Below, piece by piece: positions 1 through 64,000 of a DNA stretch of 64,000 bases. This stretch comes from Tetrapyrgos nigripes (lineage: Eukaryota > Basidiomycota > Agaricomycetes > Agaricales > Campanellaceae). The notes below the pieces were generated by a model. The model searched no databases. It was not told where the DNA came from and saw nothing but the letters and a program-made list of their open reading frames with translations. The DNA is taken from positions 434,001 through 498,000 of the forward strand of contig JAACJM010000044.1 in the NCBI GenBank assembly GCA_013368315.1, written 5' to 3'. Both the position numbers and the translations under genes were made by a program. Position 1 is the first letter of the stretch, and every line of letters starts with the position of its first letter.

Positions 1-3000
1 CCCCGTCTGCCCCGTCTGCCCCGTCTGCCCCGTCTGCCCCGTCTGCCCCGTCTGCCCCGTCTGCCTCGTCTGCCCCGTCTGCCCCGTCTGCCTCGTCTGC
101 CCCGTCTGCCCCGTCTGCCTCGTCTGCCCCGTCTGCCCCGTCTGCTCCGTCTGCCTCGTCTGCCTTGTCGGCTCTGTCTGCCTTGTCAGCTCTGTCTGCC
201 TCGTCTGCCTCGTCTGCTCTGTCTGCCTCGTCTGCCTCGTCGGCTCTGTCTGCCTCGTCTGCTTCGTCGGCTCTGTCTGCCTCGTCTGCCTCGTCGGCTC
301 TGTCTGCCTCGTCTGCTTCGTCTGCTTCGTCTGCCCCGTCTGCCTCGTCTGCCTCGTCTGCCCCGTCTGCCTCGTCTGCCTCGTCTGCCCCGTCTGCCTC
401 GTCTGCCTCGTCTGCCCCGTCTGCCTCGTCTGCCTCGTCTGCCTCGTCGGCTCCGTCTGCCTCGTCGGCTCTGTCTGCCTTGTCTGCCCCGTCTGCCTCG
501 TCTGCCTCGTCTGCCCCGTCTGCCCCGTCTGCCCCGTCTGCCTCGTCTGCTCTGTCTGCCTCGTCTGCCTCGTCGGCTCTGTCTGCCTCGTCTGCTTCGT
601 CGGCTCTGTCTGCCCCGTCTGCCCCGTCTGCCCTGTCTGCCTCGTCTGCCTCGTCTGCCCCGTCTGCCCCGTCTGCCTCGTCTGCCCCGTCTGCCCCGTC
701 TGCCTCGTCTGCCCCGTCTGCCCCGTCTGCCTCATCTGCCCCGTCTGCCCCGTCTGCCCCGTCTGCCCCGTCTGCCCCGTCTGCCCCGTCTGCCCCGTCT
801 GCCCCGTCTGCCTCGTCTGCCCCGTCTGCCCCGTCTGCCTCGTCTGCCCCGTCTGCCCCGTCTGCCTCGTCTGCCCCATCTGCCCCGTCTGCCTCGTCTG
901 CCCCGTCTGCCCCGTCTGCCTCGTCTGCCCCGTCTGCCCCGTCTGCCTCGTCTGCCCCGTCTGCCTCGTCTGCCTCGTCTGCCCCGTCTGCTCCGTCTGC
1001 CTCGTCTGCCCCGTCTGCCTCGTCTGCTCCGTCTGCCTCGTCTGCCTCGTCTGCTCCGTCTGCCTCGTCTGCCCGGTCTGCCTCGTCTGCCCCGTCTGCC
1101 CCTTCTGCCTCGTCTGCCTCGTCTGCCTCGTCTGCCCCGTCTGCCTCGTCTGCCCCGTCTGCCTCGTCTGCCTCGTCTGCCTTGTCGGCTCTGTCTGCCT
1201 TGTCAGCTCTGTCTGCCTCGTCTGCCTCGTCTGCTCTGTCTGCCTCGTCTGCTTCGTCTGCTCTGTCTGCCTCGTCTGCTTCGTCTGCTCTGTCTGCCTC
1301 GTCTGCTCTGTCTGCCTCGTCTGCTTCGTCTGCCTCATCTGCTCCGTCTGCTTCGTCTGCCTCATCTGCTCCGTCTCCCTTGTCTGCCCCATCTGCCCCG
1401 TCTGCCTCGTCTGCCCCGTCTGCCTCGTCTGCCCCGTCTGCCCCGTCTGCCTCGTCTGCCTCGTCTGCTCTGTCTGCCTCGTCTGCTTCGTCTGCTCTGT
1501 CTGCCTCGTCTGCTCTGTCTGCCTCGTCTGCTTCGTCTGCCTCATCTGCTCCGTCTCCCTTGTCTGCCCCATCTGCCCCGTCTGCCCCGTCTGCCTCGTC
1601 TGCCCCGTCTGCCCCGTCTGCCCCGTCTGCCCCGTCTGCCCCGTCTGCCTCGTCTGCTCCGTCTGCCCCGTCTGTCTCGTCTGCCTCGTCTGCTCCGTCT
1701 GCTCCGTCTGCCTTGTCTGCCCCGTCTGCTCCGTCTGCCTCGTCTGCCTTGTCTGCTCCGTCTGCTCCGTCTGCCTTGTCTGCCTCGTCTGCTCCGTCTG
1801 TCTCGTCTGCCTCGTCTGCTCCGTCTGCTCCGTCTGCCTCGTCTGCCTCGTCTGCCTCGTCTGCTCCGTCTGCTCCGTCTGCCTCGTCTGCTCCGTCTGC
1901 CTTGTCTGCCTCGTCTGCCTCGTCTGCCTCGTCTGCTTCGTCTGCCTCGTCTGCCTCGTCTGCCTCGTCTGCTCCGTCTGCCTCGTCTGCCCCGTCTGCC
2001 TCGTCTGCCTCGTCTGCCCCGTCTGCCCCGTCTGCCTCGTCTGCCCCGTCTGCCCCGTCTGCTCCGTCTGCCTCGTCTGCCCCGTCTGCCTCGTCTGCCC
2101 CGTCTGCCTCGTCTGCCCCGTCTGCCCCGTCTGCCTCGTCTGCCCCGTCTGCCTCGTCTGCCTCGTCTGCCCCGTCTGCTCCGTCTGCCTCGTCTGCCCC
2201 GTCTGCCTCGTCTGCTCCGTCTGCCTCGTCTGCCTCGTCTGCTCCGTCTGCCTCGTCTGCCTCGTCTGCTCCGTCTGCCTCGTCTGCCTCGTCTGCTCCG
2301 TCTGCCTCGTCTGCCTCGTCTGCTCCGTCTGCCTCGTCTGCCTCGTCTGCTCCGTCTGCCTCGTCTGCCCTGTCTGCCTCGTCTGCCCCGTCTGCCCCTT
2401 CTGCCTCGTCTGCCCCGTCTGCCTCGTCTGCCTCGTCTGCCCCGTCTGCCTCGTCTGCCCCGTCTGCCTCGTCTGCCTCGTCTGCCTTGTCGGCTCTGTC
2501 TGCCTTGTCAGCTCTGTCTGCCTCGTCTGCCTCGTCTGCTCTGTCTGCCTCGTCTGCTTCGTCTGCTCTGTCTGCCTCGTCTGCCTCGTCTGCTCTGTCT
2601 GCCTCGTCTGCTTCGTCTGCTCTGTCTGCCTCGTCTGCTCTGTCTGCCTCGTCTGCTCTGTCTGCCTCGTCTGCTTCGTCTGCCTCATCTGCTCCGTCTG
2701 CTTCGTCTGCCTCATCTGCTCCGTCTCCCTTGTCTGCCCCATCTGCCCCGTCTGCCTCGTCTGCCCCGTCTGCCTCGTCTGCCCCGTCTGCCTCGTCTGC
2801 CCCGTCTGCCTCGTCTGCCCCGTCTGCCCCGTCTGCCTCGTCTGCCTCGTCTGCTCTGTCTGCCTCGTCTGCTTCGTCTGCTCTGTCTGCCTCGTCTGCT
2901 CTGTCTGCCTCGTCTGCTTCGTCTGCCTCATCTGCTCCGTCTCCCTTGTCTGCCCCATCTGCCCCGTCTGCCCCGTCTGCCTCGTCTGCCCCGTCTGCCC

Positions 3001-4464
3001 CGTCTGCCCCGTCTGCCCCGTCTGCCCCGTCTGCCCCGTCTGCCCCGTCTGCCTCGTCTGCTCCGTCTGCCCCGTCTGTCTCGTCTGCCTCGTCTGCTCC
3101 GTCTGCTCCGTCTGCCTTGTCTGCCCCGTCTGCTCCGTCTGCCTCGTCTGCCTTGTCTGCTCCGTCTGCTCCGTCTGCCTTGTCTGCCTCGTCTGCTCCG
3201 TCTGTCTCGTCTGCCTCGTCTGCTCCGTCTGCTCCGTCTGCCTCGTCTGCCTCGTCTGCCTCGTCTGCTCCGTCTGCTCCGTCTGCCTCGTCTGCCTCGT
3301 CTGCCTCGTCTGCTCCGTCTGCCTCGTCTGCCTCGTCTGCCCCGTCTGCCTCGTCTGCCTCGTCTGCCTCGTCTGCTTCGTCTGCCTCGTCTGCCTCGTC
3401 TGCCCCGTCTGCCTCGTCTGCTCCGTCTGCCTCGTCTGCCTCGTCTGCCCCGTCTGCCCCGTCTGCCTCGTCTGCCCCGTCTGCCCCGTCTGCCTCGTCT
3501 GCCCCGTCTGCCCCGTCTGCTCCGTCTGCCTCGTCTGCCCCGTCTGCCTCGTCTGCTCCGTCTGCCTCGTCTGCCTCGTCTGCTCCGTCTGCCTCGTCTG
3601 CCTCGTCTGCTCCGTCTGCCTCGTCTGCCCTGTCTGCCTCGTCTGCCCCATCTGCCTCGTCTGCCTCGTCTGCCCCGTCTGCCTCGTCTGCCTCGTCTGC
3701 CCCGTCTGCCTCGTCTGCCCCGTCTGCCTCGTCTGCCCCGTCTGCCTCGTCTGCCCCGTCTGCCCCGTCTGCCTCATCTGCCTTGTCGGCTCTGTCTGCC
3801 TTGTCAGCTCTGTCTGCCTCGTCTGCCTCGTCTGCTCTGTCTGCCTCGTCTGCTTCGTCTGCTCTGTCTGCCTCGTCTGCTCTGTCTGCCTCGTCTGCTT
3901 CGTCTGCCTCATCTGCTCCGTCTGCTTCGTCTGCCTCATCTGCTCCGTCTCCCTTGTCTGCCCCATCTGCCCCGTCTGCCTCGTCTGCCCCGTCTGCCTC
4001 GTCTGCCCCGTCTGCCCCGTCTGCCTCGTCTGCCCCGTCTGCCCCGTCTGCCTCGTCTGCCTCGTCTGCTCTGTCTGCCTCGTCTGCTTCGTCTGCTCTG
4101 TCTGCCTCGTCTGCTTCGTCTGCCTCATCTGCTCCGTCTCCCTTGTCTGCCCCATCTGCCCCGTCTGCCCCGTCTGCCTCGTCTGCCCCGTCTGCCCCGT
4201 CTGCCCCGTCTGCCCCGTCTGCCCCGTCTGCCTCGTCTGCTCCGTCTGCCCCGTCTGTCTCGTCTGCCTCGTCTGCTCCGTCTGCTCCGTCTGCCTTGTC
4301 TGCCCCGTCTGCTCCGTCTGCCTCGTCTGCCTTGTCTGCTCCGTCTGCTCCGTCTGCCTTGTCTGCCTCGTCTGCTCTGTCTGTCTCGTCTGCCTCGTCT
4401 GCTCCGTCTGCTCCGTCTGCCTCGTCTGCCTCGTCTGCTCCGTCTGCCTCGTCTGCTCTGTCTG
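1..4464. repeat. 9-bp satellite, left arm of copy 1 (GTCTGCCTC type)
   Basis: About 490 uninterrupted copies of a 9-mer, mainly GTCTGCCTC, GTCTGCCCC, GTCTGCTCC, GTCTGCTCT and GTCTGCCTT. Phase is kept throughout. A distinctive block (TGCCTTGTCGGCTCTG then TGCCTTGTCAGCTCTG) recurs at 161, 1178, 2483 and 3779. The spacings are 1017, 1305 and 1296 bp, all exact multiples of 9, so there is a higher-order repeat of about 1.3 kb. A second marker (CTCCGTCTCCCTTG) occurs twice per higher-order unit. None of the six frames contains a stop, so the 1.7-kb-codon open frame here is not evidence of a gene. Confidence 0.95.
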
Positions 4465-4466
4465 CC

Positions 4467-5330
4467 CAGACGAGGCAGACGGAGCAGACGAGGCAGACGA
4501 GGCAGACGAGGCAGACGAGGCAGACGGGGCAGACGAGGCAGACGAGGCAGACGGGGCAGACGGGGCAGACGAAGCAGACGAAGCAGACGGGGCAGACGAA
4601 GCAGACGGGGCAGACGAGGCAGACGGGGCAGACGAGGCAGACGGAGCAGACGAGGCAGACGGAGCAGACGAGGCAGACGGAGCAGACGAGGCAGACGGAG
4701 CAGACGAGGCAGACGGAGCAGACGAGGCAGACGGAGCAGACGAGGCAGACGAAGCAGACGAAGCAGACGAGGCAGACGAGGCAGACGGGGCAGACGAGGC
4801 AGACGAAGCAGACGAAGCAGACGAGGCAGACGAGGCAGACGGGGCAGACGAGGCAGACGGGGCAGACGAGGCAGCCGGGGCAGACGAGGCAGACGAGGCA
4901 GACGAAGCAGACGAGGCAGACGGAGCAGACGAGGCAGACGACGCAGACGGAGCAGACGACGCAGACGACGCAGACGGAGCAGACGAGGCAGACGAGGCAG
5001 ACGGAGCAGACGACGCAGACGACGCAGACAGAGCAGACAGAGCAGACGAGGCAGACCACGCAGACAGAGCAGACGAGGCAGACGAGGCAGACGGAGCAGA
5101 CGAGGCAGACGAGGCAGACGGAGCAGACGAGGCAGACGAGGCAGACGGAGCAGACGAGGCAGACGGGGCAGACGGGGCAGACGAAGCAGACGAAGCAGAC
5201 GAGGCAGACGAAGCAGACGAGGCAGACGAAGCAGACGAGGCAGACGAGGCAGACGGGGCAGACAAGGCAGATGAGGCAGACAAGGCAGACAGGGCAGACA
5301 AGGCAGACAAGGCAGACAGGGCAGACATAA
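4467..5330. repeat. 9-bp satellite, right arm of copy 1 (opposite strand sense)
   Basis: The 9-mer continues as its reverse complement (GAGGCAGAC, GGGGCAGAC, GGAGCAGAC, GACGCAGAC). The switch point is GTCTG-CC-CAGAC at 4460-4471. The arm is about 0.86 kb against more than 4.4 kb on the left, so the palindrome is asymmetric in this copy. It decays slightly toward the terminal region (GACAAGGCAGAC, GATGAGGCAGAC). Confidence 0.93.
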
Positions 5331-5365
5331 CAGACTGAGCAGACGAAGATGACAAGGCAGACACA

Positions 5366-6613
5366 GTCCAGCCTGAGCTGTCTATTTATATTTAGTGACA
5401 TTTAATTGACCTGGTTGAATGAATTCATTGTATTACATCCTGTAAATTTTCAGTAAGCCCTTCTGTATTACTTCATTGACATGTACTGCAAATCCATCCA
5501 ACAAGTCTCTTGTAAGTCCATTGGATATACATGATGACTTACAAAATAGTCACTTTTCAGTAAAGTCATTGTAATGTCTTGTGACTTACAAGTGTCTTAC
5601 TGTGACCAGTCTGTCACACTGTATATTCTCCATTTAGCATGCAGGTTTTTTCCAGAGACTTACGAGATAGACTTTTAAAACCTGCATCTTGTAATTCCCT
5701 TGTAAAACCACAAGTCTTTCTAGGGTATTACTGTGACACAGCTGTCCCTCCGTAAATTCAGTGTAAATATGAGCAGTCTTACCCAAGACTTTCAAGTTCT
5801 ACCTTCTGGTAAGTCCTCTGTAAATTTTACTTGGTTTACAAATTGTCTTACTGTGACATTATCTCACACTGAAATACCCTGGTATTTCAGTTCTGTTTTA
5901 CAAGAAGACATACTGTGACAAAAAAGTCACCTTGTAATTCCACTGTATGCTCTTCAATGCTATACTGTGACAAAGCCTCACACTGAAAGTCCATGGTATG
6001 TCCTTGCAGCTTACAATGGTCTTTCAGAATAGTCCTCATTTTTTGTCTATTTTGTAATACACTTGTAAGTCAAGCCAACTTACATATTGATTGGTTCCCC
6101 ATAATACTCTTGTAATACTCCAGTAAGGCTGAGGATTTACCAGTGTTTGTAGCAAATCTTTCTTGTAATTCCTTCATAATACAGCTAGTCTTACAAGTGT
6201 ATTACTGTGACTTGATTGTCACTTTGTAAATTTCTTGCAGATTTTGCTTCCTTGTAAGTCCTTTGTAAATCTCTCTTGCCTTACTGTTTGTCATACTGTG
6301 ATTATCTGTCACACTGAAATACTCCAGTATTTCCTATATGTCTTACTACATGACATATTGTGACAAAAAGTCACCCTGAAATTCCTGTGTAATTCCACAG
6401 TATATCCACCAAGGGTATACAGTGACAGCAAGTCACACTGAAAGTCCATGGTATTTCTTTATGACTTACAATGGTCATACAAGGTTGTTCTAATTTTTTC
6501 TGTCTCTTGTAATACTAATGTATGACAAGGAGTCTTACATATTGATTGGCTTGGTGTAATACTCTTGTAAAACCTCAGTAAAGCAGAGGATTTACAAGTG
6601 TTTGCACCCAGTG
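5366..6613. repeat. Right terminal inverted repeat of foldback copy 1
   Basis: About 1.25 kb of AT-rich sequence starting CAGCCTGAGCTGTCTATTT and ending GTGTTTGCACCCAGTG. It is full of short motifs in both orientations (TTACAAG/CTTGTAA, TGTGACA/TGTCACA), typical of subterminal transposase-binding repeats. The inverted copy at 19390-20638 is the same length within a base or two, and parts occur at 11454-12247 and 18060-18874. The small open frames inside it are not conserved between copies and are not annotated. Confidence 0.85.
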
Positions 6614-8786
6614 TTATAAACAGACTGTTACAGACAATATCAGCAATCATTGAAATAATGTAAATCAGAAGATTTAATGAAGGTCATGTTTTCTTTCTTT
6701 TTTTTTTGCCTTGCCTTGCTTCATTATTCAGTTATTCAGTCAAATTTTGGAGTTATGTTACTTGCTTTTCACAACTTTCGGAAAATTTTGAGAAAAAGGT
6801 ATAGTTCGTTGGCTGTATATAAAGGTCGTAGCCCACATTTTGTATCTGTATCTACTGATGTCCAAAGAAGCCTCTGTATGGTACCGTTACGGTCTTTCTG
6901 CATGTGTTCCTCAACCTCCTGGTACATCATACAGGCCGACACAGTGCAGCCTGAGGAGCCTGGACTTACACGCCTTGATTTCACCTTGTTACTACCTTGG
7001 CATACATATAAAGTTATATACCATCTCTTCATGCGCCAGTATTTATTCTCATTCATCACTACCTCAGAACAAGGTTTGTGGAACGACGCGTCGCCGCGTC
7101 AGGACAAAGCATTTCAGTGGTAGACAAACAAAAGACGCTTTCTGGTCCAAGCCAACGCAACGTCGAGGCTTATGAGCTCAAGGTACGGTAGCGGTAGCGG
7201 GTATGTACCTTGTTCTATGTCTTCATTTGCTCCAAACGCATCCTAGGTTACAGAAACAAAGCCAGCTATACCTCCAACTTCCAACTCCCAATCACACTCG
7301 TGTCCCTCTTGGAGCTTCCCTTAGCGACTTTGGAAGGTCTGCTGGGGACAAGATTACCAACTGAGGATAGAATACGACAGTTACTCTCTTCGAAAAACCC
7401 ACGAGACATCGAGAAAGCGTCGGTCATCCTCCCAGTTCCCACACTCTTCGTATCCGCTCAGTCCAGTCCAGTCCAATCCAGTCTAGGCCAGGGGCAAGGT
7501 CCTTTCGAAAACTGGAAACCGGAATAGTGATATGAACAACAGGGACAATAAGGACTGGGTACTCAAGAGCCCGACGGCGACAGTCATTGACTCATTCAGT
7601 CAATCATACCAACCTGTGACTTTTGACTGCAAGTCATCTCAAGTCATTATGTGTCAGCAATTCTCTCCATCAGACGTCCGCGTTCCGATGTACCTATCCA
7701 ATGCCTATCTGGCACAAATCTGGCAACTGCATTGTACATACAGTGACTGGCTCTGAGATATACAAAGTACTTCTCTTTTTTAAAATAAATAAATTCGTCA
7801 CAGATTCGACTTTGAGTGTTGCAGACGGAAGAAGAGGATAGCAGAAATTTGAACTTGGACGTTGGACAAGCAGAGAGACCACTTTAGCCAGAGCACAGCC
7901 ACGACGCCGCCATCACGTGTAATTTCGCAACGCGGCGCGAGTCGACCGATGCGGTGCTGTTTTTGTGACTTGTCTCAAACTCATCTGTTCTAGCCCACCT
8001 CGACTGCCGACAGGATATTGAATGGTATAAATCTAGGAGAGATTGTTCCTATTCGAGTCAGTGTATCGAGTCATTGTACTTATGTCCGGGAAGTAGAGGC
8101 TACTAGTACCTGATTCGCGTCGACGTTACATTACTTATTGTTCAGCTTTAATTCAACTTGACTGCATTGACTCGAAAACGACGCGCTGGTGGATCAAAAG
8201 CAATTCTCAAGTTCTTCACAGAAGTACGTACTTGATGACTCACGAACGCCAAAGACGAGTAATATCGTCCCGGATGGGCAAAACCACCGTGACGTTGAAG
8301 ATGCCATGCATAATACATATTAAGCTATGTCGTATCCTCGGCGGCTGCAGCTGTAGGGCACAGTTTCGACTCCTGAAACATGAAGCTGCTGAAAATCTCC
8401 GCATCGTCGTCAGTCATGATCATCAGAATTTTTAACACTGAGTAAAAGCTGTCCTAGCCACTAAGCCATAGAGTTGAAGTTTGTTGCAAATATAATCGGC
8501 CACTGGGAAAGATTCGTTGAACTTGATGTGCTTTCAAGTTGAATATACACTGGATACAAATACGGAGGATACTGTACGATGGATTGAAATGCCAATCTTC
8601 TCTGACTCATGATTTTCAGGGTTTTAGAATTCTATACATACGTATTGATGACAACAAGACGCGTCCACGCATACCTCCACGGAGATCCCACCCCGCCAAT
8701 CTTTCCTATCCACCGAGTCATGAAGTTCAAATGTACAGGCATGGCCCCTTCAAGTTTCTCACTTCTACTACGGTGCCAGTCCTGCG
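6614..8786. other. Intergenic stretch, no gene supported
   Basis: Host-type sequence between foldback copy 1 and the LysM gene. A TATA-like TATATAAAGG lies at about 6817 and several open frames of 60-150 codons overlap on both strands. None shows a recognisable domain, a consistent intron pattern or a repeated protein motif. A short pyrimidine/purine run of CCAGT repeats lies at about 7460-7490. I see no element termini here. Confidence 0.5.
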
Positions 8787-8795
8787 TATAAAAAG
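8787..8795 (+). promoter_or_regulatory. Probable TATA box of the LysM gene
   Basis: TATAAAAAG lies 113 bp upstream of the chosen LysM start codon, in a pyrimidine-rich leader (8815-8905). That position suits a fungal core promoter. Inferred from position and consensus only. Confidence 0.5.
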
Positions 8796-8907
8796 GAGCA
8801 AGTTCTCAGCCAATTTCTTCAGTGGCATCATTGACGTCCTCCCCTCTCCAGCTCCTCAAATTTGACACTTACTTACTCCCCACTACATTCCTCAACTTGA
8901 AGATATC

Positions 8908-9549
8908 ATGTTCTCTCTCATCCGCGTTTCCGTTCTCGTCGCCGCATTGGCTTTGGGTAAGTATACGTTCATCGATACTTGCCATCCCCATATCAAGTTT
9001 GGCATTTATACTTTCTGACTCTCTCTTTCTGCGTCTTCTTTGTAGTAACTAAATCCAATGCGCAATCCCAAGCCCAATGTGCCCGTAACTACACCGTTCA
9101 TTTGGGAGATTTCTGCGACGGGATTTCTGCTGCTCAACACACCTCCACCTTCCAGCTCGCCAACGCCAATCAAGGCGTTATCAACACTGATTGTAGTAAT
9201 CTCGCCGTTGGAATGGCTCGTGCTCCTTCCGTATCATTTATAATTACTCTTCACGTTGACTTCGACTTGATCTTTTCAGCCTCTCTGCCTGGGCGATCTC
9301 GGCAAAGACTGTTCCACCGTCACCGTCGTTGAATCTGGTGTTGGATGCGCAACTATTGTTGATAATGCTGGGATTGCTCTCGATACGTTACTTCATAACA
9401 ACCCGAATGTTAATGCTGATTGCACTAATATTTATCCTGGAGAGGTATGTCTTGGACTCTTGACTCGGAGTTTAAGTTGAACTGATGGATCTTTGACTTT
9501 CCTTTCTTTGCAGGTTTTGTGCACTTCTGGTGGATTGTTCAATTATTGA
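8908..9549 (+). CDS. Secreted two-LysM-domain protein (CBM50, chitin-binding type)
   Basis: Four exons (8908-8956, 9046-9230, 9280-9444, 9514-9549) joined by three GT-AG introns of 49-89 bp give 144 residues. Residues 1 to about 22 form a signal peptide (hydrophobic VLVAALALV core, cleavage near SNA/QSQ). Two cysteine-containing LysM-like modules follow: one starts YTVHLGDFCDGIS and ends near NLAVG..LCLG, the other starts TVTVVESGVGCATI and ends NIYPGEVLC. LysM modules bind N-acetylglucosamine polymers. Small fungal secreted LysM proteins are known to bind chitin, often to mask it during plant or fungal interaction; that role is inferred here. Cysteine spacing fits disulfides. The start has a TATA box 113 bp upstream. 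The second module lacks the usual GD pair of the first. No enzyme domain is present. Confidence 0.85.
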
Positions 9550-10153
9550 AGGGCGAAAGGGAAAGTGCCTCGAGGGGGAATTTAGTAGGATACGGTCTTA
9601 GGTATAAGTGCTATGCTTCGTATTGGAGGCTACGTACACAGGGAATATCATGATGGACGACGTCTTCAATTCTTGAAGTGAAAATATCTCTCAGACAAGA
9701 CTGCCCGATTCATCGGACTCTAGATAGGTCCGAAACATCTTCGATTTAACAAGTTCCATTGTGCCCTCTCAAGGAATCATCCCACCGTCTCAAAATGGGT
9801 TCCGCAGAGGATACCGTACGAATACAGTGGGTCAAAAAATTGTCCACATGTTTCGCATTTTTGGAAAGATTGCCAATTTAAGCAATACTGAGTAGAGATA
9901 TTGAAATGTGGTCAGTGATGGGCAGAACGCCCTTGATAAGAGCTACAATAATCTGTTTTATTTGTCCTATTTGGCTCAAAACTCATGGAGATATGATTGA
10001 TTTAAAATGGTATGTCATTTGGACAATTTTTTGAGTTGCCACTTCAAAATCAGTATTGTAACTATGTGATGTCTCATAGATGACATCATAAGTGGAGTTG
10101 TACAATGATGCAATGGCTACATCATAATGATATCATAGCTGCCAGCTGGACCA

Positions 10154-10161
10154 TATATAAG
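10154..10161 (+). promoter_or_regulatory. TATA box of Tc1 transposase, copy 1
   Basis: TATATAAG lies downstream of an upstream in-frame ATG (10105) and 34 bp before the ATG at 10195. Transcription from it would start after the first ATG, so the 10195 start is preferred. Confidence 0.6.
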
Positions 10162-10194
10162 GGCATCCAGTTGTTCTATAGCCCTCATCAAATC

Positions 10195-11211
10195 ATGAGA
10201 CCCATCACATCCACCCAGAAAGACAATATCCTCTCTCTTCTCCAAACTTCTGCTTCATCCAGGGAAATCTCTGCTAAAACTGGGGTATCCAAGTCAAAGA
10301 TTGCTTCTCTGGCCAAAGAGATGTATCCTGACAAGGAGAACCATCAAGGAGGGCGTCCTAGAAAGCTGTCTACCACTGATGAACGTGCTGCTATCCAACA
10401 AATCAACACTGGCAAAGCTGAAAATGCTACAGAAGTGGCCAGAAACATCAATCCCCTCCTTGACCAACCTGTCTCCACCCAAACCATTCGAAATTCCCTT
10501 CTCAGGCATGATGTGGACACATCTAAAACGAAGAAGAAGCCCAAACTCACTGCAGCTCACAGGAAGGCTCGTTTAAACTTTGCACAGAAGTACAGAAACT
10601 GGACTGTGGATGACTGGAAAAGGGTTATTTGGTCAGATGAGACTAAAATCAATCGATATGGGTCAGATGGACAGCAGTATGTGTGGGGGAGGAAGGGTGA
10701 ATCCTTGGGAGAGAGAAATGTGGTGGAAACAGTCAAATTTGGAGGAGGAAATATCATGGTGTGGGGATGTATGGGGTGGGAAGGAGTTGGAAACATGGCA
10801 GAGGTGGAGGGCAGGATGAATGCAGAGCAGTATGTGGACATTTTGGAGAACAACCTTCTGGAGAGCATGGATATTTTGGGTGTTGATCCAGAGGTGGCCA
10901 TTTTTCAGCAAGACAATGATCCTAAACACAAGTCAAAACTGGCCACCAAGTGGTTTGAAGACAACAACATCCATTGCATGAGCTGGCCTGCTCAATCTCC
11001 TGACCTGAACCCCATTGAACACCTCTGGACAACCCTCAAACACAAGCTCAATGGATATGACACAGCACCCTCTGGAGTTTGGGAAATATGGGACAGAGCA
11101 GCTGAAAAGTGGGATGAAATCACAGAAGAAGATTGTCAGAAATTGATCAGGAGCATGCCTAGAAGGATTGAGGCTGTGTTGAAGGCCAAAGGAGGGCATA
11201 CCAAGTACTGA
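10195..11211 (+). CDS. Tc1/mariner transposase (DD34E), copy 1
   Basis: Catalyses cut-and-paste transposition into TA sites. An ATG-initiated frame opens at 10105 (368 codons), but the internal ATG at 10195 gives 338 residues, close to the usual Tc1-family length, and follows the TATA box. In 368-residue numbering there is an N-terminal helix-turn-helix region (about 33-75), a GRPRK AT-hook-like motif (83-87), and a second helix-turn-helix (about 90-135). The catalytic triad is D178 (WSDETK), D270 (QQDNDPKH) and E305 (SPDLNPIEHLW), with 34 residues between the last two. The frame is uninterrupted and its protein is identical to that of the second copy at 34492-35508, so it is plausibly active. 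No intron is visible. Confidence 0.95.
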   Translation: MRPITSTQKDNILSLLQTSASSREISAKTGVSKSKIASLAKEMYPDKENHQGGRPRKLSTTDERAAIQQINTGKAENATEVARNINPLLDQPVSTQTIRNSLLRHDVDTSKTKKKPKLTAAHRKARLNFAQKYRNWTVDDWKRVIWSDETKINRYGSDGQQYVWGRKGESLGERNVVETVKFGGGNIMVWGCMGWEGVGNMAEVEGRMNAEQYVDILENNLLESMDILGVDPEVAIFQQDNDPKHKSKLATKWFEDNNIHCMSWPAQSPDLNPIEHLWTTLKHKLNGYDTAPSGVWEIWDRAAEKWDEITEEDCQKLIRSMPRRIEAVLKAKGGHTKY

Positions 11212-11453
11212 GCTAGCACTTTCTGTATTTTCACTTGCATGTCAAAAAATTGTCCAAATGACATACCATTTTAAATCAGTCATATCTCCATGAGTTTTAA
11301 GCCAAATAAGACAAAACAGACAGAATATTGTAGCGTATATCAAGGGCTTTCTGCCCATCACTGACCACATTTTAATATCTCTACTCAGTATTGCTTAAAT
11401 TGGCAATCCTTCCAAAAATGCGAAACATGTGGACAATTTTTTGACCCACTGTA

Positions 11454-12260
11454 TGAAGGAATTACAAGAAACATTTGCTACAAAGACGTGTAAATCCTCA
11501 GCCTTACTGGAGTATTACAAGAGTATTATGGGGAACCAATCAATATGTAAGTTGGCTTGACTTACAAGTGTATTACAAAATAGACAAAAAATGAGGACTA
11601 TTCTGAAAGACCATTGTAAGCTGCAAGGACATACCATAGACTTTCAGTGTGAGGCTTTGTCACAGTATAGCATTGAAGAGCATAAAGTGGAATTACAAGG
11701 TGACTTTTTTGTCACAGTATGTCTTCTTGTAAAACAGAACTGAAATACCAGGGTATTACAGTGTGAGATAATGTCACAGTAAGACAATTTGTAAACCAAG
11801 TAAAATTTACAGAGGACTTACCAGAAGGTAGAACTTGAAAGTCTTGGGTAAGACTGCTCATATTTACACTGAATTTATGGAGGGGCATCTGTATCACAGT
11901 AATACCCTAGAAAGACTTGTGATTTTACAAGGGAATTACAAGATGCAGGTTTTAGAAGTCTATCTCGTAAGTCTCTGGAAAAAACCTGCATGCTAAATGG
12001 AGAATATACAGTGTGACAGACTGGTCACAGTAAGACACTTGTAATACAATGACTTTACTGAAAAGTGACGATTTTGTAAGTCATCATATATATCCAATGG
12101 ACTTACAAGAGACTTGTTGGATGGATTTGCAGTGCATGTCAATTAAGTAATACAGAAGGGCTTACTGAAAATTTACAGGATGTAATACAATGAATTCATT
12201 CAACCAGGTTAATTAAATTTTACTGAATATAAATAGACAGCTCAGGCTGGACAGGAAAAG
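11454..12260. repeat. Left terminal inverted repeat of foldback copy 2 (outer part lost)
   Basis: Matches the inner part of the 19390-20638 terminal repeat, starting from the TATGAAGGAATTACAAG point, with small differences. The outermost ~436 bp, including the CACTGGG end, are missing to the left of Tc1. Confidence 0.8.
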
Positions 12261-12274
12261 GAGAGACTACTGTG

Positions 12275-13904
12275 TCTGCATTGTCATCTTCGTCTGCCTG
12301 GTCTGCCTGGTCTGCCTGGTCTGCCTGGTCTGCCTGGTCTGCCTGGTCTGCCCGGTCTGCCTGGTCTGCCTGGTCTGCCCGGTCTGCCTGGTCTGCCTGG
12401 TCTGCCTGGTCTGCCTGGTCTGCCTGGTCTGCCTGGTCTGCCTGGTCTGCCTGGTCTGCCTGGTCTGCCCCGTCTGCCTGGTCTGCTCTGTCTGCCTGGT
12501 CTGCCTGGTCTGCCTGGTCTGCCTGGTCTGCCTGGTCTGCCTGGTCTGCCTGGTCTGCCTGGTCTGCCTGGTCTGCGTGGTCTGCTCTGTCTGCCTGGTC
12601 TGCGTGGTCTGCTCTGTCTGCCTGGTCTGCGTGGTCTGCCTGGTCTGCCTGGTCTGCTCTGTCTGCGTGGTCTGCCTGGTCTGCTCCGTCTGCGTGGTCT
12701 GCGTGGTCTGCTCCGTCTGCGTGATCTGCGTGGTGTGCTCTGTCTGCGTGGTCTGCCTGGTCTGCTCTGTCTGCCTGGTCTGCCTGGTCTGCCCCGTCTG
12801 CCTGGTCTGCCTGGTCTGCCTGGTCTGCCTGGTCTGCCTGGTCTGCCTGGTCTGCTCTGTCTGCCTGGTCTGCCTGGTCTGCCTGGTCTGCCTGGTCTGC
12901 CTGGTCTGCCTGGTCTGCCTGGTCTGCTCTGTCTGCGTGGTCTGCGTGGTCTGCTCTGTCTGCGTGGTCTGCTCTGTCTGCGTGGTCTGCCTGGTCTGCT
13001 CCGTCTGCCTGGTCTGCCTGGTCTGCCCCGTCTGCCTGGTCTGCCTGGTCTGCCTGGTCTGCTCTCTCTGCCTGGTCTGCGTGGTCTGCCTGGTCTGCGT
13101 GGTCTGCTCCGTCTGCGTGGTCTGCCTGGTCTGCTCCGTCTGCGTGGTCTGCGTGGTCTGCTCCGTCTGCTTGGTCTGCCTGGTCTGCCTGGTCTGCCTG
13201 GTCTGCCTGGTCTGCCTGGTCTGCCTGGTCTGCCTGGTCTGCCTGGTCTGCTCTGTCTGCCTGGTCTGCCTGGTCTGCCTGGTCTGCCTGGTCTGCTCTG
13301 TCTGCCTGGTCTGCGTGGTCTGGCTGGTCTGGCTGGTCTGCTCCGTCTGCGTGGTCTGCCTGGTCTGCTCCATCTGCGTGGTCTGCGTGGTCTGCTCCGT
13401 CTGCTTGGTCTGCCTGGTCTGCTCTGTCTGCGTGGTCCGCGTGGTCTGCTCTGTCTGCGTGGTCTGCCTGGTCTGCTCCGTCTGCCTGGTCTGCCTGGTC
13501 TGCCCCGTCTGCCTGGTCTGCCTGGTCTGCCCTGTCTGCCTTGTCTGCCTTGTCTGCCTTGTCTGCCTTGTCTGCCTTGTCTGCCTTGTCTGCCTTGTCT
13601 GCCTTGTCTGCCTTGTCTGCCTTGTCTGCCTTGTCTGCCTTGTCTGCCTTGTCTGCTTCATCTGCTTCATCTGCCTTGTCTGCCTTGTCTGCCTCATCTG
13701 CTTCGTCTGCCTTGTCTGCTCCATCTGCTCTGTCTGCCTCGTCTGCTTCGTCTGCCTCGTCTGCCTCGTCTGCTTCGTCTGCTTCGTCTGCTTCCTCTGC
13801 CTCCTCTGCCTCATCTGCCTCATCTGCTTCCTCTGCCTGGTCTGCCTTGTCTGCTTCCTCTGCCTTATCTTCTCCGTCTGCCTCGTCTGCTTTGTCTTTG
13901 TCTG
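12275..13904. repeat. 9-bp satellite, left arm of foldback copy 2 (GTCTGCCTG type)
   Basis: Mostly GTCTGCCTG with GTCTGCGTG, GTCTGCTCT and GTCTGCTCC variants. A homogeneous run of about thirteen GTCTGCCTT lies at 13530-13650, then a diverged run before the switch. The predominant unit differs from copies 1 and 3 (GTCTGCCTC), so each element has homogenised its own satellite. Open in all frames and not coding. Confidence 0.93.
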
Positions 13905-13905
13905 C

Positions 13906-14341
13906 CAGACGAGGCAGACGAGGCAGACGAAGCAGACGAGGCAGACGAGGCAGATGAAGCAGACGAGGCAGACGAGGCAGACGAGGCAGACGAGGCAGAC
14001 GAAGCAGACGAGGCAGACGAAGCAGACGAGGCAGACGAAGCAGACGAGGCAGACGAAGCAGACGAGGCAGACGGAGCAGATGGAGCAGACAACGCAGACG
14101 AAGCAGATGAGGCAGATGAGGCAGACGAGGCAGACGAAGATGAAGCAGACGAGGCAGACGGAGAAGATAAGGCAGAGGAAGCAGACAAGGCAGACCAGGC
14201 AGACGAAGCAGATGAGGCAGATGAGGCAGACCAGGCAGACGAAGCAGACGAAGCAGACCAGGCAGACCAGGCAGACAAAGCAGACAAGACAGACCGAGCA
14301 GACAAGGCAGATGATGCAGACGAGGCAGATGGAGCAGACGG
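13906..14341. repeat. 9-bp satellite, right arm of foldback copy 2, first segment
   Basis: GAGGCAGAC-type units in the opposite sense, after the switch GTCTG-C-CAGAC at 13900-13910. The arm is interrupted at 14341 by the 2.6-kb element and resumes at 16921. The interval 14334-14341 reads GCAGACGG, repeated at 16921-16928. Confidence 0.9.
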
Positions 14342-16920
14342 CACCAGTAGTTGTAACTGCCATGCATAGTATACAGGCAGTACTCACACAACACTATGCG
14401 TAGTCAACAGTCCTTTCTCTGTGTATACTTTGGGTGAGCATATGATGCATTGTATGGCTATTTTCATACTATGCATTGTGTGCACACTATTCTACTATAC
14501 CACGCATGGTATACCTTAAGTAAATTTGGCAGGTTTTTCCCACAGCTGGTAATTTGATGTGGCGGTAGGCAGGGCCTTAGGGGCCAGTAGGGCAGGTTTA
14601 ATCAATGTCTAGTGAGATATCCTCAATTTACTCTGAAAAAAGTGAAAAATTTGGGATGGCCATGGACACTACATGTTATAGCATCTAATATAGTTATAGA
14701 TATGCTTACTAGGGTATTCTGTGTCCCTGAATCAGAATATCCACTTGGATAAGCTCTATATTCTGTGGTTCTGGTGATATGGAATACTTACTCCTAAATA
14801 TAGGTACCTGTGGCATCCACAAATATGCAACTTATAAATTTGTTTGAGAGGGTGGATAAATGTTCATTAATACCCTCAATCATAATATAAAGTCATGTTT
14901 TTGATATCTTCAAAATACAAGACTCTATTTTCAATTTATTCCCCAAAAATTGCCACAAAAGTGAAAAAGAGGAATGGCCATGCACAGGGCATGGTGTGGC
15001 ATCCAATATGATCATGGATATGCCTACTAAGATAAATTTGGTTGTGGAATCCTAATATCCACTTGGATTGGCTCTATAGGCTATGGGTACTCTGCTATTC
15101 AAGACTTACCCCCGAACGTGGGTACCTGTGGCACCTGCAAATATGTACTTTATAAAATAGGTTGAGTGGGCTTAAAAGTGTTGATTGATGTCCCAAACAG
15201 TAATATGAAATCATATCATCTATATCCCTAAGTTCTAAGACTCTATTCTCAATTTATTCCCCAGACAGCAAAGATAGCCCTAATTTTCACCTTCATTGAC
15301 ACATATACCTATCTTTTGGCTTTGAGACTGGCATTCTGACTACCCTCCTATCATTGTAAGCCATAATCCTTGTGTTACTGGCAGTTTGGATGTTCTCACT
15401 GAAAGACATGTTCAGATATAGCCTTAAGTGCTATAAGTATCATTATGTGCAACTCAATTTGACTTTAACCTGGTGCATATACCTAGAACATCTGCTAGAT
15501 ATTTTGGATGGCTGATCATCTTTTAAGTGGTACTAAAAGATGAAATACATAGTATGAGTGCCTCCAGTAACCTCTGGAATGAGATATGCCCATGTATATG
15601 GTTCCAAAAGGTACTATTTTCGCTTTTTGAGTAATAAATTGGGAATAGAGTCGTCGATCTTGGGGATATGGAACATATGACCTCATATTCTTGTTTGGGG
15701 CTTTGATAAACAGTTATCCACCTATCTCCACAGTTTTTTAAGATACATATTTACAGGTGCCACAGGTACCCATGCTTGGGGGTAAGTCTTCAATAGCAGA
15801 GTAGCCACAGCTTATAGAGCCAATCTAAGTGGATATTTGGATTCAAGGACCCGGACTACTCTAATAGACATATACATAGCTGTATTGGATGCCATACCAT
15901 GCCCTCTCCATGGGCATCTCACTTTTTTCGCTTTTGTGGCAATTTTTGGGAAATAAATTGAAAATAGAGTCTTGTATCTTCAAGATATGAAGAATATGAC
16001 TTTATATTCTGATTGAAAGTATTAATGAACATTTATCCACCCGCTCAAACAAATTTATAAGTTGCATATTTGTGGGTGCCACAGGTACCTATATTTAGGA
16101 GTAAGTATTCCATATCACCAGAACCACAGAATATAGAGCTTATCCAAGTGGATATTCTGATTCAGGGACACAGAATACCCTAGTAAGCATATCTATAACT
16201 ATATTAGATGCTATAACATGTAGTGTCCATGGCCATCCCAAATTTTCACTTTTTTGAGAGTAAATTGAGGATACCTCACAAGACATTGATTATATAATAA
16301 AATAAAAGTTATTCCCAAGTTTATAGAATCCAAAAGCAGTATCCTACCAATTTGCATAATGATCAGAGCTGATTGGATGCAATGGCCAGTACCCATCCTG
16401 CTATTTGCTGTATTTTGGACAGTATTTTGGCCATATCTCTATAGCCACTGCAGGTATTGCGAATCTGATTGGATATTTGAATTCAGTGACCCAAAATACA
16501 TCCTCTTATATACTTATATCACTTTTCATTACCAGCTCCAGGAATTTATTTTGCATTTTCTGAGCCAGCCACAGCTAGTACCCCTATTCCATTTGCAGAT
16601 TCAGGGCCCTATCGACGGCCTGCACCTCCCATCAAATTTTGAGGCGTGAGAAAAACCCGCCCTACTGCCCCCTAAGGGGCACAGTGGCTTACTACGCATG
16701 GTATGCAATACTACGCATGGTATAGGGCTGGCACAGTGGCTTACTATGCGTGATATGCAAAAATAAAATGCGATATACTATGCATGGTATGGGGTGGAAC
16801 AGTGATTCACTATGCATAGTATCATACCATAATATAGGTACAGATAAGCCTCTACAAACTACGCATTGTGCCCAGCAGAGTACTATCAGTATACTATGTG
16901 TAGCAGTTACAGCTACAGCT
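14342..16920. mobile_element. Non-autonomous relative of the 15-kb KDZ element
   Basis: Left end CACCAGTAGTTGTAACTGC, right end (inverse) AGCTGTAGCTGTAACTGC, each followed by ACACATAGTATA- or ATGCATAGTATA-type sequence. These are the same two distinct ends as the element at 30262-45429, in opposite orientation. Flanked by GCAGACGG on both sides (8 bp), though this word is common in the satellite so the duplication is not proof. Subterminal blocks (14343-14520, 16685-16920) carry ACTATGCATAGT-like palindromes. The interior is a large non-coding inverted repeat. No coding capacity seen. Confidence 0.7.
14621..16275. repeat. Non-coding imperfect palindrome inside the 2.6-kb element
   Basis: Left arm about 14621-15262 and right arm about 15630-16275 are reverse complements at perhaps 80-90 percent by eye, with a ~370-bp centre. 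Each arm contains two diverged units (for example GGATGGCCATGG at 14654 and GAATGGCCATGC at about 14972), so the arm was duplicated before or with the inversion. Flanking sequence at 14528-14600 and 16600-16690 is also inversely related (GGCAGGTTTTTCCCAC, CAGTAGGGC). This suggests a second element nested in the first. No reading frame supported. Confidence 0.7.
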
Positions 16921-18013
16921 GCAGACGGAGCAGACAAGGCAGACGAAGCAGACGGAGCAGACAAAGCAGACGAGGCAGATGGAGCAGACGAGGCAGATGA
17001 GGCAGACGGAGGAGACGAGGCAGACGGAGCAGACGAGGCAGACGAGGCAGACAGAGCAGAGGAAGCAAACGAGGCAGATGAGGCAGATGAGGCAGACGGA
17101 GCAGACAAGGCAGACAAGGCAGACGGAGCAGACGAGGCAGACAGAGCAGACAGAGCAGACGAGGCAGACGAGGCAGACGGAGCAGACAAGACAGACAAGG
17201 CAGACAGAGCAGACAAGGCAGACGGAGCAGACAAGGCAGACAAGGCAGACGGAGCAGACGAGGCAGACGGAGCAGACGAGGCAGACGGAGCAGACGAGGC
17301 AGACGGAGCAGACGAGGCAGACAGAGCAGACGAGGCAGACGGAGCAGACGAGGCAGACGGAGCAGCTGGAGCAGACGAGGCAGACGAGGCAGACGGAGCA
17401 GACAGAGCAGACGAGGCAGAGGGAGCAGACGAGGCAGACGGAGCAGACGAGGCAGACGGAGCAGACAAGGCAGACGGAGCAGACAAGACAGACAAGGCAG
17501 ACGAAGCAGACAAGGCAGATGAGGCACAGACGAGGCAGACGGAGCAGACAAGGCAGATGAGGCAGACGGAGCAGACAAGGCAGACAGAGCAGACAGAGCA
17601 GACGAGGCAGACGAGGCAGACGGAGCAGACGAGCCAGGCGAGGCAGATGGAGCAGGCGAGGCAGATGGAGCAGATGAGGCAGACGGAGCAGACAAGGCAG
17701 ACAAGGCAGACAGAGCAGACAAGGCAGACAAGGCAGACGGAGCAGACAAAGCAGATGAGGCAGACAGAGCAGACAGAGCAGACGAGGCAGACAGAGCAGA
17801 CAAGGCAGACAAGGCAGACAAGGCAGACAGAGCAGACAAGGCAGACGGAGCAGACAAGGCAGATGGAGCAGACAAGGCAGACGATGCAGACAACGCAGAC
17901 CGAGCAGACAACGCAGACGGGGCAGACAAGGCAGACGGAGCCGACGAGGCAGACCGAGCAGACAGAGCAGACAAGGCAGACAAGGCAGACGGAGCAGACG
18001 AGGCAGATGTACC
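16921..18013. repeat. 9-bp satellite, right arm of foldback copy 2, second segment
   Basis: GGAGCAGAC, GAGGCAGAC, AAGGCAGAC and AGAGCAGAC units in the same sense as 13906-14341. One phase slip lies near 17525 (GAGGCACAGACG). Non-coding. Confidence 0.9.
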
Positions 18014-18874
18014 ACACTGAGCAGATGAAGATGACAACGCAGACACAGTAGTCTCTCTTTTCCTGTCCAGCCTGAGCTGTCTATTTATATTCAGTAAAAT
18101 TTAATTAACCTGGTTGAATGAATCCATCAGACAGAGCAGACAGAGCAGACAAGGCAGACGGAGCAGACAAGGCAGACAAGGCAGACAAGGCAGACAGAGC
18201 TGACAAGGCAGATGGAGCAGACGAGGCAGATGGAGCAGACAAGGCAGACAAGGCAGACGGAGCAGACGAGGCAGACGGAGCCTTTCAGAATAGTCCTCAT
18301 TTTTTGTCTATTTTGTAATACACTTGTAAGTCAAGCCAACTTACATATTGATTGGTTCCCCATAATACTCTTGTAATACTCCAGTAAGGCTGAGGATTTA
18401 CCCGTCTTTGTAGCAAATGTTTCTTGTAATTCCTTTATAATACAGCTAGTCTTACAAGTGTATTACTGTGACTTGATTGTCACTTTGTAAATTTCCTGCA
18501 GATTTTGCTTCCTTGTAAGTCCTTTGTAAATCTCTCTTGCCTTACTGTTTGTCATACTGTGATTATCTGTTACACTGAAATACTCCAGTATTTCCTATGT
18601 GTCTTACTACATGACATATTGTGACAAAAAGTCACTCTGAAATTCCTGTGTAATTCCACAGTATATCCACCAAAGGTATACAGTGACAGCAAGTCACACT
18701 GAAAGTCCATGGTATTTCTTTGTGACTTACAATGGTCATACAAGGTTGTTCTAATTTTTTCTGTCTCTTGTAATACTAATGTATGACAAGGAGTCTTACA
18801 TATTGATTGGCTTGGTGTAATACTCTTGTAAAACCTCAGTAAAGCAGAGGATTTACAAGTGTTTGCACCCAGTG
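18014..18874. repeat. Right terminal region of foldback copy 2, rearranged
   Basis: Begins like copy 1 (GAAGATGACAACGCAGACAC, then the GAGCTGTCTATTTATATT stretch) up to GGTTGAATGAATCC. A 160-bp satellite patch then replaces about 600 bp of the terminal repeat, which resumes at TTTCAGAATAGTCCTC and runs to CACCCAGTG at 18866-18874. Confidence 0.8.
18125..18282. repeat. Satellite patch inserted in the terminal repeat
   Basis: About 17 units of GCAGACAGA/GCAGACAAG type, in the same sense as the adjacent satellite arm. Its two junctions fall inside unique terminal-repeat sequence. The segment present in copy 1 at roughly 5424-6023 is absent here. Confidence 0.85.
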
Positions 18875-19389
18875 ATGTATCAAACTCATCTCGCATTCAT
18901 CAGGCATCAATTAGAGTTATTCATTACCACAAACAAATACCTATCCCCAACACAACAACTGGAACTCCAAAAACGGCGTGCAACACTTCTGAAAAGAATT
19001 ACCACCTTCCAGACACATCAACGACTCCTCATGCCTGGCTTGGCTGACGTTTTATCTCCTGACGACATGCAGAAAGTCAACGACCCTGATATCTTACACC
19101 CGGAAAAGATCCGTCTCTTCCTGCCTTCACAGTGTGGAACTGTTTCTGCAAGAAATTGAGCCTGCATCAGAGATCTACCAAATATCGAGGCACAGTTACA
19201 GATTAAGGAGGCACACGACGCTCTAGAGGGACTTCGTGATGGTTTATGTGCAAGAACTATGTCTGCTCGGTTCAAATTGCGCAATATTACAGGCCAGGTT
19301 GGGAGCGGTCGAGCAAGTGGAGTATTATGACAAATTGACATTCGAATCCACTCCCGAAAAATCTGCTACCGCTTAGCGCGTATAGATAT
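18875..19389 (+). pseudogene. KDZ transposase C-terminal fragment
   Basis: One reading frame runs across the interval with TGA stops near 19157 and 19330. It encodes segments typical of the region downstream of the KDZ catalytic core: a charged helix (TQQLELQKRRATLLKRI), EKIRLFLPS, CIRDLPNIEAQLQIKEAHDAL, then LRDGLCARTMSARFKLRN and TGQV. The corresponding part of the KDZ gene on the minus strand (about 32900-33230) has VKLYLPSQLPS and LPELERKIREAQL in the same order. The fragment is bounded on both sides by the ends of two foldback elements. No start, no catalytic core. A dead remnant. Confidence 0.65.
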
Positions 19390-20638
19390 CACTGGGTGCA
19401 AACACTTGTAAATCCTCTGCTTTACTGAGGTTTTACAAGAGTATTACACCAAGCCAATCAATATGTAAGACTCCTTGTCATAAATTAGTATTACAAGAGA
19501 CAGAAAAAATTAGAACAACCTTGTTTGACCATTGTAAGTCACAAAGAAATACCATGGACTTTCAGTGTGACTTGCTGTCACTGTATACCCTTGGTGGATA
19601 TACTGTGGAATTACACAGGAATTTCAGGGTGACTTTTTGTCACAATATGTCATGTAGTAAGACACATAGGAAATACTGGAGTATTTCAGTGTGACAGATA
19701 ATCACAGTATGACAAACAGTAAGGCAAGAGAGATTTACAAGGGCCTTACAAGGAAGCAAAATCTGCAGGAAATTTACAAAGTGACAATCAAGTCACAGTA
19801 ATACACTTGTAAGACTAGCTGTATTATGAAGGAATTACAAGAAAGATTTGCTACAAACACTGGTAAATCCTCAGCCTTACTGGAGTATTACAAGAGTATT
19901 ATGAGGAACCAATCAATATGTAAGTTGGCTTGACTTATAAGTGTATTACAAAATAGACAAAAAATGAGGACTATTCTGAAAGACCATTGTAAGCTGCAAG
20001 GACATACCATGGACTTTCAGTGTGAGGCTTTGTCACAGTATAGCATTGAAGAGCATACAGTGGAATTACAAGGTGACTTTTTTGTCACAGTATGTCTTCT
20101 TGTAAAACAGAACTGAAATACCAGGGTATTTCAGTGTGAGATAATGTCACAGTAAGACAATTTGTAAACCAAGTAAAATTTACAGAGGACTTACCAGAAG
20201 GTAGAACTTGAAAGTCTTGGGTAAGACTGCTCATATTTACACTGAAATTACAGAGGGACAGCTGTGTCACAGTAATACCCTAGAAAGACTTGTGGTTTTA
20301 CAAGGGAATTACAAGATGCAGGTTTTAAAAGTCTATCTCGTAAGTCTCTGGAAAAAACCTGCATGCTAAGTGGAGAATATACAGTGTGACAGACTGGTCA
20401 CAGTAAGACACTTGTAAGTCACAAGACATTACAATGACTTTACTGAAAAGTGACTATTTTGTAAGTCATCATGTATATCCAATGGACTTACAAGAGACTT
20501 GTTGGATGGATTTGCAGTGCATGTCAATTAAGTAATACAGAAGGGCTTACTGAAAATTTAGAGGATGTAATACAATGAATTCATTCAACCAGGTCAATTA
20601 AATGTTACTAAATATAAATAGACAGCTCAGGCTGGACT
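19390..20638. repeat. Left terminal inverted repeat of foldback copy 3
   Basis: Full-length reverse complement of 5366-6613, with only scattered differences seen. It begins CACTGGGTGC directly after host-type sequence CGTATAGATAT. Contains the same TTACAAG/TGTGACA subterminal repeats. Confidence 0.88.
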
Positions 20639-20639
20639 G

Positions 20640-22652
20640 TGTCTGCCTTGTCATCTTCGTCTGCTCAGTCTGTTAGGTCTGCCCCGTCTGCCTCGTCTGC
20701 CTCGTCTGCTTTGTCTGCTCCGTCTGCTTTGTCTGCTCCGTCTGCCTCGTCTGCCCCGTCTGCCTCGTCTGCTTCGTCTGCCTTGTCTGCCTTGTCTGCC
20801 TTGTCTGCTTTGTCTGCCTCGTCTGCTCTGTCTGCCTTGTCTGCTTCGTCTGCCTTGTCTGCCTTGTCTGCTTCGTCTGCCTTGTCTGCCTTGTCTGCCT
20901 TGTCTGCTCTGTCTGCCTTGTCTGCCTTGTCTGCCTTGTCTGCCTTGTCTGCCTTGTCTGCTCCGTCTGCCTCGTCTGCCTCGTCTGCCTCGTCTGCCTT
21001 GTCTGCCTTGTCTGCTCCGTCTGCCTCGTCTGCCTCGTCTGCCTCGTCTGCTTTGTCTGCTCCGTCTGCCTCGTCTGCTTCGTCTGCCTCGTCTGCTTCG
21101 TCTGCTTCGTCTGCTTCGTCTGCCTCGTCTGCCTGGTATGCCCCGTCTGCCTTGGCTGCCCTGTTGGCCTCGTCTGCCTCGTCTGCTCCGTCTGCCTCAT
21201 CTGCCGCGTCTGCCTCGTCTGCTCCGTCTGCTTCGTCTGCCTCGTCTGCCTCGTCTGCTCCGTCTGCTTCGTCTGCCTGGTCTGCCTGGTCTGCTCCGTC
21301 TGCCTGGTCTGCTTCGTCTGCCTTGTCTGCCTTGTCTGCCTTGTCTGCCTTGTCTGCTCCGTCTGCCCCGTCTGCTCTGTCTGCCCTGTCTGCCTTGTCT
21401 GCTCTGTCTGCCTCGTCTGCCCCATCTGCCTCGTCTGCCTCATCTGCTTTGTCTGCTCCGTCTGCTTTGTCTGCTCCGTCTGCCTCGTCTGCCCCGTCTG
21501 CCTCGTCTGCCTCGTCTGCCTCGTCTGCCTTGTTTGCCTCGTCTGCCTTGGCTGCCCTGTTGGCCTCGTCTGCCCCGTCTGCCTCGTCTGCTCCATCTGC
21601 CTCGTCTGCCTCGTCTGCTCCGTCTGCCTCGTCTGCTTCGTCTGCCTCGTCTGCTTCGTCTGCCTCGTCTGCTTCGTCTGCTTCGTCTGCTTCGTCTGCC
21701 TTGTCTGCCTGGTATGCCCCGTCTGCCTTGGCTGCCCTGTTGGCCTCGTCTGCCTCGTCTGCTCCGTCTGCCTCGTCTGCCTCGTCTGCTCCGTCTGCTT
21801 CGTCTGCCTGGTCTGCCTGGTCTGCTCCGTCTGCTTCGTCTGCCTGGTCTGCCTCGTCTGCTCCGTCTGCCTGGTCTGCTTCGTCTGCCTTGTCTACCTC
21901 GTCTGCTTCGTCTGCCTTGTCTACCTCGTCTGCTTCGTCTGCCTTGTCTGCCTTGTCTGCCTTGTCTGCTCCGTCTGCCCCGTCTGCTCTGTCTGCCCTG
22001 TCTGCCTTGTCTGCTCTGTCTGCCTCGTCTGCCCCATCTGCCTCGTCTGCCTCGTCTGCTTTGTCTGCTCCGTCTGCTTTGTCTGCTCCGTCTGCCTCGT
22101 CTGCCCCGTCTGCCTCGTCTGCCTCGTCTGCCTTGTTTGCCTCGTCTGCCTTGGCTGCCCTGTTGGCCTCGTCTGCCTCGTCTGCCTCGTCTGCCTCGTC
22201 TGCCTCGTCTGCTCCGTCTGCCTCGTCTGCCTCGTCTGCTCTGTCTGCCTCGTCTGCCTCGTCTGCCTCGTCTGCCTCGTCTGCCTCGTCTGCCTCGTCT
22301 GCCTCGTCTGCCTCGTCTGCTTCGTCTGCCTCGTCTGCCTCGTCTGCCTCGTCTGCCTCGTCTGCCTCATCTGCTCTGTCTGCTTCGTCTGCCTCGTCTG
22401 CTCCCTCTGCTCCGTCTGCCTCGTCTGCTCCGTCTGCTCCGTCTGCCCCGTCTGCTCTGTCTGCCTCGTCTGCTCCGTCTGCCTCGTCTGCCTCGTCAGC
22501 TCCGTCTGCTCCCTCTGCCTCTTCTGCCTTGTCTGCCTTGTCTGCCTTGTCTGCCCCATCTGCCTTGTCTGCCTTGTCTGCCCCGTCTGCCTTGTCTGCT
22601 CTGTCTGCCTCGTCTGCCCCATCTGCCTCGTCTGCTTTGTCTGCTCCGTCTG
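20640..22652. repeat. 9-bp satellite, left arm of foldback copy 3
   Basis: GTCTGCCTC, GTCTGCCTT, GTCTGCTCC and GTCTGCTTC units with recurring markers (CTTGGCTGCCCTGTTGGCC at about 21150, 21547, 21727 and 22150), indicating higher-order duplication. Open in all frames, non-coding. Confidence 0.93.
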
Positions 22653-22654
22653 CT

Positions 22655-23277
22655 TTAGCAGATGAGGCAGACGGAGCAGACAAAGCACACGGAGCAGACA
22701 AAGCAGATGAGGCAGACGAGGCAGACGGGACAGACAAGGCAGACAGAGCAGACAAGGCAGACAAGGCAGACGGGGCAGACAAGGCAGACGGGGCAGACGA
22801 GCAGACGAGGCAGACAAGGCAGACAGAGCAGACAAGGCAGATGAGGCAGACGGAGCAGACAAGGCAGATGGGGCAGACAAGGCAGACGGAGCAGACGAGG
22901 CAGACGAGGCAGACGAAGCAGACGGAGCAGATGGAGCAGACAAGGCAGACGAGGCAGACCGAGCAGACAAGGCAGACCGAGCAGACGGGGCAGACAAGGC
23001 AGACAAGGCAGACGGAGCAGACGGGGCAGATGAGGCAGACGAGGCAGACGACGAGGCAGATGGAGCAGATGAGGCAGACGGGGCAGACAAGGCAGACAAG
23101 GCAGACAAGGCAGACAGAGCAGACGAGGCAGACGAGGCAGATGGAGCAGACGAAGCAGACGAGGCAGACAAGGCAGACGGAGCAGACAAGGCAGACGAGG
23201 CAGACGGGGCAGACAAGGCAGACAAGGCAGACAAGGCAGACGGAGCAGACAAGGCAGACGAAGCAGACGAGGCAGAT
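22655..23277. repeat. 9-bp satellite, right arm of foldback copy 3
   Basis: GAGGCAGAC/AAGGCAGAC units in the opposite sense, about 0.6 kb, with two phase breaks (near 22800 and 23045). Ends without a terminal repeat. Confidence 0.92.
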
Positions 23278-23640
23278 AGTAGGTCGCTTAAAGACAATGG
23301 ATGCCACGTGAAGAATAAAAAGGGGGAAGCAATGGGTATCGGGAATGCTATAGTAGCCACTGTCATATGGCCGAGCTGGTTAGTGTCACAGCATCGGCTA
23401 AATTTTATCATTTGTGTGTCATTTTTGATATACATAAAATATCTATCAGCTAAAATTGATTGCCCCCTGCTGATCCTACAGAGCACCCCAGTAGGGCCCC
23501 CCTTGACATCCTCTGATCCTCCCAAGCACAGCGGTAGCCCTACGCACCCCATGATATCCCCCACTGATCCTCCTGAGCCCTAGTAACCCTAACACTCGCC
23601 TCCCCTCCACAATGATATCCCTGCTAGTCCTACCGAGTAC
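23278..23640. other. Unassigned stretch between foldback copy 3 and the tandem repeat
   Basis: Mixed sequence. An AT-rich part (23390-23460) is followed by a C-rich part with GATCCTCC-type short repeats leading into the 23640-23810 tandem repeat. No gene supported. Confidence 0.4.
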
Positions 23641-23810
23641 CCAGTAGCGCCACCCCCCCTGATATACCCTGCCGCTCCTGCCAAGCTTCCAGTAGCCTGA
23701 TGCTACTCCTTATCCCCGCTAGTCCTACTGATTACCCAGCCCCACCCCGCCTGATATACCCTGCCGATCCTGCTGAGCTTCCAGTAGCCTGATGCTACCC
23801 CTAGCCACCC
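23640..23810. repeat. C-rich imperfect tandem repeat
   Basis: CCTGATATACCCTGCCG (23670, 23750) and CTTCCAGTAGCCTGATGCTA (23686, 23770) recur at a spacing of about 80 bp. More diverged units precede them (GATCCTCC...GAGCCC). Confidence 0.7.
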
Positions 23811-23878
23811 TAGGCCTATCTGACCCCACCCATATCTAGTTATTAGTACCTCCTAGGGTGCCCAACAATACCCTTCAG

Positions 23879-24684
23879 GATAGATTCAAATCTCCGGTGA
23901 GCCACGAAGCAACACAACGCAAACAGCGTCGAATCGCAGCTGAATCCAGAGCAAAACTTGAAGAGATCGACACTGAGATCAAGGCTTCACAGGCCAAGAT
24001 GAAGGATCTCCGCCAGGGCAAGAAGGATATCCAAAATATGCAGAGAGATTCAAAATCTCCAAGTAAGCCTCAATGTATCATAGGTAAGTGATTGTTTAAG
24101 TGTCGTTTGTCTGGCTTCTCACTCGCATTCATTCAGATACAATTGACATAGAAGATGATGAAGTCCAAATCATTGATCATCGCAAAGCACTGCCAGCTTT
24201 GGATATTTCCTGTGAGTATATCATGCTTTATCTTCATGGCCAATTTCTTATTTTTATTCAGACATACTAGACCTTACCAGCAAGGATCAGATTTCTTACA
24301 TGACCCCTCAAAATAATCGCATTGCCGCCCCAGCTCTGGGTGAAGGTACACCGTCCAACCCTTGTGAGTATTTATCTGACTCCTTACTATGTATCTCTCC
24401 CCGCATTTACACTCTTAATAGTCATTCCAGATGATTCTGTTCCTCTTCCCAGTAGTCCCATTCCCCCCACACCCTCAAGAATGCACCCTGTTAAAACACC
24501 AGTGCGAAATCTTGTCTCTCGCCTTCTTCCGTTAAGTTCTCAGCCTAACATAGGCTGTGATCAATGGGATTGGGATGAGATTAATGTGGTCTTCACCACA
24601 AAAACCTACGCCCCAATATCTGCTGAGATCTCATCTGATTTTCAGTATTTTGTCTATTCAAGAAATGCCACAAGATATCAGTGA
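23879..24684 (+). CDS. Hypothetical coiled-coil protein, 5' end unresolved
   Basis: Four exons (23879-24083, 24137-24211, 24262-24363, 24431-24684) with GT-AG introns of 50-67 bp, all phase 1, join into an open frame of about 211 residues, which strongly supports a real gene. The first ~55 residues form a charged coiled coil (ESRAKLEEIDTEIKASQ then KMKDLRQGKKDIQ). An acidic patch (DIEDDEVQIID) and a proline/serine-rich linker (PLPSSPIPPTPS) follow, ending with DQWDWDEINVVF. I do not recognise the family. No ATG opens the first exon. Position 23878 is a good acceptor (CTTCAG), so either an upstream exon lies in or before the C-rich repeat, or the 5' end was lost when foldback copy 3 arrived. 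Confidence 0.55.
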
Positions 24685-24699
24685 GATGAAGAATATTTG

Positions 24700-27490
24700 A
24701 GCGGATAATGGCAATATATCGAGGTCGCTTTGCAATATAATGCGGACAGGGAAAGTAATGAGAAGTGAACGAAACATTGCAAAATGAGCGGAGTATTGCG
24801 AGACAAGCAATATATTACGAGATGAGCAAAGTATTGAAAAGTGAGTAAGATATTCTGCAGTGAACAAGATATCAACCAGTGAATACATTGGGATAGCGGA
24901 CCTTACATCCAGGGCAAAGCTGATCATAAGACACGTATATTCAGAGACTATGTACAACTACACAAGTACAGAGTGGTAATCTATGTATAAGACGAATGAA
25001 AACCACGCACGAGGGATCCAAAAGACGTTGAAAGGCCGAAAAGGCAGAGACTCGAGGAAATGTGGGAGGAAGCCGGCATTGAAGAGGAGACAAAACCTAA
25101 CGAACATTGAGCGTCACTATTAGAAATGGAATACGATGGAGGGAAGCTCACCAGATTATGGTCAGGTAAATATCTATGCCCATGACACGCAATGCTGTTA
25201 GTAACATGAAGGAAGGACTTGAAGAACCGGAAACTCACCATAGAAGCGCATATATGTGCCTTATTGTTTGCGAGGTGAGCGCGCATGCAACTCTGGACAA
25301 GATAAGCAAAGAGTTGAAGCCGATGAGGGCAGAACGCGTACCTTGTTCATCCTAACGGTAACCTTCCCAAAATTTCGGTTCCAAGGGTCTGAAGAAGGTC
25401 AACGGTCGCTGTTCCGTATGACCACGGAAAGGGGTTTGAAGCTGGAACAAGAGCTGGCTTTGACAAAGATAGTCCTTGGCGGGAGCTGAAATCGAGTCCG
25501 AGACAGTCTTTAACGAGTAAGAAGGGAAGACAGAGGAGGAGGAGGAGGGATGGTGATGGTACGGGTGCAAGAAGTGAAGGGACGCGTCACCCTGTTTTGA
25601 CACATTTTGGTCGGAGTTTCAATTACAACGTCACCTTCAAGTCTTTACGACTTTACGACCTCCTTCCCTGCTCATCGACACGACAGTCACAATGGCTCGA
25701 ACCTTTATATGATAAAGACGAGTAGTCCTTTCCTTTCTCCCTCAAGTTAGCTAGGATGCAGTAGACTGGTTTTATATGGCGTGTGCTGTATGAGGCAAAG
25801 TATCTATGAAACATTAGCAATATAAGTATCATTTTTCAATGTATTGAAAACGACTCAAAATTTCTTCAAAACCTGCTGAAAACCTCGCCAATATGTCGCC
25901 AAAGTTTGGACCCATCCATGATACTTTGCGAAATGACCCAAAATATTGCAAGATCTTGCCCCGTTTTGCAAAACACCGCGATTCGGACCCAGATATCATC
26001 AATACTTCAACAATACCTCAACGAAAGATCACCTTGTTTCAGAATCAGCCAATATTTTGCCATATATTGGTCCGTTTTTCAATATATTGGTCTGTCAGTT
26101 TTTGTGGTGTTTGACAACGCAAATGTTCCAGCTCTATCTTACCTACTCAATGTTTGATTTATAGGTATCTGTCTATCATCTATACTTTCCACAATTCCTA
26201 TCTTACGTTCGTGAAATGTAATTCGTTCTCTATTATGGACCCAACCCCTACATCTGCCTTAACTTGCTCTAAGTTTCAACTACTTTGCAATTACTCTTCA
26301 CATAATATTCACCATATTATCACTCCTATTTACACATATCATACCACAGCTCATGCAGCACAAACAAAGCACGAAGCCTAAGCGTACATATCAGGATATT
26401 TGGCAAGTTCATTCCATTGTGGCACTGCCCGCTTTCTCTCTTCCTTCGCAATTCCAATCTGGTAACAGCGCCTATGCATACTTCTCTGTAGAAATCCTCA
26501 TTTCCTGAACACCAGGAGGTTCCTGACTCCCATTTAAAATTACAAGCAAGACTCTAGCTGCAGAAGTACAAAAGCTACAGTAGACTTTTCGATCGGCCCC
26601 TAAGTTTCTCACCCGGACATGCGACACGTTGCGCCATTACATCAGTAATACAAAGGACTTATTTATCTGCAAGGAGTACCACACTCTGGTACAGTATTCC
26701 TCGCTCCCGCCTTGTCCCGCCCTTTCGTCACAGCTGTGACTCCCGACTTCCCCTGCGGAAGTCCGGAGGTGGAATCTAATCAGTCAGAATTTAGCCGAGA
26801 TAACAGTTTGATTATCCAAAAGCGGAAGATGCCCCGAAGTCTTTGTCTTTCTTTTCGTTACTACTGAATCGCGCATGAGCGGAGTGCTTTACAAAAGTGC
26901 CTATGGTTGATCCATTGGTTTTATAAAACGTTTTGCATGGTTAGACCATGCAATTTTTATATACTTTTATAAAAAATGTGTTATAGCCCAGATATTGATT
27001 ATTTTGAGTTTTTATCAACGACAGTCCTGATCTGCTGATGATTTTGCCGTTTCTTCATCGCATCACGTGGTTCTTCCTATGGCGTATCTTTAATCATCTC
27101 GCTAGCCACTAGAATACTTGTCTTAAAACTTGAAGGAGTTGACTGCCTTGTGCCACTGGTGAATGCCTTCTCATTGATGACAATTCAGCTTAATGACTTT
27201 GCAATGGCATTACAGTACATGAATATACCTTCGTGCAGATACTGTTTGGAGACATCAATGACAAGATGGTTTGCTGTATTTGCTATTCCACCAGCACCTC
27301 GCAAAGTAGAAACTCAGTAGAAGCTGTCAATGATCACGTGGCCGGGACATATGGAAAGCAGGAAGGGCTTGCTCACTTAAGCGAGCATAAGCGCGGTGAT
27401 GGAGCATAAATAAGGCAGTAGGACCCTTGACACTTCGATTTTTGAATAAATTATTATACATGTGCTGTTTACTCATGTTTACTCTGCCTA
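24700..27490. other. Long AT-rich stretch without a supported gene
   Basis: Contains repeated AATATTG/GAGTATTG words (24690-24870 and 25800-26110). A short open segment with RPKRQRLEEMWEEAG lies at about 25015-25107 (plus) and could be an isolated last exon. A hairpin (GCATGGTTAGACCATGC) lies at about 26936. An LTR-like stretch at 27340-27470 has a TATA-like CATAAATAAGG and AATAAATTATT. Nothing here is strong enough to call as a gene. Confidence 0.4.
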
Positions 27491-27498
27491 TTCAGTTG

Positions 27499-27588
27499 CA
27501 CTGGGGGCAAGCTCATGGGAAGCAGAGGTCTGGCTCCTGCACGGGAAGCAGACCAAAACTTCACCATCACACCAGCCGGTAATCAAAC
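27499..27588 (+). repeat. Retroelement-like leader segment, copy 1
   Basis: CACTGGGGGCAAGCTCATGG followed by GAAGCAGA, then CCGGTAATCAAAC 50 bp on. The same pair of motifs occurs inverted at 47318-47372. Upstream are a TATA-like box and an AATAAA-like signal, which fits the end of an LTR and the leader of a retroelement. No polymerase gene is nearby. LTR assignment is a guess. Confidence 0.35.
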
Positions 27589-27972
27589 AAGTAGATCTGA
27601 ACTTAGGATACTCTTAGGATACTCAAGATGTACTTAGATTCCAATAATAGAAACTAACCGATGCCTAGCAACGGATTTTGAGATCCAAGATAGTTTTCTT
27701 TCAAATACAAACACGAGATATATATGTATGTACAACAACAATGAAAGCAAGCGTCGACAGCTAAAACAGGAAAACAAAGGAACAACTTTAGGGAACTATC
27801 AAATGTGTGCAAGTCCTCTCGTCTCGACGAGAGGACTTCCCGCCACATTTCACTCAAACGAACAGAAAACATTGATTCAAGATAATACCTTAGTTCCGAC
27901 TAACAACCTTTGCGATGCCAACCGAAACTATCCCCTATGTCCTCCTGTGGCTTGGATCCCGGAACGTCACAT

Positions 27973-28044
27973 GTGACCGTAGCTCGTGACGTGACAGTAG
28001 CTCATGATGTGACCGTAACTCGTGACATGTTAGTGACTTGTGAT
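27973..28044. repeat. 18-bp tandem repeat, four units
   Basis: GTGACCGTAGCTCGTGAC and three variants in perfect 18-bp phase. The units contain TGACGTGA/TCACATGT palindromic words resembling CRE-type sites. It lies in an otherwise gene-free stretch (27590-28800). Confidence 0.75.
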
Positions 28045-28810
28045 GTGACGCTGTCAAGAACGTTGTCACTTAGCGAAACCACCCAAGTCACACAATAAGT
28101 CAAGATAGATTTGGCGAGTTACAATGAAGTGAGATAGAGAAGGAGTGATAGAGACGAGAAAGGATCGAGTAGCTGACTATACTCAACACTGCACTGTACT
28201 AGGAGCGGAGTGGAGACGAAGTGAACAGACTAAGGAACCTAACTATGAGATCTAAGATATATATAGAAGAAAAGTGAATATGTGAGAATGTCCATGGAGC
28301 CTAGGGATCGGAGGAGATAAGAATGTGAGTCAAGTAGAGAAATATGTACGTGAGAATGTCCATGGAGATAAAGGAAGCGGAGAAGTGAGTCATAGATCCA
28401 AGAGACGATGATGAGAAGTAATCAGTATTTATGGGTTTATGGAAGATGATAGAATGGCGAATAGAAGTGAATAGATAATGGAAGAGAATAGAGGGAAAAA
28501 AAAAAAAGGCGGGAGGCGATTCATGACAGACGCAATTAAATCAGCAAAGTCGCAAATAAAAATCTGATAAAATCCAGAAAAAAATCCTGATTGCTGCAGG
28601 CTGACCCTCAAAGACAATGACACAATCAGTAAGGTAGGTGGCCATGATGAAATTGTGCTTGATAACGAAGTGCTGTTGTTTATCAAACATAGGGCAGAAG
28701 TCAAAGGATTGGACAAAAAAAACCCTTTTGTGCCACTACTGATTTCCCAACTCATAAAAATCTCTGTACCCTAAGTGACAAGTTCAGTATTGTCCCTCTG
28801 TTCATTCCCA

Positions 28811-29155
28811 ATGTCATCTAAGAGAAAACCTCCGTCTACGCAGAACACTTCATCATCGTCTAGACCAAATTGTTCATTGTCGACGGAGAATTCTGCAACG
28901 TCCTCTAGGCTGAACCATTCATCTACTATGCAGAATTCCACAAACCATTCATCGTCTGGGCTGAGTCGTCCATCGTCTATGCAGAATCGTTCATCGACTG
29001 CACAAAATCCTTTGTCCAGGCCTAACTCTGCGTTGTCTACGCAGAAACCCTCTTCCAAGCAGCCTGCTCCCGAAACTAGGTCGAAGAAATCGAAAAAAGC
29101 GACCCGATCTGCATACCCCGAGATCAGGTGCCAGAAAAGGCTAGAGGTACTATTG
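28811..29155 (+). CDS. Possible Ser/Asn-rich protein, doubtful
   Basis: An ATG-started frame of about 115 codons with a low-complexity serine/asparagine-rich body (recurring MQN and TQN steps after SSS runs) and a basic tail (RSKKSKKATR). The opposite strand is also open as an acidic/aromatic frame, and the stretch abuts the decayed end of a Plavaka gene. It may be a disordered region of a transposon-linked protein or chance. No domain recognised. Confidence 0.22.
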
Positions 29156-30261
29156 TGAGTTTCAAGTTTCTGCATTTAGAAGGTAAATACTCACATGAAG
29201 ATACTAGCGCGCCTTTCAAGTGCATATATGCATGGTGTGGGGGCTCGCCGACGGAACATCCGCACCTGCATGACCAGCTCCTACTGTCAAGCAGAAGTTT
29301 GCCATCAGCACTCTCCAAGATTTCTCGACACTGGTGATGAACTTGGGCAAGTGCGATCCTGAAAAAGTCCACAGCAAATGCATTGAAAAAGCTCACCTTA
29401 ACTATTTCAACAATGGGGCAAGAGGTAAGAGCCTTGCAAAAGATGTAGCCCTGGTAGACGAATCGAGCATCCGAACATTCTTTGTGCTGTTTGATTCCTA
29501 CGGTTTCGAGGTTTGGTGCCCTGACTTGTCTGCTAGTGCCTCGGAGCTTGATGCTTGAGAGCTGCTTGTTGAAACCTGAGACCGAGACTGAAATCGAGTA
29601 GGCATGAAGATCTCCTGGTCTCCGCTTTCCTGGCTCAACTCGTTCAAATCCATGTTCGCTTCATGGTCAGTATACTCCTCATACTCCTCCTTTGGTTCAT
29701 CATCATCAGTGTTGTAGTCATCGCTCTCGTTGCTTTTCTCCTTGGCTTTTTCCTTGCCCTTGCCCTTTCCCTTTCCTTGTCCTTTCCCCTTTCCCTTCCC
29801 GCAAATGATCTTGCAGAATTCCTTCAAGTGTATTGTGCATAAACCCAAGCATGATGTGCTTGACAGGATCAAAGTATTCAAGGTCATGGAGCGATGTCCA
29901 GCGCGCACCATTTTTTGATGCAATTTCTTCCTGGTGCCCTATTCTCGTCTCTGCCAACCACTTGTCCACCTGTTGCCTTACTATTGCTCGATCCCGCAAA
30001 GGGTATTTATCCAAATCTAGGCATTCGATGTCACCATGGAGACCCAAGCACCATGAGCAGTATAACTGAGCGCTATGCGACAGAAAGCTGGTTATCTTTC
30101 TCATTGCTTCCAGATCGGCAATGAGTGGAACCACCATGACACAGATGAATGTTCCTGTAGGATGGAGATGGGTCTGTATTGTGACACCATGCCAATGAGT
30201 GTTGAGCACCTCTATATGAAGACGCAGGATATTGGATATAGTGTTTGTATCTGGAGCTTTA
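29130..30261 (-). pseudogene. Plavaka-type transposase, C-terminal part (split by the 15-kb element)
   Basis: Reading leftward from 30261: PDTNTISNILRL, then VPLIADLEAMRKITSFLSHS, CSWCLGL, a KWLAET helix, NGARWTSLHDLEYFDPVKH and MLGFMHNTLEGIL. This order is characteristic of the Tnp2/Plavaka core of fungal CACTA-like transposons. After the HNTLEGIL helix the frame shifts at a GGGAAAGGGG run (about 29800) into a Lys/Gly-rich then acidic linker (about 29520-29790). More decayed core (a GKLLLDSRSW-like stretch) reaches about 29280. The N-terminal part lies at 45430-46500 on the same strand. The break falls inside one codon run and is bordered by an 8-bp duplication. Dead as read. Confidence 0.75.
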
Positions 30262-30274
30262 CAGCTGTAGCTGT

Positions 30275-31390
30275 AACTGCTACACATAGTATACTGACAG
30301 TACTCTGTATGATATAATGCGTAGTATGTAGAGGTTGCTCTGTACCTGTATTATTGTATGATACTATGCATACTGAGCTCATTTCACCATGTGTAGTGAG
30401 CACAACTGTACCTGTTATTCCTGTTTATACTATGCATAGTGAGCCTAACTGTACCTATATTCTTGTATCTTACCATGCATAGTGAAATCTATATTATATT
30501 TCTGTAGTCTACCATGCATGGTAAAATCTATATTATTGTGTTATGCTATTATACTATGCATAGTGAGCCAACTGTACCTATATTCTTGTATTTTACCATG
30601 CATAGTGAGCCCAGCTGTCCCTATATTCTTGTATTTTACCATGCATAGTGAAATCTATATTACTGTGTTATGCTATCATACTATGCATAGTGAGCCCAAC
30701 TGTACCTATATTTTACCATGCATAGTGAAGCCAGCTGTCCCTATATTCTTGTATTTTACCATGCATAGTGAAATATATATTCTTGTGTCATGCCATGCAT
30801 AGTGAAGTCTATATTACTGTGTTATGCTATCATACTATGCATAGTGAGCCCAACTGTACCTATATTTTACCATGTATAGTGAAGCCAGCTGTCCCTATAT
30901 TCTTGTATTTTACCATGCATAGTGAAATATATATTCTTGTGTCATGCCATGCATAGTAAAATCTATATTATTGTGTTATGCTATCACATAATGCATAGTG
31001 AGCTTAACTGCACCTATATTCTTGTATTTTACCATGCATAGTGAAATCTATATTATTGTGTCTGGCTATCATACTATGCATAGTGAGCCCAACTGTCCCT
31101 ATATTCTTGTGTTTTACCATGCATAGTGAAATCTATATTATTGTGTTATGCCATGCATAGTAAGACCTCCTATACCTATATTATTGTATCATGCTATGCA
31201 TTGTGAGCTCATCTGTGTCTAAAATTTATTGTACAATACTATGCATTGTGAGCCTTACTGTACCTATATTCTTGGAACTATTGCGTTATGTCATGCATAG
31301 TAAGATTGTATTATGCAATGCGTAGTGAGCCCATCTGTATCTAAATTATTCTGTCATACAGCGCATAGTGAGTCAGTGTCCCACCGATAT
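30275..31390. repeat. Left subterminal ATGCAT array of the KDZ element
   Basis: Alternating units of about 42-43 bp, one around ACCATGCATAGTGAAATC and one around ACTATGCATAGTGAGCC, each centred on a palindromic ATGCAT. About 25 ATGCAT-type sites in 1.1 kb. Subterminal repeats of this kind commonly bind transposase; that role is inferred. Open frames in it follow the repeat period and are not genes. Confidence 0.85.
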
Positions 31391-31970
31391 ACCATGCATT
31401 ACGACGCCAGAGAATGAGTGCGAGTACGCTGCTTCTCCGAAACATTTTCCGATTTTTTCCAGGTGTACGGTAATCAATACGGTAATCGAGAAGTTGTGCC
31501 CCTATTGTTGTATTATACTTCAAGTTAATAGAGCTGTAAAGCACTGTCTAATTCTTCTCATGTATATTGATTACAGCTCTGAGTCAATGCTATAGAATAA
31601 TTTACACTCTACATTACTTTTCTTGGAAATTCTTGAACTTTGGACTCAAAACATTTCAGCGCTGGCCGGTCCCCCCTTCATAATATATCTCGGCATTCCC
31701 CGTGCGGCTCACCGTGCCTGGAAGCACTTATAATGGTCATCAAATTATACTTCCGAACAACGGCGCAATAATAGAATGGGTCAATGGAAAAACTCAACAT
31801 TGCTCATGCAGCTCACCATGGATAGTTGGATGGTCATCCTCTGGAAGCACTTAATATAAACATTATTAAATCATACTACACATCGTGAACCTCACCACCT
31901 TCAAATACATACACCCATGAATATACTACGCGTAGTGATCCTACCAAACCTTCAAATCTACATAAATGAA
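31391..31970. other. Spacer between subterminal array and KDZ gene
   Basis: AT-rich sequence with a few further CATAGTG/CGTAGTG words (31350, 31930) and no supported gene. It probably holds the 3' untranslated part of the KDZ gene. Confidence 0.4.
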
Positions 31971-31976
31971 TAAATG

Positions 31977-34121
31977 TTAATACTCATCTTCCTCATCTGC
32001 GATGATCTCTATATCGTAATCTGCATTACCCTCGTACTCGCCATGCTCTTCATCGTGATCAGAATCATCAGAGTCCTCGCACAACTGCTGCGCAGACATT
32101 CTCATTACCACAGACAAGTCCTTACCTGCGTCGAGGTCATTTTCCTTCTGCTCAATTCGACCCCACAAATTACTAAACCTCTCCAAAATCTCCTGATACA
32201 TTGCCACCTGACTATGTGCATATGCAGCCACTCCCTCAGCGTGAGCTGCATCACTACCCATTGTCAACGGCCCCACATAATTCTGTTTAATCCTCCACTC
32301 ATCCTTCCACTGCTCGATTCCCACTTTTTTCCGGTTCTCCCATTCTTTGATGCTATATCGTAGACTCTCCATGCACCGTCGCATCTCTTCTTTCACGAGA
32401 ACCACTTCTTCCATCCATCTATGTGTACGCGAATAGGCTTTACACCATTCTACACGGATGACTTCGTAGATACAATTTCATTCAGTAGAGCCCTAAGATA
32501 AACAATACAAAAACTTACTTTCCTTGACAACCTCGTTGTCCACAATTTCCCCGGTTCCATCGTGTTGCCAAATCCACGACGATTCCCTCGTCCCCTCCCC
32601 TGTCATATCCCGAGCACAATGCAATCGGATAGCCCTTTCGTTGGCCAGCTGCACTTCCTCGTCAGCTGGCTCTTCCTCCTCCGACTCATTATCACCCTGA
32701 GCAGCCCTCCCTGCTACTGTCACACCTGCTTCTGTCTGTTTTTTGGACTTCTGCTTCCTCGCAATACCAATAGCCCGGTCTCTGTCCCCATTCATCAAAC
32801 GGACGTCCTCATCTCGTAAAACATGCCATGTCATCTGCTCTTCCCCAATCAGATCCCTCAATGCCTTCCATGAATGCTGATATTTTCGCGTCGCCACAGT
32901 GATTTGATGCTGGTTCCGATTGAATATACCCCTGGATCGGGTAACGGCACCCTGATGTGCCACATTAGATGTCCTGTAAGTCAGTAGTCGCGACTTCATG
33001 TGCAGATAGTTACGGAGCTGGTTGAGAGAATTTCGTAGTTGAGCCTCTCGGATTTTACGCTCGAGTTCTGGAAGAGTGGGATGGCACCCTGATGCCAGGA
33101 TAGCCGATGGAAGCTGCGAGGGAAGATACAACTTGACATCTTCAACGTGGGATTGCTTGGATGGCTCTGTGGCAACCAGTTGATGGGCAGCAGGCATGTA
33201 TGTCGCTTGAACTGCTCGGAAGCGACCAATTGCTCTTGAGATCTTAGTACGACGTTGTAGCAATGTTGATTTTTGATTGGCAGTCTCGGGCTTGCATGAT
33301 TTGTCCGCTATGTCTAGCTTGAGATTGCGCCTGCATATTGTCAGCATCAAAAAATAAATTGCCTAATGGAGTGCTCACTGCTGCTCCTCAATGTCGAGCC
33401 CCAACTTAATGAAGGTACTGGGGCTTATGTTGTGGATAGCTGGAATTCCTGATGCCTCCCGTGCTGCTTCGATGGTCAAAAGCTCGAGGTGAACTTCACT
33501 CTCTGTCATTCCTACAAATTTTATGCTTAGTGTGCGGCGACGATGGGCAGCCACAAAATTATACACACCGGATTTAGGCATTTCGTAAGGATTTACTTTT
33601 CTACGATCCGCAGATGGGAGAATTAACTCCGCCTCCCATGCCGTAATCATCCCCTCCCACTCCTCTGTAACCTTCCCCTGCTGCTTGGTGAATTCTTGTA
33701 GTGACCTGGACTGAACAATCCTCTCGGAAATAGCAGTTAGCAGTCTGCGCAGCAACAATGTACCTGATACAATTTTATCAGCTCGACGCTATTTGTAAGC
33801 CAATAATAAACCAATCTTACCCAATCCTACTAATTTCACCCAGTTCCAGTGCCCCCAGTGATCATCCAAAGTATCATGTCGTGATCCTGGTCCCATGTCC
33901 CTTGTACTAGTGGCGACTGGTCCCATGTGCGCCCATGGCCTCTCGATACCCTCACCGTCTGTCCTTCCAGCACCCCACAACCAATTCAGGGAGAATCTCA
34001 GCTGGCAGAGCATTTGGTGACCGTAGATGTGGAGCTTCGGGACAATGAAATAGATTATATGTAATGCGAGGTTGAGTCGGACTAGTGGAGGCAGCTCAAG
34101 CAGACGCTTGACCAGATGTTA
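31977..34121 (-). pseudogene. KDZ transposase, C-terminal half
   Basis: The minus strand from 34119 encodes LVKRLLELPP, FIVPKLHIYGH, TDGEGIERPWAHMGPVATST, then RDMGPGSRHDTLDDHWGHWN, the conserved second half of the KDZ catalytic domain. After introns near 33785-33835 and 33335-33380 come a helical region, VKLYLPSQLPS, LPELERKIREAQ and SWIW. After a further intron ending at 32462 comes EWCKAYSRTHRWMEEVVLVK and an acidic tail, stopping at 31977. This matches the usual layout of basidiomycete KDZ transposases. The half is cut off from the N-terminal half by Tc1 copy 2. Joined at one TA, the frame appears one base short (QWCA TA ACAT CTGGTC region), hinting at an extra lesion. Confidence 0.8.
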
Positions 34122-35748
34122 CAGTGGGTCAAAAAATTGTCCACATGTTTCGCATTTTTGGAAAGATTGCCAATTTAAGCAATACTGAGTAGAGATATTG
34201 AAATGTGGTCAGTGATGGGCAGAACGCCCTTGATAAGAGCTACAATAATCTGTTTTATTTGTCCTATTTGGCTCAAAACTCATGGAGATATGATTGATTT
34301 AAAATGGTATGTCATTTGGACAATTTTTTGAGTTGCCACTTCAAAATCAATATTGTAACTATGTGATGTCTCATAGATGACATCATAAGTGGAGTTGTAC
34401 AATGATGCAATGGCTACATCATAATGATATCATAGCTGCCAGCTGGACCATATATAAGGGCATCCAGTTGTTCTATAGCCCTCATCAAATCATGAGACCC
34501 ATCACATCCACCCAGAAAGACAATATCCTCTCTCTCCTCCAAACTTCTGCTTCATCCAGGGAAATCTCTGCTAAAACTGGGGTATCCAAGTCAAAGATTG
34601 CTTCTCTGGCCAAAGAGATGTATCCTGACAAGGAGAACCATCAAGGAGGGCGTCCTAGAAAGCTGTCTACCACTGATGAACGTGCTGCTATCCAACAAAT
34701 CAACACTGGCAAAGCTGAAAATGCTACAGAAGTGGCCAGAAACATCAATCCCCTCCTTGACCAACCTGTCTCCACCCAAACCATTCGAAATTCCCTTCTC
34801 AGGCATGATGTGGACACATCTAAAACGAAGAAGAAGCCCAAACTCACTGCAGCTCACAGGAAGGCTCGTTTAAACTTTGCACAGAAGTACAGAAACTGGA
34901 CTGTGGATGACTGGAAAAGGGTTATTTGGTCAGATGAGACTAAAATCAATCGATATGGGTCAGATGGACAGCAGTATGTGTGGGGGAGGAAGGGTGAATC
35001 CTTGGGAGAGAGAAATGTGGTGGAAACAGTCAAATTTGGAGGAGGAAATATCATGGTGTGGGGATGTATGGGGTGGGAAGGAGTTGGAAACATGGCAGAG
35101 GTGGAGGGCAGGATGAATGCAGAGCAGTATGTGGACATTTTGGAGAACAACCTTCTGGAGAGCATGGATATTTTGGGTGTTGATCCAGAGGTGGCCATTT
35201 TTCAGCAAGACAATGATCCTAAACACAAGTCAAAACTGGCCACCAAGTGGTTTGAAGACAACAACATCCATTGCATGAGCTGGCCTGCTCAATCTCCTGA
35301 CCTGAACCCCATTGAACACCTCTGGACAACCCTCAAACACAAGCTCAATGGATATGACACAGCACCCTCTGGAGTTTGGGAAATATGGGACAGAGCAGCT
35401 GAAAAGTGGGATGAAATCACAGAAGAAGATTGTCAGAAATTGATCAGGAGCATGCCTAGAAGGATTGAGGCTGTGTTGAAGGCCAAAGGAGGGCATACCA
35501 AGTACTGAGCTAGCACTTTCTGTATTTTCACTTGCATGTCAAAAAATTGTCCAAATGACATACCATTTTAAATCAGTCATATCTCCATGAGTTTTAAGCC
35601 AAATAAGACAAAACAGACAGAATATTGTAGCGTTTATCAAGGGCTTTCTGCCCATCACTGACCACATTTTAATATCTCTACTCAGTATTGCTTAAATTGG
35701 CAATCTTTCCAAAAATGCGAAACATGTGGACAATTTTTTGACCCACTG
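34122..35748 (+). mobile_element. Tc1/mariner element, copy 2 (complete)
   Basis: 1627 bp, TA duplications at 34120-34121 and 35749-35750, 210-bp inverted repeats. Same length as copy 1 and the same sequence except about four substitutions (in the leader, the early coding region and the right repeat). It lies opposite in direction to the KDZ transposase that it disrupts. Confidence 0.95.
34492..35508 (+). CDS. Tc1/mariner transposase (DD34E), copy 2
   Basis: Intact, with the same 338-residue protein as copy 1 from the preferred ATG at 34492; an upstream in-frame ATG lies at 34402. TATATAAG at 34451-34458 precedes the chosen start. The catalytic residues are in WSDETK, QQDNDPKH and NPIEHLW, with 34 residues between the second and third. 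The only coding difference seen from copy 1 is silent (CTTCTC against CTCCTC near 34535). Confidence 0.95.
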   Translation: MRPITSTQKDNILSLLQTSASSREISAKTGVSKSKIASLAKEMYPDKENHQGGRPRKLSTTDERAAIQQINTGKAENATEVARNINPLLDQPVSTQTIRNSLLRHDVDTSKTKKKPKLTAAHRKARLNFAQKYRNWTVDDWKRVIWSDETKINRYGSDGQQYVWGRKGESLGERNVVETVKFGGGNIMVWGCMGWEGVGNMAEVEGRMNAEQYVDILENNLLESMDILGVDPEVAIFQQDNDPKHKSKLATKWFEDNNIHCMSWPAQSPDLNPIEHLWTTLKHKLNGYDTAPSGVWEIWDRAAEKWDEITEEDCQKLIRSMPRRIEAVLKAKGGHTKY

Positions 35749-37620
35749 TATGCCACTGACAGGCAATGTCGTAGGATTGGACTTTTGTTAAACTAGCGTG
35801 ATGGTGGCGAAGTAGCGAGCCGAGACAATAGTCCATGTTAGCATACCTGTAGGACCTTAATCAGTATCCTAATAATTATGCACTGATAGTTCTAGTACAT
35901 ACCTTTCTCCTTTCTGTAAATCAACCACTCCATTTATCTGTACAAATTCGTGCCGAGCACATACTCCCAACCCACAGCCCGAGGAGGCATATCCATGGGA
36001 ATTTCGGGTATTTGCTTGTTCAAGAGTCTGCAATCCATTGCAAGTCGACATCAGTTGACAGATATTCAATCCAGTCCCTGTCATGGATGAATCAATTAAA
36101 ACCCACCTCGTCCTGGTCGTTGATCGTTGCTAAAAATTCCTTGAAAGGTTTCTGCTCAACATAATATGCCATCCCTGTTCCCAACCCCGGATCGCATTCA
36201 TCTGACGAGACCATTCGACGTTTAAGTCGGAAACAGGCATCCATTGCGAGATATAGCCAATACTTATATCTAAAGGGCAATTAAATGCTCAGTCAGCCCA
36301 CTGGATAGATTGTTAAGAAGTAAACTTACCTTGTATCCTCAACAACGTCTAACCAGTTTTCTGGCAGATTAACTCCAACTCGAGGACATGCGATACATCG
36401 AATACCTAATTCTCTGTTCTGAGTTTCCTCAATAGGTCTGGACCCATCGTTTCCTCTTCCAGCCCGTTTAAGCATCTTAAGATGCCGCCATTCCCGCACA
36501 ATACGAGTGAAAGACTTATATCGGTCCTGGGCACTCTGTCAGGCAACCGAAAACATCCAAGAGTAACCGAAATTGACCTACCTTGGTCCTCTTGAGTCCT
36601 CCATGGTTACGCAGCTTTTCCAGCCCATTATAATAATCATACAATGTGACCTTTCCTTGCAAGGTTGAGATATGAAAATTATTGACCAGCTCGAATGTCA
36701 CACAAGTCCGAGGATCCAGATGAGTGGCTGGATATAGCTGTCTTCGCATAAGTTGTTGCCTCCATTCACCGGATTTGCTCTTGTCCGCACAGTTGCAATA
36801 GCTAAGGTTGACCTGGTGGATGCCATTTGTATGCATTACCGTAAAACCTGATACAGGGCGAGGATTCAGGCAGACGGAACCAAACTGGTGTCCTAGCTGT
36901 ATCTTGATGCCCAAACTCTTCAAGGGTATCACCTCGAAATGACTGCCGTTCCATTTCTTGAAACTAATGTTTTAGACGAAAAAACAGTGAAAAAGTTATC
37001 ATACGCACCTCCACTATATCCAAGGCCCGATACTCATGGTAACTCCTGCAGCAGTCTTCACACATGAGTCCCAGGAAGATACACTCTCTGCAACGATAGA
37101 CCGGAGCCACGCATGGCTGTTGAGCCCGATCCCTTTGACAGTGAAGACACACATCTGGCGAGTAATCTCCCCTGCCTTCATTCCGGACCATCTCAGCCAA
37201 ATATTCATCCCGATAGGGGGTCCATTCTTGCAGAGGTCGATCCTAAAGTCTGGTAAGAGATGGCTGAAATTATTCAATAGCACAACTTACCGAAGTTAGG
37301 TACTGTCTCCTGACGTTGACCTCCTCGACCACATAATTAATGGCTGAAATCCCTTCCAACGATTGCTGCAGGTCTTCTTCGGGAATTCAGGCGAAGGCTG
37401 ACTCGTATGCGTCTCCATAAACAAAATCCTCCGACTCTAATATGAGGCTGTCTTCTTTGCGCTTTTTTACGGCTTCCGGTATTTCTTGCAATTCGATTTC
37501 CTTACATTTTGTACGGCGGCCATCAGTAGAGACTGAGAGATCCGTAAACATTTGAGAAGCTGGGGGTTGAGAAGTTTTTGGAGTACGTGCTGTCTTGACA
37601 ATCTTACGCAGTGACATCAT
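35749..37620 (-). pseudogene. KDZ transposase, N-terminal half with CxC2 cysteine cluster
   Basis: The minus strand starts at 37620 (MMSLRKIVKTART). Exon 1 (37291-37620) has an in-frame TGA at 37387-37389. Exon 2 (37009-37242) carries the cysteine cluster CLHCQRD, YRCREC, MCEDCCRSYH. Exon 3 (to 36963) carries HTNGIHQVNLSYCNCAD and the rest of the CxC2 domain, which accompanies KDZ transposases. Later exons give CIACPRVGVNLP, YLAMDACFRLKRRMVS then DECDPGLGTGMAYYVEQ, STCNGLQTLEQANTRNSHGY then ASSGCGLGVCARHEF, DLQKGERYANMDY and QSYDIACQW, where Tc1 interrupts. The intron near 36070-36098 would be only about 29 bp, unusually short. The stop, the Tc1 and the short intron make this a pseudogene as read. 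Confidence 0.85.
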
Positions 37621-37989
37621 TGATGAGACTTCTTGAAGTTCCCAGGCATAGCTTCCAACCCCAATATATTTACGATGCGTAGTAGATACTTAATGTGTAG
37701 TTTTTCGTATGGCGGAACCCGCTTTTACCTGCCAAACTCCTTCTCTTATGATTTTACTGTACTTATGCGTAATAAGGGTACTATCAAACGTTCAAACGTT
37801 CACTCTGTCTGCAGCTCACGCCAGTGGCAATTCTCACCCTGAGCGGCGACCAGATAATAATTGAATATCATACTTACTTACTCATACCAATCTGATCCCC
37901 TGCATTAGGTATGTATTTCCAAACAAAGGAGAGCCTATAGAGCATACACAATGCAACTGGAGGCTCTTCCCAGCTGAGAATAAAATTTC

Positions 37990-38575
37990 GAATATCTACA
38001 TGGATTTACGCAAATTGGAAAACAAGCTCCCTGAGCCAGTCAGTGCCTACATTGAAATGAAAGCCAGTGAGACTTACTTAGACTGCTTGTTTCGAGCACG
38101 ACGAGCCTTTTCCTTCGAAGCCAAAAGTTCTCGGTTCCAAAAGCGGTACATGGATGCAGAGTGTTGTCATCGAGACCGTAGTTCCTCTTGTTCTGGAGCT
38201 GATAATTGACTAATTACTTGGCGACGCTTCTTGTTAGAATCCCTAGCTTGAGAAAGTAATTCATCTCGATTTCTATCAGCATCATAAAGTATACGTACTA
38301 TAATCATAGAGAATATCACTCACTTGTTGTAGTATTTTGCGTTCCGCAGTGACTTTTTCCATTTTGCTCATTGCCGCTTACGGATCTCCAAGTACGGCTC
38401 CTGGTCCTCTTCCTCGATCCCCCGCTCTTGAAGCCATACAATCTCGTCAAGACCTGTAAGATGAAGTTGCAAGTCCTCGGGAGGAGAATACGGTGCCATT
38501 GGCGATGCAATGAAAGGATGACATTGATATGTAAGCATGACGTTTCTATTGCAGCCTTGGCTGAATCTCACCACG
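37990..38575 (-). pseudogene. Degenerate small gene upstream of the KDZ transposase
   Basis: The minus strand shows coding-like segments in different frames: IVWLQERGIEEEDQEPYLEI (about 38380-38450), MSKMEKVTAERKILQQ (about 38333-38380), then after a possible GT-AG intron NRDELLSQARDSNKKRRQ and WNRELLASKEKARRARN (about 38060-38270). Charged helical composition, with two internal stops. Family not recognised. Its place in the KDZ element suggests an accessory gene, but this is weak. Confidence 0.3.
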
Positions 38576-38901
38576 CACGAACGAAGGAGTGCATTTCTCT
38601 TCCCTATCTCTTAGTTTAAGACTTAAATACTGACTATTAGTGTATGATTACTCCATAGAATTCTTTATAGGTCCGAGTTTGTAAATAGTTTCAGAGTAAA
38701 GTCAATTTGACGAAAAGCCCCTATTGCAGCATTGGCTGAATCTCACCACGAGCGACTGAATTTCACCACGCACTCCTTCATTCGTGCGTTTCTCTTCGCT
38801 ATCTTTTAGTTTAAGACTTAAATACTGACTGTTACTGTATGATTACTCCATAGAATTCTTTATAGGTCCGAGTTTGCAAATAATTTCAGAGTAAAGTCAT
38901 C
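38551..38901. repeat. Tandem duplication, about 175-bp unit
   Basis: TTGGCTGAATCTCACCACG...CTTTAGTTTAAGACTTAAAT... through TTTCAGAGTAAAGTCA occurs twice (about 38552-38704 and 38728-38901) at roughly 90 percent identity. Non-coding spacer of the KDZ element. Confidence 0.8.
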
Positions 38902-38946
38902 CTGAAAACACAGTTTCTGCTACACTTTACAGTCTCGGACTAGATA

Positions 38947-39296
38947 AGTAACCCACAAACCTTTAACATATCTTTTTACATTTCATATCACATATTAATT
39001 GCTACTATGTTTCATAGACATACATGGGATATGGACAATAATGAAGATTGAAATCCTTGAAGAAAGGCTTGCATATGGTGGACATGCCCATTATGAGGTG
39101 CGAAGCCTCTACTCGTTCTGGTCTGGAATAAGTAACCCACAAACCTTTAACATATCTTTTTATATTTCATACCACATATTGATTGCTACTATGTTTTATA
39201 GACATACATGGGATATGGACAATTGAAGAAAGGCTTGCATATGGTGGACAAACCCATTATGAGGTGCGAAGCCTCTACTCGTTCTGGTCCGGAATT
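38947..39296. repeat. Tandem duplication, about 184-bp unit
   Basis: AGTAACCCACAAACCTTTAA starts at 38947 and again at 39131, each copy running to CTCGTTCTGGTC(T/C)GGAAT. The second copy has a short internal deletion. Just upstream of the RNase H1 N-terminal-domain gene, so possibly part of its promoter. Confidence 0.8.
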
Positions 39297-39421
39297 CCGG
39301 ACTTAGAACAGTGGCTTAAGACTCACGTGGTGCGCCACATGCTTGTACATATCCATTCGGATAGTGACAGCGATGACCAAATTTTTCCTACAACAATCGC
39401 CAGTGACGACGAATTCTGGAT

Positions 39422-40351
39422 ATGCAGATGAATCCCCTCCAGACTCCTCACCCTACCTGTACCCCTCAACTGTTTGGACATCGTACCAGGGAGACCGAGG
39501 ACGGCAGACAACCTCTCAAGCGTGTCAAGTTTTATATTCTGTACACTGGAGGCGGTGCAGGGATGTACAGGGACTGGTGAGTGGTCTGTGTAGACTCAGA
39601 CTATCCTTTTTCATTGACTAGTATTAGGGGTGAGGTCAGTGCAAGAACCAACAAAGTTAGTGGTGCACTTCACCGGAGTTTCCACTCATGGGAAGAGGCG
39701 GTGGAGGCTTGGAAGCAGTATTGCCTCAGCCATCATGATCACCCAGCTGATATGCAGGATGGGACAGTCTATAACCCTGTTCAAAGTACCCCACCACCTC
39801 GCTCTGTCTCTCCGCCTCATAACAACGTGCGTGCTCCATCAATTGCACGTCAACATGTGCGTGTTCCCAGTAAGTCATCAGATTTACAACCTATTCTTCA
39901 CAATGATTTATGGCAACCTTTCAGCTACCCCAACTTGTGTAGCCAGTACATCAACCAGGCATGTAGCTGAGTCTCCTTCTCATGACATTTTCTCTTATGC
40001 TCGGAGTCGTCATGGGAGTCCTTCCAAAAAACGTGTGGCCACAGCCTTTTACGGCCCTGAGTCTCCACCTCGACAACCAGTTTCTTCACCTAGACCACCT
40101 CTGTGGGCTGTGAGTGTTGAGTCCGGACAGAATGGGGTCTTCACACCGTAATTATTTTTTTCTTGTTCAGCAAGCAGAAACTAATTATTACATTTAACAG
40201 GGAGGAGGTCGATGAAATCATGCGGGAAGCAGCTCGACGTGGACTTACAACCCAACAACGTGAAGTTGACTCCGTAGTTGAGGCTTCCGAGTGGTTCTCA
40301 CGGTTGGATCTCACTATTGAGAGCAGTAGCATTGCCGATGACCTCGAGTAG
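39422..40351 (+). CDS. RNase H1 N-terminal (viroplasmin-like) domain protein
   Basis: Four exons (39422-39576, 39628-39869, 39925-40147, 40201-40351) with 51-55-bp GT-AG introns and phases 2, 1, 2 give 256 residues with no stop. Residues about 28-80 read KRVKFYILYTGGGAGMYRDW then GALHRSFHSWEEAVEAWKQY, the small RNase H1 N-terminal / caulimovirus-viroplasmin fold known to bind RNA-DNA hybrid or double-stranded RNA. The aromatic W and GAxHRSF..EAxxAW pattern fits. The rest is proline/serine-rich and basic, probably disordered, ending in an acidic helix (EEVDEIMREAARRG). There is no RNase H catalytic domain. An acidic upstream segment (HSDSDSDDQIF, about 39350) may be another exon. It lies inside the KDZ element, so is probably element cargo. 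Confidence 0.65.
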
Positions 40352-40519
40352 TGTGGCGTTGTTCTCATTACTGAGAGTAGGGTTGCTGATGGCCTCGGGC
40401 AGTGTGGCATTGTTCTTGATAGGGCCAGGGTGGGAGATGGATTCTAAAAAAGGAGGAGAAAAAAATCCGTGTAGTGCTGTTAATGACGTTATGCAGTGTG
40501 GCATTGTTCTCGATAAGCT

Positions 40520-40790
40520 AGTGAAAATAATACCTGTGTAGTGTTGGCATTATTACATATTGAGGAGTGATATAGTGGCTATGGCTTCTGAAAAGGATGA
40601 GAATATAAAAGTAATGGAACTGTACAAAATAAGAAGTATGGCATGGTTCTCGATAGGGCTAGTGAAAATAATACCTGTGTAGTGTGGTGTTATTACATAT
40701 TCAGGAGTGATATAGGCAAGAGGGGCCCAAGGGTTGGCTATGGCTTCCGAAGAGGATGGGAATAAAAAAATGATAGAACTGTAGCGAGAA
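40520..40790. repeat. Imperfect tandem duplication, about 140-bp unit
   Basis: GTGAAAATAATACCTGTGTA starts two units (40522 and 40661), both continuing through TTACATATT-AGGAGTGATATAG and GGCTATGGCTTC. Flanked by several GTGTGGCATTGTTCT words (40350-40510). Non-coding, downstream of the RNase H1 N-terminal-domain gene. Confidence 0.7.
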
Positions 40791-40857
40791 TATGCAAGAC
40801 AGAACCTGATAGGGCTGTTAAACAATTTATGATTTATTCTTTCAACCAACCATCATC

Positions 40858-41280
40858 ATGTCTGAGCAAAACCCAGATAATATGACGGTGGATATTGCCC
40901 AAGGTGAAAGGTAGCTAAATTTTTTTTTTTCATTTTTCAGGACAGTAGTAACAATGATTGCAGGAACGCGAACATGAACTATGTCCATCAGTCTCTGCTG
41001 AGGTACTGGAATGTTTTAGGGTCAATCCCAATCTCGTATGATTTCATGTGTGATGGGAACGGTATCCGGTAGGTCCGGAATCGGCATATGTGGCTCTAAA
41101 CTGATAACTTATTTTCCGTAGAGAGACAACCCTCAAGCTCAATCAGCTTGGGCATACGCAAATGTGTTCTGAATGCGGATATTCAGTATGCTGTGTGTCT
41201 GAGGGAGAAGGAGTTGAGAAGCTATGGCATAGAGAGATATCAGCCACGGCTTTGATGGACACAGAGAGAAAAGAGACTTA
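40858..41280 (+). CDS. Doubtful small gene
   Basis: An ATG at 40858 opens MSEQNPDNMTVDIAQGE. Plausible GT-AG introns at about 40912-40940 and 41068-41120 would bracket segments NYVHQSLLRYWNVLG and GHTQMCSECGYSVCCVSEGE before a TAG at 41280. The introns are short (first about 29 bp) and the phase at the first join is not clean. The family is unknown. Listed only because it fills a gap between two element genes. Confidence 0.2.
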
Positions 41281-41584
41281 GGGTCCTGAAACATAGTAGA
41301 GACAGATAAGTACTTAGCGGAGCTTTGGTTGTATAAGCAATCGCTTTCCAAATTAGAAATGACGACACTGTGGCACCAGTGTCAGTCGATCGTAAAAGGA
41401 TAGATCTAAAATCTCCGACCCGCATAAAACACAAACCATGCATCATGCGCTGATCCAAATGGAGGAAAGAGGGTGGGCGTTGAGCGAACAAACAGCGTAA
41501 AATTGACAATGCATCATATTGTTAAAAATTGACTTTGCGTTGCTTTACCATCGACATTCCATCACCTCTCTCTAGAGAAAAAAA

Positions 41585-44345
41585 ATGTCCTCTCCTCTTG
41601 ATATCTCCGTTGAGCAGCTCAACACTAGCTTGACACAAACCATCCCTGAACCCTCTGCAACTCCCCCAACTGCCAATCCTGAGGCAGACAAAACCTCTGA
41701 CTCTTCCGCTGGAATGGCACTGAGCCCAACACTCTCTACGTCTACTGATGGGGGGCATCAACTGGATCAATCCCAAGGTCCAGCTGATACTGTACTCCAC
41801 AACCCAAGCCTGTCTCAATCTGATGCTGTATCTGGATCCACAGATGCTGAAGGGGGATCAGATGCCTCAGACGCTGTGCTAGACAGCAAAAAGGACGCGT
41901 CAGTCGATGAGAAAAAACATGCGGCTGGTGGCAACCCGGCAGGCCTTAAACGGAAGGGGGGAATCCTGGAAATTTCCAAGGTGTCTACTTGGAGTATTTG
42001 CAGGAAGCTGCTGTCGGATATCTATGCCTGGAATCAAAGACAGAGAAAACTCGTTTCATTACCAACTTCTATCCTCGCTGGTTTGATAGGTGGCCTTGGC
42101 ACACAAACGATACTCCAGAGAAGTTTCAGGCTATTGAGAAGAACGTGCCGACGGCATCCAACCCTCACGCAATGGTCACAGTGATGTGAGAAGAAAGTGG
42201 ACTCGATGTGGAGGATTATACAAAGCTGGTGGCTGAACGAGACACTGCTAGGGCACATATCAGAGAGGAAGGTCGTCAAGTAGGTTGCTTCAATACTTTT
42301 TTAACCGGATGTGCTAATATATATCACTAGGAGCTCAAGAATTGGTTTCATCGTCAGACTGGGAAGGCAAAGGGCTCTAATGTAGGGGTCTACGAACCTT
42401 TCCTGAAGACGCTCTGCAAAGTTGGCCGAGCTCCCACATCCATACCCACTCATAAGTACTACATGAGCCATCCTGATTTCCGCGAGAAATGCTTCAAGGA
42501 GTATGAAGCACGATGGAAGACTTCCAATCTGGAATCACACTTCAGAGTGGATTTCCAGTGTCGAGTTGCTGCCGAGCTGTATGAAAAAGAGACGGCGGAA
42601 GTCAGGGAGAGGATCGAGAGTGAGATAGCATCAGAGCACGAAGAGAAGTTGACTGCATATAAGCAGTTGATGAAAGGAGACAAGTTTGTGCTTGATCCTA
42701 CAAAACATCAGTTCGGTGAAATTCCTCGTGACGTGTGAGTAGCATGGTATTTGCTATTAATAGAACTTAGACGCTGAGTTTTCTTCTTCAGGTGCCGCGC
42801 CAACCTCGCCAAGTTCATTCAACCTCTGCTCAATGCTATCCGCCAGCTCACTGGATTAAGTTTCTGCCTCCTAGGAGGGGCTCCTCCCCTTCCAGGACAG
42901 GGAAAGGAGGAGTTTACGTTACTAACGTGAGTCTGCTATCTTTAGATCTGTTTTCACACTGACCTTGATTTTAACTTATTACAGGATCTGCTCTGGAACT
43001 ACAACGGGCGCAAATCCTCAAAACTTCGCAGAATGGAGGCAACAGGAATTTACAAGAAAGGTTATGGGTCACTGGATGTCCTTCCTGTCTCTTACAACGG
43101 ATGGTATGTGTACTTAAGAACAATTAAATACTTATTCATCTACTAATACTTGGTCAGACGCAAACTCCAAGGCTCCGCAGACTGAGGCAGAGCTCGAGGT
43201 GCAGGCTGCTAATGCTGTATCAGCTGCAATCGATCTCTCGTCATCTTCAAATCCTTTGGACAACGATACACTCTTCGTGATGGACAATGACAAATCCCAG
43301 ACGTCTAAATCTACTGGAAAGCGAAAACGTTCCAAAAAAGCGGCAGGAGCATCAGCGAAGGATGACTCAAAGAAAGTGGTATCCGAGAAGCCGAAAAAGA
43401 AGGTGAAGAGGAACAGTAAAGAGGTTGTGGAAACAGATGATGAGGGCAACAATTGGACTGGAGGCGACAATGAAGAATCTGACACTGAGGAGGTCCCTAC
43501 CAATCCCAGATCAGCACCCTGTCCCACCAACCTTGTCCTTCAAAAGACGCGTCAAGAGCTGCTACACAAGGAGACGAGAGACTTCCTGAGTTCAGCATCC
43601 GAGTCAATACGCCAGGACACCATCCGCAAACTCCGTTACGGCAGCATGGCAGACTTCGAGCGCACTAATAATATGGTGAAGATCCAGCAATTACAAGCCG
43701 AAATCGACAAGGCCTGGGCTCCATACAATTCTGGCCTAACCACTGAGCCACCTCCAGCACTGTACCGCAGTTCCTACTCTAGCCGTCCCTCTCCCAACAC
43801 TCCTACCTCTGAAACTTCCTCTGTCAAAAGCGCCACCGCTACCGCCACAACTGCCAACGCTGCCTCTGTCAGCATGTCCAGGTCGTCTTCCGATGACAGC
43901 TCACCCCCTATTATGTTGTCTGAGGGTCCCAATTTGCCATCTAAAGACGTTGAAGGTTGTACAAGCTCAGAACCTTCAGGAAGTGACTCAAACAATCCTG
44001 AAGACTCAGCCCATTCCAGCTCTCTTTCTCCCCATTCTGGCAGCATTGACGTGTCAAATGCTGATGGCTTTGTCTCCGTGGGTACCAGTCCTGATATTCC
44101 TGATGACATCAGTGCAGAGATTATGAATTTGTTATCTGACGTCCCCCAGTGGTTGCGTTCTGCGTTCCTTACATTCTCAAGTATTAAGGACCTGAAGGAA
44201 TGCCTTGAATGGATGCATGGCCTGGAGGTATGGATTGATATTGAGCGCAAATTTAGTTTTCAGAATCCGAAGGGACCGCGAGCATTTTTCTCGGATGCTA
44301 ACCGGCCGAAGCTGATTGGATGGTGGAGTGGCATTGGGAAGACTA
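41585..44345 (+). pseudogene. Member of a repetitive basidiomycete gene family, broken
   Basis: A disordered Ser/Asp-rich N-terminus (41585-41950) is followed by a conserved block: NFQGVYLEYLQEAAVGY, NFYPRWFDRWPW, then after a 51-bp intron ELKNWFHRQTGKAKGSNVG. Further on are HYKYYMSHPDF-like residues, a coiled-coil helix (ETAEVRERIESEIASEHEEK), and after two more introns KFIQPLLNAIRQLTG and a basic nuclear-type segment (GKRKRSKKAA, KPKKKVKR). A Ser/Pro-rich tail ends in a VPQWLRSAFLTFSS block. I recognise the layout as a family repeated in many agaricomycete genomes but know no function. It is broken by a frameshift at the G6 run near 41956-41961, a TGA at 42187-42189, and loss of the C-terminus into the ATGCAT array. 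Confidence 0.6.
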
Positions 44346-44444
44346 TTTATCTTATCCTGTTCCGTATTCTATTGTGTTTAATTATAAAGGTACTCCTAAA
44401 TTTAATATCTTTGATGCACCTTCCGGTCTCTTCAGAAATAAGCA

Positions 44445-45429
44445 AGACATACAATGCATGCTATATGCCCTTGGGACTTCAACACATGCAATGCATAGTA
44501 TATCCCTGATGACATAATCTCCAAGACAGACAATGCATGGTATATGTATGCCCTAGGGACCTAAACACATACAATGCATAGTCTATCTATGCCTGAAGAC
44601 AGACAATGCATGGTATATGTATGCCCTAGGGACCTAAACACATACAATGCATAGTATATCTATGCCTGAAGACAGACAATGCATGGTATATGTATGCCCT
44701 AGGGACCTAAATACATACAATGCATAGTATACTGTATATCTATACCTGAAGACAGACAATGCATGGTATATGTATGCCCTAGGGACCTAAACACATACAA
44801 TGCATAGTATATCTATGCCTGAAGACAGACAACGCATGGTATATGTATGCCCTAGGGACCTAAACACATACAATGCATAGTATATCTATGCCTGAAGACA
44901 GACAATGCATGGTACATACCCTGGGGACCAAAAGACATACAATGCATAGTATATCTATGCTTGAGGATAGACAATGCATGGCATCTGTATGCCCTGAGGA
45001 CCTAAGCATATACAATGCATAGTATATCTATGCTTGAAAACAGACAATACATGGTATATCATGCCCTGGGGACCCAAACACATACAATGCATAGTATATC
45101 TATGCCTGAGGACAGACAATGCATGGTATATGTATGCCCTGGGGACCTAAACACATACAATGCATAGTATATCTATGCCTGAAATACCCTGGGGACCTGA
45201 CCACATACAGTGCATAGTACATATATGCCTGAAGGCAGACAATGCATGGTATGGACCCTATGTAGAGTATTGGAACTGAAAGTATACAACACATGGTATA
45301 TGCATACTGAAACTATACTACGCATGGTGTATGCACAGTCACAGCATACACAGAGCAAGCACTACTAACTATGCATTGTGTTGTGTGGATACTGCCTATA
45401 TACTATGTGTAGTAGTTACAACTACTGGT
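44445..45429. repeat. Right subterminal ATGCAT array of the KDZ element
   Basis: About eleven units of roughly 73 bp, each with two ATGCAT sites: ACAATGCATAGTATATCTAT followed by GCCTGAAGACAG, and ACAATGCATGGTATATGTAT followed by GCCCTAGGGACC. Ends in the terminal repeat at 45429. The unit differs from the left array but has the same palindromic core. Confidence 0.88.
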
Positions 45430-46500
45430 GAGCTTTAGGGCCAGGAGTGATTGCAAGAATGAAGGTGTTTTCAGGAAGATAGCGGAGTGCTGGGGGAAGG
45501 TTCATGCAACAGAGCAGGATAGCACCACAGGATACAATTTTACCAGCTATCTTATTCGTAAACGGGTTGAACCAATCAACGTATAGAGAGAATGTCAAAT
45601 TGCCTGGTTGCTCAGGAAAGTCGGGTTGCGAATGCCAAGCTCTACTTTGCCAGGTATCCCTCACATTTCCATCAGGAGAGGGCGGGACATTGTAGGACCT
45701 GTTGATCATCTCCTCCATCCCTGGACGTTTCAAGAAGAACTCGAGCCATGACCTGAAACACTGGATGCTATACAAGTGCCTAGGGACGGCAATTTCTCCT
45801 CTTCCAGTTCTCCTTGTGGTTTTCAAAGGTGTTCCACAGGGATTCCTCTGATATACTCCTCGCTTCCAAAGACAATGATCAGGAAGGTTTGCCATGTGGG
45901 GATAGAGTGTGAAGCACTTGGGACAGCAGACGGTGTGAATGATTGTTGGTTCGATTTGTAGAGAGCTGTAAGTAGAATGAATGTCCTGAGGAGTGGAGAC
46001 CTGTATATTGATATCATAGCCACAAGTTTGTAGCGATACCGAAATGATGTGGAAGGCGGTTGCAAGAATGAAGGCAATGCCATTCAGAACCACATTGGTA
46101 GCGGTACGACTGGCACTGCCCTTGAGATGAAGCCAAGCTGCTAGGAGAGCTGTCAGATAGGTTATTATTGACAAGCTCTCGTCTGGAGAAGAGATGAGGA
46201 TTATGAGTAGTCAGTCAAATGCATCAGTAAGTAAAACCACACACTGCATTCCTCTTGCACAGTTCAGATCCTCCCTGCAGAATCCCATTGCACCTCTATG
46301 ATATCCTCATTCTCATCATCTGACTCATCTGCATCTGAGCCATTCACATTGGCTTCACGTTGCAATGAACTCAATCAGTTGCAGTTTCGGTGGTCGGTCC
46401 TCGTGCTTCTGCCAACCCGTTGGCCAGGGAGGCGTTCTCTGTTGTTGTTGTACATGAATCGTTCACACTTGGAGCAATTGCAAACCACTTTGTTGGACAT
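45430..46500 (-). pseudogene. Plavaka-type transposase, N-terminal part
   Basis: The minus strand from ATG at 46500: MSNKVVCNCSKCERFM (a CxCxxC knuckle usual at this N-terminus), a TGA at 46375-46377, then an acidic segment (GSDADESDDENEDIIE). After an intron ending near 46187 comes SIITYLTALLAAWLHLKG, then CCPKCFTLYPH, CGTPLKTTRR, FRSWLEFFLKRPGMEEMIN, GNLTFSLYVDWFNPFTNKIA, LPPALRYLPENTF and ITPGPKA, where the KDZ element begins. The order (zinc site, GNLxF, DxxNPFxNK, LP..RYLPEN, PGPK) is typical of Plavaka proteins. The rest of the gene is at 29130-30261. Only one nonsense codon besides the insertion was seen in this half. Confidence 0.78.
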
Positions 46501-46517
46501 ATAGTGTGTAGGGCTTA

Positions 46518-47092
46518 GGGCTCCTGGCAGATCGGATTTGACTCGGATGCAGATGCGTCAAACATCCTAATCCGCATCTGCGGATAGCATCCGACAATCC
46601 ACCGGATTAATCTGCGGATGGTAGCCACCCATGCTGTGTCGCAATACTGAGTCTTTTTCTACATTTTTTTTGATCCTTTTAATGTAATTTTGTCTATTAC
46701 TATGCTTCGATGTACTGTACTTACAGTAATTACTGGATTTCTCAAATACAGAGTCTTTTGGCGTGCAAACAATAGAGGTTCTCACGCCAACTAGACCATT
46801 GTTGGTGTCTGTATTTGGACCATATCCTGTTGTTCTAAAGCACATGTTGCTTTCGGAGATACACAAATCAAGAATGACATGTACAGTAGTAAGTACCTTG
46901 GGGACTGACCTAAATAAGGTAACAACAGCCGTTGGACAACACCTTCCCACGCCATTAATCCATCCGCAGATAATCCTCGGATTGGTCGGATGGTATCCGT
47001 TGGATATTGAGCTCTCAGAGAGGCCATCCGCCATCCGAATCCGAGTGGTTATCACTCGGATTGTCGGATGCCATCCGATCTGCCAGGAGCCC
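46518..47092. mobile_element. TA-flanked MITE, GGGCTCC type, copy 1
   Basis: 575 bp bounded by GGGCTCCTGGCAGATCGGAT and its inverse, with TA on both sides (46516-46517, 47093-47094). The subterminal ~100 bp at each end are rich in CGGAT/ATCCG words. No coding capacity. The left flank reads TAGGGCTTAGGGC, so a second partial end motif abuts it. Related copy at 56080-56627. Confidence 0.85.
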
Positions 47093-47099
47093 TAGTAGG

Positions 47100-47845
47100 G
47101 CTGCAAAGAATAGAAAGGCTTTGACTCTTTGTATTCACAAGTTATATACATTTTCATTTAATGCCGGTCTTTGTTCTATATCTATCGTACTACTACAGTG
47201 TTTTCTATATAAGTATATAAGGTACACTGCGGATTGCAGTGCAATCCTGGATTCAGCCCCTGCTAAGGTTACACGAAGTACTTGGGCCTAGCTACTAGGG
47301 CCCTTCGAATTCAATAGTTTAGATTACCGGTGGGAGCTGTCCAGTCTGCTTCCCATGAGCTCGCCCCCAGTGTTGTCTGTTAGGACGCGCGTTCGACAAG
47401 CGTTCGATTGATTTTAGCCGTCAGCGGCTTATTACACATAAACCCCAAAAAAGGAAATCAGGTACTCGCACGTCTTTTACATTCCTTTGTTGTTCCTCTG
47501 CATGATTTTTTTGTTCATGGTCTCTATTCTTCATTTATGGCACCTATGTCAGCTGACGAAGTACTCGGAACCCATTTTTATCCTCAGACGGCGGCCCAAA
47601 ACCGCTCAGAAGGACCCGCGGGAAATCTTTCGGCAATTGCCGCACCGCACTGTAACAGGCGACACGACTTACACTTTAAGAGCCTTTGGACTCATTTTCC
47701 CCAAAATAACTCCCCTAGACATGTAGAATGGTAAATCTACATCCTACTCCTGGTCTAAATCCTGAAAATCGCGCAGAAACATTGCAACTCAGAAGGTCAG
47801 TTCAGAAATTGAAATTGACAGATGTGGCTACTACAGGATACAGGA
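47100..47845. other. Stretch with a retroelement-like leader, no gene supported
   Basis: The part at 47318-47372 is the inverse of the 27499-27588 leader segment (TCTGCTTCCCATGAGCTCGC, then CCCCCAGTG). The rest, including 47400-47760, has short open frames on the plus strand but no recognised domain. Confidence 0.4.
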
Positions 47846-49613
47846 CTAGTCATCACTAGACTCCTCATCTGAGCTGAATGCCACTACTCCATCTGCTATA
47901 TCCTCTTCCTCTTGATCTTCACCTAAGCCTAAGCCTCTATTAAAACCCCCCAAATAGCCTGTCTCTTCATTATATCCCAGAGGCACAAGTCCTTCAATGA
48001 CATCTCCAAGGTCACACTGAAGAGCCTCATGCAATTCATTCACAAATATCTCCCTGTCATCAACATAAGGCTGCAGACAAAGGGTCTCCACAAGGGGAAT
48101 GTTAGCCTCAAACATAGACAGCAAGTCCTCATACACATTCCACACATTGTGACGAGTTATAGTGGGTAAGCTGAGATGCAGCGCTGAAATTCAGGATCAA
48201 CAAGCTGAAATACTTCATGATCAGGAGGGGCATAAAGCTGTTCAGCTCTCTTGATATAATCTCCCTCTGGATCAATCAAAACCTGCCAACCTAGGGTGAG
48301 ATTACACCAATGGCTAGAACAGAATCACTCACCTTGAAATCACATACATGGTACCCTCTGGATGGGCATCAATATCATTAGGAGGACCATGGGGAAAAAT
48401 CTTGTGTTTCTGGGCCCTTTTTGCAGTATTGTTCACAAGGTAGACATAGTAATCCAGTTCTGCTTGAAACCAAGGAATAAATACCCATTTGAATACATTA
48501 CTAGGAAAATGAGTCAGCACTTATTGGGGCTCTTGCTTAAATTCAAACTCACTATTGAAGTGCATTGTCACAGCTGTAGTCGAGATTGGGGTTTGATAAA
48601 ATGTCCTCAAATCCTGGCATAAAGTTACATTGCAGATTTGACCAGACAATCTCTGGAGGGATATTTTTTTTTCCCTTCATATATCGATATTGCAATGTGC
48701 CTTCAAGTGAAGGATCAAGACTCTGTTGAATAAAGGAGTGTCCTTTAGCCAAACAAAAGTTTTCTGGGCCTGGGTCACTCTGTGTAATCAGAGGTACATC
48801 TAAAATACAGACATTCAATTGGGAGTTTAAAACCTTAGAAGCATTGCACTTACAGCCATCACTCTTTATACAATCAAGATAATAGTGGAATATGAGATGA
48901 GGATTTAAGTTTGTCCACCAAACCTTCAGCCATTTCATCTTGCCTGATACTGGGTCAAGTCCTAGAGTATAATCCAAAAATTGATCAGAATCACAATTTC
49001 TTCAGGTTTCTATAATTTAATTTATGAAGCAGTATGAAGTGCCAGGCCATGCTTCATAAGCTTATCATGCTGATCAACACACCAAACATCATTCACTCCA
49101 GCAGCCCAGAATACATGCCGTCTAAGCCGCCTTCGCTTGCATCCCCGGAGAAGATCTGGCTCATACTCTTGCATATATTCAATAATCACCTTCCTGTAAT
49201 ATCTCTCAATTCAATATCTTCATAAATTGACTGAGCACATACCTGGTCACCTCCATATTATAGTCATGTTTTAGGCGTTTCTTCATATCATTCCAACTAG
49301 CAACTCTGTCATGGGCTTAATGATATCAGAGACTTGGTATTCTGGTATACAGACAGTTAGAATTGATACAGTCACATTGAGCACAATAGAAAACTGAAAT
49401 ACCAGCACTTCTAGTCCTAATCAATCCCAGAGATTCCCTCATCTTATGAAACTTCCTGATTCTGTAGAGTTGAAATTTAGCTGAACATACCCCAGACATG
49501 AAGTAGATTTCGTACCCTAGACCATATTTTTCAGTGTCAAAGCAATGATCATCCTTAAGAGTACGCAAGATCTTGATTGAGACGTTGGCCGTATATATTT
49601 TGAATTTTGACAC
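47846..49613 (-). pseudogene. Integrase-core-domain gene, decayed
   Basis: The minus strand reads RKFHKMRESLGLIRTRSAG, a helical segment (VIIEYMQEYEPDLLRGCKRR), FWAAGVNDVWCVDQHDKLM (first catalytic D region of a retroviral-type integrase fold), GLDPVSGKMKWLKVWWTN, then after an intron (about 48800-48855) VPLITQSDPGPENFCLAKGH (second D), GTLQYRYMKGKKNIPPEI, VFKWVFIPWFQAELDYY and NNTAKRAQKHKIFPHG. The acidic C-terminus ends at 47846. This is the layout of the integrase-core genes common in basidiomycetes. Lesions are a TAA in the gap near 49000 without a clean intron, and a frame change near 48160. Probably non-functional, or my exon model is wrong at two joins. Confidence 0.65.
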
Positions 49614-49619
49614 TTACAT

Positions 49620-51675
49620 TACAATCAGAAAGTCTCGAGACGTTGGCTGATTTCCAACACAGCCCTATATCACTCAGCTAAATTTCCCGGCCCCCTTGAA
49701 ATTATCTCCTAAATTGGCAATCATAACCCTCAAACAGCACATTCACATTGTCCTTTCCCATCCTTTCCTCTCTATTTGAACAATGAATATGTATGTCAAT
49801 ATGTAGAGAAGGACCTATTGATGTATGTTAGGCTACATACTGTGCATACCCTGCATCCCTAGGCCTAATTAACCTGTCACACATTCCGAGGGCCCTCACC
49901 TCAATAAGTTCTTGCCATCTAGTACTACTAGGACTATGCCAAATGACATGTACACTAGTACTCATCAAACTCACGCCTTTTTGTTTTCTTTATTGCAGCT
50001 GTTATGACTAATCATCTTGCGGTATCGCCTGGGACAAATTTTGAGACAGAGAAGATAGGCAAATCATGGGGAGTCCTGAAACAGCGACTCCCCTGGGTAT
50101 ATTTCGACGTAATGAGGCTCGGCAGCGCTAAGTACAAAGTCTACACTAGAGAAATGAAAGTGGGAGTGGAGGGCGGGTAATGCAAAGTATGCTAATAGAG
50201 ACTGAGAAACTCGTGAGGACACTAAAGAAATTATAGAGCGTACCTGAGAGACTCGTGAGGGGAGATGGGGATACTGGGGACAATAGGGATGAGTCTCTCA
50301 GTGTATATGTATGTATGTTGTGAAACTGAAAAATGTGTAACGGAGAGTCGATCTATGGTACTAAGGGGATATATTGTGATAAATTGAAATGAAGGGAGAA
50401 ATCAGAAACATATAGGGGGAAATGAAACGAGATGAGACGATGGTGGCCACAGAGGCAGCGAGGTATAAGCAGTGGACGTCCTGCGCGAAGGTATATCCAT
50501 GTGAGACAATGAAGCAGTGGACAGCCCTGGGGTCCTGCGCGATGGATATAAGAGAGGGGAGATAAAAATTCGAGATGTACTCACAGCGATGATTAGATTT
50601 TTGTAAATGTCATTTAAAACACAATTAAAGGATGGAAAGGTGAACCGAAGTGCTACAGGAGCTCAGACAGCTGAAGACTCTTCAATTAGGATTAGGTGCG
50701 GGAGGAGCCTTCTCATCGAGGTGAATACATCTGGTGTTATCCCAGCTCTGAGGCATGGACGCAATCTAGACTCCTTCCTATTAGAGTAATTTCTCGAGCA
50801 CTGTGGTCTCTAACGTTATTGTCAAAGTCAGCGACTTGAGTCTTCTTTTTCTCTTTCTTTTCCTCCTCGCCAAGTTAGAACATCTCATGCTTGTTCTATT
50901 AGGTGCGTATTACGAGGCCCTTTAGGGTCTCGTTCTTATAATCTGACGTTTCCGCGTATGGCTATGTAATTTGGATACCTCGGCATCCGGTCTTTTTTTC
51001 AACCATGAATTAACAGCCTCTATTGCCACGCGAAGCGGTGGCCCACAAAGCCTATTACTGCATATCTACTACTCAATAATCTCTCTACTGGTACTGTATT
51101 GTCCCTGTGGAACAATAGAGATTCTCTTTCTACCCCTCCCTTGGACTACCTGATTCCGCCACAACAGATGGAAGCTGCTTGAGTGCAGCGGAGTTCTTAA
51201 ATTATGAATAGGAGTCACATCGGAGTTTTTAAATAGAACTTTTAAATAAAAAGGTACATATGGTAATAGTCACACGATCCAGAGTTTCTGGGGTCTGAAT
51301 GCTCGGCAATCAATTGTGGCGCGCTTATGAGCGGGCCCTTCCTGCTTTCCATAGGGACACTTCTTCGAAGCAATCTTGCTAAGTATAGCTCAACTCAATT
51401 GTTCGGCATAAGCCATCAATCCAAAGGATAAAGTCTCGCGCAATCACATATCATGAATGCACATGACTTGGACACTTTCCTCCCTTTGTGTCTGCGTACA
51501 TCTAGCTATGATAGACAATTCTGGTGAAAAAAAGTGAGTGACAATGGTTCCTCACTGAATCTCATTATCATCTAAAATTACGCTACGAAGTCGTTCCAAG
51601 CCACCATCTATGGAGATTGGGTCTGATTTTATTATTATTTGAACAATCATTTCTTTCTGACCAAACACTTTTAGG
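49620..51675. other. Intergenic stretch, no gene supported
   Basis: AT-rich with many short frames. A direct duplication (GCAGTGGACGTCCTGCGCGA and GCAGTGGACAGCCC...TCCTGCGCGA, 50470-50540) and repeated GAGACTCGTGAGG words (50205-50260) are visible. It probably includes the promoter of the NACHT gene near 51600-51670. No recognised domain. Confidence 0.4.
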
Positions 51676-54638
51676 ATGTTTAATCAGGCCTCGCAATTAA
51701 CTATCACACAGAGCCCAATTACTGTTATCGGCGGTAATCAAATAAATCAGAGTGAGTTATACTAACTTGCAATCTCAAATTGCCAGTCACAATCCAAAAA
51801 TAACAATAAAACATTACAGGCAATGTAGTGGGCAGTCCAAAAGATTTGAAGTGGATTAATGCACCAAATCCATTTGAGAATTTCCACAATGCAGAACAAA
51901 AGATAGTGGAAGGCACAGGCACCTGGTTGCTTGAGCACAGGTTATTTCAAGAATGGAAGACTGGCATGAGCCATTTCTTGTGGCTCCAAGGCAAAGGTCA
52001 GTTTTCAGAAGTACTCTTACAAATTTGTTTGTTCCTAAAATGTTCTTGATTTAGCTGGTTCTGGCAAAACCTTTTTATGGTAAGTGAACTTATCAGAATG
52101 TGAGATTGAGGCAACCTTAAATATTCTCTTTAGCACTAATGTCATCAAGACGTTGAGAAAGGACTCTGTGTTCCTTTATTATTATTTTGATACTCGTGAT
52201 AAAGCCAAAGTGGATTATAGTGGAATTGTCTCTTCCTTGTTGCATCAAGTAGCAGCAGAGGCAATCAGACAGAATAGCGAGAATGCTTACAATGCAATTC
52301 ATCAGCTCTATATCAACAGCAAAGAAGGCAAATTTCTTATTCCAGAGGATATGGAGTCCACTCTTTTGGATTTGATGGCAATGATGGATGCCGTTTACAT
52401 TATAATTGATGCAATAGATGAATGTGGTGATAAAGATCAAGGCAAACTACTAGCCTTTGTAGATAAATTACTCACCAAACTCAAAAACTGCTTTGTGTTT
52501 GTATCAAGCCGTCCACATATTAATATAACGCACAACAAAGTTGAAGTTATCTCATTGGATAAACAGATGTCTGATGTTGGTATTACCTCTGATATTGAAA
52601 AATATGTGGATACAAAACTACAAAAACAACATGCTTGGTCTCCTGAACTGAAGGCTGAAGTAAAGGACACTTTAGTGAATAGTGCTAATAGACAGTAAGT
52701 ATCCATTTTAAATTATATCTCACCAAGGGTAATGTGCTAAATGATTACAAAAGAATCAGATGGGTAGACTGCCAGTTGACAGCACTTGATGAGATCAAGT
52801 TACCAACAAGGATCAGAAAAGCTTTAAAAACCTTGCCAAAAACATTACAAGAGACATATGGCAAGATTTTGGGGCAGGTGAAAGAGGAACTGAAAGATGA
52901 TGTAAAGACAATTTTTCAGTGGCTGCTGTTTGGTTATAGGCCATTGACCATAGGAGAGGTTCAGCATATATTGGCTATTGATGTGGAAGAGAAAAAATTC
53001 TTGCCTGAAGATCTACTTGAAAATATTGAAAAAGAGCTACATAAGGTGGTCAATTCTAGCTTAGTAGTCATTATCCAACCTAGTATTGAAGAGGACAGTT
53101 GGGAAGAGGACAGTTGGGAAGAGGACAGTTGGGAAGAGAACAGTTGGGAAGAGCAGACTGCTATGACAGTCCAACTAGCCCATCCTTCTGTAAAAGATTA
53201 CCTGCTATCAGAAGCAGCTATGCAAAGTGTTTCAGGGTATTTTCAGATGAATAGTGCTCTAGCCCATGAAGCTATTTGTCAGATGTGTATTGTTTATCTT
53301 CTATACTGTGGACAAGAAGCAATTGATGTAGAAAATTTTGCCTTAGCACATTATGCTTCCAAGTATTGGTTCTTGCATTCTAATCAAACTGAAGAAGGAT
53401 GTTCAGCCATATTCGACCTCAGTTGCAAGCTCTTAAGCAATACACAGCCTGCATATTATAACTGGTTGAATGTGTATACACCTGATACATACAATAATGA
53501 ACCAGCAAACATAGCACAACCTCTTTATTATGCTAGTTATATAGGACTGAAAAGTGTTGTTATGTATACACTTGAAAAAGGAGCTGATGTCAATGCACAG
53601 GGTGGATATTATGGAAATGCACTTCAGGCTGCAAGCTATAAAGGGCATCTAGAGGTTGTGAGAGCACTCCTTGAAAAAGGTGATGTCAATGCACAAGGTG
53701 GATGTTTTGGAAACGCACTACAGGCTGCAAGCTTTAATGGAGATCTAGAGGTTGTGAGAGCACTCCTTGAAAAAAGAGCTGATGTCAATGCACAGGGTGG
53801 AGTTTATGGAAATGCACTATATGCTGCAAGCCTTAATGGGCATCTAGAGGTTGTGAGAGCACTCCTTAAAAAAGGAACTGATGTCAATGCACAGGGTAGA
53901 CATTATGGAAATGCACTACAGGCTGCAAGCCATAATGGGGATCTAGAGGTTGTGAGAGCACTCCTTGAAAAAGGAGCTGATGTCAATGCACAGGGTGGAT
54001 ATTATGGAAATGCACTACAGGCTGCAAGCCATAATGGGCATCTAGAAGTTGTGAGAGCACTCCTTGAAAAAGTAGCTGATGTCAATGCACAGGGTGGACT
54101 TTATGGAAATGCACTACACGCTGCAAGCCATAATGGGGATCTAGAGGTTGTGAGAGCACTCCTTGAAAAAGGAGCTGATGTCAATGCACAGGGTGGAGGT
54201 TATGGAAATGCACTACAGGCTGCAAGCTCTGAGGGGCATCTAGAGGTTGTGAGAGCACTCCTTGAAAAAGGAGCTGATGTCAATGCACAGGGTGGAAATT
54301 TTGGGAATGCTCTATATGCTACAAGCTTAAATGGGCATCTAGAGGTTGTGAGAGCACTCCTTGAAAAAGGAGCTGATGTCAATGCACAGGGTGGATATTA
54401 TGGAAATGCACTACAGGCTGCAAGCTGTAATGGGCATCCAGAGGTTGTGAGAGCACTCCTTGAAAAAGGAGCTGATGTCAATGCACAGGGTGGAGATTTT
54501 GGAAATGCACTACAGGCTGCAAGCCATAATGGGCATCTAGAGGTTGTGAGAGCGCTCCTTGAAAATGGAGCTGATGTCAATGCGCAGGGTGGATATTTTG
54601 GAAAGGCACTACAGGCTGCAAGTTATTATGGCATCTAG
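51676..54638 (+). CDS. NACHT-ankyrin NLR-like (STAND) protein, shortened by frameshift
   Basis: Five exons (51676-51751, 51820-51996, 52055-52079, 52134-52694, 52754-54638) with 54-68-bp introns and consistent phases give 907 residues. A short N-terminus leads into the NACHT-type nucleotide-binding domain: Walker A GKAGSGKT (83-90), Walker B VYIIIDAIDEC (180-190), and a RPHINI sensor-like motif near 220. A helical NACHT-associated region follows, containing a WEEDS micro-repeat, and then about eleven ankyrin repeats from residue ~536. Fungal NACHT proteins with ankyrin or WD40 repeats act in non-self recognition and heterokaryon incompatibility; that role is inferred. The ankyrin units are almost identical 99-bp repeats. 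The present stop at 54638 comes from loss of one G; the repeat array continues in another frame to 55284. Confidence 0.85.
53091..53155 (+). repeat. 15-bp coding micro-repeat
   Basis: GAGGACAGTTGGGAA is repeated four times with slight variation and gives EEDSWEEDSW. It lies between the NACHT-associated helices and a QLAHPSVKDYLL segment. Probably a slippage product in an acidic loop. Confidence 0.85.
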
Positions 54639-55240
54639 AGGTTGTGAGAGCACTCCTTGAAAAAGGAGCTGATTTGAATGCACAGGGTGCATTTTATGGA
54701 AATGCACTACAGGCTGCAAGCTGTAATGGGCATCTAGAGGTTGTGAGAGCACTCCTTGAAAAAGGAGCTGATGTCAATGCACAGGGTGGATTTCATGGAA
54801 ATGCACTACAGGCTTCAAGCTATAAAGGGGATCTAGAGGTTGTGAGAGCACTCCTTGAAAAAGGAGCTGATGTCAATGCACTGGGTGGAGAGTATGGAAA
54901 TGCACTATATGCTGCAAGCCTTAAAGGGGATCTAGAGGTTGTGAGAGCACTCCTTGAAAAAGGAGCTGATGTCAATGCACAGGGTGGAAATTTTGGAAAT
55001 GCACTATATGCTGCAAGCTTAAATGGGCATCTAGAGGTTGTGAGAGCACTCCTTGAAAAAGGAGCTGATGTCAATGCACAGGGTGGATATTTTGGAAATG
55101 CACTACAGGCTGCAAGCTGGGAGGGCATCTAGAAGTTGTGAGAGCACTCCGTGAAAAAGGAGCTGATGTCAATGCATTACTGGCTGCAAGCTTTGATGGG
55201 GATCTAGAGGTTATAGCAGCTCTTCTTGAGGCAGGAGCTG
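53580..55240 (+). repeat. Ankyrin-coding 99-bp tandem array
   Basis: Units contain CATCTAGAGGTTGTGAGAGC, ACTCCTTGAAAAAGGAGCTG, ATGTCAATGCACAGGGTGGA and AATGCACTACAGGCTGCAAG. At least sixteen copies, typically over 90 percent identical in DNA. Variation is concentrated in the few codons after GG(A/T) and after GCAAGC. One unit has lost three bases (EKGDVN, 53680). Two units have lost one G in the run before CATC (54629, 55122). Confidence 0.9.
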
Positions 55241-55284
55241 ATGACATTGATGTATATGAATCAGATGTGTATGAATCAGATTGA
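54639..55284 (+). pseudogene. Remainder of the ankyrin region, out of frame
   Basis: After the stop at 54638 the ankyrin frame resumes (from about 54644) for five more repeats, stops again at 55132 in the same way (GGC ATC TAG), then resumes to a natural-looking end EAGADDIDVYESD with TGA at 55282-55284. Not translated unless frameshifting or a corrected allele exists. Confidence 0.8.
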
Positions 55285-55462
55285 AATGTATTGTAGCCTC
55301 TATAACTTTTCAATTTTGAACTGTGGATATAAAGACTGATATTCCCACAAGAAATGGTTATCTTCTCCTGTTGCTTCTGGTATCTGCTAGTACCACCAGA
55401 ATTTAGTACTTCCTTTTTCAAAATTCTATACATTTTATTTACCAACTTGTGTTTAGGGCTTA

Positions 55463-56074
55463 GGGCTTCGCACCGTACCAATATCCATACGGTTATACGG
55501 ACCCTGTACCGTATAGCAAGATTTGGAGAAAAAATACAGGACTGTACTGTACGGGTATAACCTGTATATCACCTTCTCCTTTACGGCTGTCATATGGGTT
55601 GGTACAGTATACAGGTCGATCAAGCCCTGGCAATGACTTTTCCTTAAATTTTAGTCCTTTTCGCCAAGTTTTCGTCATTCTTGTACATGAAGTGGTTGAA
55701 GCGAGGTGAAAATCCAAGCCCGAAGGGTATATCTGCACTTGATCTGTGCAAATCCTGATGAAAAAGATGCTGATGAGCTGTTGTTCGGATGTCAGTGAGT
55801 CACAAAGGCAAAGTGAAAATCTTTCAGAGAGCTATGGTGATGTGCATAACACTAGTTTCTGACCTCCAGTTCAGTTCTACAAGTCTTAAAAACAACACGA
55901 AGTCAGTAAAAGGTGTGTCGCTTGTAGTATTTCTTCCAGCTGCAGCAGCATGACCCCGTAACCAGTATTACTGCCGTACCCGTACCTGTTCAGTACCATA
56001 CAGGCTTCTAGATGAACCAGTACAAATACGAGGACGGGTATACCGTACCAGTATTACTGGACAGTGCGAAGCCC
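55463..56074. mobile_element. TA-flanked MITE, GGGCTTCGCAC type
   Basis: 612 bp bounded by GGGCTTCGCACCGTACCA and, inverted, GGGCTTCGCACTGTCCAGTA, with TA on both sides (55461-55462, 56075-56076). Subterminal words TACGGTATAC/CCGTACC repeat near both ends. Non-coding. Flank again reads TTTAGGGCTTAGGGC. Confidence 0.8.
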
Positions 56075-56079
56075 TATTA

Positions 56080-56627
56080 GGGCTCCTAGCAGATCGGATG
56101 ATCCGGCACCTATCTGACGATGAGGCCTCAGATTCGGATGGCGGATGGACATCTGGAGGTGGACTATTTGGCGGATACCATCCGTCCATCCGTAGTTCAT
56201 TGTCGGATGGTTGAAGTATATGAGAATGTGATGCAGTTGCCAATTTAGGTCAATCTCGGGCTTTCCCGAGGTACTGTATAGTTGCAAATACTCACCAATA
56301 TTTACAGAAATCTTTTACAACACGTTAGAATTGTTCTCGATTCTTTGCTCAACATTGCAATTGCGTGGGAAAACTCGTTGGCAAAGAGGCGAATGCCATT
56401 CCTGTCGTAATACTCTGTGTCAGTAGTGAGTAACTCAATATTTTTACATATATCACATTGTACTTGTACTTAGAGATACTCAAACCACGAAAAACCAACT
56501 TCAAACTTTTTTCTTACCACGTCAGCCACCTTCAGCCACCCATCCGCAGATGCGGATTGGCACTCTTGAGCGACTAATCCAAGCGGATGGATCTGCATCT
56601 GAACAGCATCCGATCCACTAGGAGTCC
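56080..56627. mobile_element. TA-flanked MITE, GGGCTCC type, copy 2
   Basis: 548 bp bounded by GGGCTCCTAGCAGATCGGAT and, inverted, GGACTCCTAGTGGATCGGAT. The left TA is at 56078-56079; the right side reads TT, so the duplication has decayed. The same CGGATGG/ATCCGCA-rich ends as at 46518-47092 but a different middle. Begins five bases after the end of the preceding MITE. Confidence 0.75.
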
Positions 56628-57301
56628 TTCTTGTGTTCTTGTGTTTTGATTGTTAAGGAAATTTGAAAATATTTATTTAAAAAATGCAACAGGACAATGA
56701 CAATACCACAGTGTAAGTATGTATATGCACAGCAAGTTTAGCATTTAGGCCTATGTTAGGCTGTCAGTTACTGCAATGATGATATATTCCAGAGCTACTT
56801 TCTACATGATACCATGCAAAATTCTCAAGCAAAAAGCAGTTTTTTGAGCTTATACCATCAGCAAAGAGTTTCTACAAACATGTTTTCTGAAGGGGTATTT
56901 GAGTTGTGAAATGAGGAGTTCACCTTGTTTCCAGTCATCTATGTGGCCTTTCGAGGCTACGGTAAGGGCTGATTTGAGCCTCGTAGTAGGTTAGTATTCC
57001 CTGATGCGCAGTAAACAGAAGCTAGTACTTTTTTAAATGCCAGGATTCCTCGCAATTTGGCTTTATAACGGACTGATGCCAGCAGCAAATCTGATTTACT
57101 GGCAAATGAGATCTACTTAGTCACTTTTGTACAGAAAAAGTTTGACCAAAACATAGGTTCAGAAACCTTGGAAAAGCGTTGCCCTCAAGACAGTACGGTC
57201 ATGGACCCATATTGACGGTATCCGTAAACTGTCAGATACTGAGGCGGTTGAGAGCCCTAGGCCATTTAAACGCCACTAAATCCTAGCCACTTACAAAGAT
57301 G
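56628..57301. other. Unassigned AT-rich stretch
   Basis: No gene, repeat or terminus recognised between the two MITEs that flank it. Confidence 0.4.
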
Positions 57302-57790
57302 CACTAGAAGCAAATCCCTGTAAATACACTAGCAGTCTTACTACAAGTCATTCAATAAGTAATACACCTTACATTACAGGAGTATTACAAACACATATAT
57401 TTTTCAGAACAATTCTGTAAGACTGCTGTAAAGCAGGGGGATTACAGCAACATTTCAGTGTGACATAGTGTCACAGTAATACATTCTGTAATACTGCCAA
57501 GAAATACAAAGGTATTTCAGAGTGACAATTACAGGAATTTCTTCCAGTGTCACTGTGAAATACCTCTGTATTTCTCAGCAGTATTACAGAATGTATTACT
57601 GTGACTATGTCACACTGAAATATTGCTGTAATCCACCCTGATTTACAGCAGTCTTACAGGATTGTTCTGAAAAATATATGTGTTTGTAATACTCCTGTAA
57701 TGTAAGGTGTATTACTTATTGAATGACTTGTAGTAAGGCTACTGTAATACCCCTGTATGGCAGCATATTTACAGGGATTTGCTTCCAGTG
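57302..57790. mobile_element. Hairpin MITE, CACTAG/CACTGG type
   Basis: 489 bp, almost entirely an inverted repeat. The left arm starts CACTAGAAGCAAATCCCTGT, the right arm inverted starts CACTGGAAGCAAATCCCTGT, and both contain AAGTCATTCAATAAGTAATA and CAGTGTGACATAGT(GT)CACAG. One arm has a ~15-bp indel. The CACT terminus and the TTACAG/TGTCACAG subterminal style are like the foldback elements. No clear target duplication seen. Confidence 0.75.
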
Positions 57791-59454
57791 AAATGCCTTA
57801 TAGCCAATTTCACAAGTCCAAGGACACACACAAAAAGGTAACACAAAACCAACAAATTCAATTCAACACTATTGATCCATACACTATATTTATACTCAAT
57901 GAAAGTGAGGTAAGGTTTGTAGAAGCTTTGCAGCTGTGGTCATTATGACTCACATTGCTCCACCATCTATGCTGGGCTCCAATCGTCTGACTCACTACAT
58001 CCTTGATATAGATAGAACCTGCTTTAATATACTGCCAGTTAGTGGTGTAGTTCTCCTATAGTTGAGTCCTGCTCTCTATAAGGTCATACATATATATTTT
58101 TGTAGTCACACTTGTACCAACTAGAAAGCCTCAGTCATCAGGCACACAACCTGCTGATCTTACTGACACATTCAGAAATATCTTGACCCTTTTGGGCTTT
58201 ATCATCATGACTCATTCCTTTGATTGCATACTGGTCATTCCTTCACTGCTAGTCCATCCCCTTAGTACCATAAGAAGGCTGAGCTTTCTAGGAACTCATA
58301 CATATATACTTTGTCCTACTTATTTATCCCTGACTATCTCCTGTTGCCTGTGCTTGTTCACTTTTGTTGGTTGTCCACTACATGGCAAGTTTTTCGTTGA
58401 GCCAGTTTTGTGATATCTGCCCCAGATCTTCTTGGCAGTTCCAAAGGGAATATGGGTCAATTTGGCAGCTTGGGCAATGGTTTTTCAAGCTTGTATGGCA
58501 CCAACAAGCCTGTTCTTCTTTGGACTGGAGTGTTGTATGTGGACCATAGAGGTAGTACGTAGTAGTTTACAAAAGTAGACAAGGTACTTAATGCGTGTCC
58601 AACATCCTGCATGTCACAGGACCATTACTTTCCATGACAATGAGTAGAGATATGAATTTATGAGGGATGAGGGGGAGGGTAAGTGTGTGTAGGGGAGTTT
58701 ATAATGGATAAATTTCTGTTATGGGCTCAATTTGGTCTCATTTAGCTCCACAATAACAGGAAAAGAAAGCCCATAATGATAGGTCCTCTGGATGTGGAGA
58801 TATGAGTTTGTGGGGGGGTGAGGGGGAGGTTTACTATGGACGTATTTTTGTTGTGGGCCCATTCTGGCAGCATTTACATTTGAGCACCCAAAAATTAGCT
58901 TGTTACCAGTTACCAAGATGTTTTTGGGCTCAGTTATGTGTTACAGAACTTTTGGTCAAAATTACAGTATTCAGAGAGTACAACTGAAAGTAAGTGTAAG
59001 TTATAAAAGATAGTAATTGGTCTTGCCAGCATAGCCTGGTCTTGTAGATATACTGTATCTTCTCAAACCACCTGCTATTGTAGCAATCCAAATTGTGTGA
59101 TTAAGAACTCCATTTTCATCTGAGTCTGAAGTGACTATGAAGTGACATGTGATATCAGATTCGTTTGACTCCATTGCTGAGTGGCACAGTAACTGAGTCT
59201 CTTGTACTGCAGTTAGATTCCTGTTGTACTTATATAGTAAATGTAGTGTCATTTCTTTACATGAAATTAAGTTGTAGTGTCTGGGGGATTTCCTTAACTT
59301 AAGAAATTTTATAGTTTAAGAATGATATGACTCTTTGAGGGTTATAAGATAAGAGTCCCTGATTTATGATCTTGGCTAGATTTTACAATGATGCTGCTGA
59401 CTCGAATTGCAGCTGCAGAGTTGAAATCTGACCTGTTCCAATCTATTCCCGCTG
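57791..59454. other. Stretch without a supported gene
   Basis: Short plus-strand frames (58183-58549) have hydrophobic stretches but no recognised family. The part at 58640-58900 holds two units related to the tandem repeat at 62880-63700 (GATGTGGAGATATGAGTTTG, GAGGGGGAGGTTTAC). Confidence 0.4.
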
Positions 59455-59733
59455 CACTGGGTGCAAGCATTTGTAATTCCTTGGATATACAGAGGAATTA
59501 CACAAGACTTACACTGGTACACTCAATATGTAAGTCCACTTGACTTACAGAAGTATTACCAAGGACCACTGTGAGACTTCATGCCTTACAACGGTCATAT
59601 ATAATTGTTCTATTTTTCTTGGTCTCTGGTAATACTTCAGTAAGTCAAGTGGACTTACATATTGAGTGTACCAGTGTAAGTCTTATGTAATTCCTCTGTA
59701 TATCCAAGGAATTACAAGTGTTTGCACCCAGTG
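59455..59733. mobile_element. Short hairpin MITE with CACTGGGTGCAA termini
   Basis: 279 bp. Left CACTGGGTGCAAGCATTTG and right (inverted) CACTGGGTGCAAACACTTG, then matching arms of about 130 bp including TTGGATATACAGAGGAATTA and CAATATGTAAGTCCACTTGA. The termini and arm layout are those of the foldback elements without satellite. Flanks CTG and TTG could be a decayed 3-bp duplication. Confidence 0.85.
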
Positions 59734-60215
59734 TTGTGAAGTCAAGGTCTGTTGCTCCTAATGCAGACAGAAACAACAAAACTCCTGCAGCCTTCCCTCA
59801 GTCTACCAAGCACTCCATTTGTTCAAACAGCGAGGCTTCCCAATGTTCATCAAATCCTCAGGATACTCGGACAGATTCCTAAGGTGAATCTGCTGCTGCT
59901 CCTTCATCTGACTTGGATACTGACTGTTCCATTAGTCTGTAACATTATTGAAGAAATGTCCAAGTCTAAACCTAGGGCAAACATTGGTAAGTAATACCTA
60001 CTTTTGAAAGAGATGCTCTCTCACATGTATGCAGACACCAGGAATCTTTGCCAGCTGCTGGGTATCCTGTAATATCAGAGTTCATACACTGATTAGTCAG
60101 TACGATTAGGCTATGGCCCTCTGGCTGATAAACTGTCTTATGAGGGACTGGTGACTATGACTATACTTGTAAATGTTCATATGGAATACTGGAATACTTA
60201 ATTGACCTGATCACT

Positions 60216-60978
60216 AGGTGGCACTCTTCTCTGCTGTAGTGACATCTTTTGTCATTTCCACTGTTGTAAATCTTCAACCAGACTACACCAAGATCACAGT
60301 GAGTCTTATGCTTGAGCAGAACCAGCTGCTTCATGCTGCTTGGGACACCACTGCTCTGCAATCTGTTCCACAGGCATTGGTCAACCTGGACACTGCAGAT
60401 GTCAGTACCAAGGATCTCAGGATCAACAGCCTATTCTTGCCAGCCTGTCCCTCTCGCTGGCTACAGCTCTTCTTTCCATGCCTGTTAAGCAATGGCTTCA
60501 AGCATATAATTTCTCCCTTCCCACTGGTAATGCTCAGGAGCGTGCCAAAATTCCGCAATTCTGCTACCTTGGGTTTGAAAAGTGGAAAGTTCCCAAGATC
60601 ATTGGGCTCTCACATATTATACTCCATGCCTCCCTTGGCCTCTTCATGGTTGACCTTTCACTCTATGTTTCAGAACTTCACCAATCCCTTTAGTGGGTTG
60701 TTGTCTCTGTCACTGTCATCTCCTTCCTGGTGTATTTTGGGAGCATCATTATTCCTGTCATTCACATCCAATGCCGATATAGGTTTCCTCTTGGCATTTT
60801 TCAATATTTTTCCAAACTAGTCACTTATTATGGGCAAAGGTACTATTACCATTCTCAGAACAGGGATCTTTCAAATCTTGCTCAGCCTAAATGGCCCTCT
60901 GCTCCAAACTCCAAACACATCACTCAGCCATGCAGAGACCATATTTCTTCACCTTATCCCTCCCACATGAATAGATAG
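60216..60978 (+). pseudogene. DUF6535-type membrane protein, decayed
   Basis: A reading frame with ALFSAVVTSFVIS (first membrane segment) and LQPDYTKI continues to LRINSLFL. The frame slips by one base near 60435 into ASLSLSLATALLSMPVKQWL (second segment), QERAKIPQFCYLGFEKWKVP and IIGLSHIILHASLGLFMVDL. After a TAG near 60693, in the same frame, come VVVSVTVISFLVYFG (fourth segment) and a short basic tail to 60978. This order (FSAVVTxFVI, LxLAxALLxxxVKQWL, GLExWKVPxIIG) is the DUF6535 signature of basidiomycetes, a family of unknown function. Broken by one frameshift and one nonsense codon. Probably fused originally to the ankyrin region that follows. Confidence 0.7.
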
Positions 60979-61144
60979 CTACCAGCTATCATCCTCATCT
61001 ACTCAACATCACACTATGTTGGCCTATTGTTGTAAATGGCTACAATCTCTGCAATAAAATGATTCAATTCATGAGGTGGTTCAGCAAACTGTCCACTGTG
61101 TTTTTCAGGATAATGCTCTCAAATATTCAGGGGGGGGGGGGGAT

Positions 61145-62289
61145 CTATGGCTTTCAACCAGCTTTGAACTGCTATGTGGAACTTGACTGGAATTCCATTC
61201 AAGCCTTCATATGGGATACACTGAGGAAGAAGGATGAAAAAGATAATCACAAAGTCTGTTCATCACTCTACAGCCTCTGGAGAAAGGCTCAGGAGATTTC
61301 TCACTTCCCTCCTCTGGAACCCAGATATCCACTTCATGATGCAGCAAAAGAAGGACATTTCCATATAGTCAAGGTCTTGGTTGAAAATGGGGCAGATGTT
61401 AATGCAAAGGGAGGGCTATATGGGTTTGCATTGCAAGCAGCAGCAAGATGGGGATGTTTGGATATTGTCAAGTATCTTGTGGAGAAGGGTCTGGGGTCAA
61501 CCCGCGGTATTGTACAACGGTTTGCCGAGGGTATGGGTATGGGTCAGGCTTGCCAAACCCATACAATTTTAAATAATGCGCAGAAGCTCTAATTTTAGCT
61601 TTCATACATTTATTCTATTGTAATTGCATCTTAAGGGACAAGACAAATGATTTTCTCACCTTCTATTTTGCTCGCCACCGCCATCAACAAGAATCATGCA
61701 CGGGTATACCATGACCATGTGGGTTGGGTCAGCAAGGGTATAGGTATGGTATTGCTTTGGGATACTCGTGGGTATACCTGAGTCCAACCTTAGAAGGGGG
61801 CAGATCTTAATGGGTTTGCATTGCAAGCAGCAGCAGTTAGTGGAATTTTGGATATTGTCAAGTATTTTGTGGAGAAGGGGGCAGATGTTAATGCAGAGGG
61901 ATAAGAATATGGGTTTGCATTGCAAGCAGCATCATGCTGGGAAAGGTTGGATGTTGTCAAGTATCTTGTGGAAAAGGGGTAGATGCTAATGCTGGGGGAG
62001 GGAATTATGGGTTTGCATTGCAAGCAGCAGCAGCTGGGATATTTTCAGGTATCTTGTGGAGAAGGGGGGCAAATGGTAATGCAGAGGGAGGGGGAGCATG
62101 GGTTTGCACTGTGAGCAGCAGCATCTTGAGGAAGGTTGGATGTTGTCAAGTATTTTGTGGAGGAGAAGGGTGTGGATGTTAATGCAAAGGGAGGGGGATA
62201 TGGGTCTGCACTTAAAGCTGCACAGCAATCCCTATTTTCTCATGAAGAAATTGTTAAATATCTGCGAGACCATGGAGCAACAGTGTAGT
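61145..62289 (+). pseudogene. Decayed ankyrin region downstream of DUF6535
   Basis: An in-frame part (ALNCYVELDWNSIQAF to 61490) carries PLHDAAKEGHFHIVKVLVEN, then GADVNAKGGLYGFALQAAAR and LDIVKYLVEKG. After a 301-bp insertion more ankyrin units follow with several stops and frame slips (61900, 61980, 62050), ending in GSALKAAQQSLFSHEEIVKY and LRDHGATV with TAG at 62287-62289. A run of about 13 G at 61129-61141 lies just upstream. Units are far more diverged than in the NACHT gene. Confidence 0.7.
61491..61791. mobile_element. Probable small MITE inserted in the ankyrin region
   Basis: 301 bp between AGAAGGGT (61483-61490) and AGAAGGGG (61792-61799), a 7/8 match as expected of an 8-bp duplication. 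Ends are CTGGGGTCAACCCGCGGTAT and, inverted, TAAGGTTGGACTCAGGTAT, only partly alike. Internal GGGTATGGGTATGGGTCAGG and GTGGGTTGGGTCAGC repeats. It splits an ankyrin repeat after VEKG. hAT-like by duplication length only. Confidence 0.5.
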
Positions 62290-62710
62290 AACTTAAATCG
62301 ACACTTGTAATGATCCTACATGCTTCATATTTCCAAAAACCATTTTTTCTGTAACATAAGCATGATTAAAAATGGGAATTCCATTAAATATTATTGCTCC
62401 ATAATCGTAATTCACAAATGTCCATTCACTCCTTCCTCTCCTCGCTACCTCAGGGCCTCCTTCATCTCCCCTTTCTCTTCCCCCATACACAATATCTGGC
62501 TCTTTCACAAGAACATCAGTTAAGAGGTGCCAGTTTGTGTAGATTACGATTACTATTTATAGTTATCGTTATTTTTTGATGTCCACCCACCCAAATTTTT
62601 GCGCATTCAAACGCGGATCTGCGATCCATGGGAACTTATCACTATATTGAGCTGAAAATTTCATGTGATCTATTTGCTTACAGTAAGTGATTGTGTATCC
62701 CTAAAAAGGG

Positions 62711-62797
62711 TGCCAGTGCCAGGATTGAACTCGCGCAAGCCAAACATAATCGACGCGGACTTTGGCACAGCGCAAAACCATTACACCACAGGACAAC
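62711..62797 (-). tRNA. tRNA-like sequence (glutamine-like first half), possibly a pseudogene or SINE head
   Basis: The minus strand reads GTTGTCCTGTGGTGTAATGG with an A-box-like TGGTGTAATGG, then GAGTTCAATCC, a good B box, followed by GGCACTGGCACC and a TTTTT pol III terminator. The first half resembles fungal tRNA-Gln. The anticodon arm is extended (CCAAAGTCCGCGTCGATTAT, then GTTTGG), which could include an intron. The acceptor and T stems pair poorly, so a functional tRNA is doubtful. Confidence 0.4.
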
Positions 62798-62879
62798 TGT
62801 TAAACTGCATACATAAAGGTCCATATCTAGTTGTACAATCAATATATGTTCATTACCATTTGTTCAACATCATCAAGGA

Positions 62880-63700
62880 TTATGGAGATGTGGGTTTGGT
62901 TTATGGGGGGTAAGATATGTAAGTGCAGAGAAGTTTATTATGAATTCATTTTAAGGGGCTATTTTGGATGGGAAATAAAATTTTGCAGGGGTGAGGGGAA
63001 GTTTACCATTGATACATTTTGGGTCTGAGCCAATTATGGCTTTCTTTAAGAAAGCCCACAATAATAGGTAGGGTAGTTTACCATCAATTATGTTTGGTCT
63101 GGGCCAATTCTTGCCTCATTTCACTCCGGAAAAATAGGGAAACAACCCCCATACTGAGAGGTACTCTGGATCTATGGATATGAGTTGTGGGTGGGTGAGG
63201 GGGAGGATATGTGAGAGCAGGGAAGTTTACCATTCATATATTTTGTTCTGGGGAAATTCTGGCCTCATTTAACCTTAGAATAAGGGGGAAAGAAACCCTA
63301 GAGTTATAGGTGCTCTGGATGTAGAGATATGAGTTTTTGGGTGGGTGAGGGGAAGTTTACCATCAATATATTTTTGTTCAGGGGCAATTCTGGTCTCATT
63401 TAACCTCAGAATAAGAGGGAAAGAAAACATAGAGTCATAGGCTCTCTGGATGTGGAGATATGAGTTTTTGGGTGGGTGAGGGGAAGTTTACCATCAATAT
63501 ATTTTTTATCTGGGGCATTTCTGGCCTCATTAAACTCCAGAAAAACAGGGAAAGAAACCCCATACTGAGAGGTTCTCTGGATCTACAGATATGAGTTTTG
63601 GGTGGGTGAGGGGAAGGTACATGAGAGCAGGGGAGTTTACCTTCAATATATCCTCATTATGGGCCAATTCTTGTCTCATTTAACTTTGGAACAAGATATA
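62880..63700. repeat. Imperfect tandem repeat, roughly 120-150 bp units
   Basis: Five to six units, each with CTCTGGATGTAGAGATATGA, GTTTTTGGGTGGGTGAGGGG, AAGTTTACCATCAATATATTT and TCTGGCCTCATTTAAC. Two related units are at 58640-58900. Non-coding. Confidence 0.75.
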
Positions 63701-64000
63701 CTTCACCTGTCTTTGTTGTTGTCAACCATCACTATGTATGATTTTGGGGAGCTGTGTGTTCCTTTTGGCTGCCTGTTGTCATTGTACTCATTGCATCTAG
63801 GTCCCCTGAATTGGTGGATTGGGTACTTTCCCATCTTTCTATGGATGAGTTGACGCCCTTCTCCATCTCTTATTTCAATTTCTGAAGCTGTACACTCCAA
63901 CAAGGCCCAACTTCACTCTCTGAAACATTTACAGTGCCACACTCAGTTTATTATTTCTGGTTCAGTTGTCTATTTACTGGGTTAACAAGAACCGTTTTGT
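63701..64000. other. Right edge of window, unassigned
   Basis: Short frames on both strands, no domain recognised. A gene may begin beyond the edge. Confidence 0.3.

Follow-up and report, generated by a model that had tools for sequence, protein, structure and literature searches.

Whether the inverted arrays of a 9-bp satellite present at this locus are mobile elements, to which superfamily they would then belong and how they acquired their mirror plan was examined in the window (the whole stretch of 64,000 nucleotides that was analysed) and in the 98-Mb basidiomycete assembly that hosts it. The first-pass annotation had described three copies sharing one plan, in which ~1.25-kb unique inverted repeats are followed by kilobase satellite arms changing strand once at the centre. 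The 9-mer arrays were borne out by the scan and, in elements 1 to 3, the strand switches once, centrally, with no wrong-strand unit in any arm; the plan itself is complete in element 1, whereas elements 2 and 3 are broken. The features, in which TIR denotes the terminal repeat, are the following.

1..4466, + strand: part of the element 1 left satellite arm, on the GTCTGCNNN strand, with a unit block repeated 3x; the element starts outside the window, at C44:429412
4467..5364, - strand: element 1 right satellite arm (array scan, unit comparison)
5365..6613, - strand: element 1 right TIR, 1,249 bp; target duplication TTA at both element ends
11452..12252, + strand: element 2 left TIR remnant (TIR positions 436-1248), its outer part lost beside a Tc1-like element
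12253..13903, + strand: element 2 left satellite arm, GTCTGCCTG-rich
13904..14345, - strand: element 2 right satellite arm, inner piece (array scan)
14346..16920 (about), no strand assigned: unrelated element inside the element 2 right arm, with ends ACCAGTAGTTGTAAC... / ...GTTACAGCTACAGCTG
16921..18047, - strand: element 2 right satellite arm, outer piece (array scan)
18065..18127, - strand: element 2 right TIR, inner end (TIR positions 1186-1248; TIR alignment)
18128..18281, - strand: element 2 satellite, 154 bp, replacing TIR positions about 594-1185 (array scan and TIR alignment)
18282..18874, - strand: element 2 right TIR, outer part (TIR positions 1-593; TIR alignment)
19390..20638, + strand: element 3 left TIR, 1,249 bp, reference copy, with dense TTACAAG/TGTGAC and a single TATAAATA towards the inner end
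20639..22657, + strand: element 3 left satellite arm (array scan, unit comparison)
22658..23277 (about), - strand: element 3 right satellite arm, with no right TIR after it
59455..59733, no strand assigned: palindromic MITE, 279 bp, with CACTGGGTGC ends; flanking triplets CTG / TTG, no perfect duplication

Element 1 is the sole element of the window with both ends. Its left end falls 4.6 kb before the window starts, at C44:429412, which makes it 11.2 kb long; the two TIRs enclose ~8.7 kb, of which C44:432161-434000 (1.84 kb) is unread. The left side of element 2 lacks TIR positions 1-435 and adjoins the Tc1-like element (9823-11453). The terminal sequence CACTGGGTGC was located at 6604-6613(-), 18865-18874(-), 19390-19399(+) and at both ends of the MITE, shuffled sequences giving a mean count of 0.15 and a largest count of 1. 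The MITE matches the TIR at 73-74% over 105-152 bp. The TIRs at 19390-20638 and 5365-6613 match at 98.7% over 1249 bp; the repeat is not wholly unique internally, positions 465-808 giving a 73.5% match to the initial 360 bp of the same TIR. In one TIR, TTACAAG occurs 14 times and TGTGAC 11 times, versus 0.29 (max 3) and 0.47 (max 4), respectively, in mononucleotide shuffles. Several open frames run along the satellite on both strands, across elements 2 and 3, and such frames were rejected as a sign of coding. No Rfam family was found in the 64-kb window.

The element recurs genome-wide. Exact 30-bp ends number 133, all of them starting with CACTGGGTGC, and the pattern control gave 0. Of the 100 ends listed, 66 belong to 33 convergent pairs measuring 0.8-18 kb, versus 2 divergent and 2 tandem arrangements of neighbouring ends within 20 kb; the terminal repeats, which according to the annotation might have proved never to occur as inverted pairs, are thus repeatedly found in this arrangement. 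Thirty TIRs display a mean pairwise divergence of 1.06%, with a star-like pattern. Neither in C238 nor in C144 is the closest relative of a TIR its partner within the element, which ranks 22/16 and 18/8, respectively, among 29. The interior consists of satellite alone in the four complete elements read inside (C21, C350, C49 and C6), and the centre sequences are unlike one another in most elements.

The annotation had suggested comparing empty and occupied sites for target duplications. A perfect 3-bp target duplication, which is expected by chance in 1 in 64 per pair, flanks 17 of the 20 inverted pairs whose outer bases were read, including elements of 11, 13 and 15 kb, and is absent from the three others (C188a, C18 and C31). 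The longest exact flank duplication was 3 bp in 17 pairs, 0 in two and none in C31. Joined-flank searches with four elements gave three paralogous empty sites for two of them. The site of C144, a 13-kb element, lies at C144:25237-25637 and matches at 98% across the whole 400-bp joined query; those of C21 are at C21:502133-502416 (97%, 284/400 bp) and C74:143480-143754 (95%, 272/400 bp), and each match crosses the joint. The triplet is in single copy at the C21 sites and reads AGC instead of AGT at that of C144. For C44 and C238, no joint-spanning empty site was detected among the 40 of 81 candidates scored. Inverted pairs, 3-bp duplications and empty sites together show the elements to be mobile foldbacks with EnSpm/CACTA (CMC) ends and duplications. 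Long inverted arms with tandem repeats, the mark of the Foldback structural class, are present, and a 941-nt RNA of the C21 satellite folds into a single long hairpin (z -53 against 20 shuffles), which is expected of any inverted repeat. The 5'-CAC...GTG-3' termini and the 3-bp duplication (2-5 bp in the wider clade) that mark EnSpm/CACTA (CMC) elements are present too, as are repeated short subterminal motifs, here TTACAAG and TGTGAC. The superfamily call rests mainly on the ends and the duplications. The fungal host, the Foldback-like plan and the CMC-type termini proposed by the annotation are all supported.

In 30/30 TIR copies examined (40 scored), the satellite follows the TIR inward on the TCTGC strand. 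With a same-strand satellite behind every TIR examined, TIR and satellite therefore act as one module, present twice. The shortest arms measure about 0.4 kb and the longest, which is partly unread, nearly 8 kb, each arm having its own unit mix; the kilobase arms annotated in the window are real, but many arms elsewhere are below 1 kb, as in C21, C350 and C6 (0.42-0.72 kb). A unit preferred by each element and homogenisation inside each element had also been put forward, and neither claim is supported. In element 2, GTCTGCCTG-type units number 78 in the left arm, the only one that they dominate, against 4 in one right-arm piece and 0 among the listed variants in the other piece, and the two arms of this element favour different units. 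Among nine two-arm regions, the match between own left and right arms clearly exceeds that of shuffled units only in C21 (34 vs a null maximum of 12), the match in C46b being marginal (20 vs 18), and in 8 of the 9 elements the own right arm is outmatched by the right arm of another element. The turnover of satellite units is per arm, not per element. Scaled up from the window, the satellite would total very roughly 0.2 Mb in the genome, an estimate for which the reversed-pattern control is uninformative, the satellite being matched by that pattern too.

What is observed in this CMC-type foldback family is that the ends pair in inverse orientation, that the satellite keeps a fixed polarity, that targets carry 3-bp duplications, that empty sites exist and that the TIRs diverge by about 1%; the family was probably mobilised in trans and amplified recently. 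The elements are very likely non-autonomous EnSpm/CACTA (CMC) Foldback elements, made of two inverted end modules and mobilised in trans by a CMC-type transposase. Counting against this explanation are the three pairs devoid of a target duplication, the TIR partner ranks in C238 and C144, an arm homology that is clear in C21 only, the joined-flank searches of C44 and C238 and the failure to find an autonomous copy with two ends. Each module would comprise the 1.25-kb TIR and the inward-running 9-bp satellite array, in two inverted copies per complete element. The transposase supplied in trans would act at the 5'-CAC...GTG-3' ends, the TTACAAG and TGTGAC repeats being candidate binding sites, and the unit would insert at a target duplicated over 3 bp. 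Each arm could lengthen or shorten on its own, by slippage or by exchange between misaligned units. The mirror plan may have arisen by inverse copying of the end module, either through a template switch during gap repair or through fold-back copying, the transposase gene being replaced.

Drosophila-FB or Mutator-type foldbacks carrying CACTG ends by coincidence would have a similar architecture, with long composite inverted repeats and internal tandem repeats, and most foldbacks, Galileo (P) excepted, are assigned to Mutator (PMC4079207, in part); the duplications of 3 bp in 17/20 pairs, and not of 8-10 bp, and the sole gene seen beside the module, Transposase_21 (MULE families lying outside the search), make this origin very improbable. 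Mobilisation by KDZ (Kyakuja-Dileera-Zisupton) or Plavaka transposases is suggested by the KDZ richness of the genome, with at least 173 matches at E <= 0.001 (150/345 candidates scored), and by one KDZ match inside the C31 pair (C31:33759-34139). However, the interior of C31, which has satellite on either side and ends resembling those of the second inserted family, looks like a nested insertion, and CACTGGGTGC is absent from 20 KDZ loci (about 3.5-3.8 kb each, so that farther ends would escape). As Zisupton duplications are of 8 bp and Plavaka ends are TGT..ACA or CATCA..TGATG (PMC12730594, in part), we consider such movers highly unlikely. An assembly error or a chromosomal inversion, rather than transposition, could be invoked for the inverted satellite arrays, since palindromic kilobase satellites assemble poorly, arm lengths vary and the assembly alone was examined; this explanation is hardly credible in view of the 3-bp duplications, the empty sites, the 33 separate pairs, the differing centres in most elements and a window without any N.

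The annotation proposed a search for an autonomous copy with a CMC transposase, which yielded a one-ended Transposase_21 copy behind TIR and satellite and no two-ended copy. In this copy, C79, the TIR is followed by about 0.23 kb of satellite and by a 572-aa frame with Transposase_21 (E 2.6e-11); no left TIR was found within 12.6 kb. The copy looks decayed. It reads CTVY, with a Tyr at the second Cys of C(2)C, where six other aligned sequences (two identical there) have Cys; a sister copy has CTVC and the conserved HYHC segment, the C(2)C and H(3-4)H motifs being compared. Neither end nor TIR was present at 12 other best Transposase_21 loci (about 3.4 kb each) or at five sister-copy loci (4.1 kb each), own ends lying beyond the read part in both sets. 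A transposase relative at 84% is carried by C86. The C79 transposase might be a chance neighbour, a foldback arm having been joined to a broken CMC gene that belongs to a different family. With no second end and a satellite-gene junction that has no second occurrence at up to 3 mismatches, C79 may therefore be a chance fusion, and the gene of sister copy L068 opens with another exon and an intron where C79 has satellite. Against this, the satellite leader is kept beside the TIR and its reading frame continues into the conserved N-terminal region, as for an original 5' end. Chance fusion is a real possibility, though less likely than not; it bears on C79 alone and does not conflict with the main explanation.

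EnSpm TIRs usually measure tens of bp, the Galileo target duplication is about 7 bp, and Drosophila Foldback (FB) has inverted arms of short tandem units, as here, with a 9-bp duplication and termini unlike those described above. Duplications of 8-10 bp (Mutator-type FB, Tetris, Tm1), 8 bp (KDZ/Zisupton) or ~7 bp (Galileo) were found in none of the pairs read. Fungal EnSpm (CACTA) elements of the CMC/CMCT clade have in common with the present family CAC..GTG ends, 3-bp duplications, dense subterminal motifs and a Transposase_21 gene, here beside the TIR in one copy, and rust-fungus families with such ends and 3-bp duplications were classed as EnSpm in a 2025 paper (PMC12730594, in part); the 1.25-kb TIR and the mirror-symmetric satellite arms set the present elements apart. 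Tetris of Drosophila virilis, with the MITE DAIBAM, is likewise a non-autonomous foldback with TIR tandem repeats, has ends common to a MITE family and fed satellite growth, but differs by its 8-10-bp duplications, its assignment to Mutator by its authors, its units of about 220 bp and its three structurally complete copies, versus 33 inverted pairs in the present family among the 100 ends listed (PMC4079207, in part). Galileo of Drosophila (P superfamily) shows a foldback plan outside Mutator, with similar long TIRs and repeated transposase-binding sites, and differs by its P-type THAP transposase (PMC3688188, in part). Tm1 of root-knot nematodes also has composite TIRs of variable length with repeated motifs of about 14 bp, in MITE-like and transposase-bearing forms, but its duplications are mostly of 9 bp and its transposase is Phantom/Mutator-like (PMC3169594, in part). 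The available portions of PMC1636069 and PMC9757828 contain nothing bearing on foldback structure, and no CMC-based foldback was found in the open-access literature, covered mostly at the level of listings. The foldback plan has been proposed to arise independently per lineage, by transposase loss and TIR growth (PMC4079207, in part), a proposal supported by the present family, with its CMC ends, its clean duplications of 3 bp and its empty sites.

In this family, satellite DNA is caught growing inside mobile elements, on TIRs only about 1% diverged, which provides a system to measure satellite turnover arm by arm; the inverted arrays could favour rearrangement and double-stranded RNA. The TIR might moreover be a portable promoter and the satellite arms the source of a long dsRNA hairpin silencing the parent transposon or diverting silencing, the satellite having begun as a transposase leader, a combination that we regard as doubtful. 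One TATAAATA box is located near the inner end of each TIR, shortly before the satellite, in 30/30 copies (shuffled TIRs averaging 0.20 boxes, up to 2), and each foldback would therefore transcribe its arms into long double-stranded RNA; as the copies are 99% alike, presence in all of them is by itself a weak argument. If so, the family's own 5' transcript leader would have become a multi-copy hairpin, spontaneous and repeatedly copied, to which maize Mu killer is an analogue, and the 9-bp (three-codon) satellite would have started as a transposase gene leader, as C79 suggests. Two Dicer-like matches are present in the host.

The window (C44:434001-498000) belongs to an assembly of 98.46 Mb in 587 contigs. 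The 9-bp arrays were confirmed by a tandem-repeat search and CACTGGGTGC occurs five times in the window, against 0.15 expected from shuffles. The first-pass annotation had placed three foldback elements here. With the 1,249-bp terminal inverted repeat (TIR) of element 3 (window 19390-20638) as reference, one good match of 98.7% was obtained at window 5365-6613, together with two incomplete ones:

window 11452-12252, TIR remnant matching 19390-20638
window 18065-18874, broken TIR copy matching 19390-20638

On these matches, one of the three elements is therefore whole and the other two are broken. On the left, the break in element 2 is marked by a Tc1/mariner-like copy (window 9823-11453), which carries DDE_3 and HTH_Tnp_Tc3_2 with the same scores and lengths as a second copy at window 34120-35750.

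The TIR query gave 40 full or near-full matches of 98-100% in the genome (40 scored of 556 candidates). The exact 30-bp end was found 133 times (66 on the plus and 67 on the minus strand; control 0). Among 100 listed of these 133 ends, 33 convergent pairs take 66 and span 768-18,365 bp (median 5,447), and only two divergent and two tandem neighbours lie within 20 kb, so that the refuting outcome named in the first-pass annotation, terminal repeats never in inverted pairs, was not seen. MITEs with the same ends as the foldbacks form at least 23 pairs of 269-279 bp (by eye; 100 listed of 441 places), a situation parallel to that of Tetris and its MITE DAIBAM.

The outer bases were then read at both ends of 20 inverted pairs, drawn from those among the listed genome matches. 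An identical triplet, within no longer exact match, flanks both ends in 17 of them, for about 0.3 expected by chance, and no identical flanking triplet was seen in the three others (C188a, C18 and C31). Empty sites were searched with the joined flanks of four elements (40 scored of 81 candidates). The flanks of the 13.0-kb C144 element matched another position on that contig, some 51 kb distant, with 98% identity over the whole 400-base query, and AGC is read at the joint where the insertion has AGT twice. Those of the 3.5-kb C21 element matched two places across the joint (97% over 284 bases and 95% over 272 bases), both with a single TTA. No spanning match was obtained for C44 and C238 among the scored candidates. 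Triplet duplications and empty sites together indicate that the inverted pairs were inserted as units; they are therefore mobile units.

In all 30 TIRs examined, the satellite that follows inward lies on the TIR's own strand, and 24 of them have in common the exact irregular leader GTGTCTGCCTTGTCATC (by eye). The polarity of the module, from TIR to satellite, is fixed. The TIR is dense in two motifs, one copy containing 14 TTACAAG and 11 TGTGAC (0.29 and 0.47 in shuffles). All 30 copies have TATAAATA within 70 bp of the inner end, though shuffled TIRs average 0.20 such boxes. Both arms and one strand change were observed in nine of ten satellite regions, wrong-strand units numbering 0-2 in each arm; the remaining region, on C120, has other sequence in the left-arm position.

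Homogenisation inside each element, as proposed in the first-pass annotation, was replaced by a turnover that goes per arm. A unit order common to both arms from the TIR inward was clear only in C21 (score 34, shuffled maximum 12) and marginal in C46b (20, shuffled maximum 18); no other element with both arms displayed one, the scores of elements 1 and 2 equalling their null maxima. In eight of nine elements, the left arm scores highest against the right arm of another element. The arms of element 2 differ in their units, GTCTGCCTG-type units numbering 78 in the left arm, 4 in one right piece and none listed in the other. In the left arm of element 1, a block of units is present in three repeats, forming a higher-order repeat.

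The mean divergence among 30 TIRs is 1.06%. For many of them the nearest neighbour is one of a few recurring copies (L002, L003, L004), a pattern like that left by a recent burst. When partner TIRs were ranked in four whole elements, the partner was nearest in C21 and nearest or second in C44, and ranked only 22/16 of 29 in C238 and 18/8 in C144. Furthermore, the 59 bp of the TIR inner end (TIR 1191-1249) recur inside satellite arms on C29 and C302, suggesting internal duplication or exchange:

L007 2961-3019, extra copy of the 59-bp inner end, 100% identity
L007 3204-3262, extra copy, 100% identity
L029 1141-1199, extra copy, 100% identity

Given the poor partner ranks and these copies, ends or arms may be exchanged, bearing in mind that a star-like tree makes partner ranks noisy.

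Genome-wide, Transposase_21 is matched 117 times. One match is in a 572-residue frame (C79:36420-38135; Pfam, E 2.6e-11) that lies inward of a family TIR, 98.6% identical across 1,249 bp, and of some 0.23 kb of satellite. Upstream, a separate frame of 391 residues leads out of the satellite, where it reads as Ser-Ala-X repeats, and reaches the conserved N-terminal region. No in-frame ATG precedes the conserved region in the C79 frame, Tyr stands in place of the second C(2)C cysteine, which the six other aligned proteins have, no left TIR lies within 12.6 kb and the satellite-gene junction has no second occurrence in the genome with up to 3 mismatches. The sister copy L068 is 66% identical to C79, near-identical to L067, L069 and L071, and corresponds to Tetrapyrgos nigripes D9758_019111 (371/371 residues identical), which makes this agaric of the Campanellaceae, or a very close relative, the probable host. 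At the satellite position of C79, it has, in our reading, an intron and a Met exon that carries a Cys/His cluster. The TIR was not found in five sister-copy loci, nor a family end in the 12 best Transposase_21 loci examined. As read from its sequence, C79 is a damaged or chimeric copy, and it points to an EnSpm-type gene for the family without proving it. A weak Transposase_21 fragment (window 45422-46210, minus strand, E 0.00085) falls under the curated cut-off. KDZ transposase domains are very abundant in the genome (at least 173 matches at E <= 0.001; 150 scored of 345 candidates).

A 2025 study (PMC12730594) assigns to EnSpm those families of rust fungi that combine CAC..GTG ends with a 3-bp duplication; in it the Zisupton duplication is 8 bp and Plavaka has other ends. 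Foldbacks are placed mostly in Mutator (PMC4079207); Tetris (same source) and Tm1 (PMC3169594) have 8-10-bp duplications, whereas those of this mushroom family are 3 bp. Galileo (PMC3688188) is a P element with foldback-like TIRs whose repeats bind its transposase. The present family works like a foldback and, judged by ends and duplication, belongs with EnSpm/CACTA; no two-ended autonomous copy was found.

A CMC transposase would mobilise the foldbacks in trans, probably by binding the subterminal motifs as candidate sites. The mirror plan may arise from inverse copying of one end module, and the arms could grow by slippage or unequal exchange. Hypothetically, inward transcription from the TATA box would yield a long hairpin RNA. 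A 941-nt C21 satellite stretch has a folding energy of -804 kcal/mol, with z -53 relative to 20 shuffles, as expected of any inverted repeat, and Dicer_dimer has two matches in the genome.

In at least three foldbacks, the satellite arms are interrupted by members of a second family, whose ends resemble ACC(A/C)GTAGTTGTA... and which occur in both orientations with respect to the satellite:

window 14346-16920, second-family insertion
L012 from about 3859, second-family insertion
L063 from about 5291, second-family insertion

Similar sequence adjoins satellite on C120 (L013), and this family may prefer foldback satellite as target. Tandem arrays on a ATGCATAGT-type motif (window 30386-31271 and 44523-45335) may be subterminal repeats that belong to a further transposon family; the motif recurs at the ends of the element that interrupts element 2. 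Finally, an ankyrin-repeat gene (window 53571-55176) has about 16 similar 99-bp (33-codon) repeats with 90% matches, a possible sign of recent homogenisation.
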